From NCBI GenBank assembly GCA_003024785.1, contig PUQB01000001.1, positions 2,471,431 through 2,535,430 on the forward strand: a DNA stretch of 64,000 nt. The letters are read 5' to 3'. A model generated the notes under the pieces. It was given only the letters and a program-made list of their open reading frames with translations, did no database searches and was not told the origin of the DNA. This document shows, one piece after another, positions 1 to 64,000 of the stretch. Positions within the stretch are counted from its first letter, which is position 1. The number at the start of each line of letters is the position of its first letter. This DNA is from Selaginella tamariscina (Eukaryota > Streptophyta > Lycopodiopsida > Selaginellales > Selaginellaceae). Both the position numbers and the translations under genes were made by a program.

Positions 1-957
1 GGTGACGCAAAGCTTGGGGGATATGGATTAATAATTCAGGGGATATTCGAATGGAATATTCTCCGGGTGAGAATGTTGGGCGATGCTTGGACTTCCATAC
101 TGATGGAAAGTTCCCCGAAGAATATTACAAAAAATAAATAAATAAAAATTTACTGCAATTGATTTTTTTAATTAAAAAATTTTACTTAGGTAGACCCGGT
201 CAAAGATAGTGGGCCTTTACCTGTTGTACTTTGTTATGTTCTTTTTCTGTTCTTAACAATTCTTAACAATTGTGTTATGGATCGCTGGGGATTGGATATC
301 CAGATGATAATGGATGAGCTAATTTGTCTGTTTCTCACTAGGATGGTTAGTTTAGGGAAAAATAAATAATAAATAAATAAAAATAAAATTATAAATTCAA
401 ATATGAGGGAGAGGTTTTTAGGGTAGCTTTTTATTTATTTAGATCTCCTTTTTTTAATTTTCTTTTTCTATTTATTTTTTCTTTTTGGGGCCCCAATTTG
501 TAAAATACACACTTATCAGAAAAAATTTCCACTTGTGTTTGTCTTCCTTGCTGGTTTGGGAGGGCGTAAGCGCCCAGAATCTGAGGTGCGCGCGCCCGGT
601 CAGATTCTAGGGTTCTTGAGCTCGGTGTGCTGCGTTTCGGAAGCAGCACATTGATCGAGCTGCCAGATTTTCTCCACGCATGGATACTGGCTGTCTTGTT
701 CTTCCCACTGATAGCCTGTGGTAGCGGCAATCTATCCGTTTCGGCGGGCTAGGGTTTGTAGAATCCAGAATGCAGGCATTGAGGCAGGCGGACGAGCAGC
801 TGCGGCAGCAAATGTGAGAGTTTTCTATCTTGTCTCTGTGTTCTTGCAGCGCTTCTGCAAGCGTTCCATCTGCGAAGAAGAAATCGGAAAACTGGAAGGC
901 TACGAGAAGTGGAGGGGAGAAGGAGGGGGAGGAGGGGAGCTCCTAAGATTCTACGGC
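1..957. other. Upstream region of the AHL gene, no gene seen
   Basis: The first 500 bases are AT-rich, with short TAAA-type runs near 125-150 and 360-390. From about 560 the sequence becomes GC-richer and purine-rich (GGAGGGGGAGG-type runs near 910-945), as expected for a promoter and 5' leader just before the AHL start codon. Reading frames here are short and resemble no known protein. No TATA box stands out. Confidence 0.5.
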
Positions 958-3030
958 ATGGAAGGAAGAGGAGAGCCGCCGCCGCCGCTCTCTCCTCACC
1001 ATCTGCATCACTCCATGGCCCCCTCGCAGGCGCCTTCCTTCTCTGCCATTCTCCAGCGGCAGCAGCAGCAGCAATCGCAACAGCAGCAACATTCTCAACA
1101 GCAACACCCGGGGATGCATATGTCGATGTCTTCTCCTCCAGGTTTGCATGCGCCTTCGGCAATGAGGCCTTCTTCTGCTCCCACGGCCTCGATTGGCAGC
1201 CCTAACAATCCGTCCGGTGGAGGTGGATTTCATCCGGACGGTTCCATGGCGCTCGTCCCACAGCAGATGAGCAGTCCGAGCATGGTGGGTATGATCGGTG
1301 TTCGACCGGGGTCCGAGCCGGTTAAGCGGAAGAGGCAGGCCAAGGAAGTATGCGATGCGCCGCGGCTAGGGCTCCAGCGTCTCGCTCGCCCTCACACCGC
1401 TCTCTTCAATCAATCCGGGGTCATCCCCGCCCGAGAGAAGCGGAGAGGCCGTCCTCCGGGGTCCGGCAAGAAACAGCAGCTGGCAGCACTCGGTACGTTT
1501 GTTGTATGGTGTCTCGCATTGTGTTGGGAAATCTCGGTGGATTGATTGCATTGAAGTTGTTTCTTTTTCTTAAGTTTCTATCATTGTTTTGTTAATTCTT
1601 GTTTTGCTTGTCTGAAGGAAGAAAACTATGCGTTCTTAACATTGAGGTTACTTCTGTAGGCTCTGCGGGACAAGGTTTTACTCCTCATGTCATCACTATT
1701 GCTGCTGGAGAGGTAAACTTTGTCACAAAGTCTTGTGTAAATGGATTGACATATGTTTGTATTGGAATGCAGGATGTGGCAACGAAGATTATGTCATTCT
1801 CGAACACTGGACCGAGGGCTGTGTGCGTTCTTTCCGCAAACGGTGCCATTTCAAATGTTACGCTTCGTCAACCCGCAACATCTGGTGGCACTGTTACTTA
1901 CGAGGTGGGTGGATAATTATACCGTGCGTATTTCTCGAAACATGCACTAATTAAGCAAGTTATAGCATTTCTAATTCGAAAACCGATGGTTTCTATTTAT
2001 ATTTTTCAAATTTGAAATTTGAATATCTTGTGTACAGGGTCGATTCGAAATACTTTCGCTGTCAGGATCCTTCTTATTGACTGAAAGCGGTGGAACACGA
2101 AGCAGAACAGGGGGTCTCAGCGTCTCATTGGCGGGTCCAGATGGTCGCGTTGTTGGCGGCGGTGTTGCCGGCCTTCTCATGGCCGCCAGCCCTGTTCAGG
2201 TACCTGCACGTATAATATCATATCGTAGATTCCTTGTTGTCAATGAATAGTATATGAACTTCACGTGTATATGTATCTACGTATATATAGCCATTTGTCC
2301 AGTATCATGCATTTTATATCCATGTATGCTTACATATACACAGACCAGTTGTTTTCTACTATTGTTTTACTTGATGAGCAGTTTTGAAACTCATCATGCA
2401 CGCTTATGTACTCGCAAACAGGAACAAATGTGTATCCTGACACACTTTTTATTAAGTATTGTACATTTCCTAAGATGTTTATATACATGGCTGTCTATAT
2501 CTCGCCTTGTCCATCTTTGCCACACAAGACATACGTGTTTATATATACATCTATATATAGATGCCTGTGCAAGCACGCAACACAATTCACATACCCATGT
2601 ACATACACATACGTAGCTCATTGTTTTAGTTCTGTGTAGCTATAAATTCAACTGGTGGGTATAATTAAGGAGATGACGGGACACAGTTATCGGTGTTCGT
2701 GCAGGTAGTTGTGGGGAGTTTATTGCGGACACGCGCAAGGCAGCTCTTCCACGGGCAGACAGCGGTAATCCTTTGCAATCCCCACAAGCAGGAGCACCAC
2801 CGGGAATGCAAAGAACACCGCCGGCGGGGAAGCCGGATCATCTGGGAAGCCCCAGGAGTCCGGAAGACAGCCCCCCAAACATGGAGCAACAAGGTAGTGG
2901 CGGTAGCAACCTCATGCATTCCTCACAGGTACAGGGTTTGGGTTCAATGCACGCACTAGGGGGATGGTCAAGCAGTCAGTCGCTGTCGGAGAGGCGTGAT
3001 ACAGATATAAACATACCGTTACCGGGATAA
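958..3030 (+). CDS. AT-hook motif nuclear-localized (AHL) protein, frame-broken
   Basis: Encodes an AHL family protein, which binds AT-rich DNA through AT-hooks and forms trimers through its PPC/DUF296 domain in the nucleus. The exons I read are 958-1492, 1660-1712, 1773-1904, 2038-2199 and 2705-3030, all with GT-AG borders. The start at 958 (MEGRGEPPPP) begins a Gln- and Pro-rich N-terminus. A clear AT-hook, KRRGRPPGSGKKQ, lies just before intron 1. The PPC domain runs through GFTPHVITIAAGE and GRFEILSLSGSF to PVQVVVGS. Two places are broken. The first AT-hook of type-II AHLs (RPRKY) is present near 1337-1351 but in another frame, so the in-frame text reads KRKRQAKEV. After VVVGS at about 2720 the expected FIAD ending is reached only with a one-base shift, after which the frame to 3030 is open. 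It is either a pseudogene or carries sequence errors. The family assignment is secure. Confidence 0.85.
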
Positions 3031-3939
3031 TGACTTAACGGAAGGGGGGAGTTTCTTAAAGGTTTCCTTAAAAGGAATTAACTGGCTCCCGTTAAATTTT
3101 CTCTCAGCTAACAGCAGCAGATTGGAAGGCTCTCACGTCATCCGTTATCTTATCTCAGCTTCTAGGTACTCCCATTTACTACTTTTTTTTCAATTTCTTT
3201 TTTGCCTGTCTTCTTTTTAATAGCTTTAGTTTTTTTTTTAATTTATATATAGGTGGTTTTTGTGTTGTATACTTAAACAATTTTTTTGGGACTGATTTTT
3301 ATGACAACACACACTCTCGGGTGAGGAAATTCTTTCACCCGTTTGGAGGTAGAAGGGCTTTGCTGACTGTTTGACGGAATCTAATATCAAAATGCTCCTC
3401 ATTTATTGATATGCCTCGGTTGTGCTTATCACTATATCTATCCCCATACATACGTGTGTGTATAGAGAGAGATATTAAAGTAAACAAGATATTTGAAATT
3501 TGAAAGTGAAGATATTTGAAAGGGACAAGGAGGGAAGTAAGAACCTGGTGCGTGTGAGACGAACACTTGGTTGAATGAATGAGGTGAAAACGAAGTAAAC
3601 GACAACTGACATCTCAATTCTCTACACTACTACTGCTGCAACATATGGCATTCAAGGAAAAGGAATGGGGGTGAAAAGAACACCGTCATAGTTGTTTTCT
3701 TTTTACACACATATACACCACACCAACTGGATTGTCACATTTACTTCCTGTGTGTGTGTGCGTGTTTCTGCGTGTGTAAGTCAGTGTGTACAGACTGCTG
3801 CCGCCTTCTGCACCTTACAGTCACAAGATATAACTTTGACACTAACATCAAACCGATGGTGACCTGTCACGGTTCAGAATTATTAGTTGTTCATTAAACT
3901 CTACTAAGCTAGAGAGAGAGAACTCACTACACTACACTA
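3031..3939. other. Intergenic region between convergent AHL and lipase genes
   Basis: This is the 3' flank of the AHL gene and of the lipase on the other strand. It is AT-rich, with T-runs near 3183-3240 and a short TG-rich stretch near 3750-3790. I see no conserved coding segment. Confidence 0.5.
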
Positions 3940-6002
3940 TCATTTGCGATTCTTCCATAGCTTGTGGACTTGAACACCCACGTAGAACAGGGAGGAGCAC
4001 ATGAACAGATAATCAAACCGGTGTGTAAACCTTGAAACCCTCCCCAATGTAATGACTAAAAACCTCATCAAAGGTCGCTTCTTCTCCTTCTTCCTTCTAT
4101 ATGTCGTTGCTGATGCCTCTTGTACTCTCCTCGCAAATATTAAACACGCCACCTTGCTCCTAAAAGCCCTGTTGTAAACAATGAACGTTAGGAAGGTATG
4201 TGTGTTTACGGAAGTGAGATACCTTAGGGCCTGCTTCTTGGGGCGGGTAAACCTTCGAATCGGTTCAATCTCATGCTCACTTTCCTCGCTGAGAGTCTCC
4301 ATGGTACGCACCGGCTTAGACTTGGAGCTCTTCTTATTCTTGTACCACTGCATGTTTAGAGAAGCAGTGCAGACCTCCACTTCAGAACTGCCCTGCCTCT
4401 CTAATGTAGTACTCGCAGCCAGCTCTGCGGATTGAATAGCAAAGACATTATCTATGTAGCTCAGTAGACTGTGACCCTTCATGATGTCCATGTTTAGATC
4501 TCCGAAGTGGAAGTCTAGATGGTGACGAACAGTCCAGCAAGCTTGGTCTACATACTCCGGTGCACCACTCTTCTCAGGGTCGAGGAGAACCATATCACCG
4601 GCAAAGAAGTAACCGTACCCGGACTGATGTGAGAGTGCAAGTGCAATTGCACGGTGAAGAATAACACGTACAAGACCCGGGAACCAAGCAACAGCCTGCG
4701 TACACACTGTGATGATCTTGAACTTGTAGCCTTTGCCCTTCATGATAAGCTGTCCGACCATGAGTAAGAGGTTTGAGATATGGAGGATGTCCTGCAAGGG
4801 ACCTGCTTGGAGTCCTGCCCACATAGAGTAGAGAATGTATGCAACCGGCATCACCTTAGGAACTATGTCGTCTCTGGAGACTATGTGGACAAAGTGGTGC
4901 TTGTAGCGTGTGTTGATGTGTCTTGCCAGGTTGTAATCTGCGAAGAACGGGGATCCAAATGTATAGCATTGTAGCTGCATGGGAGATCAAAACCATAAGT
5001 TCGATATAGCCTTCACACACACACACATGGTTGGTATATCCAAGTACATAAAAGTGTATACCATAAGTTCCTGAATGTATGAGTGTATATGTATAACATA
5101 TTCAATGGGTTAATAAAAAGCAGAAGAACATACATATACATATATAAGCATTCTATGTTTGGTATATCTAAATATAAGTATGTGTATACGTGTGTTTCAA
5201 CAATATAATTTTAGTGTATTCATATATACATAGATTATAGATAATATTTATTGGAAGTTTCATATGCATATACAAAAATATACAATCACAGTCTAGTTAT
5301 GTGCAACATAAACCACGGCTGTAGTTATCTACACAACACCACACACAGGGGAAAAGGAGAGAGACGTCCTGTACTTCTCTCGCTCCGCCCTTTAGGCTGT
5401 TATTTAACATGGATAAACTATAGCTGCTTCTAGTGGCATTATCTAGTCACAACGGAATCATTTAACAACTAAACCACACACACACACACACAGTACCTGC
5501 TGGTGACACCAGCGACCAGTAGCCTCCAAGAGACGCAATCCAAGTAAGGAAGCTACAGCACCACCCAGAGAATGCCCAGTAAGCACAAGGTTCTCCCCAC
5601 GAACAAGCAACCTCCGAAAGTAGTCGAGCGGTATAGTCTTAGCCCTGTCAAGGAAACCGGCATGCGCAGCACCCGGTCCGAGGCTCATTGTCCGGTGTAT
5701 AAAGTTGAGGTCGGTGAACGCATCGCTCACATCAAAACTACCTCGGAATGCAGCAATTATGTGGTTACCGGACACACTTCGTACGACAAGCAGCGTTTGT
5801 CTGCAGTTCTCAAAGCCAGACTCCTTGAGCTCCTCCTCGGGGATGAACTCGTACTGTGCAGACGGTGGTAGTCCGTACGTCTCGTTCATTGCACGAAGCT
5901 CTTCTTCTGGGTCCTTGCTGTATACCACCGCAGACAGGATTATCGCATCTATGAGCCATAGCGGATGTTATCATCTCTGATAATCTTATTGAGAGAAGCC
6001 AT
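3940..6002 (-). CDS. Class 3 (Lipase_3) alpha/beta-hydrolase lipase
   Basis: A probable sn-1-specific acylglycerol lipase of the plant Lipase_3 family. Exon 1 runs down to 5497 and exon 2 covers 4974-3940, with a 522-bp GT-AG intron containing a CA run. The nucleophile elbow GHSLGG is at about 5558-5575 (near residue 142). The likely catalytic Asp is in SRDDIVPKV and the His in GHSLLSYID, both in exon 2. The oxyanion segment AAFRGS precedes the elbow. The C-terminus is basic and hydrophobic, so membrane association is possible. I place the start at 6002 (MASLNKII), but this ATG directly follows an AG, so it could instead be an internal exon. Between 5950 and 5955 the frame shifts by one base (a TAG follows RYGS), and the protein resumes as DAIILSAVVYSKDP. 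The family is certain. The 5' end and intactness are not. Confidence 0.85.
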
Positions 6003-6750
6003 CTATGAGAAATGGGGAAAATAATCAGGAAAATGATAATAAAAACCTTATATTTCGTTTAATAATCAGACTGTACTAAATACCTTATATTTTGTATGAT
6101 TATATAATTTTATGGATCAAATTAATTCTTACCTGTGTATAGCAAAATCCAGATCCTGCCGCCTTCCGATTTGTTCCTGGGGTCCAAAATGACCTAAAAA
6201 GCGATTCTGTCTCCTATCTGTGCCTTACACGTGGATCCTTGCTCGTGCTTCCGTGGCAATATTCTGTGTCTCAACGTGGCACAACCGGGTTGTTGTTACA
6301 CCTTGTCCCATCTGCTCTTTAGATAGATTAGTTTAATAAATTAGATAACCATGAATTATTATTTTAAGTACTTTGCACTTTAACGAATTGTGTTCTTTTA
6401 CGTGTCGCCTAACTACAAAATCAATATATACACACTGTATATATATATATATATTATACTGTATTAGCAAATGACACACACACACACACAACGTCATAAT
6501 GTGTTTATAATGTATTTTATAATATATTAAACTCTTTAGCAGCTTCTCAGAGATAACCCGATGAAATGAAACACAAATATATAAAATATAAAGAAACATT
6601 TAAAACTGCTTGTCATGGAAAGAGTGATTTGTAACAATTTGATAGTATGCAATATACTAGCATGAGTTACTGTTCATGCAACCCATCAAGTCAACACCCA
6701 ACAGAAAACGCATACTATGCACACATGCATCTCTCTCTCTCTCTCTCTCT

Positions 6751-6813
<63 letters not shown>

Positions 6814-6854
6814 ACCTACACGATACACAGAGCTTCTTAAAGAACAATATATGC

Positions 6855-6939
<85 letters not shown>

Positions 6940-7649
6940 TTGAGCACCTACACGATACACAGAGCTTCTTAAAGAACAAAATAGCAACGATGACAAATGG
7001 CAACTGTTTTTCTATAAATTATTAATTTTAAAGACACGGTAAATTCGTGAAAATACTGTGGTGAAATATTATCTTAATTTTAACCATGGTGAATATTTTA
7101 ACTTTAACCATGGTGAATATTCACAATATTGCTAATAGTTCGTGGTATGTAGTGTGTACATATATAAACGACACGTACATGAAGAGTATATGAGTATATT
7201 AGAACATACTACATATAAAATCGGCGCCCACACAACATAAGCACATGCAGATTCTTCAGCTACTACATTCTTTTCATTTATGTAAATATGCAAGTTTTTA
7301 TAACTTGCGAATTTGAATTTAAATAGGGCGGGAAGTCGCTTAGAAATCACATAGGACTTGTTCCTTGGAATGTTATCTGCAAATTCCCAACATACACGTT
7401 ACGGTGACCAGGCGGAATTTGGCATCTTCCGTAGAAGAAAACGGAGCACAAAAAACGCGACCTGACCACGTCGCACCACGTTCCACGCTCTACCACGTGG
7501 CACCGTGTTGGCCGTGGGATAAGAGATCGCCGGCTTGTCTGAAGTGCTTGGTCTATTTGGGAATCTAGGACGATTCCTACTGTTCCTCAATCAATCACTC
7601 GATCTCTGCAATCTCAGTTCCCTTAGTCGGATTTCTGATCACAAACTGA
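6003..7649. other. Divergent intergenic region, lipase and RIN4-like genes
   Basis: A 1.6-kb gap between the lipase start (-) and the RIN4-like start (+), presumably holding both promoters. It is AT-rich with TA runs (6438-6455), a CA run (6477-6490) and the microsatellite duplication listed separately. A short direct repeat (AACCATGGTGAATATT) occurs at about 7082 and 7108. No coding segment was recognised. Confidence 0.5.
6727..6979. repeat. Tandem duplication of a compound CT/TA/GA microsatellite
   Basis: Two copies of a roughly 126-bp unit. Each starts GCATCTCTCTCT, runs through (CT)n, (AT)n and (GA)n, and ends with the unique block GCACCTACACGATACACAGA followed by GCTTCTTAAAGAACAA. The second copy has an added (CA)n block between (CT)n and (AT)n. 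The CT and GA tracts in each unit are complementary and could fold back around the AT core. Confidence 0.9.
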
Positions 7650-8706
7650 TGGCAGTAAGTGTGTGTGCGTGCGTGTGCAGTAAATTTAGCTATGTTCAAA
7701 TGAATTCTTTGCAGCAGCAGAGAGGCACGCACGTGCCACGATTTGGGACCTGGGATGCAAACGACCACGCTCCTTTCACCAAGGTGTTTGACACAGCAAG
7801 AGCAGGGAGAGGTGGGAAAATGATCAATCCCAACGATCCAGAGCAGAACCCGGATGCATTCCTAAAGCCCCCAACTCCTCCCCCAAAATCCCACGACGCC
7901 GGCCACTCAGATCCACATGGGAGACGCAGCAGGCGTGCAAGTAGAGAGGAGGGGGAGTTGAGGAAATACATGGGATCTCCCGCTCGGAAACCTGCTGTTG
8001 CCCGGACTGCATCCTCTGCTTCTGACCATGGAAAAATCCGCTCTCCGCTGCATCCTCAACCCAATCCCAAGGTAGATTTTCATGTTTCATTTCTGCAAGG
8101 GGAATGTTTTAGTGTCAGAGGGACATATGCATGTGTTGTATTCACACATTATACTTGCCGTGCTTTGTATGCCATCTACGGTGTGCTACAAGACAATGTG
8201 TATGTCACATCTCACATTTGTCTTGATACAAGCTGGCTACTATGCAATGTATGATAGTATAGTCTAAATGCAAACTGAAGACAGGAAATAACGATATCAT
8301 CTATAATTCTAGTTCATGATGTTGATATGCTGGAAAGCATACACATCATGCGTGCGTGCGTGTGTATGTGTGTGGTATATTCACATCCTATTGTACAGGT
8401 TGCTCCTACGTTGCCAAAGTTTGGGGATTGGGATGCAAAGGATCCTTCATCTGGGGAAGGATTCACAGTGATATTCAATAATGCACGTAATGAGAAGCAA
8501 TCTGGAGGGCCTGGCCGTGGCCCTCAAATGACCAACGGAGCCATGCCATCCTTCGATTCTCAACATCATCATAACCAAGAACAGGAACACAAGCGAGTAA
8601 GTTTCCACACACACACACACACGAATATGCATACACACACATGTATATGATCTCATTTGATTTTATTGCTTAATTACAGAGAAACTGGTTTTGCTGCTTT
8701 TCTTGA
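7650..8706 (+). CDS. RIN4/NOI-like immune regulator with two NOI motifs
   Basis: A RIN4-like protein of about 195 residues; RIN4 is a plasma-membrane immune hub in plants. The exons are 7650-7655 (only Met-Ala), 7715-8071, 8399-8596 and 8680-8706, all with GT-AG borders and no frame break. The first NOI motif, VPRFGTWD, is at about residue 8 and the second, LPKFGDWD, is at the start of exon 3. Both match the P-x-F-G-x-W core cut by the bacterial protease AvrRpt2 in Arabidopsis RIN4. The last exon encodes only RNWFCCFS and a stop. Its double Cys is the palmitoylation anchor typical of RIN4 C-termini, so membrane attachment is expected. The linker is basic and proline-rich. The gene is convergent with the kinesin gene, 182 bp apart. 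Only functional equivalence to seed-plant RIN4 is uncertain. Confidence 0.9.
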
Positions 8707-8888
8707 GCACACGTTTGATTCTTTCTCGTATTGTATACAACGTTAGCAATTAACTATATTCTTTTATTTCTTGTCTAAATATCTATAGTTCATATACTAT
8801 GTATATATTTCTAAATGCTGATAATGCTTGTATCTATTATGTTGTTGACTTCTATACGAAGCAAACCATATCGTTTGTGATTATGTAC

Positions 8889-9587
8889 TTACCGTGCCCT
8901 TAGTAAATGTAGCACGCTAAACACAGCTGCTTTGAAAGACCACCTTGCCACATCATGACTTTCCCCCGACTTGCAGTTCGAACCCACTTCATGAACTCCT
9001 TGCGTTCCTCCTCTAAGAGGCCTAATTATCTGTGCCTTACGTACAGATAACGTCTTCGTATTACCTATTAAACAGAAAAATGTGTTATAAACATACTTGT
9101 GTGTGTGTGAGAGAGAGAGAGAGAACCTGGAACATCTCCTCCGCATTTGGTTAACAAGTCCTTGTAAGCAAGCAACTGGACCTCCAACATTTCCTTTTCA
9201 CCAGCCATCTGCAAATTTGCATGACATGTATGTGACTTGCCTTATATATGTATATGTTAGTGCATCCATAGATATATTATCCAGTTGATGTAACATACAT
9301 ATCACCATGTATATGCTGTGTGTGTGTGTTATGTATACCTTGTTAAGTTTTTTTCCCAGTGTTTGAACTGTAATCTCAAAAACAGCTAGCGTTTTTGAAA
9401 GTTCCTCATTAACCACCTCTTCACGATCCGTTTCTACTGGATCGCTGTATAATAGCCCTTCTTCCTCGAATAGCTGCTTTAATATTTCACCTATATTATG
9501 CAAGCTTGGTGTTTTCTTCGAAAGAGCTAGCTTCAGCTGCTTGGCAATGGTAATGAGTAATTATTTGAATAACTAAAACCTGGTCAG

Positions 9588-9641
<54 letters not shown>

Positions 9642-10228
9642 GTTCAACAATTCTGGCTCAGCTAATATATACCTTTTCAATTACTCCGATGCATTGAGGA
9701 CCATTCACGAGAGTATATGTTACTGTAGTACCTATAATATATATGAAATAATAACTAATTTATCAAATAATTTAATATACTTTTTATGTTGATGGATATA
9801 TATTAATATCTTATGTTATAGGAAAACGAATGTATTTACCTTCATTTATTAAAGAGTTGAGTCGAGCGTTTAGCATAATCACTTGAGACCTTAACTGCTC
9901 GCATTCACCTTCGGCTTTCGCCAGCAGCTGTTCGAGTTCATACCTCGACCTTTCTGCGTTTACTTTGGGCTTGTTCTTTATTTGTTTGGCCCTGCACGTG
10001 AAAAACTTATAAGTATCATGCAGCACCTAACACCTAGTCCTATATTAAGCATTTATAAAACTTTATTAACAGTAAACCGCACCTCAGTCCGAAACGCAAG
10101 GTGGACAAAGTCTCAGATGCATTATACGGGCTCGATGAGCAGCAGCAAAGCAAAGCGGTCCTAGAATTTCCACCCTGTGCAGACGCAGACGCATATATTC
10201 ATGTATGTGTATGCATGATATATATATA

Positions 10229-10261
<33 letters not shown>

Positions 10262-12442
10262 TGTTACCAAAGACTCTTGCAGGATCCTCGTCAACTTTGA
10301 GTCACGGTAAGGTATATGGCATGCCTTCTCTACAAATTGAACCTTTTATCACATAGACAATAACACATATAAACAAGACATGTACTTGTGTATACGCATA
10401 CCGACATAATACAAACCCGTATAAAAATTTACAATCCGATACCTACCGCTGGTAAGAGCGTTAATAACGTTTCCGAGGGCAGAAAGGGACCTGTTAATGG
10501 TCTTTGCTTCTGTAAGGAGTTTGCCTTCAGCACAAGTCTTCTCCACTTTCTCAGATCCCGCAAGGTCCACGAGAAAAAGCTTTCCAGTTTTCACACTGCA
10601 TGTATATCATGCAAAATCGTTATTGATAATAATGGTTATCCTTAGCATCTAAAGAAATGTGAAAAAAAACGAATATGCCTGTCTGTCCACTATGATACTC
10701 GAGAAAACTTTCAACCTTCTGTCCTCCGTGTTTGTTTGCTGAATGTTGATCAACACGACGCAATGGCTTCTGCTGCTATTGCAGTTCATGTCTGAACTTA
10801 TTGAGAAAATACAACCGTGTAGATATGTGTATATGTCCGTGCGTATGTGAGCGTGGGTGTGTGTGATATACAAAAGGATACGAGTTGCACCAACAGCCCT
10901 GTTTGATATTCCCACCTGCAATCACGGTCCAAGTTGCATCTCTAAGGATGTACTTAAATTTCAGTACCTGTACGAGCTCCATCATTTCTTGCTCCGTTTG
11001 AACATAAACCTGCACATGATCAACTGGATTAATTATATAACAACACATTTAGTGTGTGTGCTCGCGCGTGCGTGCAGAGAGGGAGGGAGTGAGAGAGCAC
11101 CTCTGAAGCCTCCGCAATGAAAATCCCGCGCGTTTTATCTTCTTTCACCTGCAGGTTGTCTTTTGTAGAGTCGAAAAGATCTCTAGATATATAAAAAAAA
11201 AAAAAACACTGTCAGTGTTTAAGAGAAAAGGTTAATCCGGACCTTATTTTCTCCATGTAGATTTCCACCTGCGTCCGATTTCGAAAATCTCTCTCTTCTC
11301 TCTCTTCTCTCACTCACTCACACACACACACACGCATGCACCCACGCAACGTGTGCACACATATATACCAGATAGATACACACACAAATATAGTTTCAGT
11401 TACCATTGACAACTTGATGATGAATTCCACTGTTGGATCCGCTGTTTCAATGTACTGAAAAATGCAGCGTGCGACCCTTGGCAGAATCCCCTTATGCTTA
11501 TGATCGTCGGAGCCCTAAAAATAAATAAAACAAACAAGAATAAAAAAAGCAACTAAAGACTCACCTCCATGCTGTACGTCTTGCCAGCTCCAGTCTAGAC
11601 AAGGTATATGAGAATATTGAAGATGTATGACAAGTACCGACATACATCTTAGAAATATAGACCCACGTACTTTTTCTTTGTTAGCGTAATCATATACAAT
11701 ATATGTGTGTGTTACACAAATACAGACATACAAAAAAAAGTATATGAACTTTCACGTGTATAAACACGCACGTACGTTCTCCTATGTATATATACGCACA
11801 ATACACAGGCAAAAACACAGAACCCCATATTACCTGTCCATATGCAAGGACAGTCCCATTGATGGCGGTCATGGCATCTAATTACACAGAAACAGAGAGA
11901 TCATTACAAAGAAGCGAAATGGATAGTTTGCAAACCTTGTACAATGGGGAGGGCAACAAAATCGAAGACTTGCTCTTGGGTGGATTTTTCTCCGAAAACT
12001 CTATCGAAGGAGAATGCAAAATCTCCCTCTTTGTCGTCCTGTCCGTCATTGTAGGCGGAAAAAAAATATATGAAATTTGTTAGAATGCAGAAGGATCGAG
12101 GTAAAAATCTGGATGAATAAGTAAGAATCGAGCCACAAAAAACAGATTTGGGATGGATAAGTAAGGATCGAGTCACAAAACATGAACTTTGGGATGAATA
12201 TGCAAGAATCGAGCTAAAACCATGAAATTTGGGATGGATAAGTATGAAGCGAGCTGAGAAATATGAACTTTGGGATGAAGAAGCAAGATTTGGATGAGTA
12301 AGAGCTAGAAAAACAAAGAATGCAGAGAAATGACCTTAAAATCAAAGGACTGATCGTCGTGGATACGGAATCCAGGTGCATCGCCCGCCATCTCCTTGGC
12401 AGTCTGCGGCCTGAAGCGCACGCACACCACTACATGCGACAT
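8889..12442 (-). CDS. Conventional (KIN-1 type) kinesin heavy-chain-like motor
   Basis: A plus-end-type microtubule motor with an N-terminal head. The start at 12442 ([12 protein letters not shown]) opens exon 12442-12335. Further exons include 12038-11936 ([11 protein letters not shown]), 11877-11834 ([10 protein letters not shown]), 11594-11565 (P-loop [10 protein letters not shown]), 11514-11404 and 11268-11243. The later exons carry NSSRSHC (switch I), VDLAGSEK (switch II), [12 protein letters not shown] and [12 protein letters not shown] neck/coiled-coil stalk follows ([12 protein letters not shown], then Glu/Leu-rich exons to about 9130). The last exon, ending at 8889, carries the basic segment IIRPLRGG. 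Splices checked by eye keep the frame, including a donor inside AGAAG|GTTG before KTGKLFLVD. Intron 1 contains a minisatellite. It resembles the single KIN-1 member of plants. Partial copies of its exons are scattered further along the window. Confidence 0.9.
12100..12310. repeat. Minisatellite in intron 1 of the kinesin gene
   Basis: Four to five degenerate copies of a unit of about 55 bp containing TTTGGGATGGATAAGTA and AATCGAGC. It lies wholly between the first two kinesin exons. Related units recur at about 34990-35040 and, on the other strand, at 50510-50560, which helps identify those places as kinesin fragments. Confidence 0.8.
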
Positions 12443-12510
12443 TCTTCCCTGCTTAGGGTTCTAACAGCCCTAAACACTTTCCCGCCATTTCTGCCCTAAA
12501 TCCTCTACTT

Positions 12511-12900
12511 CATGAAGGTTGATCCGTTCCGTGGGCTTGTCGTGCATGATATGATGTGGATTCTTTGGTTTGTGTGTATGTGTTTGTGCGAGGGAGAGTG
12601 TGTGTATGTCAGAAAGATTTTTGCATCTATGGGTGTGTGTATGCATGTTGGAATCGGAAGGACGGGGAGACAGTGATTCAGGTGTCTTCTCTTGTTAGCA
12701 GACAACACTCAGTTTCTTAATAAGCTTTTACTCTGCAGAGGCAACTGTGACAGTGGAATATCTGAAATTTCTGTAGTTGAGCGGAACCCTGAACCAGCAT
12801 GAGCTGTTGGATGTTCTTCTTGTGGGGGACAAGTTTCTTGTTGGAAAAGCTCTTGAGAATTCCTTTGAACGTAGACTTTGCAATACAATTATGCAATCTC
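12511..12900 (+). pseudogene. Truncated BTB-BACK gene fragment
   Basis: The sequence matches intron 1 and exon 3 of the BTB-BACK-MATH genes at 13717 and 31451. Positions 12738-12900 read as the LLDVLLVGDKFL segment but contain a TAG after LKFL and a deletion that removes the CCIEACLE part. There is no BTB exon 1, exon 4 or MATH region. It sits head-to-head with the kinesin start, 69 bp away, so it might also have contributed promoter sequence. It is clearly non-functional as a protein gene. Confidence 0.8.
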
Positions 12901-13716
12901 GTGTAGGAATGAATAACTAAGTATATGATGCAAAAATGAAATTTATAATAATTATAAATTAATGATAATATTTGATTTTGATGAGCAAGTAAAATTACTT
13001 GGTTTACACACACATATATATTGTTTGATTGATAAATTATAATAATATATAATGATTCAGTACTATATAACTGTTGGCTCATTCCGATTTGTTTTTAGAA
13101 TTATAATTTTGTTAGTTTTAAATATAGTTTCAAAAGTAATAACTAATAAATATGTAATTATGTAGTGTATTATTCTAATACAAATATATATATTATTATG
13201 ATACATACATATGTCTATTTGTATAGTATGCTTGCTTGTAGTTTATCTCTATACATATGATATAATATGTATATTTTATATGTTGAACCATATATAATTA
13301 CATACAATTATGTATACACTTAATACTTGCTGTTTAACAGCTTCATATATAAAAATCATACTCGTGATTATTCATGTAGGGTTTAGGGTTTAGGATTTAT
13401 ACCCATGATAAAAATATAATAAGAAGGTAGCACCTCCTTTCCTCTTTATGCGTATCTTAAGAAATTCTCTGACAAACACACACACACACACACATATATA
13501 TATGACATAAGTGTTGTAAAGTTTTGATTATCGACTTGAATAGGAACCACCATTATTTGTTAAATATTGTCTCGGACTTATAACTTGGGACACCTATACC
13601 AAAATATTAATAAATGTATTGTTAACATATTAAATGTTTTAAGAAAAAAATAATAATTTAATATTGTGGGCGAGCCTCTGTTTGTAGGGTTCGATCGAGG
13701 GAGTGAATCTGGAGCT
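12901..13716. other. AT-rich flank shared with other BTB copies
   Basis: No gene. The block 12905-13345 (TAATGATAATATTTGATTTT, GTAAAATTACTTG and TACTTGCTGTTTAACAG) reappears inverted at about 29165-29560. The stretch around 13520-13600 (GGTTTTGATTATCGACTTG-type sequence) reappears inverted at 31600-31650 and 50035-50085. A telomere-like GGGTTTAGGGTTTAGG is at 13378-13394 and a CA/TA run is at 13477-13502. Confidence 0.7.
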
Positions 13717-15305
13717 ATGAAGGGATTTCCAGGCTTTGGCTTCAACGATGAGCGGTTTTCCGATAAGGTCCTTCACCTGGTCCACTGTGGTAAAACGGAG
13801 AAAATTAATATCAACTCCTTGACCTTGTCCCAGCATAGTGATTTCTTCAAGAAGGTTTTCTCCGTGGGCTTCCTGTGTATGAAGAGTGCATGCGTTTATG
13901 TGTGTATTCTGGTTCGAGTGTGTGTGCATGTGTGTGTGAGAGAGAGAAAGAACATGTGTGTGTGTCTCTTTTGGTCTTCAAGAAAGTTTTGTGCATGTAT
14001 GAGACTGTGTTATGCATGCTAGCTCTCACTCTGGCCTAATATATGATATAAACAGCTATTTACGAGTGGAACGGAGGAAGCAAACGGAAGGGAACTGCAA
14101 GTCCAAGCAAACAGTGATTCAGGTATTATTCCTTGCTTAAAAAAACACCCAGTTTTAACAAGCTTCTACTTTGCAGAGGCAACTGCAACCATCGAAGTTC
14201 TAAAATTTATGTACCTTGGAGAATTGAACGGAACCCTGAACCAACAGGAGCTGCTGGATGTGCTTCTCGTGGGGGACAAGTTTCTATCAGAGTGTTGTAT
14301 TGAAGCTTGCTTGGAAAAGCTGTTGACACTCCCTATGAGTGTAGACTTTGCAATACAATGTGTGGCTCGGTTGCCTTCAACAGACGCCGTCAGCCCTCTG
14401 AAAGCTGAAGCTGAAAATTTCTTTCTGCAGAATTTCAAGGTTACAAACTCAAGGTACAAATACTGTGTGTGTGTGTGTGTGAAATTGTATTGATAAACTA
14501 TGTCTGTGTGACATGTGAAGTGATGTAAGAGGTTTACCTGTTGGTGTTTTCGACCTTCTTGTGAAGAAGAAGGCCATCGATGTAAACAAAGTTCATAATG
14601 TGGCCATGAGCTGGGCAGATGAATCCTTTACCAATGAAAGCGAGAAAGTGCAAGCTCTCCATGAAGTACTCCCGCACATCAACTATTGGGACATGCCCGC
14701 GGCGGACCTAATGCACATCTTTGAAACCAGCTCTCGCCAGGAGTATGGCTACATGTGCGTGCCAAGTTTGGCACATGGCTTCGTCGTGAAGTTTCGGAAG
14801 ATTATGAATCTCCAAATGCAGAAGTATTTTTCATGGAAGATGAAGAACTTCTCTACTCTAACTGGCAGCATAAAATCAGATGTTTTCCAGGCTGCAGGTG
14901 CCGAATGGTACTTTGTTATTGTTTTATCATTGTGCAGAAAGCTTTTAACGACTTACAGGGAACTCTCTGCTTGGAAAGACTCTCCCCCCGGTGGCTACTT
15001 GTCTTTGTTTCTCAAAGCCGTCACAGATACAACTCTTGGACATACCTGGAATGTTGAATTAAGCATTCCGAAGGCGACAGAGAAGTATGCCCGCGGTAAA
15101 AACAATTTGTATATAAGCTTGATTTGTGATTTATATGAATTCATCTGCAGCTTACCAACATAAGGTGGTTGATGAGTCTACCAGATTGTCTGGAATTGAT
15201 CAATTTATTTCGCTGGAGAAAATACGACATGGTGGTTATTTGAATGACGGTACTCTTACGGTAAACCTTTCTCTTTCCATGGTTCGCATGGCCAAGGAGT
15301 TTTAG
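13717..15305 (+). CDS. BTB-BACK-MATH protein, probable CUL3 ubiquitin-ligase adaptor
   Basis: Domains run BTB, BACK, then MATH, the reverse of the usual plant MATH-BTB (BPM) order. Exon 1 (13717-13852) gives the start of the BTB fold (FSDKVLHLV, SQHSDFFKK). Exon 2 is about 14056-14122. Exon 3 (about 14178-14453) completes BTB and enters BACK (LLDVLLVGDKFLSECC, MSVDFAIQCV). Exon 4 ends at 14907 with the MATH opening FSWKMKNFSTL and GAEW. A 51-bp intron (14908-14958) follows, then GGYLSLFLKAV. The last exon begins CTTACCAACAT and ends LSMVRMAKEF at 15305. All joins read by eye keep the frame. BTB binds CUL3 and MATH usually binds the substrate. I chose the ATG at 13717 because it is conserved in the copy at 31451. 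Upstream in-frame sequence is not recognisable. Confidence 0.8.
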
Positions 15306-15747
15306 ATGTTTGATCTCCTTTTGTTAATAAAACATGTTGACGCGTTTGGTTATATAACTCACAAGTCCTTTTATAAAGTCTTTCCCGCCTATTTAAATTC
15401 AATTCACGTTCTATAATATTAGTTGGACATTTTGAAAAGCTATACTATATGATCAAACTTCATTTTGAAAAGCTATACAATGTAATCAACTTCATTTTTC
15501 AGACAAATATTCATACATATATATATGTATGTGTATATATAAGCCAAGGTACCAATCTGTAAATTTAATTTCCAAGCTACTTACTAAACAATGTATACTT
15601 TTTATTTTAATTATTTTATTATTTGCTTATAATTTTTATTATATATTTTCTTATGAATTTGGTTTAGATGTACTACTACGTGTGTGGATGTAAGAGTATA
15701 TTATATAAATACATATAAATAAAATTATATACTTATTTTTGGTTTGC

Positions 15748-15802
<55 letters not shown>

Positions 15803-16737
15803 ATACAATATCTCCAGCTAATATTATAGGAGGGCAGATTTTGTCCATCTGTTAGTGTTAACTTTGCAATCTCGTGTTTGTATAGGAATAAATAAGAATG
15901 TCTTTATGTGTGTGTGAGTGAGTGTGACTGTATGTATTTGCGAATGTAAATCAAATTTATATTAATTATTATAAGTTAAATTGATTTTGATGTACGAGTA
16001 AAATTACTTGTTTTACACACACGCGCATGCACATATATATATTGTTGATCGTCCAGAGCAAAATAAATTCTAATGATTTAGTATTATATATAACTGCTGG
16101 CTCATTCAGATTATTTGTATTAGAATTAAAAGTATTGTAATTTTTAAATAATCGTCAACATAATTTCAGAAGTAATCACTAATAAATATGTAGTGGATTA
16201 TTCTAATACAAAATGTGTGTGTATCTCTCTCTCTATGTGTGTGTGTGTTTGTATATGTGTCCAACCCGATGGACACGGTGATTGTGCATTTCTTTTTCAA
16301 ACCATCCTTTAAATATATAAGACATAACAGTTGTTTTAGAGGTGAAACAACAATATGTTTGTTAAGAGTCATCGTTAGAGAAATACCTTAACAAATGATT
16401 TGTCATGCTCCGTTTGAAGGCTTCTTTCATGTCCTGACTGATGCCCTTCCCTATTTATAGGGATTTGAGATAAAGGAGACAAAAGGATGGGCCCAAAAAT
16501 TAGACATCTAGATTCAAACATAGGTGTAAGAGTTCTCCACTATGGCAATTATGGAAATTGAATTCCACTTTTGTTAGGGCCATAATCTCCTTGTTTGTTA
16601 AATTTGTTCCAACGGCAACGATACCAAGAACACTATTTGGCACTTGAGAAACATTAAAAAAAATTATTAAGAATGTAAAATGTTTATTGTAAAAAGTATT
16701 AGGGTTTTGGTAAAATGTGAGACTAGTTAGTAGTTAG
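15306..16737. other. AT-rich flank with microsatellites and duplicated blocks
   Basis: A TA run followed by a GA run lies at 15750-15803. The block 15570-15640 recurs at about 38770-38825, and 15940-16160 shares motifs with 12900-13100 and 38970-39060, marking duplicated BTB surroundings. Around 16380-16620 there is non-AT-rich sequence of no recognised identity. No gene was found. Confidence 0.6.
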
Positions 16738-17110
16738 TACTAGGGGCCTCCGCACCCACTTTTTATTTTTGAATGGAACTTTTCAAAAAGTTTTTTGGGT
16801 TTTAATATTCATTTTGCACCGGTCAAAAAAGTGGAATATACCAATATCTTTTTGAGTTTACTTTTTAAGTATATTCTTTTAAAAGAAAAGTTAAAAGGTA
16901 CCAAAAAAGATTTCAATCTGCACTTAAATTAAAAGATTCTCTATAAAAGTGCCTCTTGCACACAACCCCTTTTAAGTTAAAATTTTTTGGATTGAAAATT
17001 CAAATTCAAATTTCAAATTTATATTCAAACTTAAACTCAAGAGCGGCAAGCAATCCACTGAGCAATTGCATTTTGCACCACTTTCCCCTCATCCGTCTCG
17101 GGTGCTCTCT

Positions 17111-18400
17111 CTACATCCTCCTCCTAGTCCTCCCCAGCATCCTCTCTCGCTCCGCAAGCAAAGCCTCTGCATCGGTGTCCTTGAAATCAATGAGCAAGTT
17201 GTGCAAAATGCAACAACTTGCCCAAATGTTGGGCATGTTTTCCACGCTCATCGCCTGTTTGTAATCTACGAACCTGAACTTCTGCTTGAGCAGGCCGAAA
17301 GCATTCTCCACGACGACGCGAGCCTTCCTATGTTCCTTGTTGTAGTTCACCATGATCGCGGTTGATCCGGCTCCATCTGAAATACACCAAACTGAATATT
17401 GAAAATGAAGATTCACACAACTATACCTTTGTATGGCGTCATGATCTGTGGTCGGAGCTCGTATCCCTGGTCTGCGACAAAGTACGGCTTCACCCTCTGG
17501 TCGAAAAGAATCACCTCGGGCTCCTCTAAAACTTCTCCATGCTGAAGCTGGCCGCTGATGGAGCTATTCCTCCAGACCCTCATGTCATGCAAGCTCCCTT
17601 CATACACACAAATAAGTAAAGACGAATGCAACAAATAAAACAAGTACCTGGCCACCCAGCATAAACATCGATGAACCTCTTGCGAGCATCAATAATCGCT
17701 TGCATGACAATTGAGTAGTCGTTTTTCTTATCGTAGTAGTCCATGCCGCTGCCCTTCGGCTGGTTGATCAGAAAGTGAGTGCAATCGAGAGCCCCGACCA
17801 CATTCGAAAGTGTCGTCCTCTTCACCCTCTAAAACTCGGTTGCTGCACTCACAATCTCCTCCTCAGTCTCCGGAAGCTTGATCACATACGCGAAGACCAC
17901 TGTGATTGCCGCGCAAGTGTCCAACAAGATCTCGGTGAAAGTGGACTTCCCGATCGCGTACAACTCGGAGATGGTCTTCACGTCTGAGCTGTGGATCAAC
18001 TTGTGGAGAGTCGCTGCAACTCGAACTCGGACCGGAATAGCAACCGGTAGTGGGTATTCTGTCGCTGGATCACCGGTGCTAGTTTCTCGCACAGAAAGTC
18101 GAAGCTGCTACGAGACATCATCAGCATCTCGTACCACCTCTTGTCGTCGTAGAACTCGCACATGAAGATCGGAACCAGGTGATCGATCTCGGCTTCACCC
18201 ACCACTCACCCTCCTTCATCAACATTGTCCTTGCGGCTGCTCCAATCTGGTCCAGATGTTGCTGGTACAGCGGCATCTCCTCGTCCTCCTCGTTGTCATC
18301 GTCTTGTAGTTCTCGGAGTTGGGCGCTCAAGGACTCGACAAGCATGTTGAAACTTGAAGGCCGGTCAATATGAGCGACAAGATGAACATCAACAGCTGAA
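17111..18400 (-). pseudogene. Harbinger transposase (HARBI1-like DDE nuclease), decayed
   Basis: A DDE_Tnp_4 nuclease that cuts and pastes the element. Reading from about 18400: an acidic N-terminus (DDDNEEDEE), a helical region (FYDDKRWYEMLMMSR), AATLHKLIHSSD and the catalytic core. The likely triad is Asp in GALDCTH (about 17785), Asp in YFVADQGYEL (about 17480) and Glu in RVVVENAFGLLK (about 17300). LHNLLIDF follows the Glu, as in active relatives. Two GT-AG introns are likely, near 17590-17645 and 17390-17430. Damage: a TAG after SAATEF (17829), where relatives have a codon one base different (probably CAG), and one-base shifts near 18050 and 18205. Confidence 0.9.
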
Positions 18401-18488
18401 ATAACAACAAAAACATTCATCTCTTAGAAACCAGCTTTTCTAAATGCAAGTACATGCTCCACTCTTCTACTCTTTGTCACTCGAGTCT

Positions 18489-20173
18489 TCATCTTCCGGA
18501 GCTGTAGCATCTTCTGCAGGAGCCGAGGGTGGAGGAGGAGGCAGGAAGAGCTGCTCTACCTTGCATCGGCTGGCCAAACACATCCCCCAACTTGAGAATG
18601 ACTAAGCAAAGAGCAAGGTGGCATCTGCGGTCTTTTGAGCAATTTCCAACGTCCTCTCGAACTGCTGCATCTTCATCTCCCGGTTCTTCTTCATGTTCTT
18701 GCTCACATCTCGCTGCTGCTTTGCAAGGCATCCGCCACCGTGTCCTTTGTCTTCTTTCCTTTCTTCTTCCCCGTGCTCCCGGCCACTGAGTCTCCATCAC
18801 CACCAACCTGGGTTTTTGAGCTCGGGTTTGCAGCCCCGGATCCTGCACTCGGGTTTGTAGCTCGGGATTCCAAACTCGGGTTTGCAGGCTGAGATTCCGA
18901 GCTCAAGTGTGCAGGCTCCTCTCGGGAAGCTTCCGGCTCGGTCTGATTTGGGAGGTTGGACTCGGGTTCCCTGGTTTCAGGGTTCCCGAGTTGCTTGTTG
19001 GTGCTCCAGATTGCCGAGCTGATGAAGAGTTGAAGATGTTGCGGGGCGTGATGACGGCTCGATCCGCCATCCACTCATCAAAGGCCTCAAACACCTCGTA
19101 CTTGAACACCTTGGGCAGCTTGGCGTTGGAGGCCTTCTTCTCCTCTGTCATCATCCAGTAGCTCGGGCCTCCTCCGGTGTGCTTGGCATGGTAATCCTTG
19201 ATCTCCCTGTAGTGGCAAATAGTTCGATCCCACTTGCTGTTGACTTGAGGCCCGTCCCGCGGCACACCGGTCTCCTGAGCGAGTGTAGCAGCCAACTCAG
19301 CCCAGTGGTTGCATTCCCGGAGGTGAGAGATGCCATCTTGTCGTCTCGGTATCGCTGCTCCTGCTCTTTCTTCAACCGGACAAGGGTGATGGTCTCCTTG
19401 GTGGTCCAGTTCTTGCCCCGAGTAGAGTCATGTGCCATCGTCCTGTTCTTGCATGCAGCTAAGCTACTAATGGAAAGAGAGAGAGATACATACCTCGTCA
19501 TCGTTTGCTCCGGTGGCGGTTGATCAACTCTGCCTCTCTTGCGACGTCCACGAGTTCCAGCTGGTGCTTTTCTTCGGCGTCCAGCTGCAGTGGGAGCTGG
19601 AATGAAAGAAACCAAAAAATATGAACCTGATTGATCAGCAAGTTGAAGTTCATACCTGTTTGATCAAGCATGATCACGTCGGATCATCACCAACCTGCCG
19701 CTGCTGCATCCTCCTTGCCACTTCCGCTTCCACACTCAATGCTGCATCCCGACTCCATTGGGATCCGCCCGTTGCTCCGGATGAGGCACACTTGGAGCTC
19801 TGGGAATGGGAAGCCTGGGAAGCCCGAGAAGCTCCCGGGAATGCTCCACTTGGAGCTCCCGGGAATGCCCCGCCACCTTGAGCGCCTCCACTCGGGCTCC
19901 CCGGATTGTAGCTCGGGAATGCCCCAGGCGGGAATACCCCGCCACCTGATGGAGCACCACCTTGAGGTGGCGGGAATGCCCCAGGCGGGAATGCCCCGCC
20001 ACCTGCTGGAGCTGGAGCAGCACCTCCATAGGGCTCCCGGGATTGTATCCCGGGAATGGAGCTGCTGGAAACCCCAAACCTGATGATGCCGGTGATGCCG
20101 GTGATGCCGGAGAACTCGAGTAGCCGGAGAAGCCTGTAAGATCCATGGATCCGGCATCTAATCGTCGCTCCAT
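18489..20173 (-). pseudogene. SANT/trihelix-like accessory protein of the Harbinger element
   Basis: The second gene of the element. Harbinger accessory proteins help the transposase enter the nucleus and bind the ends. The N-terminus near 20173 is low-complexity (Ser/Pro/Ala-rich, with repeated HSREL- and GYSR-like segments arising from a GC-rich tandem repeat at about 19820-20040). A basic patch (GRRKRGRVDQ) follows, then the SANT-like domain: KNWTTKETITLVRLKKE at about 19410, then KWDRTICHYREIKDYH at about 19230. The frame shifts once within the domain, near 19290-19330. A Ser/Pro-rich tail reaches about 18500. Transcription would run into the transposase gene. Confidence 0.75.
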
Positions 20174-20282
20174 CCTCCCTGAATCAATCTGGAGATGGCG
20201 AGATGTGCGCCGACCCCATTTCTCAAGAACCCTAAAAAAAAAAGCTGATGTGTCGCCATGGCAGGAAAAAAGTGACTTTTAA

Positions 20283-20365
20283 AAATAAACGTCCTCCAGA
20301 GGACGTTTATTTTTTGAGGGGAATCTTTTATTTTTTTGGCATATGCTTGAGTATATGCCAGAAAT
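20283..20365. repeat. Subterminal hairpins of the Harbinger element
   Basis: The arm AAAATAAACGTCCTC is followed after two bases by its exact reverse complement. Just beyond, GGCATAT and ATATGCC form a second stem around a short loop. Similar AT-rich repeats continue to the right end. Subterminal repeats often serve as transposase binding sites, but that role here is inferred. Confidence 0.8.
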
Positions 20366-20528
20366 AAAAGAATCTTTTATTTGGGTGCAGAACCAGCCCT
20401 AAATGTAAGATTCCTTTTATTTTTTTAGCAGAAAAGTAAGCTTTTCTTTTAACTCTGGTGCAGAACCAACTTTTGCACTTTTTTGGCCAAAAAAGTGTCA
20501 AAAAAAATGGGTGCGGAGGCCCCTACTA

Positions 20529-20902
20529 TACTTCAAAGTAATTTATCATATAAAATAGACATTTTGATCACTCAGGAAAATTCTACGAGAATACTCAAAG
20601 TAAGTTAAAGTAAATTAACTTGAGCAAGTCTAGACCACTTGAGTGACTCTAAGAAACTAGGAACTAAAACATTTCACAGTCCGAAAAATTACATTTCTTT
20701 TATTAATTAAAATTGATTCTATCCATGACACCTTGATTTCCCAATGTATCATTGTATAGCTCATTTTATTATTATAAGTTTTTATTAAATTATTATGTTA
20801 AGTTTCTATTTTTATTTAAAAAGATAAGTTATAAACTAATATATCCTCCCAATTGATATTGCTAGTATTTTATATTAGTTTTTCCAAAGGGTTTTTCAAA
20901 CT
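20529..20902. other. AT-rich spacer between transposon and BTB relic
   Basis: About 370 bases of AT-rich sequence with no reading frame or repeat that I could identify. Confidence 0.5.
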
Positions 20903-21312
20903 TTGAGATAAAGCTATGTATCAATCTTGGCACACACATGTAGCCATACTCCTAGAGAGAGTGCTGCCTTCAAAGATATACATTAGCTCCCACGTGGGCA
21001 TGTCTTCATAGTTGATATGTGGGAGTACTTCACCAAGAGCTCACTCTCGTTGGTATAAAGGTCTCATCAACCTAACTTATGGTCACGTCGTGAACTTTAT
21101 TTATTGATGTTAAGAAGGTTGAGAACACCAACATGTAAACCTCTGACATCACTTCACATGTCACGCATACAGTGTGTCAATACAGTACTACACACATATG
21201 TACCTTGAGTTTGTAACCTTATTTTGTAGAAAGAACTTTTTCAACTTTAACTTTGAGAGAGCTAACGGTGTTTGTTGAAGGCAACCGAGCCACACATTGA
21301 ATTGTGGATAGT
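20903..21312 (-). pseudogene. BTB-BACK-MATH gene fragment
   Basis: On the minus strand the sequence parallels the copy at 29892-31451. It includes the end of exon 3 (BACK, near 21235-21310), the intron with the short ACACAC stretch, and the first half of exon 4 (near 20905-21160, matching the YGYMCVPRL region). Several small insertions and stops (for example within the KKKAID segment) break it. It ends abruptly at both sides, with no exon 1 or MATH end. It lies between the Harbinger element and the gypsy relic. Confidence 0.85.
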
Positions 21313-21329
21313 CCTTAACCATTCAAAGT

Positions 21330-22851
21330 GTGTTTAGTATGACCACAGATAAGCTATTGGAACACATCATATTCAAGAAGGGCATCATAATAGACCTAAG
21401 GGTGGTACCAGAAATGCCAGATCCCCAAAATGTTACTAAGTTCATGTGGTTCTTGGGGAAGGTAAGATTCTATTGTAAGTTCATTAGGCAGTACACTAAC
21501 ATGGCCCAACCAATGACTGAGCTACTTGCAAAGAAGACACCATACAAATATCGATAGCGAGTGTTTGAAGACATAAAGTGTCAACTAGTGGAGGCACTCA
21601 TTCTCATTCCACCCAATTAGAATCGACAATTCCACATACAAACGTACAAGTCTAACATGGTAGCGGGTGCCATTTTATCACAAGAAGATGAAGTGTGGAT
21701 GTTGTGCCCCATCACATATGGGAGCCAGCTCATGACACCAGCCGAGTCTAACTATTTAGTGACGAATAAAGAGTGCCTGACAGTGATCTATAGAGTCTTA
21801 AAGTTTCGCCATTACTCTCGGGCAACCACTTTGTGTTGATCATGGACCACCACATCTTACTGTAACTAGCGAGGTGGATCCTCTTATTGTAAGATTTTGA
21901 CTTTATTGTGATCCACAAGGCAGATAAACTATATGTCTCTCTTGATCTCTTGTCTAGAATACCGAGCGGCAAGTGACCCTAATCTGCACCGCTACTTGAC
22001 ATACCAGTTGTCAACCTCTCTGAAGCAACAGTGGAACAACACGACCCGTCAAAAATCAACATGTTGACAGATGACACAGGGGTCTCAGAGTGGCAATAAT
22101 CGATACGTCACTACCTCAACGAGGGATTTAACATACTCTTAAGGATGTCCCCCAACCGTAGATGCAGCCTCACTCAAAGCACCTTGACATTTCAGTTAAT
22201 AAGAGACCAACTATATAAGCAGGGAGAGACGACATTCTTTGGAGATGTCCCTGGGAAATCCCTAGGATACTCGGGGTAGCACATGCGATACTAGATGCTA
22301 GACACTTCAGAGGGGAGAAAACAATTAGGAAGATCCTGCATATGGGATTATGGTTACCAATGATCTTCGAAGATGCCACAAGAATAGTGAGGAGTTACAA
22401 CGATTACTAGTGGATCAGTTGATTGACAACCAGCCAAGGTGTGGAATACCACCCATCAATAGGGATGTTGGCGTTTGAGAAGTGGGAGTTAGACTTCATA
22501 CGATTGATCAATTTGAAGGCCCACCCAATACACTCCAGGTACAATATGGTGGCAACAGATTACACCACGAAGTGGGTAGAAGAAAAGGCAGTTAAAAAGG
22601 CAACAACGGGGCAAACGACCAAGTTCATTTATGAGAATATCCTGACGAGGTCCAATTGTCTACTAGAGCTAGTGTTGAACCAAGGGAGCCACTTCATCAA
22701 TGAAATGGTCTGCAAGCTGGTTAGCACGTTCATCATCAAGCATTGCATGTTAACGGCTTACTACCCACAAGGGAACAAACATGTAGAGTCCACCAACAAG
22801 ACATTAGTGACTATCTTTAAGAAGCTTTTCCACAACAAACCCCAACGGTGA
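21330..22851 (+). pseudogene. Ty3/gypsy retrotransposon pol relic (RT, RNase H, integrase)
   Basis: Pieces of a gypsy polyprotein in order. 21350-21560 is the end of reverse transcriptase (VTKFMWFLGKVRFYCKFI resembles the usual FLGL..YYRRFI segment). 21640-21840 is RNase H-like (SQEDEVWMLCPITYGS, ESNYLVTNKECLTVIY). 22330-22850 is integrase (WELDFIRLI, then VLNQGSHFINE, then TAYYPQGNKHVESTNK), where the Asp, Asp and Glu of the core are visible. Stops and small deletions interrupt it throughout. No LTRs were found for this relic. It is old and inactive. Confidence 0.85.
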
Positions 22852-25562
22852 GAAAAGATGTAACATCTATCTTATGGGCATACTGAACAACCTTCAAAAG
22901 AACAACTAGAGCCACGCTCTTCTGCTTGGCATATGGTTCTTCCTTCGTTGATAAACTCTGGAAACTGAGCAGATATTGCAAAGTGGCGGGCATCTGGATG
23001 AGTCTGAATTCCTATAAAACATAATACCTTATAGAATAATTACATTAACAATTGGTATAGAGACACAACATGCATAGCCGCATAACATAAGATGAGATAA
23101 TACGTAAATAAACTACATATAGATTTAACAGTATTCAATGCCCAAAGGATCTGGTCAAGACCTCAAAGCAAGATACCCCAATGCGGAGAAGCAATGATGG
23201 CATGACCACCGAACAAAGAGATGCTAGATAATGGGACAATATGAGCAAGAGGAGCAAATGTCCAACTTGGGAGCCAATCCTCAAAAACCACAAGAGTGGC
23301 CAACTCACAAGGTATGTGGTCCGTGAGAGTGGACCACATGCGTGAGGGACATACTACGAAGGCAATGATGGTTGGGCAGTGTCATCATTGCACAATCAAA
23401 ATGTAGGGATATATGCGTCAGTCACCTTAGATGACATCACTAGAACTGCCATATAAGACAACAAAAGTAGCTGGAGGGCTTATGTTCTCCCTTCATTTTA
23501 TAATAGGCACTTCCATGCTTAGCTCCTTCTTGCACTCCAATGCCATGCCCAAGAATGAATTGAGATGATCAGGCTCACGTTGATCAAGAAGTTTGGGGGC
23601 CCTATGGAGGACATAAAAGGATGGCCAAGCTAGTCTTCCCCAAATACTCCTAATTCATGAAGTTAATCGAGCTACTTGATGTGTGGCAAATTAGAAAGAA
23701 TATGCGCCTACTTGGATTTTTCAATCTGCCATGGGGACAAGTGGAGGAGTCGGGGGGCAATCTACTTCATTCAATTCGCCCAATTGGAGATCGACAAAAC
23801 CAAGCAATCTAAGATTCAATTTAATTTGGGAGGAAGCACATTCTACTACGTGGGAATTGATGAGCTAGTGACGGCCTTCCAACTATCGGAGGGTAGAGTG
23901 GCGTTGGACAACCTCTCGGAGCCCATGTATCGATGGTTCCCCAAGAAGAAGGAAGAAATCTTCTTGTGCAAGTTTAGCCTGTAGGAGGGAGAAGAGGTAG
24001 ATGAGTTCCTAACGCTTGTCAATTATATGTTCATAGGTAGAATGAAGAGAAGGATTGTCATGTGGCTGGTGAATGCACTATGTTGCACATGGGAGGGGAT
24101 ATAGCGAACTACCTCAAGCACTACATGATTCCTATGCTAACCCAAGGAGTGGAATTAGGAATGGGACCAAGCGGAAACTCTCAACAATCAGACACATCAA
24201 CATCATGATTGCCTAGTTGCTTAGCTAAGTCCAAACCCCTATACCCCAACAACTCAGGACCAATGCTATGGGACACCTAAAAAAGGGAGAGCAATTCGAG
24301 ATAAGCTGGATAGACAAGGGGAAGCACAGGAATCTACGAGAGAAGGAGCAAAGACCCCCAATGACAAAATCCATCCCAATGGTTCCCCTTTAGGTGGGTC
24401 CTCAATTACCCCCAAACCTATCGTAGGTAGCCCAACCATAGAGGCACGACACAAAGTTACAAGGGCCCTAACCCCAAGAACCGGTTGGACATGCATGACA
24501 ACCACCACCATCACCATCATCCAAACCCGAGGTCGGAGGAGAAGAGTCAAAGGTTTAGTTGTTGAGCACATACCATCACTTCCACCGAAATAGATGTTGG
24601 GCATTTTCGGCCATAAGGATCTCACAACTGCTTTTAGTAGGGTTAGAGAGGGGGTGGCAATTTACAACAACCTGGATCTTGAGTGTGTAACCAAGGAACA
24701 CGACGCCATTGTGGAAAGCTCACAGAACGATATTAGGCCGCCCGAGGAGATGCCAAGCAATACAACGTGCAAGTCATCCAAGGTGTTCAAGAGTGGGAAA
24801 AAACAGAGGAGGAATTAGTTGCCTACATCTTAGCGATTGCACAAGGACCTCCACAAGCGCAACCACAAGCAACTCCAGTGTGACCATGAGTATGTGGTGG
24901 CTGAGAGAGCTCGACAGGTCCAAAAGCTTGCTACAGGGCTAGAACAAAAGGAGGAGGAGCTCCATGAAGCATACAGGTCGGTGGCAACGACAAGAGTTGA
25001 GTTGTGCCAATTCGATGACAAGATCGCAATGTGCAATCGGGAATTGACTAAGGTGAAGGCACAACTAATTGTGCAAGACAGAGAGACCAAACAGAAAGAT
25101 CGGGCCATGGTTGTCCCACCCCAACATGATGAGAGCGTGGAACGAGTACGAACAGCCAAGGCCGAGATAGACTAGATGCTAACCACCATCAAGGAGAAGG
25201 AGGAGGAGCTACAACAAGCACATGAGTGAATCAAGGAGCTCAAGGCTCAGCTTGTGCAAAGCCAAGAACAGAACACAGGTCAGCCAAGCTCCAAAGGGCC
25301 ATCGAGCTCAAGGACACAACAATATTCACATTAGAGCTCAAACTAGAGGTGGCAAAGAAGGAAGCCACCACATACCACAAGCACTTTGGAGTGGGTAAAG
25401 GCTAAGGATGTGTTAATAAGTAAGTCCGAGCATCTAGTTGGTAGTGGTACGGCTACCAAACAGATAGACAGCGCACATGAGCAACGATTACAGATGGAGG
25501 CCAAGATTAGGGGCAATCAACCAACCTTGGCAACCTTAGAACGGCAACACGAGTGGATGGCA
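22852..25562 (+). pseudogene. Decayed retroelement-like region with coiled-coil ORF
   Basis: Open stretches on the plus strand occur at 23676-23984, 24594-24818, 24837-25175 and 25386-25562. The 24.8-25.6 kb part is rich in Glu, Gln, Lys and Arg with heptad-like spacing (QKLATGLEQKEEELHEAYRS), so it would form a coiled coil. 23676-23984 (KIQFNLGGSTFYYVG) is unrecognised. Its position, together with the neighbouring pol relic, suggests gag or another element-borne protein, but I cannot name a family. The reading frame continues past the inserted chromovirus (25568-27557) as IAIKQLQH. Confidence 0.5.
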
Positions 25563-25567
25563 ATAGC

Positions 25568-26080
25568 TGTCACGACCCGATATAGGATACAGGATACGGG
25601 TTGTAGGATTTTCCTATAAGATATTCCTACAGGGATTCCGGATACAAGATACAGTTGCAAGATATTCCTACAGGATATGCCTAGAGGATAAGGGACATGT
25701 GGACTCATCTTAGCCTCTACATGCATGCAGTCACTTTGCATGCATGCAACCACTTTTCACTCATGCCTAGATTAGCTCTTGGAGTTGTGAGCATAAAAGC
25801 TCCGACCTAATTGTTGTACAATCAGTTACTATCAACACCAGTTTTACTACGATCAATCTTGTCTTGTCTTACTCCTTGCTTCTTGTTCTTTCCTTGTCTC
25901 ACTCCTAGATCCTGTCCTGCTCTTGTCTTGCTCCCGAATCCTATCCTGATCCTATCTTGCTCCTGGATCCGTCTTGTTCCTGTTCCTAGTTCCTGTCCTG
26001 CTCTCGGTCCTGCTCCTGAGTCAAGCCTTCCTGTTCTTGGAATCCTGCTCTCTTCCTGGTTCCTGAATCGTGGCTTGACA
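25568..26080 (+). repeat. 5' LTR of the deleted chromovirus
   Basis: 513 bp, starting TGTCACGACC and ending CTTGACA. The first third has tandem GATACAGGATAC-like and TTCCTACAGGAT repeats. TGCATGCATGCA-type palindromes follow (about 25717-25750). The last third is CT-rich with repeated CCTGTCCTGCTC and GATCC motifs. A TATA-like GCATAAAAGC is at about 25790. Confidence 0.95.
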
Positions 26081-26179
26081 GTTTGATAGTAACTGCTTTT
26101 ATAACTCTCCATTTTCCAACTACTTTTTTTTCCTTGATTCTTTTCCTTCGTTTTCCTCCTTTTTCTTTTATAGATCATG

Positions 26180-27052
26180 GCTGAATTTGAGCACTTTCAA
26201 CGTGAGCACCAAATGTTGCTTCCTTCAAGGCTGCTGTGCAGGCTCTCTCTCAAGCATCAGTGGTTCCCTCTTCATCGAACTTTTCTTCGGAACCAATATC
26301 TTCGTTGCTTCATCAGTTACAAGCAGGACAACTGGTTGGACCTTCTTCCAATGGCGGAGTTTGCCTACAACAACTCCGTTCACGCATCTACATGACAAAC
26401 ACCTTTCTTTGCTCTTACAGGCCACCATCCACGTTTTGACTTTGCTCCTCCTGCTTCTCCTTCTTCCGCTCCTGCAGTACAGGATCGTCTCCAGCATCTT
26501 CGTCAGGTACAGAATGATCTCCGGGTTCATCTTCAACAGGCACAGGAATGATACAAGCATCATGCTGATGCTCACCGTCAGCCGGCACCTGCATACAAGA
26601 TTGGTGATCTCGTGTGGCTTCTTCGTCAACATATTCGCACCAACATGCCTTCTTCTAAGTTGGATTTTCAACGATTGGGCCCTTACAGGATTGTGGCGGA
26701 GGTCAATCCTATAGCTTTTCGACTCGAGTTACCATTTATGGTGAAACTTCATCCTGTGTTTCACACTTCCTTGTTAGAGCCGTATCATCCTTCTTCTCTT
26801 CCCGGTCGTGCTTCTTCTCCTCCCCCTCCTGTGGTCATTGACAATGAACCTGAGTACGAAGTTGCAGCCTTCCTTAATTCTCGTCTTCATCGCCGCCAAC
26901 TCCAATACTTAGTGGATTGGAAAGGTTATTTACATACTGATCGCACTTGGGAACCTGCATCCAACTTACTCCATGTTTCTTCCAAAGTTACTACTTTCCA
27001 TCGATATTATCCTACTAAACCAGGTCCCAAGACTCGTGGAACTCGTCTTTAA
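26180..27052 (+). pseudogene. Integrase C-terminus and chromodomain of the chromovirus
   Basis: Frames at 26310-26395 ([16 protein letters not shown], the end of the integrase core) and 26404-27052 are separated by a stop after NNSVHAST. The second part carries the integrase C-terminal fold (YKIGDLVWLL, LGPYRIVAEV, HPVFHTSLLEPY) and ends in a chromodomain (YLVDWKGY, then TWEPASNLLH). Chromodomains of chromoviruses recognise modified histones and steer integration into heterochromatin. The sequence immediately before the core is missing. The stop at 27050-27052 lies just before the 3' LTR, as is normal. Confidence 0.9.
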
Positions 27053-27063
27053 GGAGGAGGTGC

Positions 27064-27557
27064 TGTCACGACCCGATATAGGATACAGGATACGGGTTGC
27101 AGGATTTTCCTACAGGGATTCCGGATACAGGATATGGTTGCAGGATATTCCTACATGATATGCCTAGAGGATAAGGGACATGTGGACTCATCTTAGCCTC
27201 TACATGCATGCAGTCACTTTGCATGCATGCAACGCACTCATGCCTAGATTAGCTCTTGGAGTTGTGAGCATAAAAGCTCCGACCTAATTGTTGTACAATC
27301 AGTTATTATCAACACCAGTCTTACTACGATCAATCTTGTTTTGTCTTGCTCCTTGCTTCTTGTTCTCTCCTTGTTTCGCTCCTGGATCCTGTCCTGCTCC
27401 TGTCTTGCTCCCGGATCCTATCCTGATCCTGTCTTGCTCCTGGATCCGTCCTGTTCCTGTTCCTAGTTCCTGTCCTGCTCTTGGTCCTGCTCCTGAGTCA
27501 AGCCTTCATGTTCTTGGAATCTTGCTCTCTTCCTGGTTCCTAGATCGTGGTTTGACA
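27064..27557 (+). repeat. 3' LTR of the deleted chromovirus
   Basis: 494 bp, matching the 5' LTR with short deletions in the palindrome region (near 27230) and scattered substitutions. Followed by the ATAGC target duplication. Confidence 0.95.
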
Positions 27558-27562
27558 ATAGC

Positions 27563-29135
27563 TATCAAGCAGCTTCAACATTAGGCTACATCTGATCGTT
27601 TGGACCAACCACCAAGTTATAAAGGATGGCACATATGGGGGATGCATGTTACCAAGGCTACAAACAAGTACCACCTGACCTGGCGAGTAGTGGGGAGGGG
27701 TCCTTCTAGTTCATCTTCATCTTGTGTCTTGAACAAGTGCTCAGATAGAAGTCTTGGGTGTCGGCCACCCACCCAGGATGGGCCACATTGTAATCCCAAT
27801 CTGCAACACATATATCTTCCCTTTTGTGCTTGTTACAGCCCAACCTCCCAAAGAGTCTCTCTCTCTCAACCCCTAGAACAAGCCTACAATTCGCGGCAGA
27901 ACTCCAAACCTCCTATATATGGACCCTTGCTTTGTCTGGGTAGAGGCCACCATTGCATATTCAAATAGAACCCATGAACGATTGAACCTCTAGCTCAGAA
28001 CCCCAAGACTGGACATTAACAATAACATCCTAGTGACCATCAGAACCACATGTGTTCACCCCACATTTGACCTACAAAGTCCCCAACGACCAAAGTAATT
28101 TTTTTTAACAATATCTTTGCAAATCCTAAATTTTTCTAACAATATTTCTAGAATGCGTGTCTATTGTTCTTCCTCCGCCAGCAAACTCACATTCTCACAT
28201 GGAATCGTCGTCTACGTCCGATCCTCCACAACCTCCCCACTTGACCTATTAACACCCCCCAATCCTTGAGCTTGATTTTTGAGCATGTTTGTGAAGATCC
28301 CATGTGGCACCACAAGTGCCACAGGAGACAAGAACAGGTTATATGTGACTTAGAGGCAGTTTTTGGTGTTGGTGTTGGAGGTGCCTTTCTTAGTGAAAAT
28401 TTGACAAAGATTGGTCATAACCGTATAAAGAAGTTAAGTGGGATGGTGATGCCGAATGATGTAAAAGCACATTGAAGGTTGAAAACTGGAGTATGAGGAT
28501 GCATATCACATATCTAACAAGCGATCCTGAAGTTGACACAAGCAAATAAAGGCATGCTAGAAGCAAAGTAATGAAGAAGAACAAGAGTGGTTCTAGTGGT
28601 ATTTCTGGGGTAAACAAGACTCTAGTAAGTACAGTGCAAGCTGTTTTTTAATTAAGCATCATTAGAAAGTCTAATTGGCTGATTTGTCTGAAGAAGCACA
28701 ACCTGACAAGAAAGCAGTTTGCTATAGTCGGGGTATTGAATGACAGCAAGAGAAGAACGTTGCTGAAGTGATTGTGAAAACAAGAAATTATTAGGGGGAT
28801 ATCGTATTTTTTATAGTAGCGTTTTGTGGGAAAACAAATTTCCGTTTTTGTTGAACTACTAATACTTATAAAATTAATTGCACAGAACAAAAAATGCTAT
28901 AAAGGAACTTACAATTATTATATACATATTATGTCACAATATTTATGCAAAAAATATGTTTTGACTACGATTTCAGACACTCTACTTGGACTACTTCAGT
29001 TTTGAAGATCTAACGACGTTACTATTTGTACAGTGAGACTTTTCAGGCTGCCCCAGCTTGTATCGGTGAACAACGTTACTGAATCGTGCACACAGGAACT
29101 GAAAACAACCTAGATCAACATGTCACAAAAAACAA
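27563..29135. other. Old repeat-derived sequence, no gene recognised
   Basis: 27563-28000 continues the broken coiled-coil region, with open but unrecognised frames (27600-27968). 28266-28475 has a short open frame (CEDPMWHHKCHRR) of no known family, followed by stops. 28640-29135 is AT-rich. Nothing here is supportable as a gene. Confidence 0.5.
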
Positions 29136-29891
29136 CATAGAATTAAGTGAGATACACCTAGCCGTGTGAAGTTGTTAAACAGCAAGTATTAAGTGTATAC
29201 ATAATTGTATATATTTAGCACACACACACACACACACACGTATAAACTACAGAGAAATAATAGTTTTAATAGTAAAATAATATAAAAACTAAAAGAACAT
29301 TAGAACTTTTATGCCCCATTCCGGATCCATCATTACTTTTGAAATTACATTAAGAGATGTTTAAACATTCAATAATTATAATTCTAACACAAATAATCGA
29401 ATGAGCCAACCGTACTGAATCATTATACATTATGTGTGCGTGTGTGTGTAAACCAAGTAATTTTACATGCTCATCAAAATCAAATATTATCATTAATTAT
29501 AATTATTATAAATTTGATTTATACATTTGCATCATATATTAATACACAGCTATTTATTCTTAAACAAGATGAAAGGACATTGACATATTGTTGCCTTGCA
29601 AAATTAACAGTAAGAAATGCACAGAATCTGCCTTCCTATATATGTATATATATAAGGCAAACAGAAAACAAGTATATGAACTTGTTTTACATGTATTTAT
29701 AAACACGCTTACGCCCACACACGTAGTAAATAGGGACAACCATAACAAAGATTAAATAATAACAAGTACATCGTGTGGTCAATTGATATGAAAATGTGAA
29801 TTTGAACTTAAATAGGCGGGAAAGACTACAAATTCATGTATATTTAAAGCCAGGGAAAGAAACATGTTTTATTAACAAAAAGATCAAACAT
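29136..29891. repeat. BTB-gene flank, inverted copy of 12905-13345
   Basis: 29165-29560 is the reverse complement, with differences, of the flank at 12905-13345. 29660-29880 holds the 3' flank of the BTB copy (AAACAGAAAACAAGTATATG, GTGAATTTGAACTTAAATAG). That block recurs in direct orientation at 38920-39470, left of the MULE insertion. A CA run lies at 29219-29240. No gene lies here. Confidence 0.75.
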
Positions 29892-31451
29892 CTAAAACTC
29901 CTTGGCCATGCGAACTATGGAAAGAGAGAGGTTTACCGTAAGAGTATCATCCTTAAGATAGCCATCATGTCGTATTTCAGTTAGTGAAATAAATTGATCA
30001 ATTCCAGACCGTCTGGTATTCTCATCAACCACCTTATGTCGGTAAGCTGCAAGAATACACGCATGAATTCATATAAACCACGAATCAAACTTATATACAA
30101 ATTGCTTACCTATGCTATTAGTGTGTATACTCCTCTGTCTCCTTAGGAATGCTGAATTCAACATTCAAGACATGTCCAAGAGTTGTATCTGCGACGGCTT
30201 CGAGAAGCAAAGACAAGTAGCCAATGTGTTTATAAGCAGACAGTTTCCTGTAAAGTTGTTAAAAGCTGTTACATACTCCTTAAAACAATAACAAAAGTAC
30301 CAGTCGGAGCCTGCAGCCTCAAACACATCTGAACTCATGGAGCGATTTTGATAAGAGAAGTTCTTGATCTTCCATGTGAAATTCTTATGCATTTGAAGAT
30401 TCTCAATCTTCTCAAACTTCGAAATGAAGCCACGTATCAATCTTGGCACGCACATGTAGCCATACTCCTCGAGAGCGCTGGCTTCAAAGATATACATCAG
30501 TTCCCGCGTCGACATGTCCCCATAGTTGATGTATGGGATTACTTCGCCAAGAGCTCTCTCTTTGTCGCATTCATTGGTAAAGGTCTCATCAGCCCAGCTC
30601 ATGGTCACATCATGAACTTTATTTATATCGATGGCCTTCTTCTTCACAAGAAGGTCGAAAACACCAACAGGTAAACCTCTTACGTCACTTCACAGGTCAT
30701 ACACACACATAGTTTGTCAATACAATATTACACACACATATGTACCTTGCGTTCGTAATCTTATTCTGCAGAAAGAATTCTTCAGCCTTAACTTTCAGAG
30801 GGCTCACGGCGTCTGTTGAAGGCAATCGAACCACACATTGTATCGCAACGTCTACACTCATAGGGAGTCTCAAGAGCTTTTCCAAACAAGCTTCCACACA
30901 ACACTGTGATAGAAACTTGTCCCCCACAAGAAGAACATCCAACAGCTCATGATGGTTCAGAGTTCCACTCAACTCTCCAAGGTACAGAAATTTCAGAAAT
31001 TCCACAGTCGCAGTTGCCTCTGCAAAATAATAACTTATTAAGAAACTGGGCATTGTCTGATAGCAAGGGAAGACACCTGAATCACTGTCTACTTGGACTT
31101 GCAGTCCCCGTCCTTCCGATTCTTTCATTCCACTCGTAAATAGCTGTTCATGTCATATATTAGATGATCAACACATACAACTCGTTCCAGAGTGAGAACT
31201 ATACATGCAGAAAACTTTCTGGACGATCACAGACATACACACACTCTCTCCCTCGCACAAACCAACAAGATTCACATCATATCATACACAACAAGCCCAC
31301 GGAACGGATTAACCTTCTTGAAGAAGTCGCTATGCTGGGACAAAGTCAAGGAGTTAACATAAATTCTCTCTGTTTTACCGGAGTTGCTTAGGTGGAGGAT
31401 CCTATCGGAGAACTGCTCGTTGTTGAAACCAAATCCTGGAAAGCCCTTCAT
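29892..31451 (-). CDS. BTB-BACK-MATH protein, second copy, probably C-terminally damaged
   Basis: The inverted paralogue of the gene at 13717, with the same exons. The start at 31451 (MKGFPGFGFNNEQFSDR) leads to exon 1 ending FFKK. Exon 2 (LFTSGMKESEGRG) is near 31070-31140. Exon 3 (EATATVEFLKFLYLG to FFLQNKITNAR) is near 30746-31020. Exon 4 carries KKKAIDINKV and the MATH start NFTWKIKNFSYQN. The small intron after GSDW and the exon with GYLSLLLEAV follow. Near 30115-30125 that exon reads TAA TAG after EEYTH, where the third copy has an open codon, so the final MATH segment (29892-30050) seems cut off. Either the exon is skipped or the protein is truncated by about 60 residues. The BTB and BACK parts are intact. 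Confidence 0.7.
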
Positions 31452-32420
31452 TCCTTCAGCTTCACTCCCTCGACTCAACCTGAAAACAGGGGACTCGATC
31501 ACGATCTAAGGGATTTTTTTTTGAAACATTTAATGTGATAACAATATATTTAATATTTTTTGATATTATTTGTATACGTGTCATATGATCGAAGTTCGAG
31601 ACAAATATTTCAAAATAATGGTGGTTTCCAACGCAGGTCGATAATCAAAACTATACTGGACATTAATAGTAGACTATATATAGATTTGATTGTTAGTAAG
31701 TAAATTGTTAAACTTAAGACGGAAGTATTAAATATTAACACGTGGAAACAAATTTGTGAATTAAATAACTCTTCACACGTTCAGTGATAAAAGGAAAAAT
31801 CTCAAATATAAAAGAGTAATAATTAAAGTTATATTATTTCTTTTTGTTTGTTTAGCAAGTTAGAATTTGGTTATAAATTAAAATCTTCTTTGTATAAATG
31901 TTTTTACTCATTATTGTTTTGTTTCTTTAAATCTGTAATATGTTAAAGTACAATCTGCTATAGAAACTTCTTAATAAACTGCTTTTTTTCCGAAGCAAAA
32001 TGCCTGTTTTGGTTACTAAAGAAAACTTTAAATTCTATGTATATATTAAATATAGTATTACTTTAAAATTTTGTGGTATATAACTTCAAACATAATCAAT
32101 TAAACTTATATTGTAATTTATGACATCTAGTAATGTTTGCTTTTTTATAAGATTTATGATAATTTATTAAATATTAAATATTATATTATTATGTTTAATT
32201 AGTAGGATTTATTACATTATTTAAATTAAGTATTGTGAGAGTTTGGAATACAGAATTAACCCGTACCGATGATTATTAAAAATCCCACCATGTATATGGC
32301 ATAGTTATACACCTAGACTTAATATCATCCCTTCCTCTTGGATGGATGGAAGGTTGATAGGATTCTCTTGTAGATGGCTCGGATCTAAAAGAACATTAGG
32401 AGGAGGCATCGGTAGATTCG
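31452..32420. other. Upstream flank of the second BTB copy
   Basis: AT-rich. 31520-31650 is the inverted counterpart of 13500-13640 and resembles 49970-50085, so it is the shared upstream region of this gene family. From 31700 to 32330 nothing is recognisable. Confidence 0.6.
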
Positions 32421-32429
32421 TATGCAGCA

Positions 32430-32660
32430 TAACTAGTTCTTAACCTTGTTGCACAAAACGCTTCAAATGTTGTGCACAATCTTTGGAAGATTGAGTTGAA
32501 TGTTATGCCAAACCTTATAAATTTGCAGTCCTACTTGCCACATCACCTAATATGGTCCAAAAAAACCACCAAACCATGTACTTTAAGCTTGGGAAAATGA
32601 GCCAACACTAACTCATCCACTTTGTACTCTACAAGTGGATGATGATAAGAATTATAGTGT
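32430..32660 (-). pseudogene. Gypsy integrase C-terminal relic, minus copy
   Basis: On the minus strand this reads YKVDELVLAHFPKLKV, which fits the YKVGDLVLVYFP segment at the integrase C-terminus of Ty3/gypsy elements. Stops follow. Its partner in opposite orientation lies at 33840-34150. Confidence 0.65.
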
Positions 32661-33472
32661 CGTTGTTGTTCTACTTATGTGCAGCCCAACTGTTTTGCAA
32701 ACTTCGCTAGGATTAATGGAAGAATGCATGTCAAATACTGATCCTAGGACTTAGCATCAATAGCTCGTGACAAGCGCGAAGATAGACCCAACTATATCAG
32801 TAACACCGGGTCATAATCATATAAGAATTTATATAGTGAAGTACTAATGGAACTTTATATTCTAATGACATAAGCATGTTTGAGAGACGGCATTCGAATT
32901 CGAATGTTAAAAGTTTATGTATTTTGTAATCATCCCCTTAAAAGTTATAATGAATCATTTTACCAAACTATTTATTTAAGAATTATTAGTACTTGTGAAA
33001 GCGTGGCATATCCCAACCGAGACGTTAAGACATGAAATGCTTCAGACATAAATACAAGACTATTGTTTAAGAAAATTCGTTTTGGATAAAATATTGGAAC
33101 ACTACCCAATTAAGGAGAAAGTGACGCATTAATAAGAGCATCAACTTTCTCCCAAGTTAGGTAGTCAAAAGCAATAATGACATACTCATTTTCACTAGTT
33201 AACTATGAAAAAGGTCTCATCAACTTAAACATCACCAATGTAAACAGATGAAAAACTGTAATTGACTTCAACTATCTTCTGAAGTACAATGGGGAGTATT
33301 ACAAACTTAACACCACATACCACTATGCACGTATTAAATCACATCTCATTACAATAGAAAGATCTGCATAGCTTCTCAATCACACAAGAATGTCTCATGT
33401 GCCTGCTGAGAACATGAGAGTCATGGTAAGCGAGGAGGAAATGTGGAATGAAGGTCGAAAGCACATATTATA

Positions 33473-33545
33473 CCTTTTCAAATACTCCAATGGATTGAGA
33501 ACCATTCACGAGAGTATATGTTACCATAGTATCTATAATCAAAAC
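33473..33545 (-). pseudogene. Kinesin stalk exon fragment
   Basis: A near copy of the kinesin exon at about 9668-9735 (reverse strand TYTLVNG then a Glu-Lys end). The shared plus-strand block includes ACCATTCACGAGAGTATATG at both places. It lies in the same orientation as the parent gene and is embedded in retroelement relics. Confidence 0.85.
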
Positions 33546-33839
33546 CTTCAAAGATATGATCGTGAAGTATGTGAACTTTCAACATTCGGATTGGGATGGT
33601 TATTTACCGTTTCTCCAATATGCTTGTCACTAGAGTATAAAGTTCCGTTGGTACTTCCTTATATAAGCTCTTCTATGGTCATGACCCGATGTTGCCAATG
33701 GAGTTGGGTCTGCCTTCTTAGTTACCGCGAGCTACTGATGTTAGGTCATGAGATCGGTATCTAATGAGCATTCTTTCATTGGTTCGTGTGGAGTCAACAG
33801 AACACTTGGCCACGTACAAGTGGAACAACAATAACGCTA

Positions 33840-34150
33840 CAATCGTCCTCCAGTTGATGAACTTATGTTGGTTCATTTTTCTAAGCTTACAGTACGTGGT
33901 TTAGTTAAGAGTCTCCTTCCTTAGTGGAAAGGACCTACGACAAGTAAGGTCGCAAGTTTATGAGGTTTAGCACAACATTCAACCTGATCCTCCGGAGATT
34001 GTACACATGCAACAGTTGAAGCATTTTTTGTAACGTGAACAAATTGTGCCGCCTACAATGCTTCTTCCTGATGTTCCTCCAGATCCGGGCCCATCTACCA
34101 GAGAACCTAACCAACTTACATCCTTCCAAGAGGAGGGGATGATGTAATAT
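33840..34150 (+). pseudogene. Gypsy integrase C-terminal relic, plus copy
   Basis: Reads DELMLVHFSKLTVRGL then a broken LLP-WKGP segment, parallel to the minus copy at 32430-32660. It ends with CCAAGAGGAGGGGATGATGT, the purine-rich end (polypurine-tract-like, LTR-proximal) common in gypsy elements. Heavily decayed. Confidence 0.65.
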
Positions 34151-34439
34151 TCATGATGTGTACGGCTGCATGTGCACATACTATTATTAAAGTAATGAGT
34201 TTTGATAACTGTCGGATTAGTTTCAATTTGGACCACTCACTCATGTATATAAATTAAGGTTCTTGAACTAATGAATGTACACATTTCTATATTCCAAGCT
34301 CTAACATATGCTTAATACTTGCGATTTAAAACATCTATATATAACTATGTATTAATATATCACGCACATTGTATAGCACGGTCTTTTAGAGCTAGATCGG
34401 GTTATGCTATTTTAAAGTTTATTTTAGTATTTAAAATTA

Positions 34440-34916
34440 GGGAAAATTACATTTATATTCTTGAAATTTAAAATATTTACATATATACCATTATAAGTTT
34501 TATATTTATATATATACCTTTTAAAAGTTGTAAATTTAAATATATACCCTTAAAAAACTTCAATTATAATATTCTGACTTTTAAAATAACAATATTAATT
34601 AAAATATATTTTCAAATTCATAATATATTACAAATGAAATAATAAAGTTTAATATTAAATGTTAAAAAATTGTCATAATAAAAAATGAAATATTGTTTAA
34701 AATAAATATATTTATTGTGATATATATTAATAAGTTGCATTTTGGACTTAAATATAATAAAATATAAATTTTTATTGATTTTTAAAATGTTTTTTAATTT
34801 TTAATTTTGAAATTTATGAAGTTTTAAATTGAAATTTTAAAACTATATATGTAAATAAAACTTCTAAGGATATATATGTAAATGATAAATTTTAGGGAAA
34901 TAAATGTAATTTTCCC
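34440..34916. mobile_element. MITE-like foldback element
   Basis: The left end GGGAAAATTACATTTAT at 34440 is matched by its inverse at 34900-34916. The similarity continues inward for about 50 bases (TTTACATATATA on both arms). The interior is almost entirely A and T, with no reading frame. The length is 477 bp. Sequence on both sides is AT-rich, so the target duplication is ambiguous. Confidence 0.75.
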
Positions 34917-34984
34917 ATAAATTATAATGTATATTTATTCAACATACTAAAAACACGATAAAGTAAAGGAATTTGCCAGAGGAA

Positions 34985-35105
34985 GATTTGAGCCAAGGAT
35001 TTAAAAAAAAAACATGAATAAGTATGATTCAAGCTAAAAGAATGTGTAGAAATGACCTTGAAATTGAACCGATCGGCGTGGATGCAGCATGCACAAAGCA
35101 GTCGA
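34985..35105 (-). pseudogene. Kinesin first-exon and intron fragment
   Basis: Parallels 12230-12440. It has the intron minisatellite unit, then AGAAATGACCTTGAAATTGA against AGAAATGACCTTAAAATCAA, then part of exon 1. No open frame remains. A TG run follows at 35140-35168. Confidence 0.75.
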
Positions 35106-35139
35106 CATTCCCTTTATGTAACATGATCATATTAAATAA

Positions 35140-35170
<31 letters not shown>

Positions 35171-35364
35171 AACACCTTCAGCCTAAAGAATAATAAATCA
35201 TAATAAGAAATATGGGTTTGTTGTTGAGAAAAACGAATGGTGGCCATGTGTCATGACCAAATCATGTGTGAATGGATTTGGTTAAGAACTAGTTTTGATG
35301 CATTCTGCATGTACCGGCATCTTGGATGTCTACACACACACACGAGTGTATATATAAAAGATAT

Positions 35365-35520
35365 ATATGCATAAGTGTTGTAAAGTTTTGATTATAGACC
35401 TGCTAACATTATATTTTAAAATTGTCTTGGAGTTAGAACTTATTACACCTGTGTCAAAATATTAAAATTAATAAATGAATTTTAAAACATTAAATGTTTT
35501 AAGAAAATATGTTCTGACAT
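35365..35520 (+). repeat. Copy of the BTB upstream flank
   Basis: Parallels 13505-13640 in the same orientation (GTTGTAAAGTTTTGATTAT, then TGTCTTGGAGTTAGAACTTA, then TTAAATGTTTTAAGAAAATA). No BTB exon follows it. From 35520 to 36080 there is only AT-rich sequence without a gene. Confidence 0.75.
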
Positions 35521-36084
35521 TAAGCCATTTGTTTTTCAACCCTAACTTAAACCTAAAACCCAGACAGCCAGGGTACATCCACGTCGATCAGTCCTTCGAT
35601 TTCAAAGTTATTTCTAGGCAGTTTCTGTTTTCTAGCTTGATTCACTTATTCATGGATTTTCTGGCTCATTTTTTCAGCTAGCTTCGAATTTCATGTTTTT
35701 AGTCTAAATCATAAATAAATATACACTTATATCCACTATATAGTAATCATACACATAATGAATAATTATAATTTTTTTAAATATTAAAAAACAAACTTAC
35801 CTAAAATTGAACAGCCACTTAAAATATAGCAGGTATAGCTCTCCAACCTTGAGGCCCTGTTTTTGCCATTTACCGTGAAGAACGGATGATTTTATAATAT
35901 GCCCTTCAAATGTTGGTAAAAAATATAAAAATCCTTGTAGTTTATGTCTAGGAATACAGTACTCCAGCAAGCATACACACTATGTGTGGTGTGTAAAACA
36001 AGTAATTTACTTGGACATCTTAAATATTATCATTAAGTTATAATTATTATAAATTTGATTTATACATTTGCATCGTACTGACAA

Positions 36085-36480
36085 AAGAGAAAAAAGCTTT
36101 CCAGTTTTCACACTGCATGTTATTGATAATAATTGGCATCTAAAGAAATGTAAAAAATAAAATGCATGTCTGTCCATTATGAAACTCTTACTCGAAAAAG
36201 CTTTCAACATTCTGTCTCCGTGTTTTTTTTACTGAATGTTGATCAACACGACACAATGGCTTCTACTACTATTGCAGTTCATGTCTGAACTTATTGAGAA
36301 AATACAACCGTGTAGATATATGTGTGTATGTCCGTGCATATGTGAGCGTGGGTGTGAAAGGATACGAGTTGCACAACAGCCCTGTTTGATATTCCCACCT
36401 GCATTGCCCAAGGTGCATTAAATTTCAGTACCTGTACGAGCTCCATCAATTCTTGCTCCGTTTGAACATAAACCTGCACA
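36085..36480 (-). pseudogene. Kinesin motor-domain fragment (four exons)
   Basis: A copy of the kinesin region 10570-11015 with the intron between 10590 and 10690 shortened. On the minus strand it holds [14 protein letters not shown], then GISNRAV, then [16 protein letters not shown], then the first bases of KTGKLF. It lacks the P-loop and everything downstream of the switch II start. The exon before NSSRSH carries a small deletion. It lies 281 bp upstream of the REase-kinase gene. Confidence 0.9.
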
Positions 36481-36760
36481 AACAACATACAATTGTTATC
36501 AGACTGCCACATCATTGATGAGATCCGTCCAGGAGAACACGCTGAGATGGCATTCTATCGAAGATCATCCTTCTTTGCCCATTCTTTGCATTGCCCCAGG
36601 ATAAGGAGCACGGCACTGCAATGATCCATCCTGTCGAATGCTTGTCGTGTGGAGTTTGCTCCTCACACAAGAGATTCATGGAGTGAGTAGCAGCCCTCTC
36701 GTCCAAGTTGGAAGAACCCTAAAAGATTTCAAAATTTTGTGAAGAACCTGGTTTTGGGCA

Positions 36761-38488
36761 ATGGCGAATGAGGAGGGAGGAGCTTGGAGCGTCGTGGAGC
36801 GACTGGTTCGTGAGTCCGGCACTGGGTGTGTAGCGCTAATGGTGTGCGCCCCTGGGTGGAATTCAAGGACGCTTATGCAGAGTGGCTGAAGTCCAATCCA
36901 CCCACAGAGCAGGCAAAGGAGGACCTTGAGGAGGAGCTGGAAATTGCTAGCAATCTCAAACTATTTCTCTGGTGTGCTGCCCAAAAGTTCCTTCAGTCTG
37001 AGGAGATTACTTACTGCTTCAGAACCGACACAATCGGCCAGCCGGACCTATTTGTCAAGGACGCCACAGGCAATCGGCCTCTTATCGTTGGGATTGTGGA
37101 CTTCCATCATGCTGTAGAAGACGTTGTAAGGTCTGGCTGTGTTTCCTTTTTCTTTGCACACTCATTCAAGTGTTACAGGAGGCTTTTCACATACATGCTG
37201 ATCACCGGTGCTTCCTTTGGCGTTCTGATGGATGGTGGATCCATCCGGTATGCCAAGATAAGTAAAGGACACACGCTACTTTCCGCTCCACTTTCATCAT
37301 GGTGGGCACTCAGTTTTGTGCTTCAGCTCGCAAGAGACGAACCCCAGCTGTCGATTGGAGATTACTCGCTAAGCTTAAGCAAGCTCGCACCCAGGACTTC
37401 CCATGTGGTGGAAAGCTTCAAGTCCATAGCTAAAAAACACAGGTCATATCATTCAGGTGCAATTATTCATGGCATGGAGAATCTCAGCTTTGGAGACTTG
37501 GAGGATGTCTCTTGCAAGTGGCCGAGAGACACTGATTCATCCGTCATCTCCGCCAAGTACAAGCATCAGCCGGTGGTTCTCAAGGTGCGGGACTTGACTA
37601 CTCCCTGGTTTCTGGACGTGGAGACGAACCTCCGGAAGGTCATCACCGAGGTGGACACGTACAAGACGCTTGACAAACTGCAGGGCGTATGGGTACCGCG
37701 CCTCATCTCGTGGGGTTTCCTGTGTGGGACAATGTTCGCCTACGTGATGATCAGCGACGAAGGTTGTCTTCGTCCTCTCAGTAGCTACTTCACGTTCAGC
37801 GTGCGATGCATGCAAGCAGCACTTGCTCCTGCCCATGAGGCTCTTGCCAAGATTCACGCCAGGGGTCTCATCCACGGGGACTTGTCGCTCTCAAGATCCT
37901 CCTCAGAAGAGGAAGCAGCAGCAGCAGCAGCCAGTCTTCCTGGGTTAAGATCATTGGCTTCTCCTCTGCCTCCTACGTCGGCCCCAAGGAGATCCAAGTT
38001 GCTGCAGCAATGGAGATGGCTAAGCTTCAGCAATGTTTCCAGGAGGTGTTGGTGTTAGTTCGGGCGGAGGAGGCCATGGCAGTGAATCGCTTCCTCCTTG
38101 CTTTGCAGAAGAGCTCGTCGATTGTCCACAAGTTCCCCAAGATTCGTGATCTTCTCAACGCGTGCGTGTGTCTATATGTTCCTGATGCAATCAATCGTTA
38201 CATGTGTGCTTCATTTTCAGGTTGGGTGCCAACCTGCAAGGAGATGACGAGTCGTCACCCAAGACGGACGAAGCATCTGATTCGTAAGCTCACGTCTCTT
38301 CTCCTGCCATGTTCATCTGTTTTGATCCGTGTTTTCAGGTTGTCTCCCTACTTCAAAGAGTACGTGATGGTCGATGTGTTGACACACTGGTCGACACCCC
38401 GAAGCTCCTTGAAGAGGACCCTCGCTTCGATGGGCTCATGAGGTTCCTGGCAGAAAGGAGGCAACAGAGTAGTTCAGATGGAGTGTAA
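36761..38488 (+). CDS. REase-like plus protein kinase-like fusion protein
   Basis: Starts at 36761 (MANEEGGAWSVVERLV). Residues about 90-150 look like a PD-(D/E)XK nuclease fold, with QPDLFVKD, then the strand VGIVDF where a catalytic E-x-K would be expected, then YMLITGASFGVLMDG across a 48-bp intron (37131-37178). A kinase-like domain follows: VVLKVRDL (Lys), ITEVDTYKTL (Glu), then HARGLIHGDLSL. The Asp of the usual DFG is not evident (WVKIIGFSSAS). REase-kinase fusions are known among Crinkler-like proteins, but I infer this only from the motifs. Frame breaks of one base occur at about 36825 (a run of G), about 37890 (after HGDLSL the protein resumes as KILLRR in another frame) and possibly at the 38282-38340 intron. 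The last exon ends EEDPRFDGLMRFLAERR. The catalytic residues look degenerate, so it may be a pseudoenzyme. Confidence 0.6.
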
Positions 38489-39564
38489 CTGTGTTGCATA
38501 TAGACACAGAATTCATAACATTAGAAAGTCATGAAAAAAAACATGAAAAGCGGAGATATGATCGTGATCGGTTCTATAAGTAGTGCTTCCCGAAAGGAAA
38601 GAACACCATTGACAAGGGTCCGCACATAGTCAACGAGTGTATTTCTGAACCTGTATTTTAGAAAAACATGTTGAACATCCTGCTCCAGTCTGCTTTTTGT
38701 TCAGCAACGTCCAGAAGAGAACTTGTCGTCTCCTTTCATCTCGCACCACAACCAATTGCATGCAAAACACCGGTTAATTACTAAATAATGTATACTTTTT
38801 ATTTTAATGATTTTATTATTTGCTTCCATTTAAAAATAAACAAATAAGAATTTAAATTATTATTTTTTATTTATTTTTCTTACTAAATACCCAAGACTCG
38901 GGTCGTAACGAAGTGGTCAAACAGAAAACAAGTATATGAATTTGTTTTAGATGTACAAACACACTACGTGTATGTATTATAAGTTAATGATAATATTTGA
39001 TTTTGATGTACGAGTAAAAATTACTAGTTTTACACACACATATTGTTTGATCGTCCGCAATAAACATGAAGTAATAGCTAATACATATGTAATGTATTAT
39101 TCTAATGCATAATGTGTGTGTGCGTCTCTCGCTTTCTATGTATGTATGCACGTATGTTTGTGTGTCTTTGTATACGTGTGTATGCTTGTTGTATTGCCAA
39201 ATATTCTTTAAACTGATGGAATGGGACATTAATGTTCTTTTATTTTTTACAGTATATTACTATTAAAACCTCTGTAATTGATCCTATACAGGTAATTTTT
39301 TCTCGCACATCAAATCTAATAAATTTGATTATACATTTGCAAATACACACACACACACACACACACATATTTTAATATATTGTTATTTATCCTATACAAG
39401 CATGAAATTATACGTGGTGAGAGGATACGACATCAATTATATGAAAGTGTGAATTTGAATTTAAATAGACTACAGAGTTATGTGTGTGTGTCTATCTATC
39501 TATCTATCTATATTTTGCGGATTGAAAAACCAACATGTTCCAACGGGTTACTCATTAAAGAATA
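38489..39564. other. 3' flank of the third BTB copy, left of the MULE
   Basis: From about 38760 the sequence parallels the BTB 3' flank at 29660-29880 and 15570-15640. It is continuous with 48507 onward across the MULE insertion. It contains a CA run (39344-39366) and a TATC run (39492-39512). No gene. Confidence 0.7.
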
Positions 39565-39826
39565 ACTTTTATTGCGCCTCGGCGAAAAGGATCAGGAGGC
39601 TTCGTGTTATTCTAGTATATTCGCAGATATTCTAGGTATATTCTAGCATATTCTAGAATATTCTCAAGAATATTCTAGAATATATAAGCTTTTTTAATAT
39701 GCCGACTGGCTTAATATTTGCCGACCAACAAATAAATTATTTAAATTTTTAGAAATTTTTTTGAATATACTTTATAAAAAAGTTCAATAAGTTACTATTC
39801 AAACAAATCATTTTGATGTAAACCAT

Positions 39827-42800
39827 TTATCCTTGTAACACTGGTGGGTCATGAACTCTGCTGCAATTCATCAGCAAACGGTGGACCTCCATCTCACTGA
39901 GCGATCGCCTTTGTAAAAAATATGTGACGTCTGGGTTCAAGCCAAGCACACGACTGTAGACAAAATACATGTGTATACATAGTCTCCAACTTTTGCTCTT
40001 TTGAAAGGTAGAACAACTGCATGTAGGATAAGTATTAATAGTCACCTTTGCAGAGTCATTTCCTGCCGACACAATAAAAACCTCCTTCCGTCTTCTAACT
40101 GTCACTTCAACATTTCTCACACGACCTAAAAACGTCTTAGCCTTGCGGAAATTCTTCTCTTGTTCCTTAAACATTTTTGTTGGAGTTCGGACCATGCGTC
40201 CTTCGAAAGGTGGAATTGTTGTAGATCCAACTCCACGTGGTGGCGATGGTGTTATGTCCTTCTAACCCTCATCTACTCTTCCTGCCATCCCCTGTAAACC
40301 TTTCAGAACAAAGCCTGCATCCTGTAGTTCTCTGATCTCCTCACTTGTCAGCTTCGTTTCCTTGAGCACAGGCCAAACTGTTGATGGTGTTGGAACTCTT
40401 GTCTGAAGAATTTTGCCATTTGGCCGCGTGAAACACCCTGAATCTTTTGGGTAGAACCACATCATCTGTTGTACATACTCCTCATTCCCCAAGGCATCAC
40501 TGTACATTTGTTTTCCATAGAATCCTGGTGCTGACACTCTGCTGGGATAACCGATTGGTTTTCCACACAGAGCAATTCCTTCCTAATTCATCCCCAAACA
40601 CTTAACCTTAGTGGATGCTCTGATTCGTCTAATGGCCCACTTTGTTTGTGCAATCTCTCTCTCCAAAACCTCTTCGAACCTTAACCTCTTTCTCCTGTTG
40701 TTTTGGACCACCCGCTTTGTGTACTCTACATCATGTCTATGTGAACGTCGAGCATCAGACTGTTCTGTTCCTATAACTGTTCTCCTAACAGTTTGCACTC
40801 GAACGTTAGTGGTACTCGTGAACTCCGGGCTGGTCAAGTGTTCCTCGTCTTCCACTAGATTGATAATTGCTGTTGGAGATACACTTTTCCCCTCAGAGAG
40901 TTTGCATTGCACTCGTTTCAACAGAGTTTCCTTCGAAGGACCTGACCCTGTATACCTCCCTTCTATTGCCACTTTCACCTTCGCACTTTGCATAATTGCA
41001 TCGGTGAGGTCTAACATTGTCGCCTTCAGCAGTGGTACTCTTTTAGCCAATCTTGCTCTTCTTGCTCTCGCGTGAATCACTTCAGCATTGTTTGTAGTTG
41101 GAACGCTCGCGAGTCCTTCTTCTGTCATGTCTCCCAGTTCCGCCATGGAGATGTGGTCCTCATGCCTGATCCACCAAGATAGCCATGTCTTCAAAGCACG
41201 AATGTTTGACGCTCGTCCTTCCCAAAAAGACTCAAGAATTGCTAGTTGTTCTTTCTTAGATTGTTCATTTAGTGCTAGGCACGAGCAAGCTTCATGTGTT
41301 CTTCGCGATGTTCTTTTGCGATCCATTTCTTTGTCACCTGACGCAATCTCATCCGACATGAAACCAGCAAAGTTGACATTCTCCAAACCCTGTTTCTTAC
41401 AAACCTTTAGCATTGTGTTCAAGAACTTCAGCACTGCAACATTATCTTCGTGGCACATATCTGCATAAGCTATAGTCACCATGGATTTGACACTGTAAGA
41501 GAGCATTAGATAACAAAGATTAAAAAGTGATATGAAGAGTTCTTACAATGGGTCATAAAGGTGTATTCCAATTGTCGCCCAGTCTGGTATACGGTGCGTG
41601 TGGTCCAGAACAACCCATTGATCATGAAGGTCTCCTCCACTTTGACACCTTCTGATGTAGTCAACTCCTGAACTTGGTTCCTCAACTGTCATTTTGAAGA
41701 TCAGAGGCTGCTCCTCAGCACCATGCAGTTCCATCCCTGGAACACGTATGACGTGAATGAAAGGTATTGGCAACTTTGTCTTCAGCTCCAGAAGACCCTC
41801 GTAACCCTCTCTAAAGTGTGTCTCCTTCTGTCTTGATTGTGTAATACAATCCCAAGTCCTAAAGAAAAGGTCACGTCCATGTGTAGAGATCTAAAGAAAA
41901 ATACCTTTGATGGTTTGTTACAGGTTCAAGTTTTGAGAGTAAACCAGTGTACGAGACTTCTCCTTCTTCCTTGAAAGTTCTTCAAAGATGAGCTCACACG
42001 TAGTTTGAAACTCAATCACTTGTTGATTGGTTCACGGACTGCTCTTTACCACGTTGCTGACACTAGATCTGGCATGCTGAACGTTTGAAGCTGACACTGA
42101 GGGGCTGACTGGATGCTGATGAACACCTCTGTGAATGAACAACCTTGTAAAAGAAATGTCGTCTAGAAGAATGTAGTACACATAAGCCGGACAAGTGTGC
42201 ACTGTCACGACCTGATACAGAATACAGGATTCCGGATACAGGACATGGGTTGCAGGACTTTCCTACAGGATTCCGGATACAGGATATGGGTTGCAGGATT
42301 TTCCTACAGGATACTCCTACCAGGATTCCGGACACAGGATTCGGTTGCCTACAGGATATGCCACAGGATATGCCTAGAGGATAAGGGACATGTGGACTCA
42401 TCTTAGCCTCTGCATGCATGCAATCACTTTTGCATGCATGCAACCACTTTTGCATGCATGCCTAGATTAGCTCTTGGAGTTGTGAGCATAAAAGCTCCGA
42501 CCTAATTGTTGTACAATCAATTACTATCAACACCAGTCTTACTACGATCAATCTTGTCTTGTCTTGTTTCCTGTCCTGTTCCTGTCTCGCTCCTATTTCC
42601 TGTCCTGTTCCTGGATCCTGTCCTGCTCCGGGATCCTGTCTTGTTCCTGTTTTGCTCCCGGATCCTATCCTGTGCTTTCCTGTCTTGCTCCCAGATCCTA
42701 TCCTAATCCTGTCCTACTCCTAGATCCGTCCTGTTCCTATTCCTGGTTCCTGTCCTGCTCTCGGTCCTGTTCCTAAGTCAAGCCTTCATGTCCTTGGAAT

Positions 42801-43509
42801 CCTGCTCTCTTCCTGTTTCCTGGATCGTGGCTTGACATGCACTAGCAATGGCTCCTCTCCACAATGCTTACATTTCATGCCTATTACTTTGCCTGTCTCA
42901 GTTGTCTTTGCCTTCTCCACAGCACCCTTGAAGTGACATTCATTTGCTTTCTTCTCAAAAGCCAAGTAGGGGCAGGTAGGATTGATGCATTTGAGATGTC
43001 CGACACATGAACTTCAACTGACTCACGCCGGAACATGCCAGTGTGTTGTGCTCGAGTGTGTCCAATGGTAGCAGCCATCCTTGCAATTCATCTCTAAGTA
43101 CTTCTCTATGCTTTCTTTCTTTGGAGGAAGTTCATAAATGACATTTTCATTGTATATTTGCGGTAGTTCAGAGACTCGTTTAACTTCAGACGAACCAATG
43201 AGATCCTTCCCTATCTTACATTTGGAAGACACACCAGCATGGATTCCTCACGCTCCTTTGTCCGCAACCTGAACAATGGTCCTTTAGCCGGGCACAATGT
43301 GTAAAAGACAAACTGGTTTGATGCAATGCCTTCTGGTAACAACTCCACATCTTCTCCAGAACTCGCAGAAACTGACATCGAACCACATGTATATTGAACC
43401 AACAAGGAATGTTGAAAGCAGAGTGAAGATCATATTCAAACACAAAAGCATTTCCATCTTCATCGACTGGGAAATCTTTGTTAATGCCTTCATAGGTAAC
43501 TCTGGCCAT
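39827..43509 (-). pseudogene. MULE transposase with SWIM zinc finger
   Basis: Reading from 43509: an N-terminal region (MARVTYEGINKDFPVDEDG), then a Cys/His cluster (CHFKG, then MKCKHCGEEP). The solo LTR then interrupts the gene, followed by LFIHRGVHQHPV. The DDE-like core is WVVLDHTH, then WATIGIHLYDPL (41543-41640), then TIAYADMCHEDN and FAGFMSDEIAS (41340-41480). After about 300 residues the SWIM motif follows (CSCSTF, then CIHMYF, giving C-x-C and C-x-H) at about 39960-40010. The protein ends DPPVLQG at 39827. Likely introns lie near 41480-41540 and 41780-41920. Several one-base shifts (for example near 43090 and 43385) and a TAG near 40263 break it. SWIM fingers and this layout are typical of MULE transposases. 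The exact subfamily is unknown. Confidence 0.8.
42203..42837 (+). mobile_element. Solo LTR of the chromovirus family
   Basis: Same family as the LTRs at 25568 and 27064, starting TGTCACGACC and ending CTTGACA. The target duplication TGCAC lies at 42198-42202 and 42838-42842. It is longer (635 bp) because the GGATTCCGGATACAGG units, the TGCATGCATGCA units and the CCTGTCCTG units have extra copies. It is left by recombination between two LTRs and splits the MULE transposase gene. Confidence 0.95.
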
Positions 43510-43974
43510 AACAACGCAAGGAGAAAGCTCAGTGGTTTAGGAAAGCAAAGCAAAAGATTAAACACACTCTTGTTCGCCAAAAAAAATTATAATCGTTGAT
43601 AATAAATGTGAATACACTTTTGTATATAATTAATTCTACGTTACCCAGTTCACAGTGTTCTTAATGTTGTCTTCTCTAGTATCACCAATTTAATTTAATT
43701 ACTACCTTTTATGATTTGAAATATCTTCACCTTTATCAATTATTCACATATTTTAATATTAACCCCAAATATTAATGTCACATTTATTTCGTAGGGTTCA
43801 TTGTTTTCATTGCGGCTAGAGTTTTTTTGGTAGATAGAGTTTACTGTTTTCATTGCGGCTAGGGTTTTTTCTATCTCAGATCTGATATCTGAAATCTCCT
43901 CCAAGGGACTTGAGAGTAGCGGCGCCATCCATTTCGAGTCGATTCGTGCAGCGCCCAAGTAAATCAATTGAGAT
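43510..43974. other. 5' leader region of the MULE transposase
   Basis: AT-rich up to about 43750, then a short duplicated block (TAGAGTTTACTGTTTTCATTG-like, near 43795-43865). The minus-strand frame 43967-43740 is open, with an acidic N-terminus, but resembles nothing known. It may be a 5' exon or leader. Confidence 0.4.
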
Positions 43975-44790
43975 TTTTGTGCCGATTTAAATTGTCGGCA
44001 CCATCCTGCTCAGTCGGCGGCCACAAGATATGTGTAATTTCTTTATTTTATGATTTACGGCTCAAATAATTTATTTTTCAAAGTTAAAAGGGTCTTAGAA
44101 TTTGTGCCGTGTGAGAGAGACGGCACTATCCTGGTTCAATCGGTAGCCATAAGGTATTTTCAATTTGTTTATTTTTTGCTTTGCGGCTCAAGTATCCGTA
44201 TCACAATATTTTATTTTTCAGAGTTAATGGGTCTTCCCATTTGTGTCGGAATCCCAGAGATAAAGGGTCTTCCCATTTGTGCCGACTGAGAGTGACGACA
44301 CCTTCTTGCTTAGTCGGCAGCCACAAGGTATTTTCAATTTGTTTATTTTTTGCTTTGCAGCTCAAGTATCCATATCACAATGTTTTTTTTTTTTTTCAGA
44401 GTTAATGAGTCTTCCCATTTGTGTCGGAAGCCCAGAGATAAAGGGTCTTCCCATTTGTGCCAACTGAGAGTGACGGCACCATCCTGATTCAGTTGGCAAC
44501 CACAAGGTATTTTCAATTTGTTTATTTTTTGCTTTGCAGCTCAAGTATCCATTTCACAGATTTTTTTTTTCAAAGTTAATGGGTCTTCCCATTTGTGCCG
44601 TCTGAGAGGGACGGCACCATCCTAGCTCAGTCGGCATACTTCTTACATTATCTCTTCAGTGCTGTTTGAGAGGGTCGGCACCAACCTATCTCAGTCGGCA
44701 AGATTTGCTCTTTTACTTTTCTGTGCCGATTGAGAAGGTCAGCACCATCTAGCTTGAGTCGGCAGCCACAAGGTTAGTCATCTTTGATTT
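43975..44790 (+). repeat. Tandem array of exon-like units with inverted motifs
   Basis: Four to five units with a period of about 177 bp, the last spaced wider. Each has a T-rich tract ending TTTTCAG (or TTTTCAA), the text AGTTAATGGGTCTTCCCATT, then GTGCCGACTGAG facing CTCAGTCGGCA-type arms, then CACAAG followed by GTATTTTC. The borders look like splice acceptors and donors. The first unit is most decayed. The array ends at TTTCCAG just before the ATG of the ParB-methyltransferase gene, so the units could be alternative 5' noncoding exons. Confidence 0.85.
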
Positions 44791-44851
44791 TTATTTTTTA
44801 TTTTGTCTCCTAATCAATTGACTTGTGTGTTTGCTTTCCAGAGTTTACAAA

Positions 44852-47800
44852 ATGGTGAGAGCTTCAAAACGTCTACTAGAGACTGCGCCTGATGAAGAGC
44901 CACGGGAAGAGAAGAGGATATCGAAGCACAAGCAAGGCAAGAGAGGAGAACCATTTAATGTAGCAAAGGAGGATTCTCCAATGACTCAATCTAAAGTAGT
45001 ACCAATTGAGCAGGAGCAGCCTCCATCAACCATCACAAATTTCTTGGAGAGCTCGTCACAGTTGCCTCCTTCATCCGCTGAGGTTACAGTCCTGAACAAG
45101 CAAGTGCAGATGACAGAGGCAGTTGAAGCTAGCAAGGACGACTTGGAGGAGGCAGTCAGCAAAAAGAGAGGCCGCGGGAAAGCTGATCCAAAAGGCAAGA
45201 AGGTGAAGAGCGATAAGGAGCCGAAGGAGTTATACTTCCTGATGTGCCCATCTGTAAAATGCATTCGGACGAGGTGGTTTGACGAGTGAACCCAGAGGAC
45301 TTGGACAAGCTGGTGTCATTGTTGAAGAAGGCTGGTTATCTACGCAACACGGCCTTGTTCATTCTGTCCATCGGAGATCCACTCACTGCTGAGGAGCTAT
45401 CGGAGCTGTTGAAGGACACGGTTCAGTACGAGCAGCATCAATTTTTTGAGCAAGCTCTTACTCAGCCGGAGTACAAATAGTGGGCTTCGAGGCTCTCAAA
45501 CCGGAAGTTTAGCTGCTAGGACGGGAACCATAGGCTACAGGCTTTGCAAAAGCTCTATCGGGAGGATGCAGAGGACAACCAGTGATGTGCTATTCGCGAT
45601 CGAGTTTCATCTCCACGGAGAACCTCGACAATCTTCAACTGGTTTCGATGTTCCAATTGATAAACATGTGAGTATTTTCTTTTCTTTTCGTTAAGGGTCT
45701 AGATTTATAGTTTCATTGAACAGATCTTCAGCACCATCTATGGAAATAATGCTACCACATATTCTCCTCGCTGTAAAGGTGGTCTGCACTAGTACCGAAG
45801 GAACTCAGAAAATCCTCGAGTCACTCACGAAGGTTGATTGTCTTGAGGTGCGGAAGTGGAAGGAGAGTGCAATAGGAAAGACGGCTTGGCATCCTCTTCC
45901 AAACCTGATCTGCGCAAAGATCCTTTTCAAGGTAACCTCCAATTTGATTTATAGGAAAGAAGTCTTTAACTTATTCTATGTGCAAAACGAGATCGACAAT
46001 AATCTCAACAAAGCAGTCACCAGTGCTAAAGGCAATCCACAGCTTGAGCTGAACCTGAAGCAGCTAGTGTACAAGAAGCATGACAAGCGTATGCACAAGT
46101 TCCTCTCTATCATAGATCCAGAGTTGGGGGAGGAGTGGTTCCAGAAGGTGATGAACATCTCTCATAAGCAATGTCGTTAAATGGGCATTGAGAAGCTATA
46201 CGCGATGTCAAAGGCAAAGATTTCAAACATGCTGCGACTCCGATACTTGAACAAGCTCACTCGTCTCGAATCCAAGGCAGAACAACAAACACTTGGGCTA
46301 CCAGGCATGCAGGACAAAGAGTGGATCAAGTGGTTCACCTTGGACTTATATTGGAAGGCTGTGCGCGAGGAAGCCATTCAGATCCTTAAGGGGTTGCGAG
46401 AGGATGGTGAAGAAGTTGGAACAGATGTCGACTTTATGAGCTGGTTTGACGAGATGCAAACTCGGAGCGAGTGCCTGGTCTTTCAGCCCTTCCATGATTG
46501 CATACGGTTCACTTATTCGATGGAGCCAAATGAGTTTTTGGAGCTTGAGGAGTCTGCATGTCGGATGATATGGAGGTAAACTTTCATTCCAACATTGCTA
46601 TTGACTAACTTTGTGTTACAGGTTCATACTGGCGAAGAAAATGGCACCGTCTCAGATGATGAAGCTGTGGACAGATCATACAAACGAGCCTCACATGTGG
46701 TCGAAGAGCAGAGGAGCTCTAACACCGTTCAAACGGGAGCATGTTCCATTCTGGCTCGACTGTCCATCGCAACAGCCACCAGCTTGGGAGAGCTCACTAT
46801 TCGACGTGCATGGCAATGATCTTCCAGCGATTGTTTGGGAGCCGGACAAAGTAGAGGCTATCAAGAAGAGCAAGATGAAGAAGACGGTGCGGAAGACAAC
46901 TACACCTACAAAGGGATCGGAGCGGGACCAAGCTCTTCTACAGCACCTCCGTTGGCAATCGACTTTACAATCAATGAGGTGTAGCCACTTGTAACTAGTT
47001 TGGACATCAAGGATGACCTGATGACCTTCATCCCGACACTGGCTGCATCCCGTGGATCCTACGACCTGGCTGTGTGCGATATGGAGGAGATGAGTAGGTC
47101 TTTCTTCGAGTCGGGTGCTTCCCAGACAGAGGTGTACACCAAGCTCCGACAACAGGTTGACAAACTACATACGGCTGAGTCACAAACGGTGTTCTAGGAA
47201 GTGGTAGGTGAATACAGCTTCAACCTCATCATCCTCGACTTGCCCAATGAGCTTGTATATGGAGGTGCTAGCATCAACAAGGACATTGTGTAGCTAGATC
47301 CGGTGAAGTTTGAGGAGGCCTTGCAGTTCAGTGGAATGCACTTGGCAGCGAGTGGTTTCATGGTCGTCTTTGCGAGTTCTCCTTCTGTTTCGACAATGAT
47401 TCAGGCGGCGGCGGTAATCAACTTGGAGGTTGCAGGGACTTACAGCGTCTACTGTGCATGAGGTTGGGGATACCGTGACAAAATTAAGGTAAGCTAGCTA
47501 TTCAAGTTCAAGTTTAACTTGGTCTATGTTTTAGCCTTTATAATATATTCTTCTAGGATAGTTCAAAATCGGTGATGAGTGCATAGAATTGTCGACAAAG
47601 GCATCTAGACCGTCGGATTTATGCGTATCCTAACCTTTGAATTTCAACTTTCAACGGTAAAGATGTCATCTTCTTCGTTTCTTTCACCACGTGCGTCAGA
47701 GACAAGTGATGAATGGATGTAACATCAGACACAATCAATTTAATGAAGTGGGTGTCTCAGGTTCATCAGCACCATCATCACATTGCCGGAGCTCTTTCCA

Positions 47801-48323
47801 AATCCTCCATGGTTCCTGAGAATGTTCCACTCTTGGACAAAGATCTGGAGCTTTACAGGATAACTTGTTGGTTCTCTTGGTGCTGCAAAGCTCTGAGAAG
47901 AAGTCGAAGAGGCCAAACCCTCTGGCGTTGACGAACACGATCGTCGTCGATACCACTGACCGTTTTTAGGAGGCTTGGTAAGGAAGTACTTTACTTTTTG
48001 TTTATCCTAATGGAAGTTTGTGTAGGATGATGATTCAACCGAAGAGTATTCGACTTATGCAGCTTTTGATCGAGCGTCTCAGTAGACCTGGCGACCTAGT
48101 CTGGGATATTAGTTTCGGAACCGGATCATCATTGTTAGCTGCCGTCAAGCTCGGAAGGAATATTATAAGAACCGAGAAGTGTTTCGAACTCTCTAGGTTG
48201 GCAACAAACAAGCTCGCAGAGAACATTAGACCAAAAGAAATACCTACTCAAACACCTCCATGTCCAAGCCTAGCTAGTGGTTCGAGAACTACAGCTTTAC
48301 TTAAGATGAAGAAGAAACTTTAG
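44852..48323 (+). CDS. ParB-like domain fused to beta-class DNA methyltransferase (element 1)
   Basis: Starts MVRASKRLLE at 44852 with a charged tail containing KKRGRGKADPKGKK. A ParB-like region follows: PSVKCIRTRWF, then NPEDLDKLVSLLKKAGYL, and near 45510 DGNHRLQALQKL, the D-G-x-H-R signature of the ParB/sulfiredoxin fold. A long helical middle (45716-46579) follows, then a GT-AG intron (about 46577-46620). The methyltransferase begins near 47210 with the motif IV position NLIILDLPNE. It then has the C-terminal block PKSIRLMQLLIERLSRPGD, WDISFGTGSS and AAVKLGRNIIRTE (48040-48180), very close to the QKP-PGD-DPFxGSGTT-LGR pattern of permuted N4/N6 methylases. DLPN in place of D/S-P-P-Y suggests lost or altered catalysis. 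Many one-base shifts and some stops interrupt the frame. It probably needs array-derived 5' exons. Confidence 0.65.
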
Positions 48324-48533
48324 CTAATGTGTATTGAGTAATAAATTAAGCTAATATAAAAAAGAATAAGGTAGAAATACAACAGTTTTAATAGAATTTT
48401 TTTTTCCGATTGAGGATCAGAAAGAATATTCTAAAATATTCTAGAATATTCTAGAATATTCGAGCCCAGGCCTCCTGGGCCCCAAGCCTCCAAAATGACG
48501 ACACTCACTTTTATTAACAAGAAGATCAAACAT

Positions 48534-49605
48534 CTAAAACTCCTTGGCCATGTGAACCATGGAAAGCGAGAGTTTTACCGTAAGAGTACCATCCTTAAGA
48601 TAGCCACCATGTAGGATTTTCTTCAGTGAAATAAATTGATCGATTCCAGACCATCTGGTAGACTCATCAATCACCTTATGTCAGTAAGCTGCACATGAAT
48701 TCATATAAAATCACGAACAAAGCTTATAAACAAATTGCTTACTTTTGATGTAGTGGGCATACTCTTTAAGAATGCTCAATTTAGCATTCAAGTCATGTCC
48801 AAGAGTTGTATCGGTGACGGCTTTGAGAAACAAAGACAACTAACCACCGTGGGAAGAGTCTTTACGAGCGTACAGTTTCCTGTAAAGTTGTTAAAAGCTA
48901 TTACATAACTCCAAGTGTTAAAACAATAACAAAGTTACCAGTCGAAGCCTGCAGTCATCCATATTCATACATTACGTCCCGCGTGGGCGTGTTCCCATAG
49001 TTGATGTGTGGCAGTACGTCACTTCACATGTCACACAGACATAGTTTGTCAATACAAAATTACCCACACGCACGCACATACACACAATTTATGTACCTTG
49101 AGTTTGTAAAAAATTTTCAGCTTCAGCTTTGAGAGGGCTGACGGCGTCTGTTGAAAGCAATCGAGCCACACATTGTATTGCAAAGTCTACACTCATAGGG
49201 AGTGTCAACAGCTTTTCCAAGCAAGCTTCAATACAACACTCTGATCCACGAGAAGAACATCCAGCAGCTCATGTTGGTTCAGGGTTCCGTTCCAAGGTAC
49301 AGAAATTTTAGAAATTCGATGGTTGCAGTTGCCTCTGCATAGTAAAAGCTTGTTAAATTTGTGTGTCTTTTTACCAAGGAAGAATACCTGATTCACTGTT
49401 TGCTTGGACTTGCAGTCCATTCCACTCGTAAATAGCTGTTTATATCATATATTAACACACACACACACACACAACCCAGATGAAACAACACTCCAGAGTG
49501 AGAGCTAGCATCCATACACACACTCTCATACACGCACAGAACTTTCTTGAAGCACAAAGAGACACACATATGTTCTTTCTCTCTCTTACACACACGCACA
49601 CCTAA
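48534..49605 (-). pseudogene. BTB-BACK-MATH gene, third copy, broken
   Basis: Holds the last MATH exon (KEF end at 48534), the preceding MATH exon with EYAHYIK, a remnant of exon 4 with most of the BACK-MATH linker deleted (near 48950-49020), exon 3 (near 49100-49335, with a short deletion at DKFLS), exon 2, and part of intron 1 up to 49605. BTB exon 1 is missing. The MULE inserted 27 bp beyond its stop codon. The upstream flank of the family is found further right at 49960-50090. Confidence 0.9.
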
Positions 49606-50559
49606 CGTTGTGACTAAAATGGGAATGTCTATAATCTTATTTTTTTAATAATTAATAATTTTAATTATTTAATTTACATTTTTAATATAAAAATAAATTT
49701 TAGAATAATATATATTAAAGAAAGAATATTTCTTAAAATGTATGTTTAAAATATTAATAATTATTAGGTATTAATTAATAGATATAAGTATTAATTAAAG
49801 ATTTTTTTTATATTCTCATTTTTATTATCATTTCCATTTTAATTATAATGTTCATAGTTCTGTGTTAGATTTAGGATAGAAAGTGTTTGACCCAAATCTT
49901 TTTTATGTAGCTCGATGCTTACTTATTCAAATATATTTAGGATGAATAAATCTTAAAGAAACATTCATTTAATGTGTTAACAATATATTTATTAATAATT
50001 TTGATATTTTGGTAGAGGTGTCATAGGTTTTTAACTCCGGAACAATATTTCAAGGATAATGGTGGTTTCCGAAGCAAGTCGAAAGTATGTATGCACATAT
50101 ATATTTTAAAAAAATATGTGTGTGTACTTGTGATAGACATACGTTAAAGTTAACACAGAGAAGAAAGGGAAATGAAATGAATAACTGGCATTAACACGTG
50201 TAAACAAGTTGATAATACTCACACATGGTAAGCTTAAATATAGAACAATAATAATTAATCTTTTAATAATTATTTTCAGCATTTTGTTATAAATTAAGAA
50301 TCTTCTTTGTATACTAAATTTCATTTTGTAATATGCTATCTTTACACTAGGCTAGAGAAAACTATGGTCACCTTTCCCTCCACCCCAATTAAGGTATTAG
50401 ATGGTCGTGTTAGCATAGATTTAACATATGGCGGGAAAGTGTTTGAACGATTGTTATCCAAACAAAATTTATGTGGCTCGATTGTTACTTATTCATCTCA
50501 AATATCATATCTATACCTCGATCCATACTTATTCATCCCAACAAATTTCATATTTTCAT
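49606..50559. other. AT-rich sequence with BTB upstream flank
   Basis: 49605-49860 is AT-rich and unrecognised. 49960-50090 parallels the BTB upstream flank at 31520-31650. 50100-50350 is AT-rich, and 50480-50560 carries the kinesin intron minisatellite in reverse orientation. A block near 49606 (CGTTGTGACTAAAATGGG) is echoed near 50816 (CGTTGTAACTAAAGTGGG), possibly marking element borders. Confidence 0.5.
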
Positions 50560-50745
50560 ATTTGATTTTGCATCTTCCTTCGATAGGTTTTCTTATACTG
50601 GATATTGCTGCCCTATCCATTGTACAAAGCTTGCGTTACCCATTTCGCTTCTTTGTAATACTAATCTATCTATTTCTGTGTAATTAGATGCCATGAACGC
50701 CATCAATGCGATCATCTTTGCATATGGACATGTAATATAACACAC
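50560..50745 (+). pseudogene. Kinesin exon 2-3 fragment, reversed
   Basis: A copy of 11830-11960 in opposite orientation: TTGCTGCCCTATCCATTGTAC and TTTCTGTGTAATTAGATGCC, then ACCGCCATCAATG-like text ending GCATATGGACA at the splice donor. No open frame is left. It completes the set of kinesin fragments that scatter across 33-51 kb. Confidence 0.9.
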
Positions 50746-51337
50746 ACAGAGACACACATACCCGTACATATGTATATATATGGCTACAACAATAAAGAAA
50801 AAGTACTTGGATGCACGTTGTAACTAAAGTGGGCATGATACGTGAAAATGGGAATATAAAATAAATTACTAATTAATACTTAAGTTTTAATTATTAATTA
50901 ATCATTTAATTAATATGTAATTAAGCCTTAAATATTAATTAATTAATTAATCCTTCAATAACCTTACTTAGTAAGGAATATTCCTAAAATATCTTAGAAT
51001 ATTCATATTATTCTAAAAATAGTTTACAATAATGAAAAATACTATCAAACATAATTACAAATGAAATCATTTTCTTATCAACATGTTAATTTTTTATAAA
51101 TACTTTCTTCTAACATACAAGAAATCTCTCATTTTGTCTAAATCATCACTCTCCGGATTAATCAAATCATTTTGGTCAATATCTTGATGTTGTTGCCACC
51201 ACTTAACACTCTCACGAATGCAATTGGGAGTTGCCATCCTTGTTAATACATAAGATGTATAAGAAGGTCTGCATAAAGGCTCATCTAAAAATGACGTTCC
51301 TTAAGAATAATATTATAAAGCGCCCGGTTGCTATCCT
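50746..51337. other. AT-rich spacer before the HAD gene
   Basis: TTAATTAAT-type runs at 50860-50960, then AATATTCC and TTAGAATATTC units near 50985-51030 that recall the AATATTCTAG units at the MULE ends. No gene. This may contain the left border of the second assembly. Confidence 0.4.
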
Positions 51338-52068
51338 TCATTTTATAAAATTCAAATCACGAGAAAGAAAAGCTTCAGGAAATGTATGATACGGTGGATA
51401 CTGCTCACAAAAATTTTCGAGATTCTTCTTTCTGAGGCACGTATCCAAGTAGTTCACTAGCTCATCCATGATATCGGTATCAGAATATGGATCGAAAGTG
51501 ATTGGATGAATACAAGCAATGTTTTGGTTGAGCATAGCCTTCTGAGGAGAGTCGTCTACTACTAAGATATGTGCATTCTTCATTATCCTTAAGCGACTGA
51601 TCTCCCCATGAGTCCCAATTATTCTTTCATTCTTGAAGAAGTATGGCTTGCTTTCCTTTCTTATATTGTGAAATTCGAGAGGTTTATAACATATTCGCTG
51701 GTCAAAAATCCAATCTTTACGAATCACCTCTTCTGCAACACTACAATGTTTCTTAAGTAAATTCAACAGCGGTGTTAAGTTATGAATCTGCATGCATGAC
51801 CAAATCCCCACAAGCGCACCCATCTCCTTAAGCTTTTGAAAGAGACGATCCAACCCTGGACGAAAAATAATATCATATCGAAATTTACCATGACAAGGAA
51901 TGAAATCTCCTTGTTTGATTTCTTTTTTCTATCCTCGGGCCTTTGTCGATGAAGCAGAACACCATTGACATCCAACAACATATGGCCATGAGTAACATGA
52001 GATAGCGTTGCCTCTTGAATACTTTGCAAATCACTTGTTTGCTCCCTTTCACATTTATCCGTTGCCAC
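51338..52068 (-). CDS. FCP1/NLI-interacting-type HAD phosphatase-like protein
   Basis: An FCP1-homology HAD fold. Motif I reads LLDVNGVLLHR at about 51955-51990. Asn replaces the second Asp of D-x-D-G, as in a plant D-x-N-G subgroup, which questions phosphatase activity. FRPGLDRLFQKLKEMG and VGIWSCMQ give motif II, and HILVVDDSPQKAM gives the motif III/IV region (about 51545-51575). The tail YPPYHTFPEAFLSRD ends at 51338. A run of six T on the plus strand (51923-51928) shifts the frame by one base between RKK and EIKQGDFIPCHGKF, after which the fold reads on normally. The true start is probably further upstream (frames to about 52350) but I cannot fix it. It lies 702 bp downstream of the ParB-methyltransferase gene on the same strand. 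Confidence 0.75.
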
Positions 52069-52769
52069 TATTCGTTGCCTATCCCTTCATCATTTAATTG
52101 TACATCATCCTTACAAGATTCAGATATTGCATGCTGAAGAAATTGATTTCGGAACTGAAGCCAATAAAAATGATGATGAAAAAACTGAAGTGGCCCCCAT
52201 GGTAACGATGTTTTGAGCTGCATTATTATCCATTTCCTGCATGAACTCTGTCATTCTGACATGTGGCACAAGAAATTGTCGCCAAACCCCTCTCTTACCT
52301 CATGGCAATGCTGAAAATCCATGTTCTCAATTGTTTCATTACATCTGCAAAATGATAATTAGCTGACCTTAAAATTATCAAGGTATATTATTTACCTTGT
52401 TAATGTGTGACCCATGTTTGAACTAAAAGCTTCATTAATCCTTGAGAATTTATTTTCTGTACAAATATAAAAGAAATATACAAAAATGCCTTATGTTACA
52501 CTCATTTACAACTATTCGTCACTCTAACATTCATAATTCTTCTTCGCTATTACCTTCTGAGTGAGGAAGAAGGTCTAAGCCGCTTGTGAGATGGTTCAAG
52601 ATCTTCCATCTTCTATTGATGTTTCCATGGGTAGTGTGGAATGTTCTGTACTCCTCGAGATAACTTCCGGTCTAATATCTGATTGAAGTTCGTCCAGACT
52701 CCGACATTGAACCAGATTCGTCTTCAGAGCTATCGCACTTATCTGGAGGGAACTTTCTCAAATACTCCT
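52069..52769. other. Junction between HAD and ParB-methyltransferase genes
   Basis: Probably holds 5' exons of the HAD gene (weak minus-strand open pieces near 52080-52360) and the 3' tail of the methyltransferase gene (open pieces such as DELQSDIRPEVISR near 52650-52700). A possible acceptor-donor pair lies near 52340-52400. No independent gene. Confidence 0.4.
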
Positions 52770-55601
52770 TTATGGATTCGTTGGGGTACTCAGTTGAGAA
52801 CCCTCTATCCACTTGTTCAGGTCCTCAACCATGGTCTTATCCTTTTCAACGGCAAACACACATGTATGCCGAAGGTAACACTCCTTCAAGACGGACCCCC
52901 TAGTGCAGTAGTCAAAAACCCACGCATCACTGTGAGGACCCCTGATCAAGTTGACGATGCTCCGTGCCGCTTGACTTGTAATGTTTGGATAACGTACATT
53001 GCCGAATACGTCACTCACCTATCGGTGTATCGGATGGAGGTTCAGGGCCGTTGGAGTGCAAACAGATGCCTGGCCAGTCATTTGGAAGCTTGAAATTGTT
53101 TGGCGCATTCCTAACAACCAAGTGAACAACGTATCAATGCACTTGGGATTAGCATCGTTCATATAAAATCCTGTCCAACGATGTCTATTCTTCTTGGCGA
53201 AGGCGAAGGCAAAAGTATCGGTGACATGAGCAAGAATCAAGAAATAAATACCTGAAAAAGTAGGTATCAGTGAAGAGCGCAAGCATGAATTCAATAATAA
53301 ATACCTTCTATGTATATGCTTGCACGGCTAAGTTTCTCCACCAGATCCTCTAGTGCCCTATCTGTCGAAAGATTTTTTGACACCCGCCGATCCATCACGA
53401 ACAATTGAAACGGTTTCCTACAAGCAGTGATGTTACCCCATAAAGTCTCCGAATCTAACAACAAACATCTGTAGGGCTTGTCGTGATTCGTAGCATCCTC
53501 CTTTATAAGGTTCAATTCGGTTCTCCGCTGCTGAAGGACTGCCATAAGAGAAGGCGTCATCCCAATGTTCTCCTTTTTGGCGTTGGCGTGCAATAGATTC
53601 TTGCCTAGATCTTCCGATTGGTTCACCCATTCGACAAGCATATCATCGTTCGTCACATGCAAATATTTGCTGACCTCTTCATATGTTGAAGTCGAGGTCC
53701 AACCCAGTTTGTGGCAGTGTATTCCCAACCACTCCTTGAAATGCCTGACCGTCTTCAACTCCATTGCCTTGAGATGAAAAGGAGAGGTTGGGCTGCTGTT
53801 ATTAATTTGTAGTTTGCCATCGATCACCAAATCAGCCAAGACTTCCATCTCCTCCATCGTTGTTCCATTTAAAGGCTTCAACCATGTGAGCTTGAAATCG
53901 TTGTCTACATCCTTTGTAGATTGAACAGACTTAGCCTTCGGCGTCTTACTGGGTTTCTTTGCAGACTTTTCTGAGGGCTCCCCTTCACTTGTCTGCTTCT
54001 TCTTCAGTGTTCCTTTTGAAAAGGATTCCATAATCCCCAACCATTTGGCAAAGATCCTATCTTCGGGGCAAGAAATCAACATCATCAGAAAGGATGTTTC
54101 CTTCCCGCCCACCTGGGCAAAATCAACTGCTGCAATTTCTTCAACTCTCTGAGAAAAAGACAGATTAATATACCGGCGAGATAAATCCCGCCCAAACAAT
54201 TTGCTTACCCGGTATTCCGCAGATTGTGTATTCCCTGCGTAGCTCTTTGTGGTCGCTGAAGAGATTCCCACACGGCTCGCGTGTGTTTAAACTTCTCCCA
54301 TATTTTGCTGTTGTAGTGGTTGGTGTCGGCAGCGTCCCATTCCGCCGATAACTTATGGTACTGCTCGATTGTGAGATTCGGCTTAGCTAAAAACGCCGAT
54401 CTTTTTGTCAGCTTCTCACGGGTATGCTCGGAAAGTTTTGTTGCCATCGTTCCTTTGTTGTGTTCATCGAGAAGTCGTTGGGCTGCCGTTATTGTGTGCT
54501 GGCCACTAATGATGTAGTACTTGATAGATTTTTATTCTCCGTCTGAATCTTCATGAGTTGTTCTGGTGTTGTGATCCAGACTTTGTCAGCGCCCTTCCTT
54601 CTTTCATAGTATGGACACAAAACAGCATTATGTGGAACGGTATAAGAATTGTCGTCCTTCATCTTCTCCATGAGCTCAGCTACACGTTCCTGGTTGAGTG
54701 GCCTGTAATTGAAGTTTGGGTTGACGCTGCAATATTTAACCCTACAAGGATAAATCTTTCATCCAACATCATTTCCTTGTGACTTATTGCAGCATGAGAT
54801 GCCACAGGTGCAGCTGACAAAACGATTGATGATTTTCTTTTGCGATCCGAATCAACATGTGTGATCCCCGACTGCAGCTGTTCTAGTGTTCTCGGCACAC
54901 TCTTCCAGCTCCCAAAGCTTCCTAAGCAAATTGAACGTGATCTGTAGAGAACCTGAGACCGAGCCACCCTCTCAATCTCCCTTATGATGTCGCTGTGTTC
55001 TTCTTCAATGTGAAGAGGGACGATTGCTCCACTTGTGATTTTCTGTATTGTGAAGCAATATCTCCTGACAATACACCTACTCGATGAGTCTGAAGATCTT
55101 CGAAGTAGACATCCAGATGGATCCCCTCCATAGATGGGCTTTCGTTGAGTTGAAGAAGAACTCCAAGGTCAACATCATTAGTGAACACGTGAACATCATT
55201 ATCCACAAGTCGACAAAACCACCCGATTAATGTTGTAACTGACGACCTCTGGATCCGAGAACGTGACATTGGATGGAACAAGGCATATCTGTCGAGCATC
55301 GTCCAATCTGGGTTCGCAGCCTGCTTTCGGTGCTTGACTAGCGAATCTACTTTCCATTGTTTTGCTTGTCCATGAGATGTGACAGAGGTTAATTTGACAG
55401 CAACCATGGTTGCTCCAATGCGCTTCCCATTTATCTTAAAATATGGCCAAGTTGATTCCAGAATCCCCCTGCCCATCTCTTCTCCTGCTCTTGTCTTTAA
55501 TGTCACCTCAATTCCACATCTGAATACAAAAATTTAGTTCAAGTATCCGAGTATAACAGATTTTATTTTAATTCTTACCCAGAATTTGACGACGACTCCA
55601 T
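52770..55601 (-). CDS. Second ParB-methyltransferase-like protein (element 2), diverged
   Basis: Starts MESSSNSG at 55601 and an intron follows (about 55520-55577). The N-terminal part (EVTLKTRAGEEMGRG, 55000-55510) is unrecognised. The ParB-like part reads YPCRVKYCSVNPNFNYRPL, then ERVAELMEKMKDD (54660-54740), and after a variable stretch ISGQHTITAAQRLLDEHN (54455-54510), equivalent to the G-x-H-R-x-x-A core. A middle with an SKTPKAK-rich linker (53930-54000) follows. The methyltransferase-like part has LFVMDRR at the motif IV position (about 53390), then the block DVFGNVRYPNITSQAARSIV, WVFDYCTRGS and VFAVEKDK (52840-53018), mirroring the PK-PGD-DxFxTG-E pattern of element 1. Catalytic residues are lost. 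Frame shifts lie near 55030 and 54755 in short A-runs, and others near 54510 and 53020. Less conserved than element 1. Confidence 0.55.
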
Positions 55602-55940
55602 ACTAATGACTCGATCTCCTTGTTTGATTAAATCGTCCTTCTGCAAAATAATACACTATGAATACAAATTATATAAAAACGCACACACACTTGTATAAAC
55701 CCGAATATACAAAAATAATACACAGAGAGAAGTGACGTAATTAACTGTCCGAAGCTCACATTTGTGTAGTGCAAAAAAAGATAACATTTCGTTTTAGAAC
55801 CACCACAAATGTGAGCTCTGGACAGTTTTACATAGATTTAGCTTTTACTCGAAATATTATGATAAGATAGATAAATGATAAATAAAAAATGAGATATGCA
55901 ACTTATATATACTAAACATATATATTCACATGGAAGGTGC

Positions 55941-56160
55941 GGCGGGATTAATCTCGCCACCCTTCAATGCCTCCTGAAAGAGTGGGCGGGATTAATCTCG
56001 CCACCTTTCTGGAGGCCTTGAACGGGAGTGCGGAATTAATCCCACCCTTCTCGTCTCAGAGAGAACTGGGCAGGATTTATTTCTCACACCCCTTCAGTGA
56101 CTCCAGAAAGGCGGGATTAATCTCGCCCACCATGTAAGGGATGGTGAAATTAATCCCACC
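55941..56160. repeat. Left cluster of 18-bp palindromes
   Basis: Six copies or near copies of GGCGGGATTAATCCCGCC, for example at 55941, 55985, 56029, 56110 and 56143, spaced about 33-44 bp. Many have the variant ATTAATCTCGCC. They lie about 340 bp upstream of the start of the second ParB-methyltransferase gene, where its promoter should be. Confidence 0.95.
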
Positions 56161-56219
56161 ACCCTTCTCAGTTCCCTCCATTGGTATTTTGTAAACCTTT
56201 TTCGTCTCAGACAGAGTTA

Positions 56220-56295
56220 GTAAAGGGGCTTAGCGTGTGTGCGAGAGATAAAATTAATAAATAAAAAATTATACAGATAAAAACACACACATATA

Positions 56296-56346
<51 letters not shown>

Positions 56347-56723
56347 GTATGTATAGGAGTGTACGTGTGTGTGCAAGAGATAGATAAATAAATAAAATTA
56401 TACAATACTGGTACACATAATATATGTGTATATATGTACATAGGTATATATATGCGTGTATATGTATATCGTGTGTATGCGTGTGAGCGAAACAAATAAA
56501 ATCATACAGATAAACAAACACACACACACACATATATATACACAGGAGTGTGCGTGTGTGTGCGAAAGATAAAACTAATAAATAAATAAAATTATATAGA
56601 TAACACACACATATATATGTGTGTATATAGATATATAACCCATAAGAAGAAAGAGAGAGTCTGTGAATATATAAGCATATATATAAAACTAGTGTTGTAT
56701 ACTATTTGTTAATATGCATTGAT

Positions 56724-56767
<44 letters not shown>

Positions 56768-57070
56768 GTGTAGCAGTGTGCGTGTGTGGGAGAGATAGAT
56801 CAATAAAAAAAAATTATATAGATACTGGTACACATAATATATGTATGTATATATGTATATAGGTATATATATATATGTGTATATGTATATCGTGTGTATG
56901 CTGTGTGAGTGAAACAAATAAAATCATACAGATAAACAAACACACCCACACACACATATATATACACAGGAGTGTGCGTGTGTGTGCGAGAATAGATCAA
57001 TAAATAAAATTATACGCACACCTATACATATATACATACATACATATACACACACCCACACACACAGATC
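56220..57070. repeat. Tandem duplication of a microsatellite-rich unit, about 420 bp
   Basis: The text GGTATATATATG...GTATATCGTGTGTATG, then ACAGATAAACAAACACAC and GGAGTGTGCGTGTGTG, occurs near 56440-56570 and again near 56860-56990. A related third part lies at 56280-56400. The repeat contains (TA)n, (CA)n and GAGAGATA runs. Long reading frames here are low-complexity translations. Confidence 0.8.
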
Positions 57071-57289
57071 TCACTGTGTGCACAGCCGCCGCCGTCTTGA
57101 AACCCTAAGAATATACCTAAACCCTAAAGGAATTAAATATATATATTAACCCTAATAGAATATTCCTTCTGAGAATATACTTAAACCCTAAAAAGAATAA
57201 AATATAGATTCGCCCTAAACGAATATTCTTTCATTATATTATTAGCGCGTGCGTGTGCGTGGGTGTATCACATACACCCCAAAAATATA

Positions 57290-58185
57290 AATCATGCAGG
57301 GATTTAACATGTGTGTCCATGAGAGTGTTAAAGTTTCATGTGTATCAATACATACATACACACATAGTTTTATACACATAGACATACATACATATTAGTA
57401 CATAATATTAGAGAGACAGAGTACATATTATGGATCATATTGTGTATGTTTGAGAGAAGAGAGACAGTACATATTAACATGGATCATGCATGGTGTGTAT
57501 GCATGAGAAAGAGAGAGAGTGTTAAAGTATTAAATTCATACACATTGCATATATTAATACACATATATACATACACACGTGTATACACACAGACATACAT
57601 ACATATTACATGGGTTTAGGGTTTTGGATTTAGGATGGATCATGCATGGTGTGTATGTATGAGAGAAGAGAGAGTGTTGAAAAATTATTTTTGTACACAT
57701 TGCATATATTAGTACACATGTATACTTACACATATTATACACAGATATACATACATAGTATATGAGAGAAGAGAGACAGTACATATTATGGATCATGCAT
57801 GGTATGTATTATACACACAGACATACATACATATTAGTACATAATATTAGAGAGACCGAGTACATATTATAGATCATGCATGGTGTGTATGTTTGAGAGA
57901 AGAGAGACAGTACATATTAACATGGATCATGCATGGTGTGTATGTATGAGAGAAAGAGAGAAAGTACACATTATACATACAGAGTACACATATATACATA
58001 CACATGTGTATACACACAGACATACATACATATTACATGAGTAAATTCATTTGTTACATATTAGGGTTTAGGGTTTAGGGTTTAGGGATGGATCATGCAT
58101 GGTGTGAAGAGAGAGTGTTGAAAAATTATTTTTGTACACACATGTATACACAGGGTTTAGGGTTTAGGGTTTAGGGTTTGTCCCA
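57290..58185. repeat. Tandem repeat with GGATCATGCATGGTGTGTATG units
   Basis: About six units containing GGATCATGCATGGTGTG, with flanking GAGAGAAGAGAGACAGTACA and CATACATACATATTA text, at about 57481, 57637, 57790, 57869, 57924 and 58090. Spacing is irregular (55-155 bp). Telomere-like repeats are embedded in it. Confidence 0.8.
58062..58180. repeat. Interstitial telomeric repeats (TTTAGGG)
   Basis: Three to four perfect TTTAGGG units at 58062-58087 and four more at about 58152-58180, with further degenerate ones at 57613-57635. They carry the Arabidopsis-type telomere sequence, on the G-rich strand. Confidence 0.95.
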
Positions 58186-58418
58186 ACAAGCTTAATATAA
58201 ATATTACACATGTAAATTCAATGTGTTACATACACACAGATTGAGTACATATATCATACATGCGTTGAACATGATGTTTTAATAAAGAAGCAACATATTT
58301 CTTCAGTTTTTTTAGGGTTGTGCATGTGTGTGCATATGTGTTTTTGTAAGTTCTGTAATGCGTGTGTAAATTTATGATTGTGTTTATATATGTGTGCAAA
58401 ACAAACATCGAATAATTA

Positions 58419-59170
58419 AGAAAATAATATTAATAAACACACTATGAACATATTTTAAATTATACATAATAATATATGATTTTATCTAATATATAGCCAT
58501 ATATAGTTTTAATAATATATATTAATTTAATATTGATAAAAAGGTTTAACATTGAAATATTCTTGAAATAATAAGAAATTAATTGAGAAAATCCCATTAA
58601 TATATACAAATGTAAATTAAGTACTCAAATAATTAACTAAATTAATTATCATAATCATGTTTAATATTGGAATATTCTTGGAATAATAAGAAAATAATAA
58701 AGAATATCCCATTAATATAAAGAAGATTAATTACTCAAGTAATTAAGGAAATGATATTAATAACACACTATGAACATATTTTAAATTATACATAATAATA
58801 CATCATTTTATCTAATATATAGTCATATATAGTTTTAATAATATATATTAATTTAATATTGATAATAAGGTTTAACACAGGAATATTCTTGAAATAATAA
58901 CAAATTAATTGAGAAAATCCCATTAATATATACAAATGTAGAATAATTACTGCAATAATTAAGAACAAGACTAATTTAATTATGATAATCAGGTTTATAT
59001 TAGAATATTCTTCAAATATTAATAAAATAATAAAGAATATCCATTGATACTAGGAAATGAAAACTAAATACTCGAGTAATTAAGAAAATAATAATAATAA
59101 ACAGACTTATGAATATATTTTAAATGATACATAATAATATATCAATTTATTTATTGTATAAGTATATATT
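58419..59170. repeat. Three tandem copies of a 332-bp AT-rich unit
   Basis: Units start near 58419, 58751 and 59082 (each has CACTATGAACATATTTTAAA or a close variant, then CATAATAATATAT). The first two include GGTTTAACA and ATATTCTTGAAATAATAA. The third is cut short. No coding content. Confidence 0.85.
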
Positions 59171-59766
59171 TATATATATATATAATATAAATATACTTGA
59201 ATACTAAGAATGTAGAATATAGTCTAAAATTTCGTAATATTAAACAGCTTGAATCACTTGAATAACATTAAATGCAATTTTAAAATACTCATTAGAACTG
59301 GAGAGTATATATGTCAGAGTGTCGGATATTTGTGTCAACTCATCTTAAATTTTATTTTCTGTTCTTTTTAAAAAAATTGAATTTCTGACATATGTATTGT
59401 CGGTCTGACATGTAAATTTGAAAATGCATTTAATTTCCCACTCAAATTCAGATTGGTTCTTTCTCCGGCAAGGGTTTCTTCATTTCTGTATTTTTCACTC
59501 TTTAGATCTTCTTTTTTCTTCATAGTGATAATCTCAGGAGCGAGATTAAATTGGGTGCTATTCTTTATAGGAAAGCACGGCGCCTTCAGTGCTGTTTACA
59601 AGTAAGTATTATAAACAAATTTAAAAATACTTATAAAGATTCACTCTCTTACATTCTCTCTTAAAATTACAATTTAGGGGTTTAGGAATGCATTAGGATT
59701 ATAATATATTCCGTTAGGGATTTATCCCGTTTAAATATCCTTTTAACTTAATATTCTAGGTTAACG

Positions 59767-60236
59767 GGCGGCGGGATTAATCCGGCCATTTCTTTTTCGC
59801 CTCTTCGAAGAGGTGGCGGGATTAATCCCGCCACCATCTCTCGGGCAATGCTTCTCCGCCACTGAAAAGAGTGGCGGGATTAATCCCGCCGATAACCTTC
59901 TCAACTGATGAAGAGTTACCAGAATTTATTAGAAAGAGTTGTCGGCGGGATTAATCCCGCCAACCATTTTAGGAGGCAGGGAAGGGGTGGCAGGATTAAT
60001 CTCGCCACCACTTCCCTGTTTTAAAGATTTGGGGACAGGATTTATCCCGAGATCTCTTTGAAATCATAGTTTTGGAGAGAGTTATGTGCGGGTTTAATCC
60101 CGCCACCCATTCCCCGTCGTAAGAATTGTGGGCGGGATTAATCCCGTTGACTCTCTCCGAAGGGTTGAGTCGGCGGCGGGATTAATCCCGCCGACCGTTC
60201 CTCGTCGGAGGGATTCGTGGCGGGATTAATCCCGCC
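59767..60236. repeat. Right cluster of 18-bp palindromes
   Basis: Ten copies or near copies of GGCGGGATTAATCCCGCC, at 59767, 59815, 59873, 59944, 59989, 60034, 60086, 60131, 60175 and 60219. The spacing is mostly 44-58 bp, with one gap of 71. Five are perfect palindromes. The spacers differ from each other. The cluster lies about 200 bp upstream of the DUF7869-like gene. Confidence 0.97.
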
Positions 60237-60423
60237 CATCAGTTGTATTAATCAAACATGAGATATTATCTCTAAACATAATTATGTATTATTGCATATG
60301 CATATTATTAAGTAACCGTAATTCAGATTTCTTAGAAATATTGCATAAACAGATATCATAAATAATACAATTATTTATGTGCAGGACAATATGTTTAATA
60401 CTGGAATAAAGTATGTCTTCTTC

Positions 60424-63400
60424 GGAACAACGAGATAGTTGGCACTGGAACTGTGGAAGTTCGAGATAATAATGCATCATGTCACAATATTGCCCAAGGA
60501 TCTTGTGTGTACGTATGGGTGAACACCATTTACAAGCATGTTGAGGTTCTGGGAATGGAATTTGAGGAGGGTTCTCCTGTATTGTGGAATTTGGATGAAG
60601 TCAAGGCTGACACAGAATATGTAGAGTCACAAACAAATAGTAGCACGAGTTTACCAGATGATGGCTTCTGCTGTGATGGATGAGGTGATTCTCTTTCTTC
60701 GTGAGATTGAAGTCGGAAGAGGCATCATCACAGCTATAAATCCAATGGAAGCAGTGTCAGAAGAGAAACTAGGTCTTCGGGTGTAGTTGTGACAGAGGTT
60801 TCACCTAATGGCACATTGTATCCTGGATCCCTCGTGAGGTGGCGAACATCTGAATTAAGACGGCAAGATGGTTCAACATATTCTGGGTTGGATTTCAATA
60901 ATAACAACCCGGAAGAACAACTCATATTTGAAGAGGTTCCTTGCATTGGTCCTATTGTAAGAAAAAGGCGATTCATGGGTTGTAGATCTTCCCCTGCAAG
61001 TTTTAGCAAGAGGGTAAAGATGGATCCTACATCTTCCGAAAGTGTTACGAGCATTTCCACGATTGACTGTTGCAAGAAGAAGTGTTGTCAGATGGCAGAC
61101 CGGAATGAAATTACCCAATGTAGACATGTCTTTCGTATGCTCACCCAAAAGCAAAGGCATGAGTTTGTATATGCTGCACTAACTGGGTGTATTAATGGAA
61201 TGGCCTCGGACACAGGTTATCAGAGTACATCCATGGTATTTAATAAGGTGGCCATCTGCTTCAAAGCTTGGTACAGTATATACGGGATCCCAAAGACCAC
61301 ATTCTACCGTCGGAGGGATGAGTGGCTAGATGGAGCGCGAACCTCAGTTCATGGGAACACTCGCTTGGTCAAAACCCGCTCTCACATCATGGCAGCCATA
61401 GAGATACTCAAGGCTTTTGTGGAAGCAAATGCAACAGGATGCCTCACAAATGCCGAACCACAAATGCAGGGGTCAGGGAAAATCTCAAGGTTTTGCCTTC
61501 AATCTACACTCAATTGAAGCTGTGTGAACATGTGAACAAGTGCCTCAGTTTGATGGGGCTCCAAGCAATCTGCACTGGTACCTTCAACAACATATGGAAT
61601 ACTCATTTTAAGGATGTGGAGATTGCAAAACACTCTAGCTTTTCCAAGTGTGACACTTGTACATCATTGAAGGCTGCAGAGGCTTGTGCAAAAACCTTGG
61701 TGGAGATCACTGCCATTCAAAAGAAGATGGAGGCCCACATGATTGCACAACAAACTTGCCGGTCTCAGTACTATGCACACCGCATGCTTTCTGTGTCACG
61801 CCCATTAGAGTACCTGTGCTTGATCCATGACAAGATGGATCATTCAAAGACCAGCATTCCAAAGCTTTTTGCAACACCAAAGTGCCTTGGAAATGTATGA
61901 AACTTCCGATTTCATTGATAGGTGTGCTAACACATGGACACGGTTGTGAGTCATATGGACACTTTTCACTTCCACATTGGTCTAGCGACTCCAATTTCAC
62001 TATTGGGTCGTTAGCCATGTGTTTCAGAAACTTTGAAGCCCACTCACAGACAAGTCCTATCAGTGATCTCAAAGTGAAGAAACAACACCTTCAACCTTTA
62101 CATAATGCTCTCATGAACACGTCTGCACTTGAGGCTACTTGGGAATATGAGAGGCATTGTCAACAGCCTGCACAGAAAACAGATGGCCCTGTTGAGAGTT
62201 CTGGTTCAGTGGAGGGATCTAGCTCAAATAGTGTACATGTGTCCTCAACATCAAATAAGCTTCCTCGTCATTTGCTTTTACAGATGGATAATTGTGCAGG
62301 CGAGAACAAAAATAGGTAAATCATTTTACTTAAGGGTTTCTCAAGCTCATACTTACTTTTATTTTCTAGATATGCGCTAGCATACTTGTCAATGCTTGTT
62401 GCCAAAGGTGTGTTTGAAACAATCACGCTCAGTTTCCTTATGGTTGGTCACACTCATGAAGATATTGATGCGTTCTTCGGCAAGGTCTCCAACTCTACAA
62501 AAAGGACAAGTGCACTTACTTTACCGCATATGATGAATCTTTTTGAAAATTGCATCTCCAAAAAAAGTTGTGTTTTGCTTGTGACTGAGGTGCCAGACTT
62601 CAAAAAATTTCTCAAGGAGTATACAAAAGAAGGGAGTGATTCTTTAGTTGGTCACCTTGTGCCGCTACATTCTTTTTCTCCATACGAGATGGTATACCTA
62701 TTATGCAATACAAGTTACGGCCATCAGAGCAGGAGTGGTTACCGAAAGAGGGCTTAATGCTCTTCAAAAGTGGAGAGGATGGAAAGCCACTTCTCCCAGA
62801 AGGACAACCAGACCCTATTCCATTGAGTGCCCAGCTCAAGGAACAAGAGGTTATTATTGATGGCCTCAAAAAATATGTGGCATGGGTTCAAAAATCGATG
62901 CCAAAGAATTCTGATAAGGCAACTGGTTACTCAGAACTATATAAGCATGTGGTCGACTATTGGGAGACTGTTGTTCGAGAGTTAGAAGGGCCTACTGTCA
63001 CAAGTACAGAATTGCAACACCCTTTTTGGCCTAAAACAAGGTGGCGAGAGGAGATTGAAATGACATCACTAAGCACAGACGACATAGAAGCCAGTAGTGA
63101 TGTGGAAGTGCAAACCCCACACTTTGTTGGACAAAGGAACCAAAAACCTAAAGCATACTTTGATTGTTACAAGGATCTTCAAAAACTAATGATGGTCCTC
63201 ATTACTCCAGATGTGTCATATAATCAGCCTATTTGGATGGGTCAAATTATCGACACACCTGAAGTAATCACGAACAATAGTATGGTTAAGGTTGCATGGT
63301 TCAAACCACACAAAAGGCGACACGAGAAGGAGAGCGAAAGATATAATGGATGCCTAGAGAAAACATGGTCTCCTAATCAAAAAGACCCAGCATGTTTTAT

Positions 63401-63430
63401 AAATGTTAAATCCATTCGATATGGGTGTGT
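60424..63430 (+). CDS. DUF7869-like putative DDE/RNase H-fold transposase
   Basis: An N-terminal piece (IVGTGTVEVRDNN, then VEVLGMEFEEGSPVLW) begins near 60430. It is followed by a Cys-rich stretch (CCKKKCC), then a helical part (HEFVYAALTGCINGM, IPKTTFYRRRDEW). The core has IHDKMDHSK (61820), LLQMDNCAGENKNR just before a GT-AG intron (62316-62370), and FLMVGHTHEDIDAFFG (62430-62480). The Asp in DKMD, the Asp in MDN and the H-x-H-E-D are the likely metal site. This pattern matches proteins now labelled DUF7869 (name from memory), which I take to be a transposase or integrase relative. The C-terminal PIWMGQIIDTPE ... VKVAWFKPHKRR resembles a BAH/chromo-like fold. One-base shifts lie near 60660, 61470, 61890 and 62665, so the start and exact joins are uncertain. 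Confidence 0.65.
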
Positions 63431-64000
63431 CAGAGTTTTTACCTGGTGCCACAAAGGCGGCTTGCCAAGTGCCAACCCTGGAATCCCCTCTCTGGAAACC
63501 CCACGGAATCTGGTAAAGTAACCCGATTAGGAACCCAACCCTTAGGAACTTAAACCCTAACTGACCAAGTCCACGAACGAGACTCACCTTGTGAATCAGG
63601 ATGCACGGACTGGCCGAGTTATAGGTGTTGTTCCTAGCTTGGCGTGGTTGAGGCGGCCGGAGCAAGGCCTCAACCACTAGTTCTACGGAACGTGAACTCG
63701 GGCAATACCTTTGAGCTTGCGAGCAGGTTTTCGGACCAAGGAATCTGGCTAACTCCTTGGAAGTGACGTGCCCTCGTCTCAAAGGCAAGATCCTGCCAAC
63801 GATAAGGATAGTCTAACCCTAGGGTGGGTTGTACCCCTATCGTGTGGAAGTTTGGGCGGCACAACAGAGGGTTGCACCTTGACGACTACCTTATTTATGT
63901 GACGGACCCCCCCCCCCCTGTTTACCTAAATGAGTAAGTGGGCTGGCACAAAATGCCAGCCCTTAGAGAAAATGGTTGTCCTAACCTAACCCTAAACCTA
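63431..64000. other. Right end of the window, unrecognised
   Basis: The open frame of the transposase-like gene runs on to 63521 (stop after LVK), but its sequence from about 63430 no longer looks conserved, so a different repeat may begin there. A C-run is at 63908-63919, and telomere-like CCTAACCCTAAACCTA text forms the last bases. No gene. Confidence 0.4.

Follow-up and report, generated by a model that had tools for sequence, protein, structure and literature searches.

Two transposon families of Selaginella tamariscina may each use a ParB-type accessory protein to recognize their own promoter motif clusters

The window (the whole 64,000-nucleotide stretch of Selaginella tamariscina DNA analyzed here, positions 2471431-2535430 of contig PUQB01000001.1) contains members of two transposon families, elements 1 and 2, each of which appears to be an autonomous-type DNA transposon with a transposase, an accessory ParB-type protein and a private motif cluster at divergent promoters. 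We propose, with a probability of about 0.42, that both families practice a VANC-like self-recognition directed against silencing. The accessory protein would bind the promoter clusters of its own family, much as ParB does with parS and VANC with the motifs of VANDALs, and the binding would keep the family's own copies expressed despite host silencing. Three steps of this mechanism are ones that we infer: binding of the cluster by the accessory protein and not by the transposase, spreading of that protein, and relief of silencing by it. The mechanism probably does not involve base methylation. The proposal is based on the co-occurrence of gene and cluster, the conserved cores of the element 2 clusters, the privacy of the motifs in the window, the constraint on the ParB part of element 2, and the high copy number of both families.

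Element 1 is a complete MULE-like transposon with a central motif array

The features of element 1 are as follows.
39574..48506, element 1, a complete MULE-like transposon of 8,933 bp (from the target site duplication and uninterrupted host-repeat copies)
39607..39727, left end, with AGAATATTCT-type repeats followed by two TGCCGAC sites (39700 and 39719)
39827..43536, minus strand, transposase pieces: a zinc ribbon-like part, a middle part and a SWIM-like CxCx10CxH (from open reading frames and sub-threshold Pfam matches)
43976..44796, central array, made up of TGCCGACTGAG ... CTCAGTCGGCA inverted pairs and flanked by the starts of the two genes
44852..48323, plus strand, ParB-methyltransferase gene (from Pfam, PHROG and PDB matches), with the motifs DGNHRLQAL (~45525), a conserved middle part, DLPN (~47245) and GTGSSLLAA (~48105)
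48404..48464, right end, with TTCCGATTGAG followed by AGAATATTCT repeats

The ends of element 1 were fixed by an exact 9-bp target site duplication, ACTTTTATT, at 39565-39573 and 48507-48515. The start that had been given in an earlier note on this DNA, 39574, was exact, since it adjoins the left duplication. Two paralogous copies of the host repeat cross the insertion point without a break and thus represent the empty site. The duplication and the uninterrupted paralogues together place the transposase, the array and the ParB-methyltransferase inside one 8,933-bp mobile unit. A MULE is expected to make duplications of 8 to 11 bp, and those of element 1 were 9 bp for the window copy and 10 bp for another copy (L029). 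The element is called MULE-like because the SWIM (E = 0.016) and zinc ribbon (E = 0.018) matches of its transposase were both under the Pfam cut-off, and the Pfam MULE transposase domain was not found in the open reading frames and stitched pieces of a decayed copy.

Within the window, all eight matches to TGCCGACTGAG at up to one mismatch fall in the central array. The array units are spaced at about 129 to 138 bp in three other copies (L029, L032 and L033) and at about 174 to 179 bp in the window copy and L031, which indicates turnover of the array around a motif that is retained. An exact TGCCGACTGAG also lies near the right end in 5/5 other copies, where the window copy has TTCCGATTGAG. 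The motif also occurs just inside both ends, an anatomy that suits a transposase and that we counted against our proposal. Heat-shock-element-like repeats were also observed at the element 1 ends.

The middle exon of the ParB-methyltransferase gene has at least 1,344 candidate places in the genome, 150 of which were scored. The scored places listed showed 92 to 100% identity; at 8 of them the match contained a stop, and many lay in 294-codon open frames. Five of the 150 were sampled as copies, chosen by gene; since all are on the plus strand and have long open frames, the sample is not random. TGCCGACTGAG at up to one mismatch occurs 15, 1, 12, 15 and 15 times in the five copies, and the array is present in four of them; the fifth (L030) lacks the entire upstream part. 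Two of the copies, L029 and L032, share 99.7% identity across 4.4 kb and are therefore recent.

An earlier suggestion that copies of the gene come with an array was borne out in 4 of the 5 gene-chosen copies but, as a strict rule, is challenged by one diverged gene of the element 1 type (L011), which is found as fragments of 31 to 44% identity with DGNHRRVAL, DPPI and a motif I. No array was found in L011:6500-9730, which comprises the gene and a few hundred bases before it; the upstream part may have been lost, since element 2 DNA begins there. The arrayless gene was nonetheless counted against the proposal.

Element 2 is a DUF7869-type transposon with palindrome clusters at two promoters

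Element 2 comprises the following features.
50811..63432, element 2, a TIR transposon, from its left end as far as the repeat that interrupts it (from copy-against-copy comparison)
51338..51928, minus strand, NIF/FCP1-like phosphatase gene belonging to element 2 (Pfam NIF, 1.1e-8)
52770..55533, minus strand, ParB-like gene with an N-terminal exon, a ParB-like part, a 331-codon open reading frame and a degenerate methyltransferase-like tail
52773-53018, minus strand, the degenerate methyltransferase-like tail
54175..54192, a lone palindrome with two mismatches within the ParB-like coding sequence, identical in 8/8 copies compared
54238-54758, minus strand, the ParB-like part, with YYIISGQHTITAAQ
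55941..56160, palindrome cluster A, lying upstream of the ParB-like gene and made up of six sites that have 1 to 6 mismatches
59770..60236, palindrome cluster B, ten sites, five of them perfect, upstream of the transposase
60399..63432, plus strand, DUF7869-type transposase (Pfam DUF7869, 1.5e-24 and 5e-13 on two open reading frames)

The left end at 50811 is common to six copies at that base and to two more within 4 bases, and the window copy is broken at 63432 by the start of another repeat. Full copies elsewhere are about 13.6 to 14.8 kb long, with the terminal inverted repeat ATGCA(C/A)GTTGTAACTAAA(G/A)TGGGCATG. By eye, 4-bp duplications were seen at several copies: TTAT at g6 and g7, ATAA at g8, ATGT at g4, and ATAT at g1, where the end lacks its last base. 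A clear 4-bp duplication was not found by eye at g5 and g10. Copies g6 and g7 have their flanks in common and look like one duplicated insertion.

The 18-bp palindrome occurs at up to three mismatches at 14 sites in the whole window, compared with none in 100 shuffles, and at up to five mismatches at 16 sites, compared with a mean of 0.5 and a maximum of 2 in 20 shuffles. All 16 of the latter lie inside element 2, one of them in the ParB-like gene. Among the 16 sites of clusters A and B, the pairwise identity was 0.82 for the 18-bp core and 0.34 to 0.36 for the 13-bp flanks, so the cores are not simply a leftover of recent duplication. C>T or G>A accounts for 18 of the 28 core changes among the window cluster sites. 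A test for symmetric compensation within the palindrome was not significant (14, compared with a permuted mean of 10.1 and maximum of 23), and this negative result was counted against the proposal.

The genome (300,702,823 bases in 1,391 contigs) contains 27,128 exact copies of the palindrome and none of the reversed pattern. The first 100 palindromes listed form 11 groups, all on contig PUQB01000001.1, and in 10 of the 11 groups the palindromes adjoin element 2 genes. Both genes and both clusters are present in g1, g5, g6, g7, g8 and g10; g2 and g9 have the ParB side only, and g3 and g4 have the transposase side. Copy g4 also has NIF and middle pieces plus a masked stretch. The NIF gene accompanies 8 of the 10 groups with element 2 genes and is missing in g3 and g9. 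The eleventh group (contig positions 2071249-2072468, directly beyond g10's left end) sits at the border of the DNA compared. In 261.5 kb including the window, all 279 sites at up to three mismatches are within 1.5 kb of element-2-like DNA (a mask of 168 kb), although the palindrome was what these regions were selected for, and the eleventh group enters the count only through a nearby neighboring element.

The co-occurrence of gene and motif cluster therefore extends well beyond the window, to 10/11 palindrome groups for element 2 and 4/5 gene-chosen copies for element 1. In this sample the palindrome clusters do not lie mostly away from such genes, and the opposite outcome would have told against the earlier note; the element 2 copies were sampled by palindrome and not by gene.

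The complete copies carry 12 (g1), 25 (g5), 7 (g6), 7 (g7), 9 (g8) and 17 (g10) exact palindromes in the two clusters together, and none of these six has a site at up to three mismatches within 3 kb of either end, inside the element. Extrapolated from the 27,128 sites and the per-copy counts, at about 13.8 kb per copy, element 2 would number very roughly 2,000 copies and make up a tenth of the genome. The diverged copy g9 (about 56% amino acid identity in the middle part) has kept a 17-site cluster at up to four mismatches. A diverged and more decayed copy, g8b, has about 4 decayed sites by eye with a shifted centre (CAGGATWWATCCTG), which we counted against the proposal.

The ParB-like part of element 2 seems best kept by selection

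Pooled over element 2 copies against the window copy, the two ParB pieces had a dN/dS of 0.19 and 0.16, and the middle open reading frame one of 0.24. In the same pooling, the methyltransferase-like tail stood at 0.63, NIF at 0.91, the N-terminal exon, of only 48 codons, at 0.59, and the transposase pieces at 0.21 to 1.02. These values come from copies that are not independent and from aligned stretches of at least 85% identity, which lowers them.

In diverged copies, dN/dS of the ParB part was 0.17 and 0.16 in g9 and 0.18 in g8b; g8b also gave 0.18 to 0.22 for the N-terminal part and 0.24 to 0.31 for the middle. Higher values, 0.34 to 0.71, or a saturated dS came from the remaining stretches that had less than 75% identity or belonged to g9, many of which cross frame shifts; the 300-codon middle of g9, at 0.44, is one of them. 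These higher values were counted against the proposal. Purifying selection thus looks strong on the ParB part and weak on the methyltransferase-like tail, and, with the above cautions, the ParB-like part seems to be the portion of the gene that selection has kept best.

The two ParB parts are weakly linked and methylation is unlikely

The earlier reading of element 1, a SWIM-type transposase on the minus strand and a ParB-methyltransferase on the plus strand with an inverted-motif array between them, was confirmed. For element 2, the palindrome clusters do lie next to both divergent gene starts, as had been described; the label ParB-methyltransferase was not confirmed for its gene, since the methyltransferase part gave a significant match to no library profile. 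The ParB parts of both elements likewise gave no library match at cut-off, and the GxH[R/T] motif was identified by eye. The ParB assignment of element 2 stayed under every curated cut-off and that of element 1 comes from DGNHR read by eye; both were counted against the proposal, and for element 2 the assignment is suggestive only. The element 1 ParB part was read from DGNHRLQAL, and the motif is the same in 5/5 other copies.

When the element 1 ParB profile was run against the 511 open reading frames of the window, the top match outside element 1 was the ParB exon of element 2 (E = 0.29); with the full element 1 profile, the same exon was second outside element 1 (E = 3.6). Direct comparison of the two ParB parts gave a shuffle p of 0.016 and an hhalign P-value of 0.077 with a probability of 0.7%. 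The link is thus weak, the similar layout may be convergent, and the idea that one module had been passed between the elements found no support. A relationship between the two methyltransferase parts was rejected (shuffle p 0.36, no profile match), and a shared N-terminal domain of the two element 2 genes was dropped (shuffle p 0.08).

Protein searches, each with about 8,000 candidates scored, returned one relative of the element 1 accessory protein, from Selaginella moellendorffii (39% over 21% of the query), no further homologues of it, and none of the element 2 protein. No homologues of the accessory proteins were found in viral contigs or in bacterial and archaeal contigs. A structure predicted for the 331-aa open reading frame of element 2 alone was unusable (mean pLDDT 40).

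The element 1 protein matches the beta class of N6/N4 DNA methyltransferases, with SAM motif I and the C-terminal fold (Pfam N6_N4_Mtase 4.3e-7, PHROG 67 2.3e-8, PDB MboIIA 3.2e-4). Motif I, GTGSSLLAA, is intact in the window copy and the five others. At the motif IV position, which was placed by eye because the Pfam match stops short of it, all six read DLPN in place of the catalytic [DNS]PP[YFW]. In the window copy of element 2, the two motif places read LLLDSETLWG and DYCTRGS, neither of them recognizable; LLLDSETLWG sits in the 331-codon open frame and reads the same in g2.

The earlier note offered, as a testable idea, a module that marks its own array; the marking would here be adenine or N4-cytosine methylation. 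The intact motif I and the significant N6_N4_Mtase matches of element 1 speak for such marking. However, DLPN stands in 6/6 copies where the diverged L011 relative reads DPPI, and the window copy of element 2 combines two unrecognizable motifs with a weakly constrained tail. We therefore consider this explanation very improbable. Because the catalytic motif is altered in element 1 and neither motif is recognizable in the window copy of element 2, base methylation by these proteins is improbable; any activity that they have would more likely be binding.

Alternative explanations for the motif clusters

The strongest rival is that each element's transposase binds the clusters and that the ParB-type gene is an unrelated passenger. 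Element 1 fits it best: besides those of the array, it has TGCCGAC sites a short way in from each end, and for this element alone binding by the accessory protein and binding by the transposase are about equally probable. TnpA and MURA provide precedents (passages of PMC10398659). In element 2, however, the palindromes sit at two promoters inside the element, away from the terminal inverted repeats, and a passenger gene is not expected to hold a dN/dS of 0.16 to 0.24. For the two families together, transposase binding is a serious but somewhat unlikely explanation. Promoter elements for host transcription factors would also account for promoter-proximal positions, and the heat-shock-element-like repeats at the ends of element 1 point the same way. 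Yet, within the window, each motif keeps to its own element, and the palindrome is confined to element-2-like surroundings in the 261.5 kb of regions picked by palindrome, which makes host factors an improbable answer.

The array of element 1 could instead act in RNA, its units being repeated 5' UTR exons that form hairpins and so regulate the ParB-methyltransferase transcript. Its units carry donor-like CAAG|GT and acceptor-like CAG|AGTT signals at about the unit period, and the inverted pair folds as a stem (z of -2.4, -1.7, -3.0 and -1.7 in the four units folded). The same inverted pair is expected of protein sites, however; fewer units have both splice-like signals in the window copy, and element 2 is not covered by this explanation, to which we give little chance.

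Self-recognition by the accessory protein is the reading that we prefer. A more far-reaching version of it is doubtful: that two unrelated superfamilies in one plant each assembled a means of telling self from non-self, out of a ParB-type clamp carrying a dead methyltransferase and a private parS-like cluster. A partition-style complex would then have become a device against silencing in a eukaryote, with such success that one family alone may account for roughly a tenth of the genome.

Comparison with known transposon systems

TnpA binds En/Spm, and MURA binds MuDR ends. Both are described, in passages of PMC10398659, as element-encoded proteins that act on their own element with loss of methylation. 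Unlike in these systems, the sites of element 2 lie away from the ends, and a separate accessory gene is present in the elements described here.

VANC proteins attach to private motifs that are clustered in noncoding DNA of the MULE encoding them, and thereby cause silent marks to be lost (passages of PMC5735166 and PMC10398659). The VANDAL elements of Arabidopsis resemble element 1 as MULE-type transposons with an accessory gene, in the private short motifs that differ by family and lie as tandem repeats in noncoding and terminal parts, and in the turnover of repeat units (about 129-138 compared with 174-179 bp among element 1 copies), as far as the same passages describe them. The placement of sites in an intergenic array and just inside both ends in element 1, and at two promoters in element 2, is a VANC-type anatomy, and private short motifs clustered in noncoding DNA, a trait of VANC systems, were found here. 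The VANDAL/VANC likeness suggested in the earlier note was thus upheld by the layout and by motifs private to each element in the window. Unlike VANC, the accessory protein is of the ParB type and not DUF1985, for which no Pfam match was obtained in the pieces scanned. The motifs form inverted pairs or palindromes, whereas those of VANDALs are arrayed in one orientation in these accounts; moreover, a DUF7869 transposon has the same layout, and anti-silencing is, for the elements described here, a proposed activity.

By analogy, the two elements look like separately evolved counterparts of the VANC-type recognition of own copies in Arabidopsis. VANDALs are the transposons for which sequence-specific anti-silencing is described in passages of PMC5735166 and PMC10398659, and TnpA and MURA are given as additional cases. 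If our proposal is true, ParB-type proteins would be a second, apparently independent solution, present in two superfamilies of one plant, and clustered self-recognition motifs would be suggested as a general route of transposons out of silencing. The question would be testable, with defined sites of 11 and 18 bp and very many natural copies. No description of such elements was found among the papers listed, as judged on titles and the starts of abstracts, and a literature search found no paper on DUF7869.

Fusions of ParB and N6/N4 methyltransferase domains linked to mobile elements are known from phages (passages of PMC12704722). The putative domain pair of the proteins described here is the same, with an altered catalytic motif. 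That survey takes in eukaryotes, and its main text contains 'plant' and 'transpos' 0 times. Other papers describe TET/JBP captured by several DNA transposon lineages (PMC12730594) and DNMT in retrotransposons (PMC5890265). The elements described here differ in the class of enzyme, in an enzyme that looks degenerate, and in the motif cluster alongside; what they have in common with the TET/JBP and DNMT elements, as those papers present them, is an epigenetic-type accessory gene taken up by unrelated elements.

Terminal repeats of element 1

We searched the window for matches to the heat-shock element consensus. Both termini of the MULE-like element 1 consist of repeat units that match perfect heat-shock elements.

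39607-39685 and 48416-48464, element 1 termini, AGAATATTCT units

The whole window held seven such matches, against a shuffle mean of 1.4 and a maximum of 4, and five of the seven sit in the element 1 ends. The copy of element 1 at L029 carried four matches, every one at the element ends. Element 1 is possibly a heat-inducible transposon.

Splice-like signals in the element 1 array

The array units contain donor-like CAAG|GT and acceptor-like CAG|AGTT motifs, spaced at approximately the unit period, here and in two other copies (L029 and L031).

43976-44850, L029:4200-5340 and L031:1-960, splice-like signals in the array

Judged from these motifs, the array looks as if it were a series of repeated 5' UTR exons and introns running up to the ParB-methyltransferase start codon. 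When folded, the exon-like parts of the units form hairpins. In the unit at 44456-44498, both arms were altered jointly (TGCCAAC / GTTGGCA) with the inverted pair kept, a change that paired CpG deamination could equally produce.

Other repeats in the window and components of element 2

42223-42774, CCTGTCC-type repeat between element 1 transposase pieces
25566-26080 and 27062-27557, two further window copies
51338-51928, NIF/FCP1-like phosphatase gene, component of element 2
63428-64000, repeat that breaks element 2

The CCTGTCC-type repeat was not present in L029 at the position matching 42223-42774. The NIF/FCP1-like gene was found within element 2 in 8 of the 10 sampled groups, and its dN/dS of 0.91 indicated that it is nearly unconstrained. 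A single palindrome within the element 2 ParB-like coding sequence (54175-54192) was identical in all eight copies compared; coding constraint alone may explain this identity. The palindrome group g9 holds two copies of the repeat at 63428-64000.

Diverged ParB-like sequences

L011:6400-9730, (-), diverged element-1-type ParB-methyltransferase gene, reading DPPI at catalytic motif IV
L012:7635-7793, additional weak ParB-like match (36%, E 0.001)

No array was visible with the gene in genomic region L011. This gene is either one of the host's own or part of an element of greater age.
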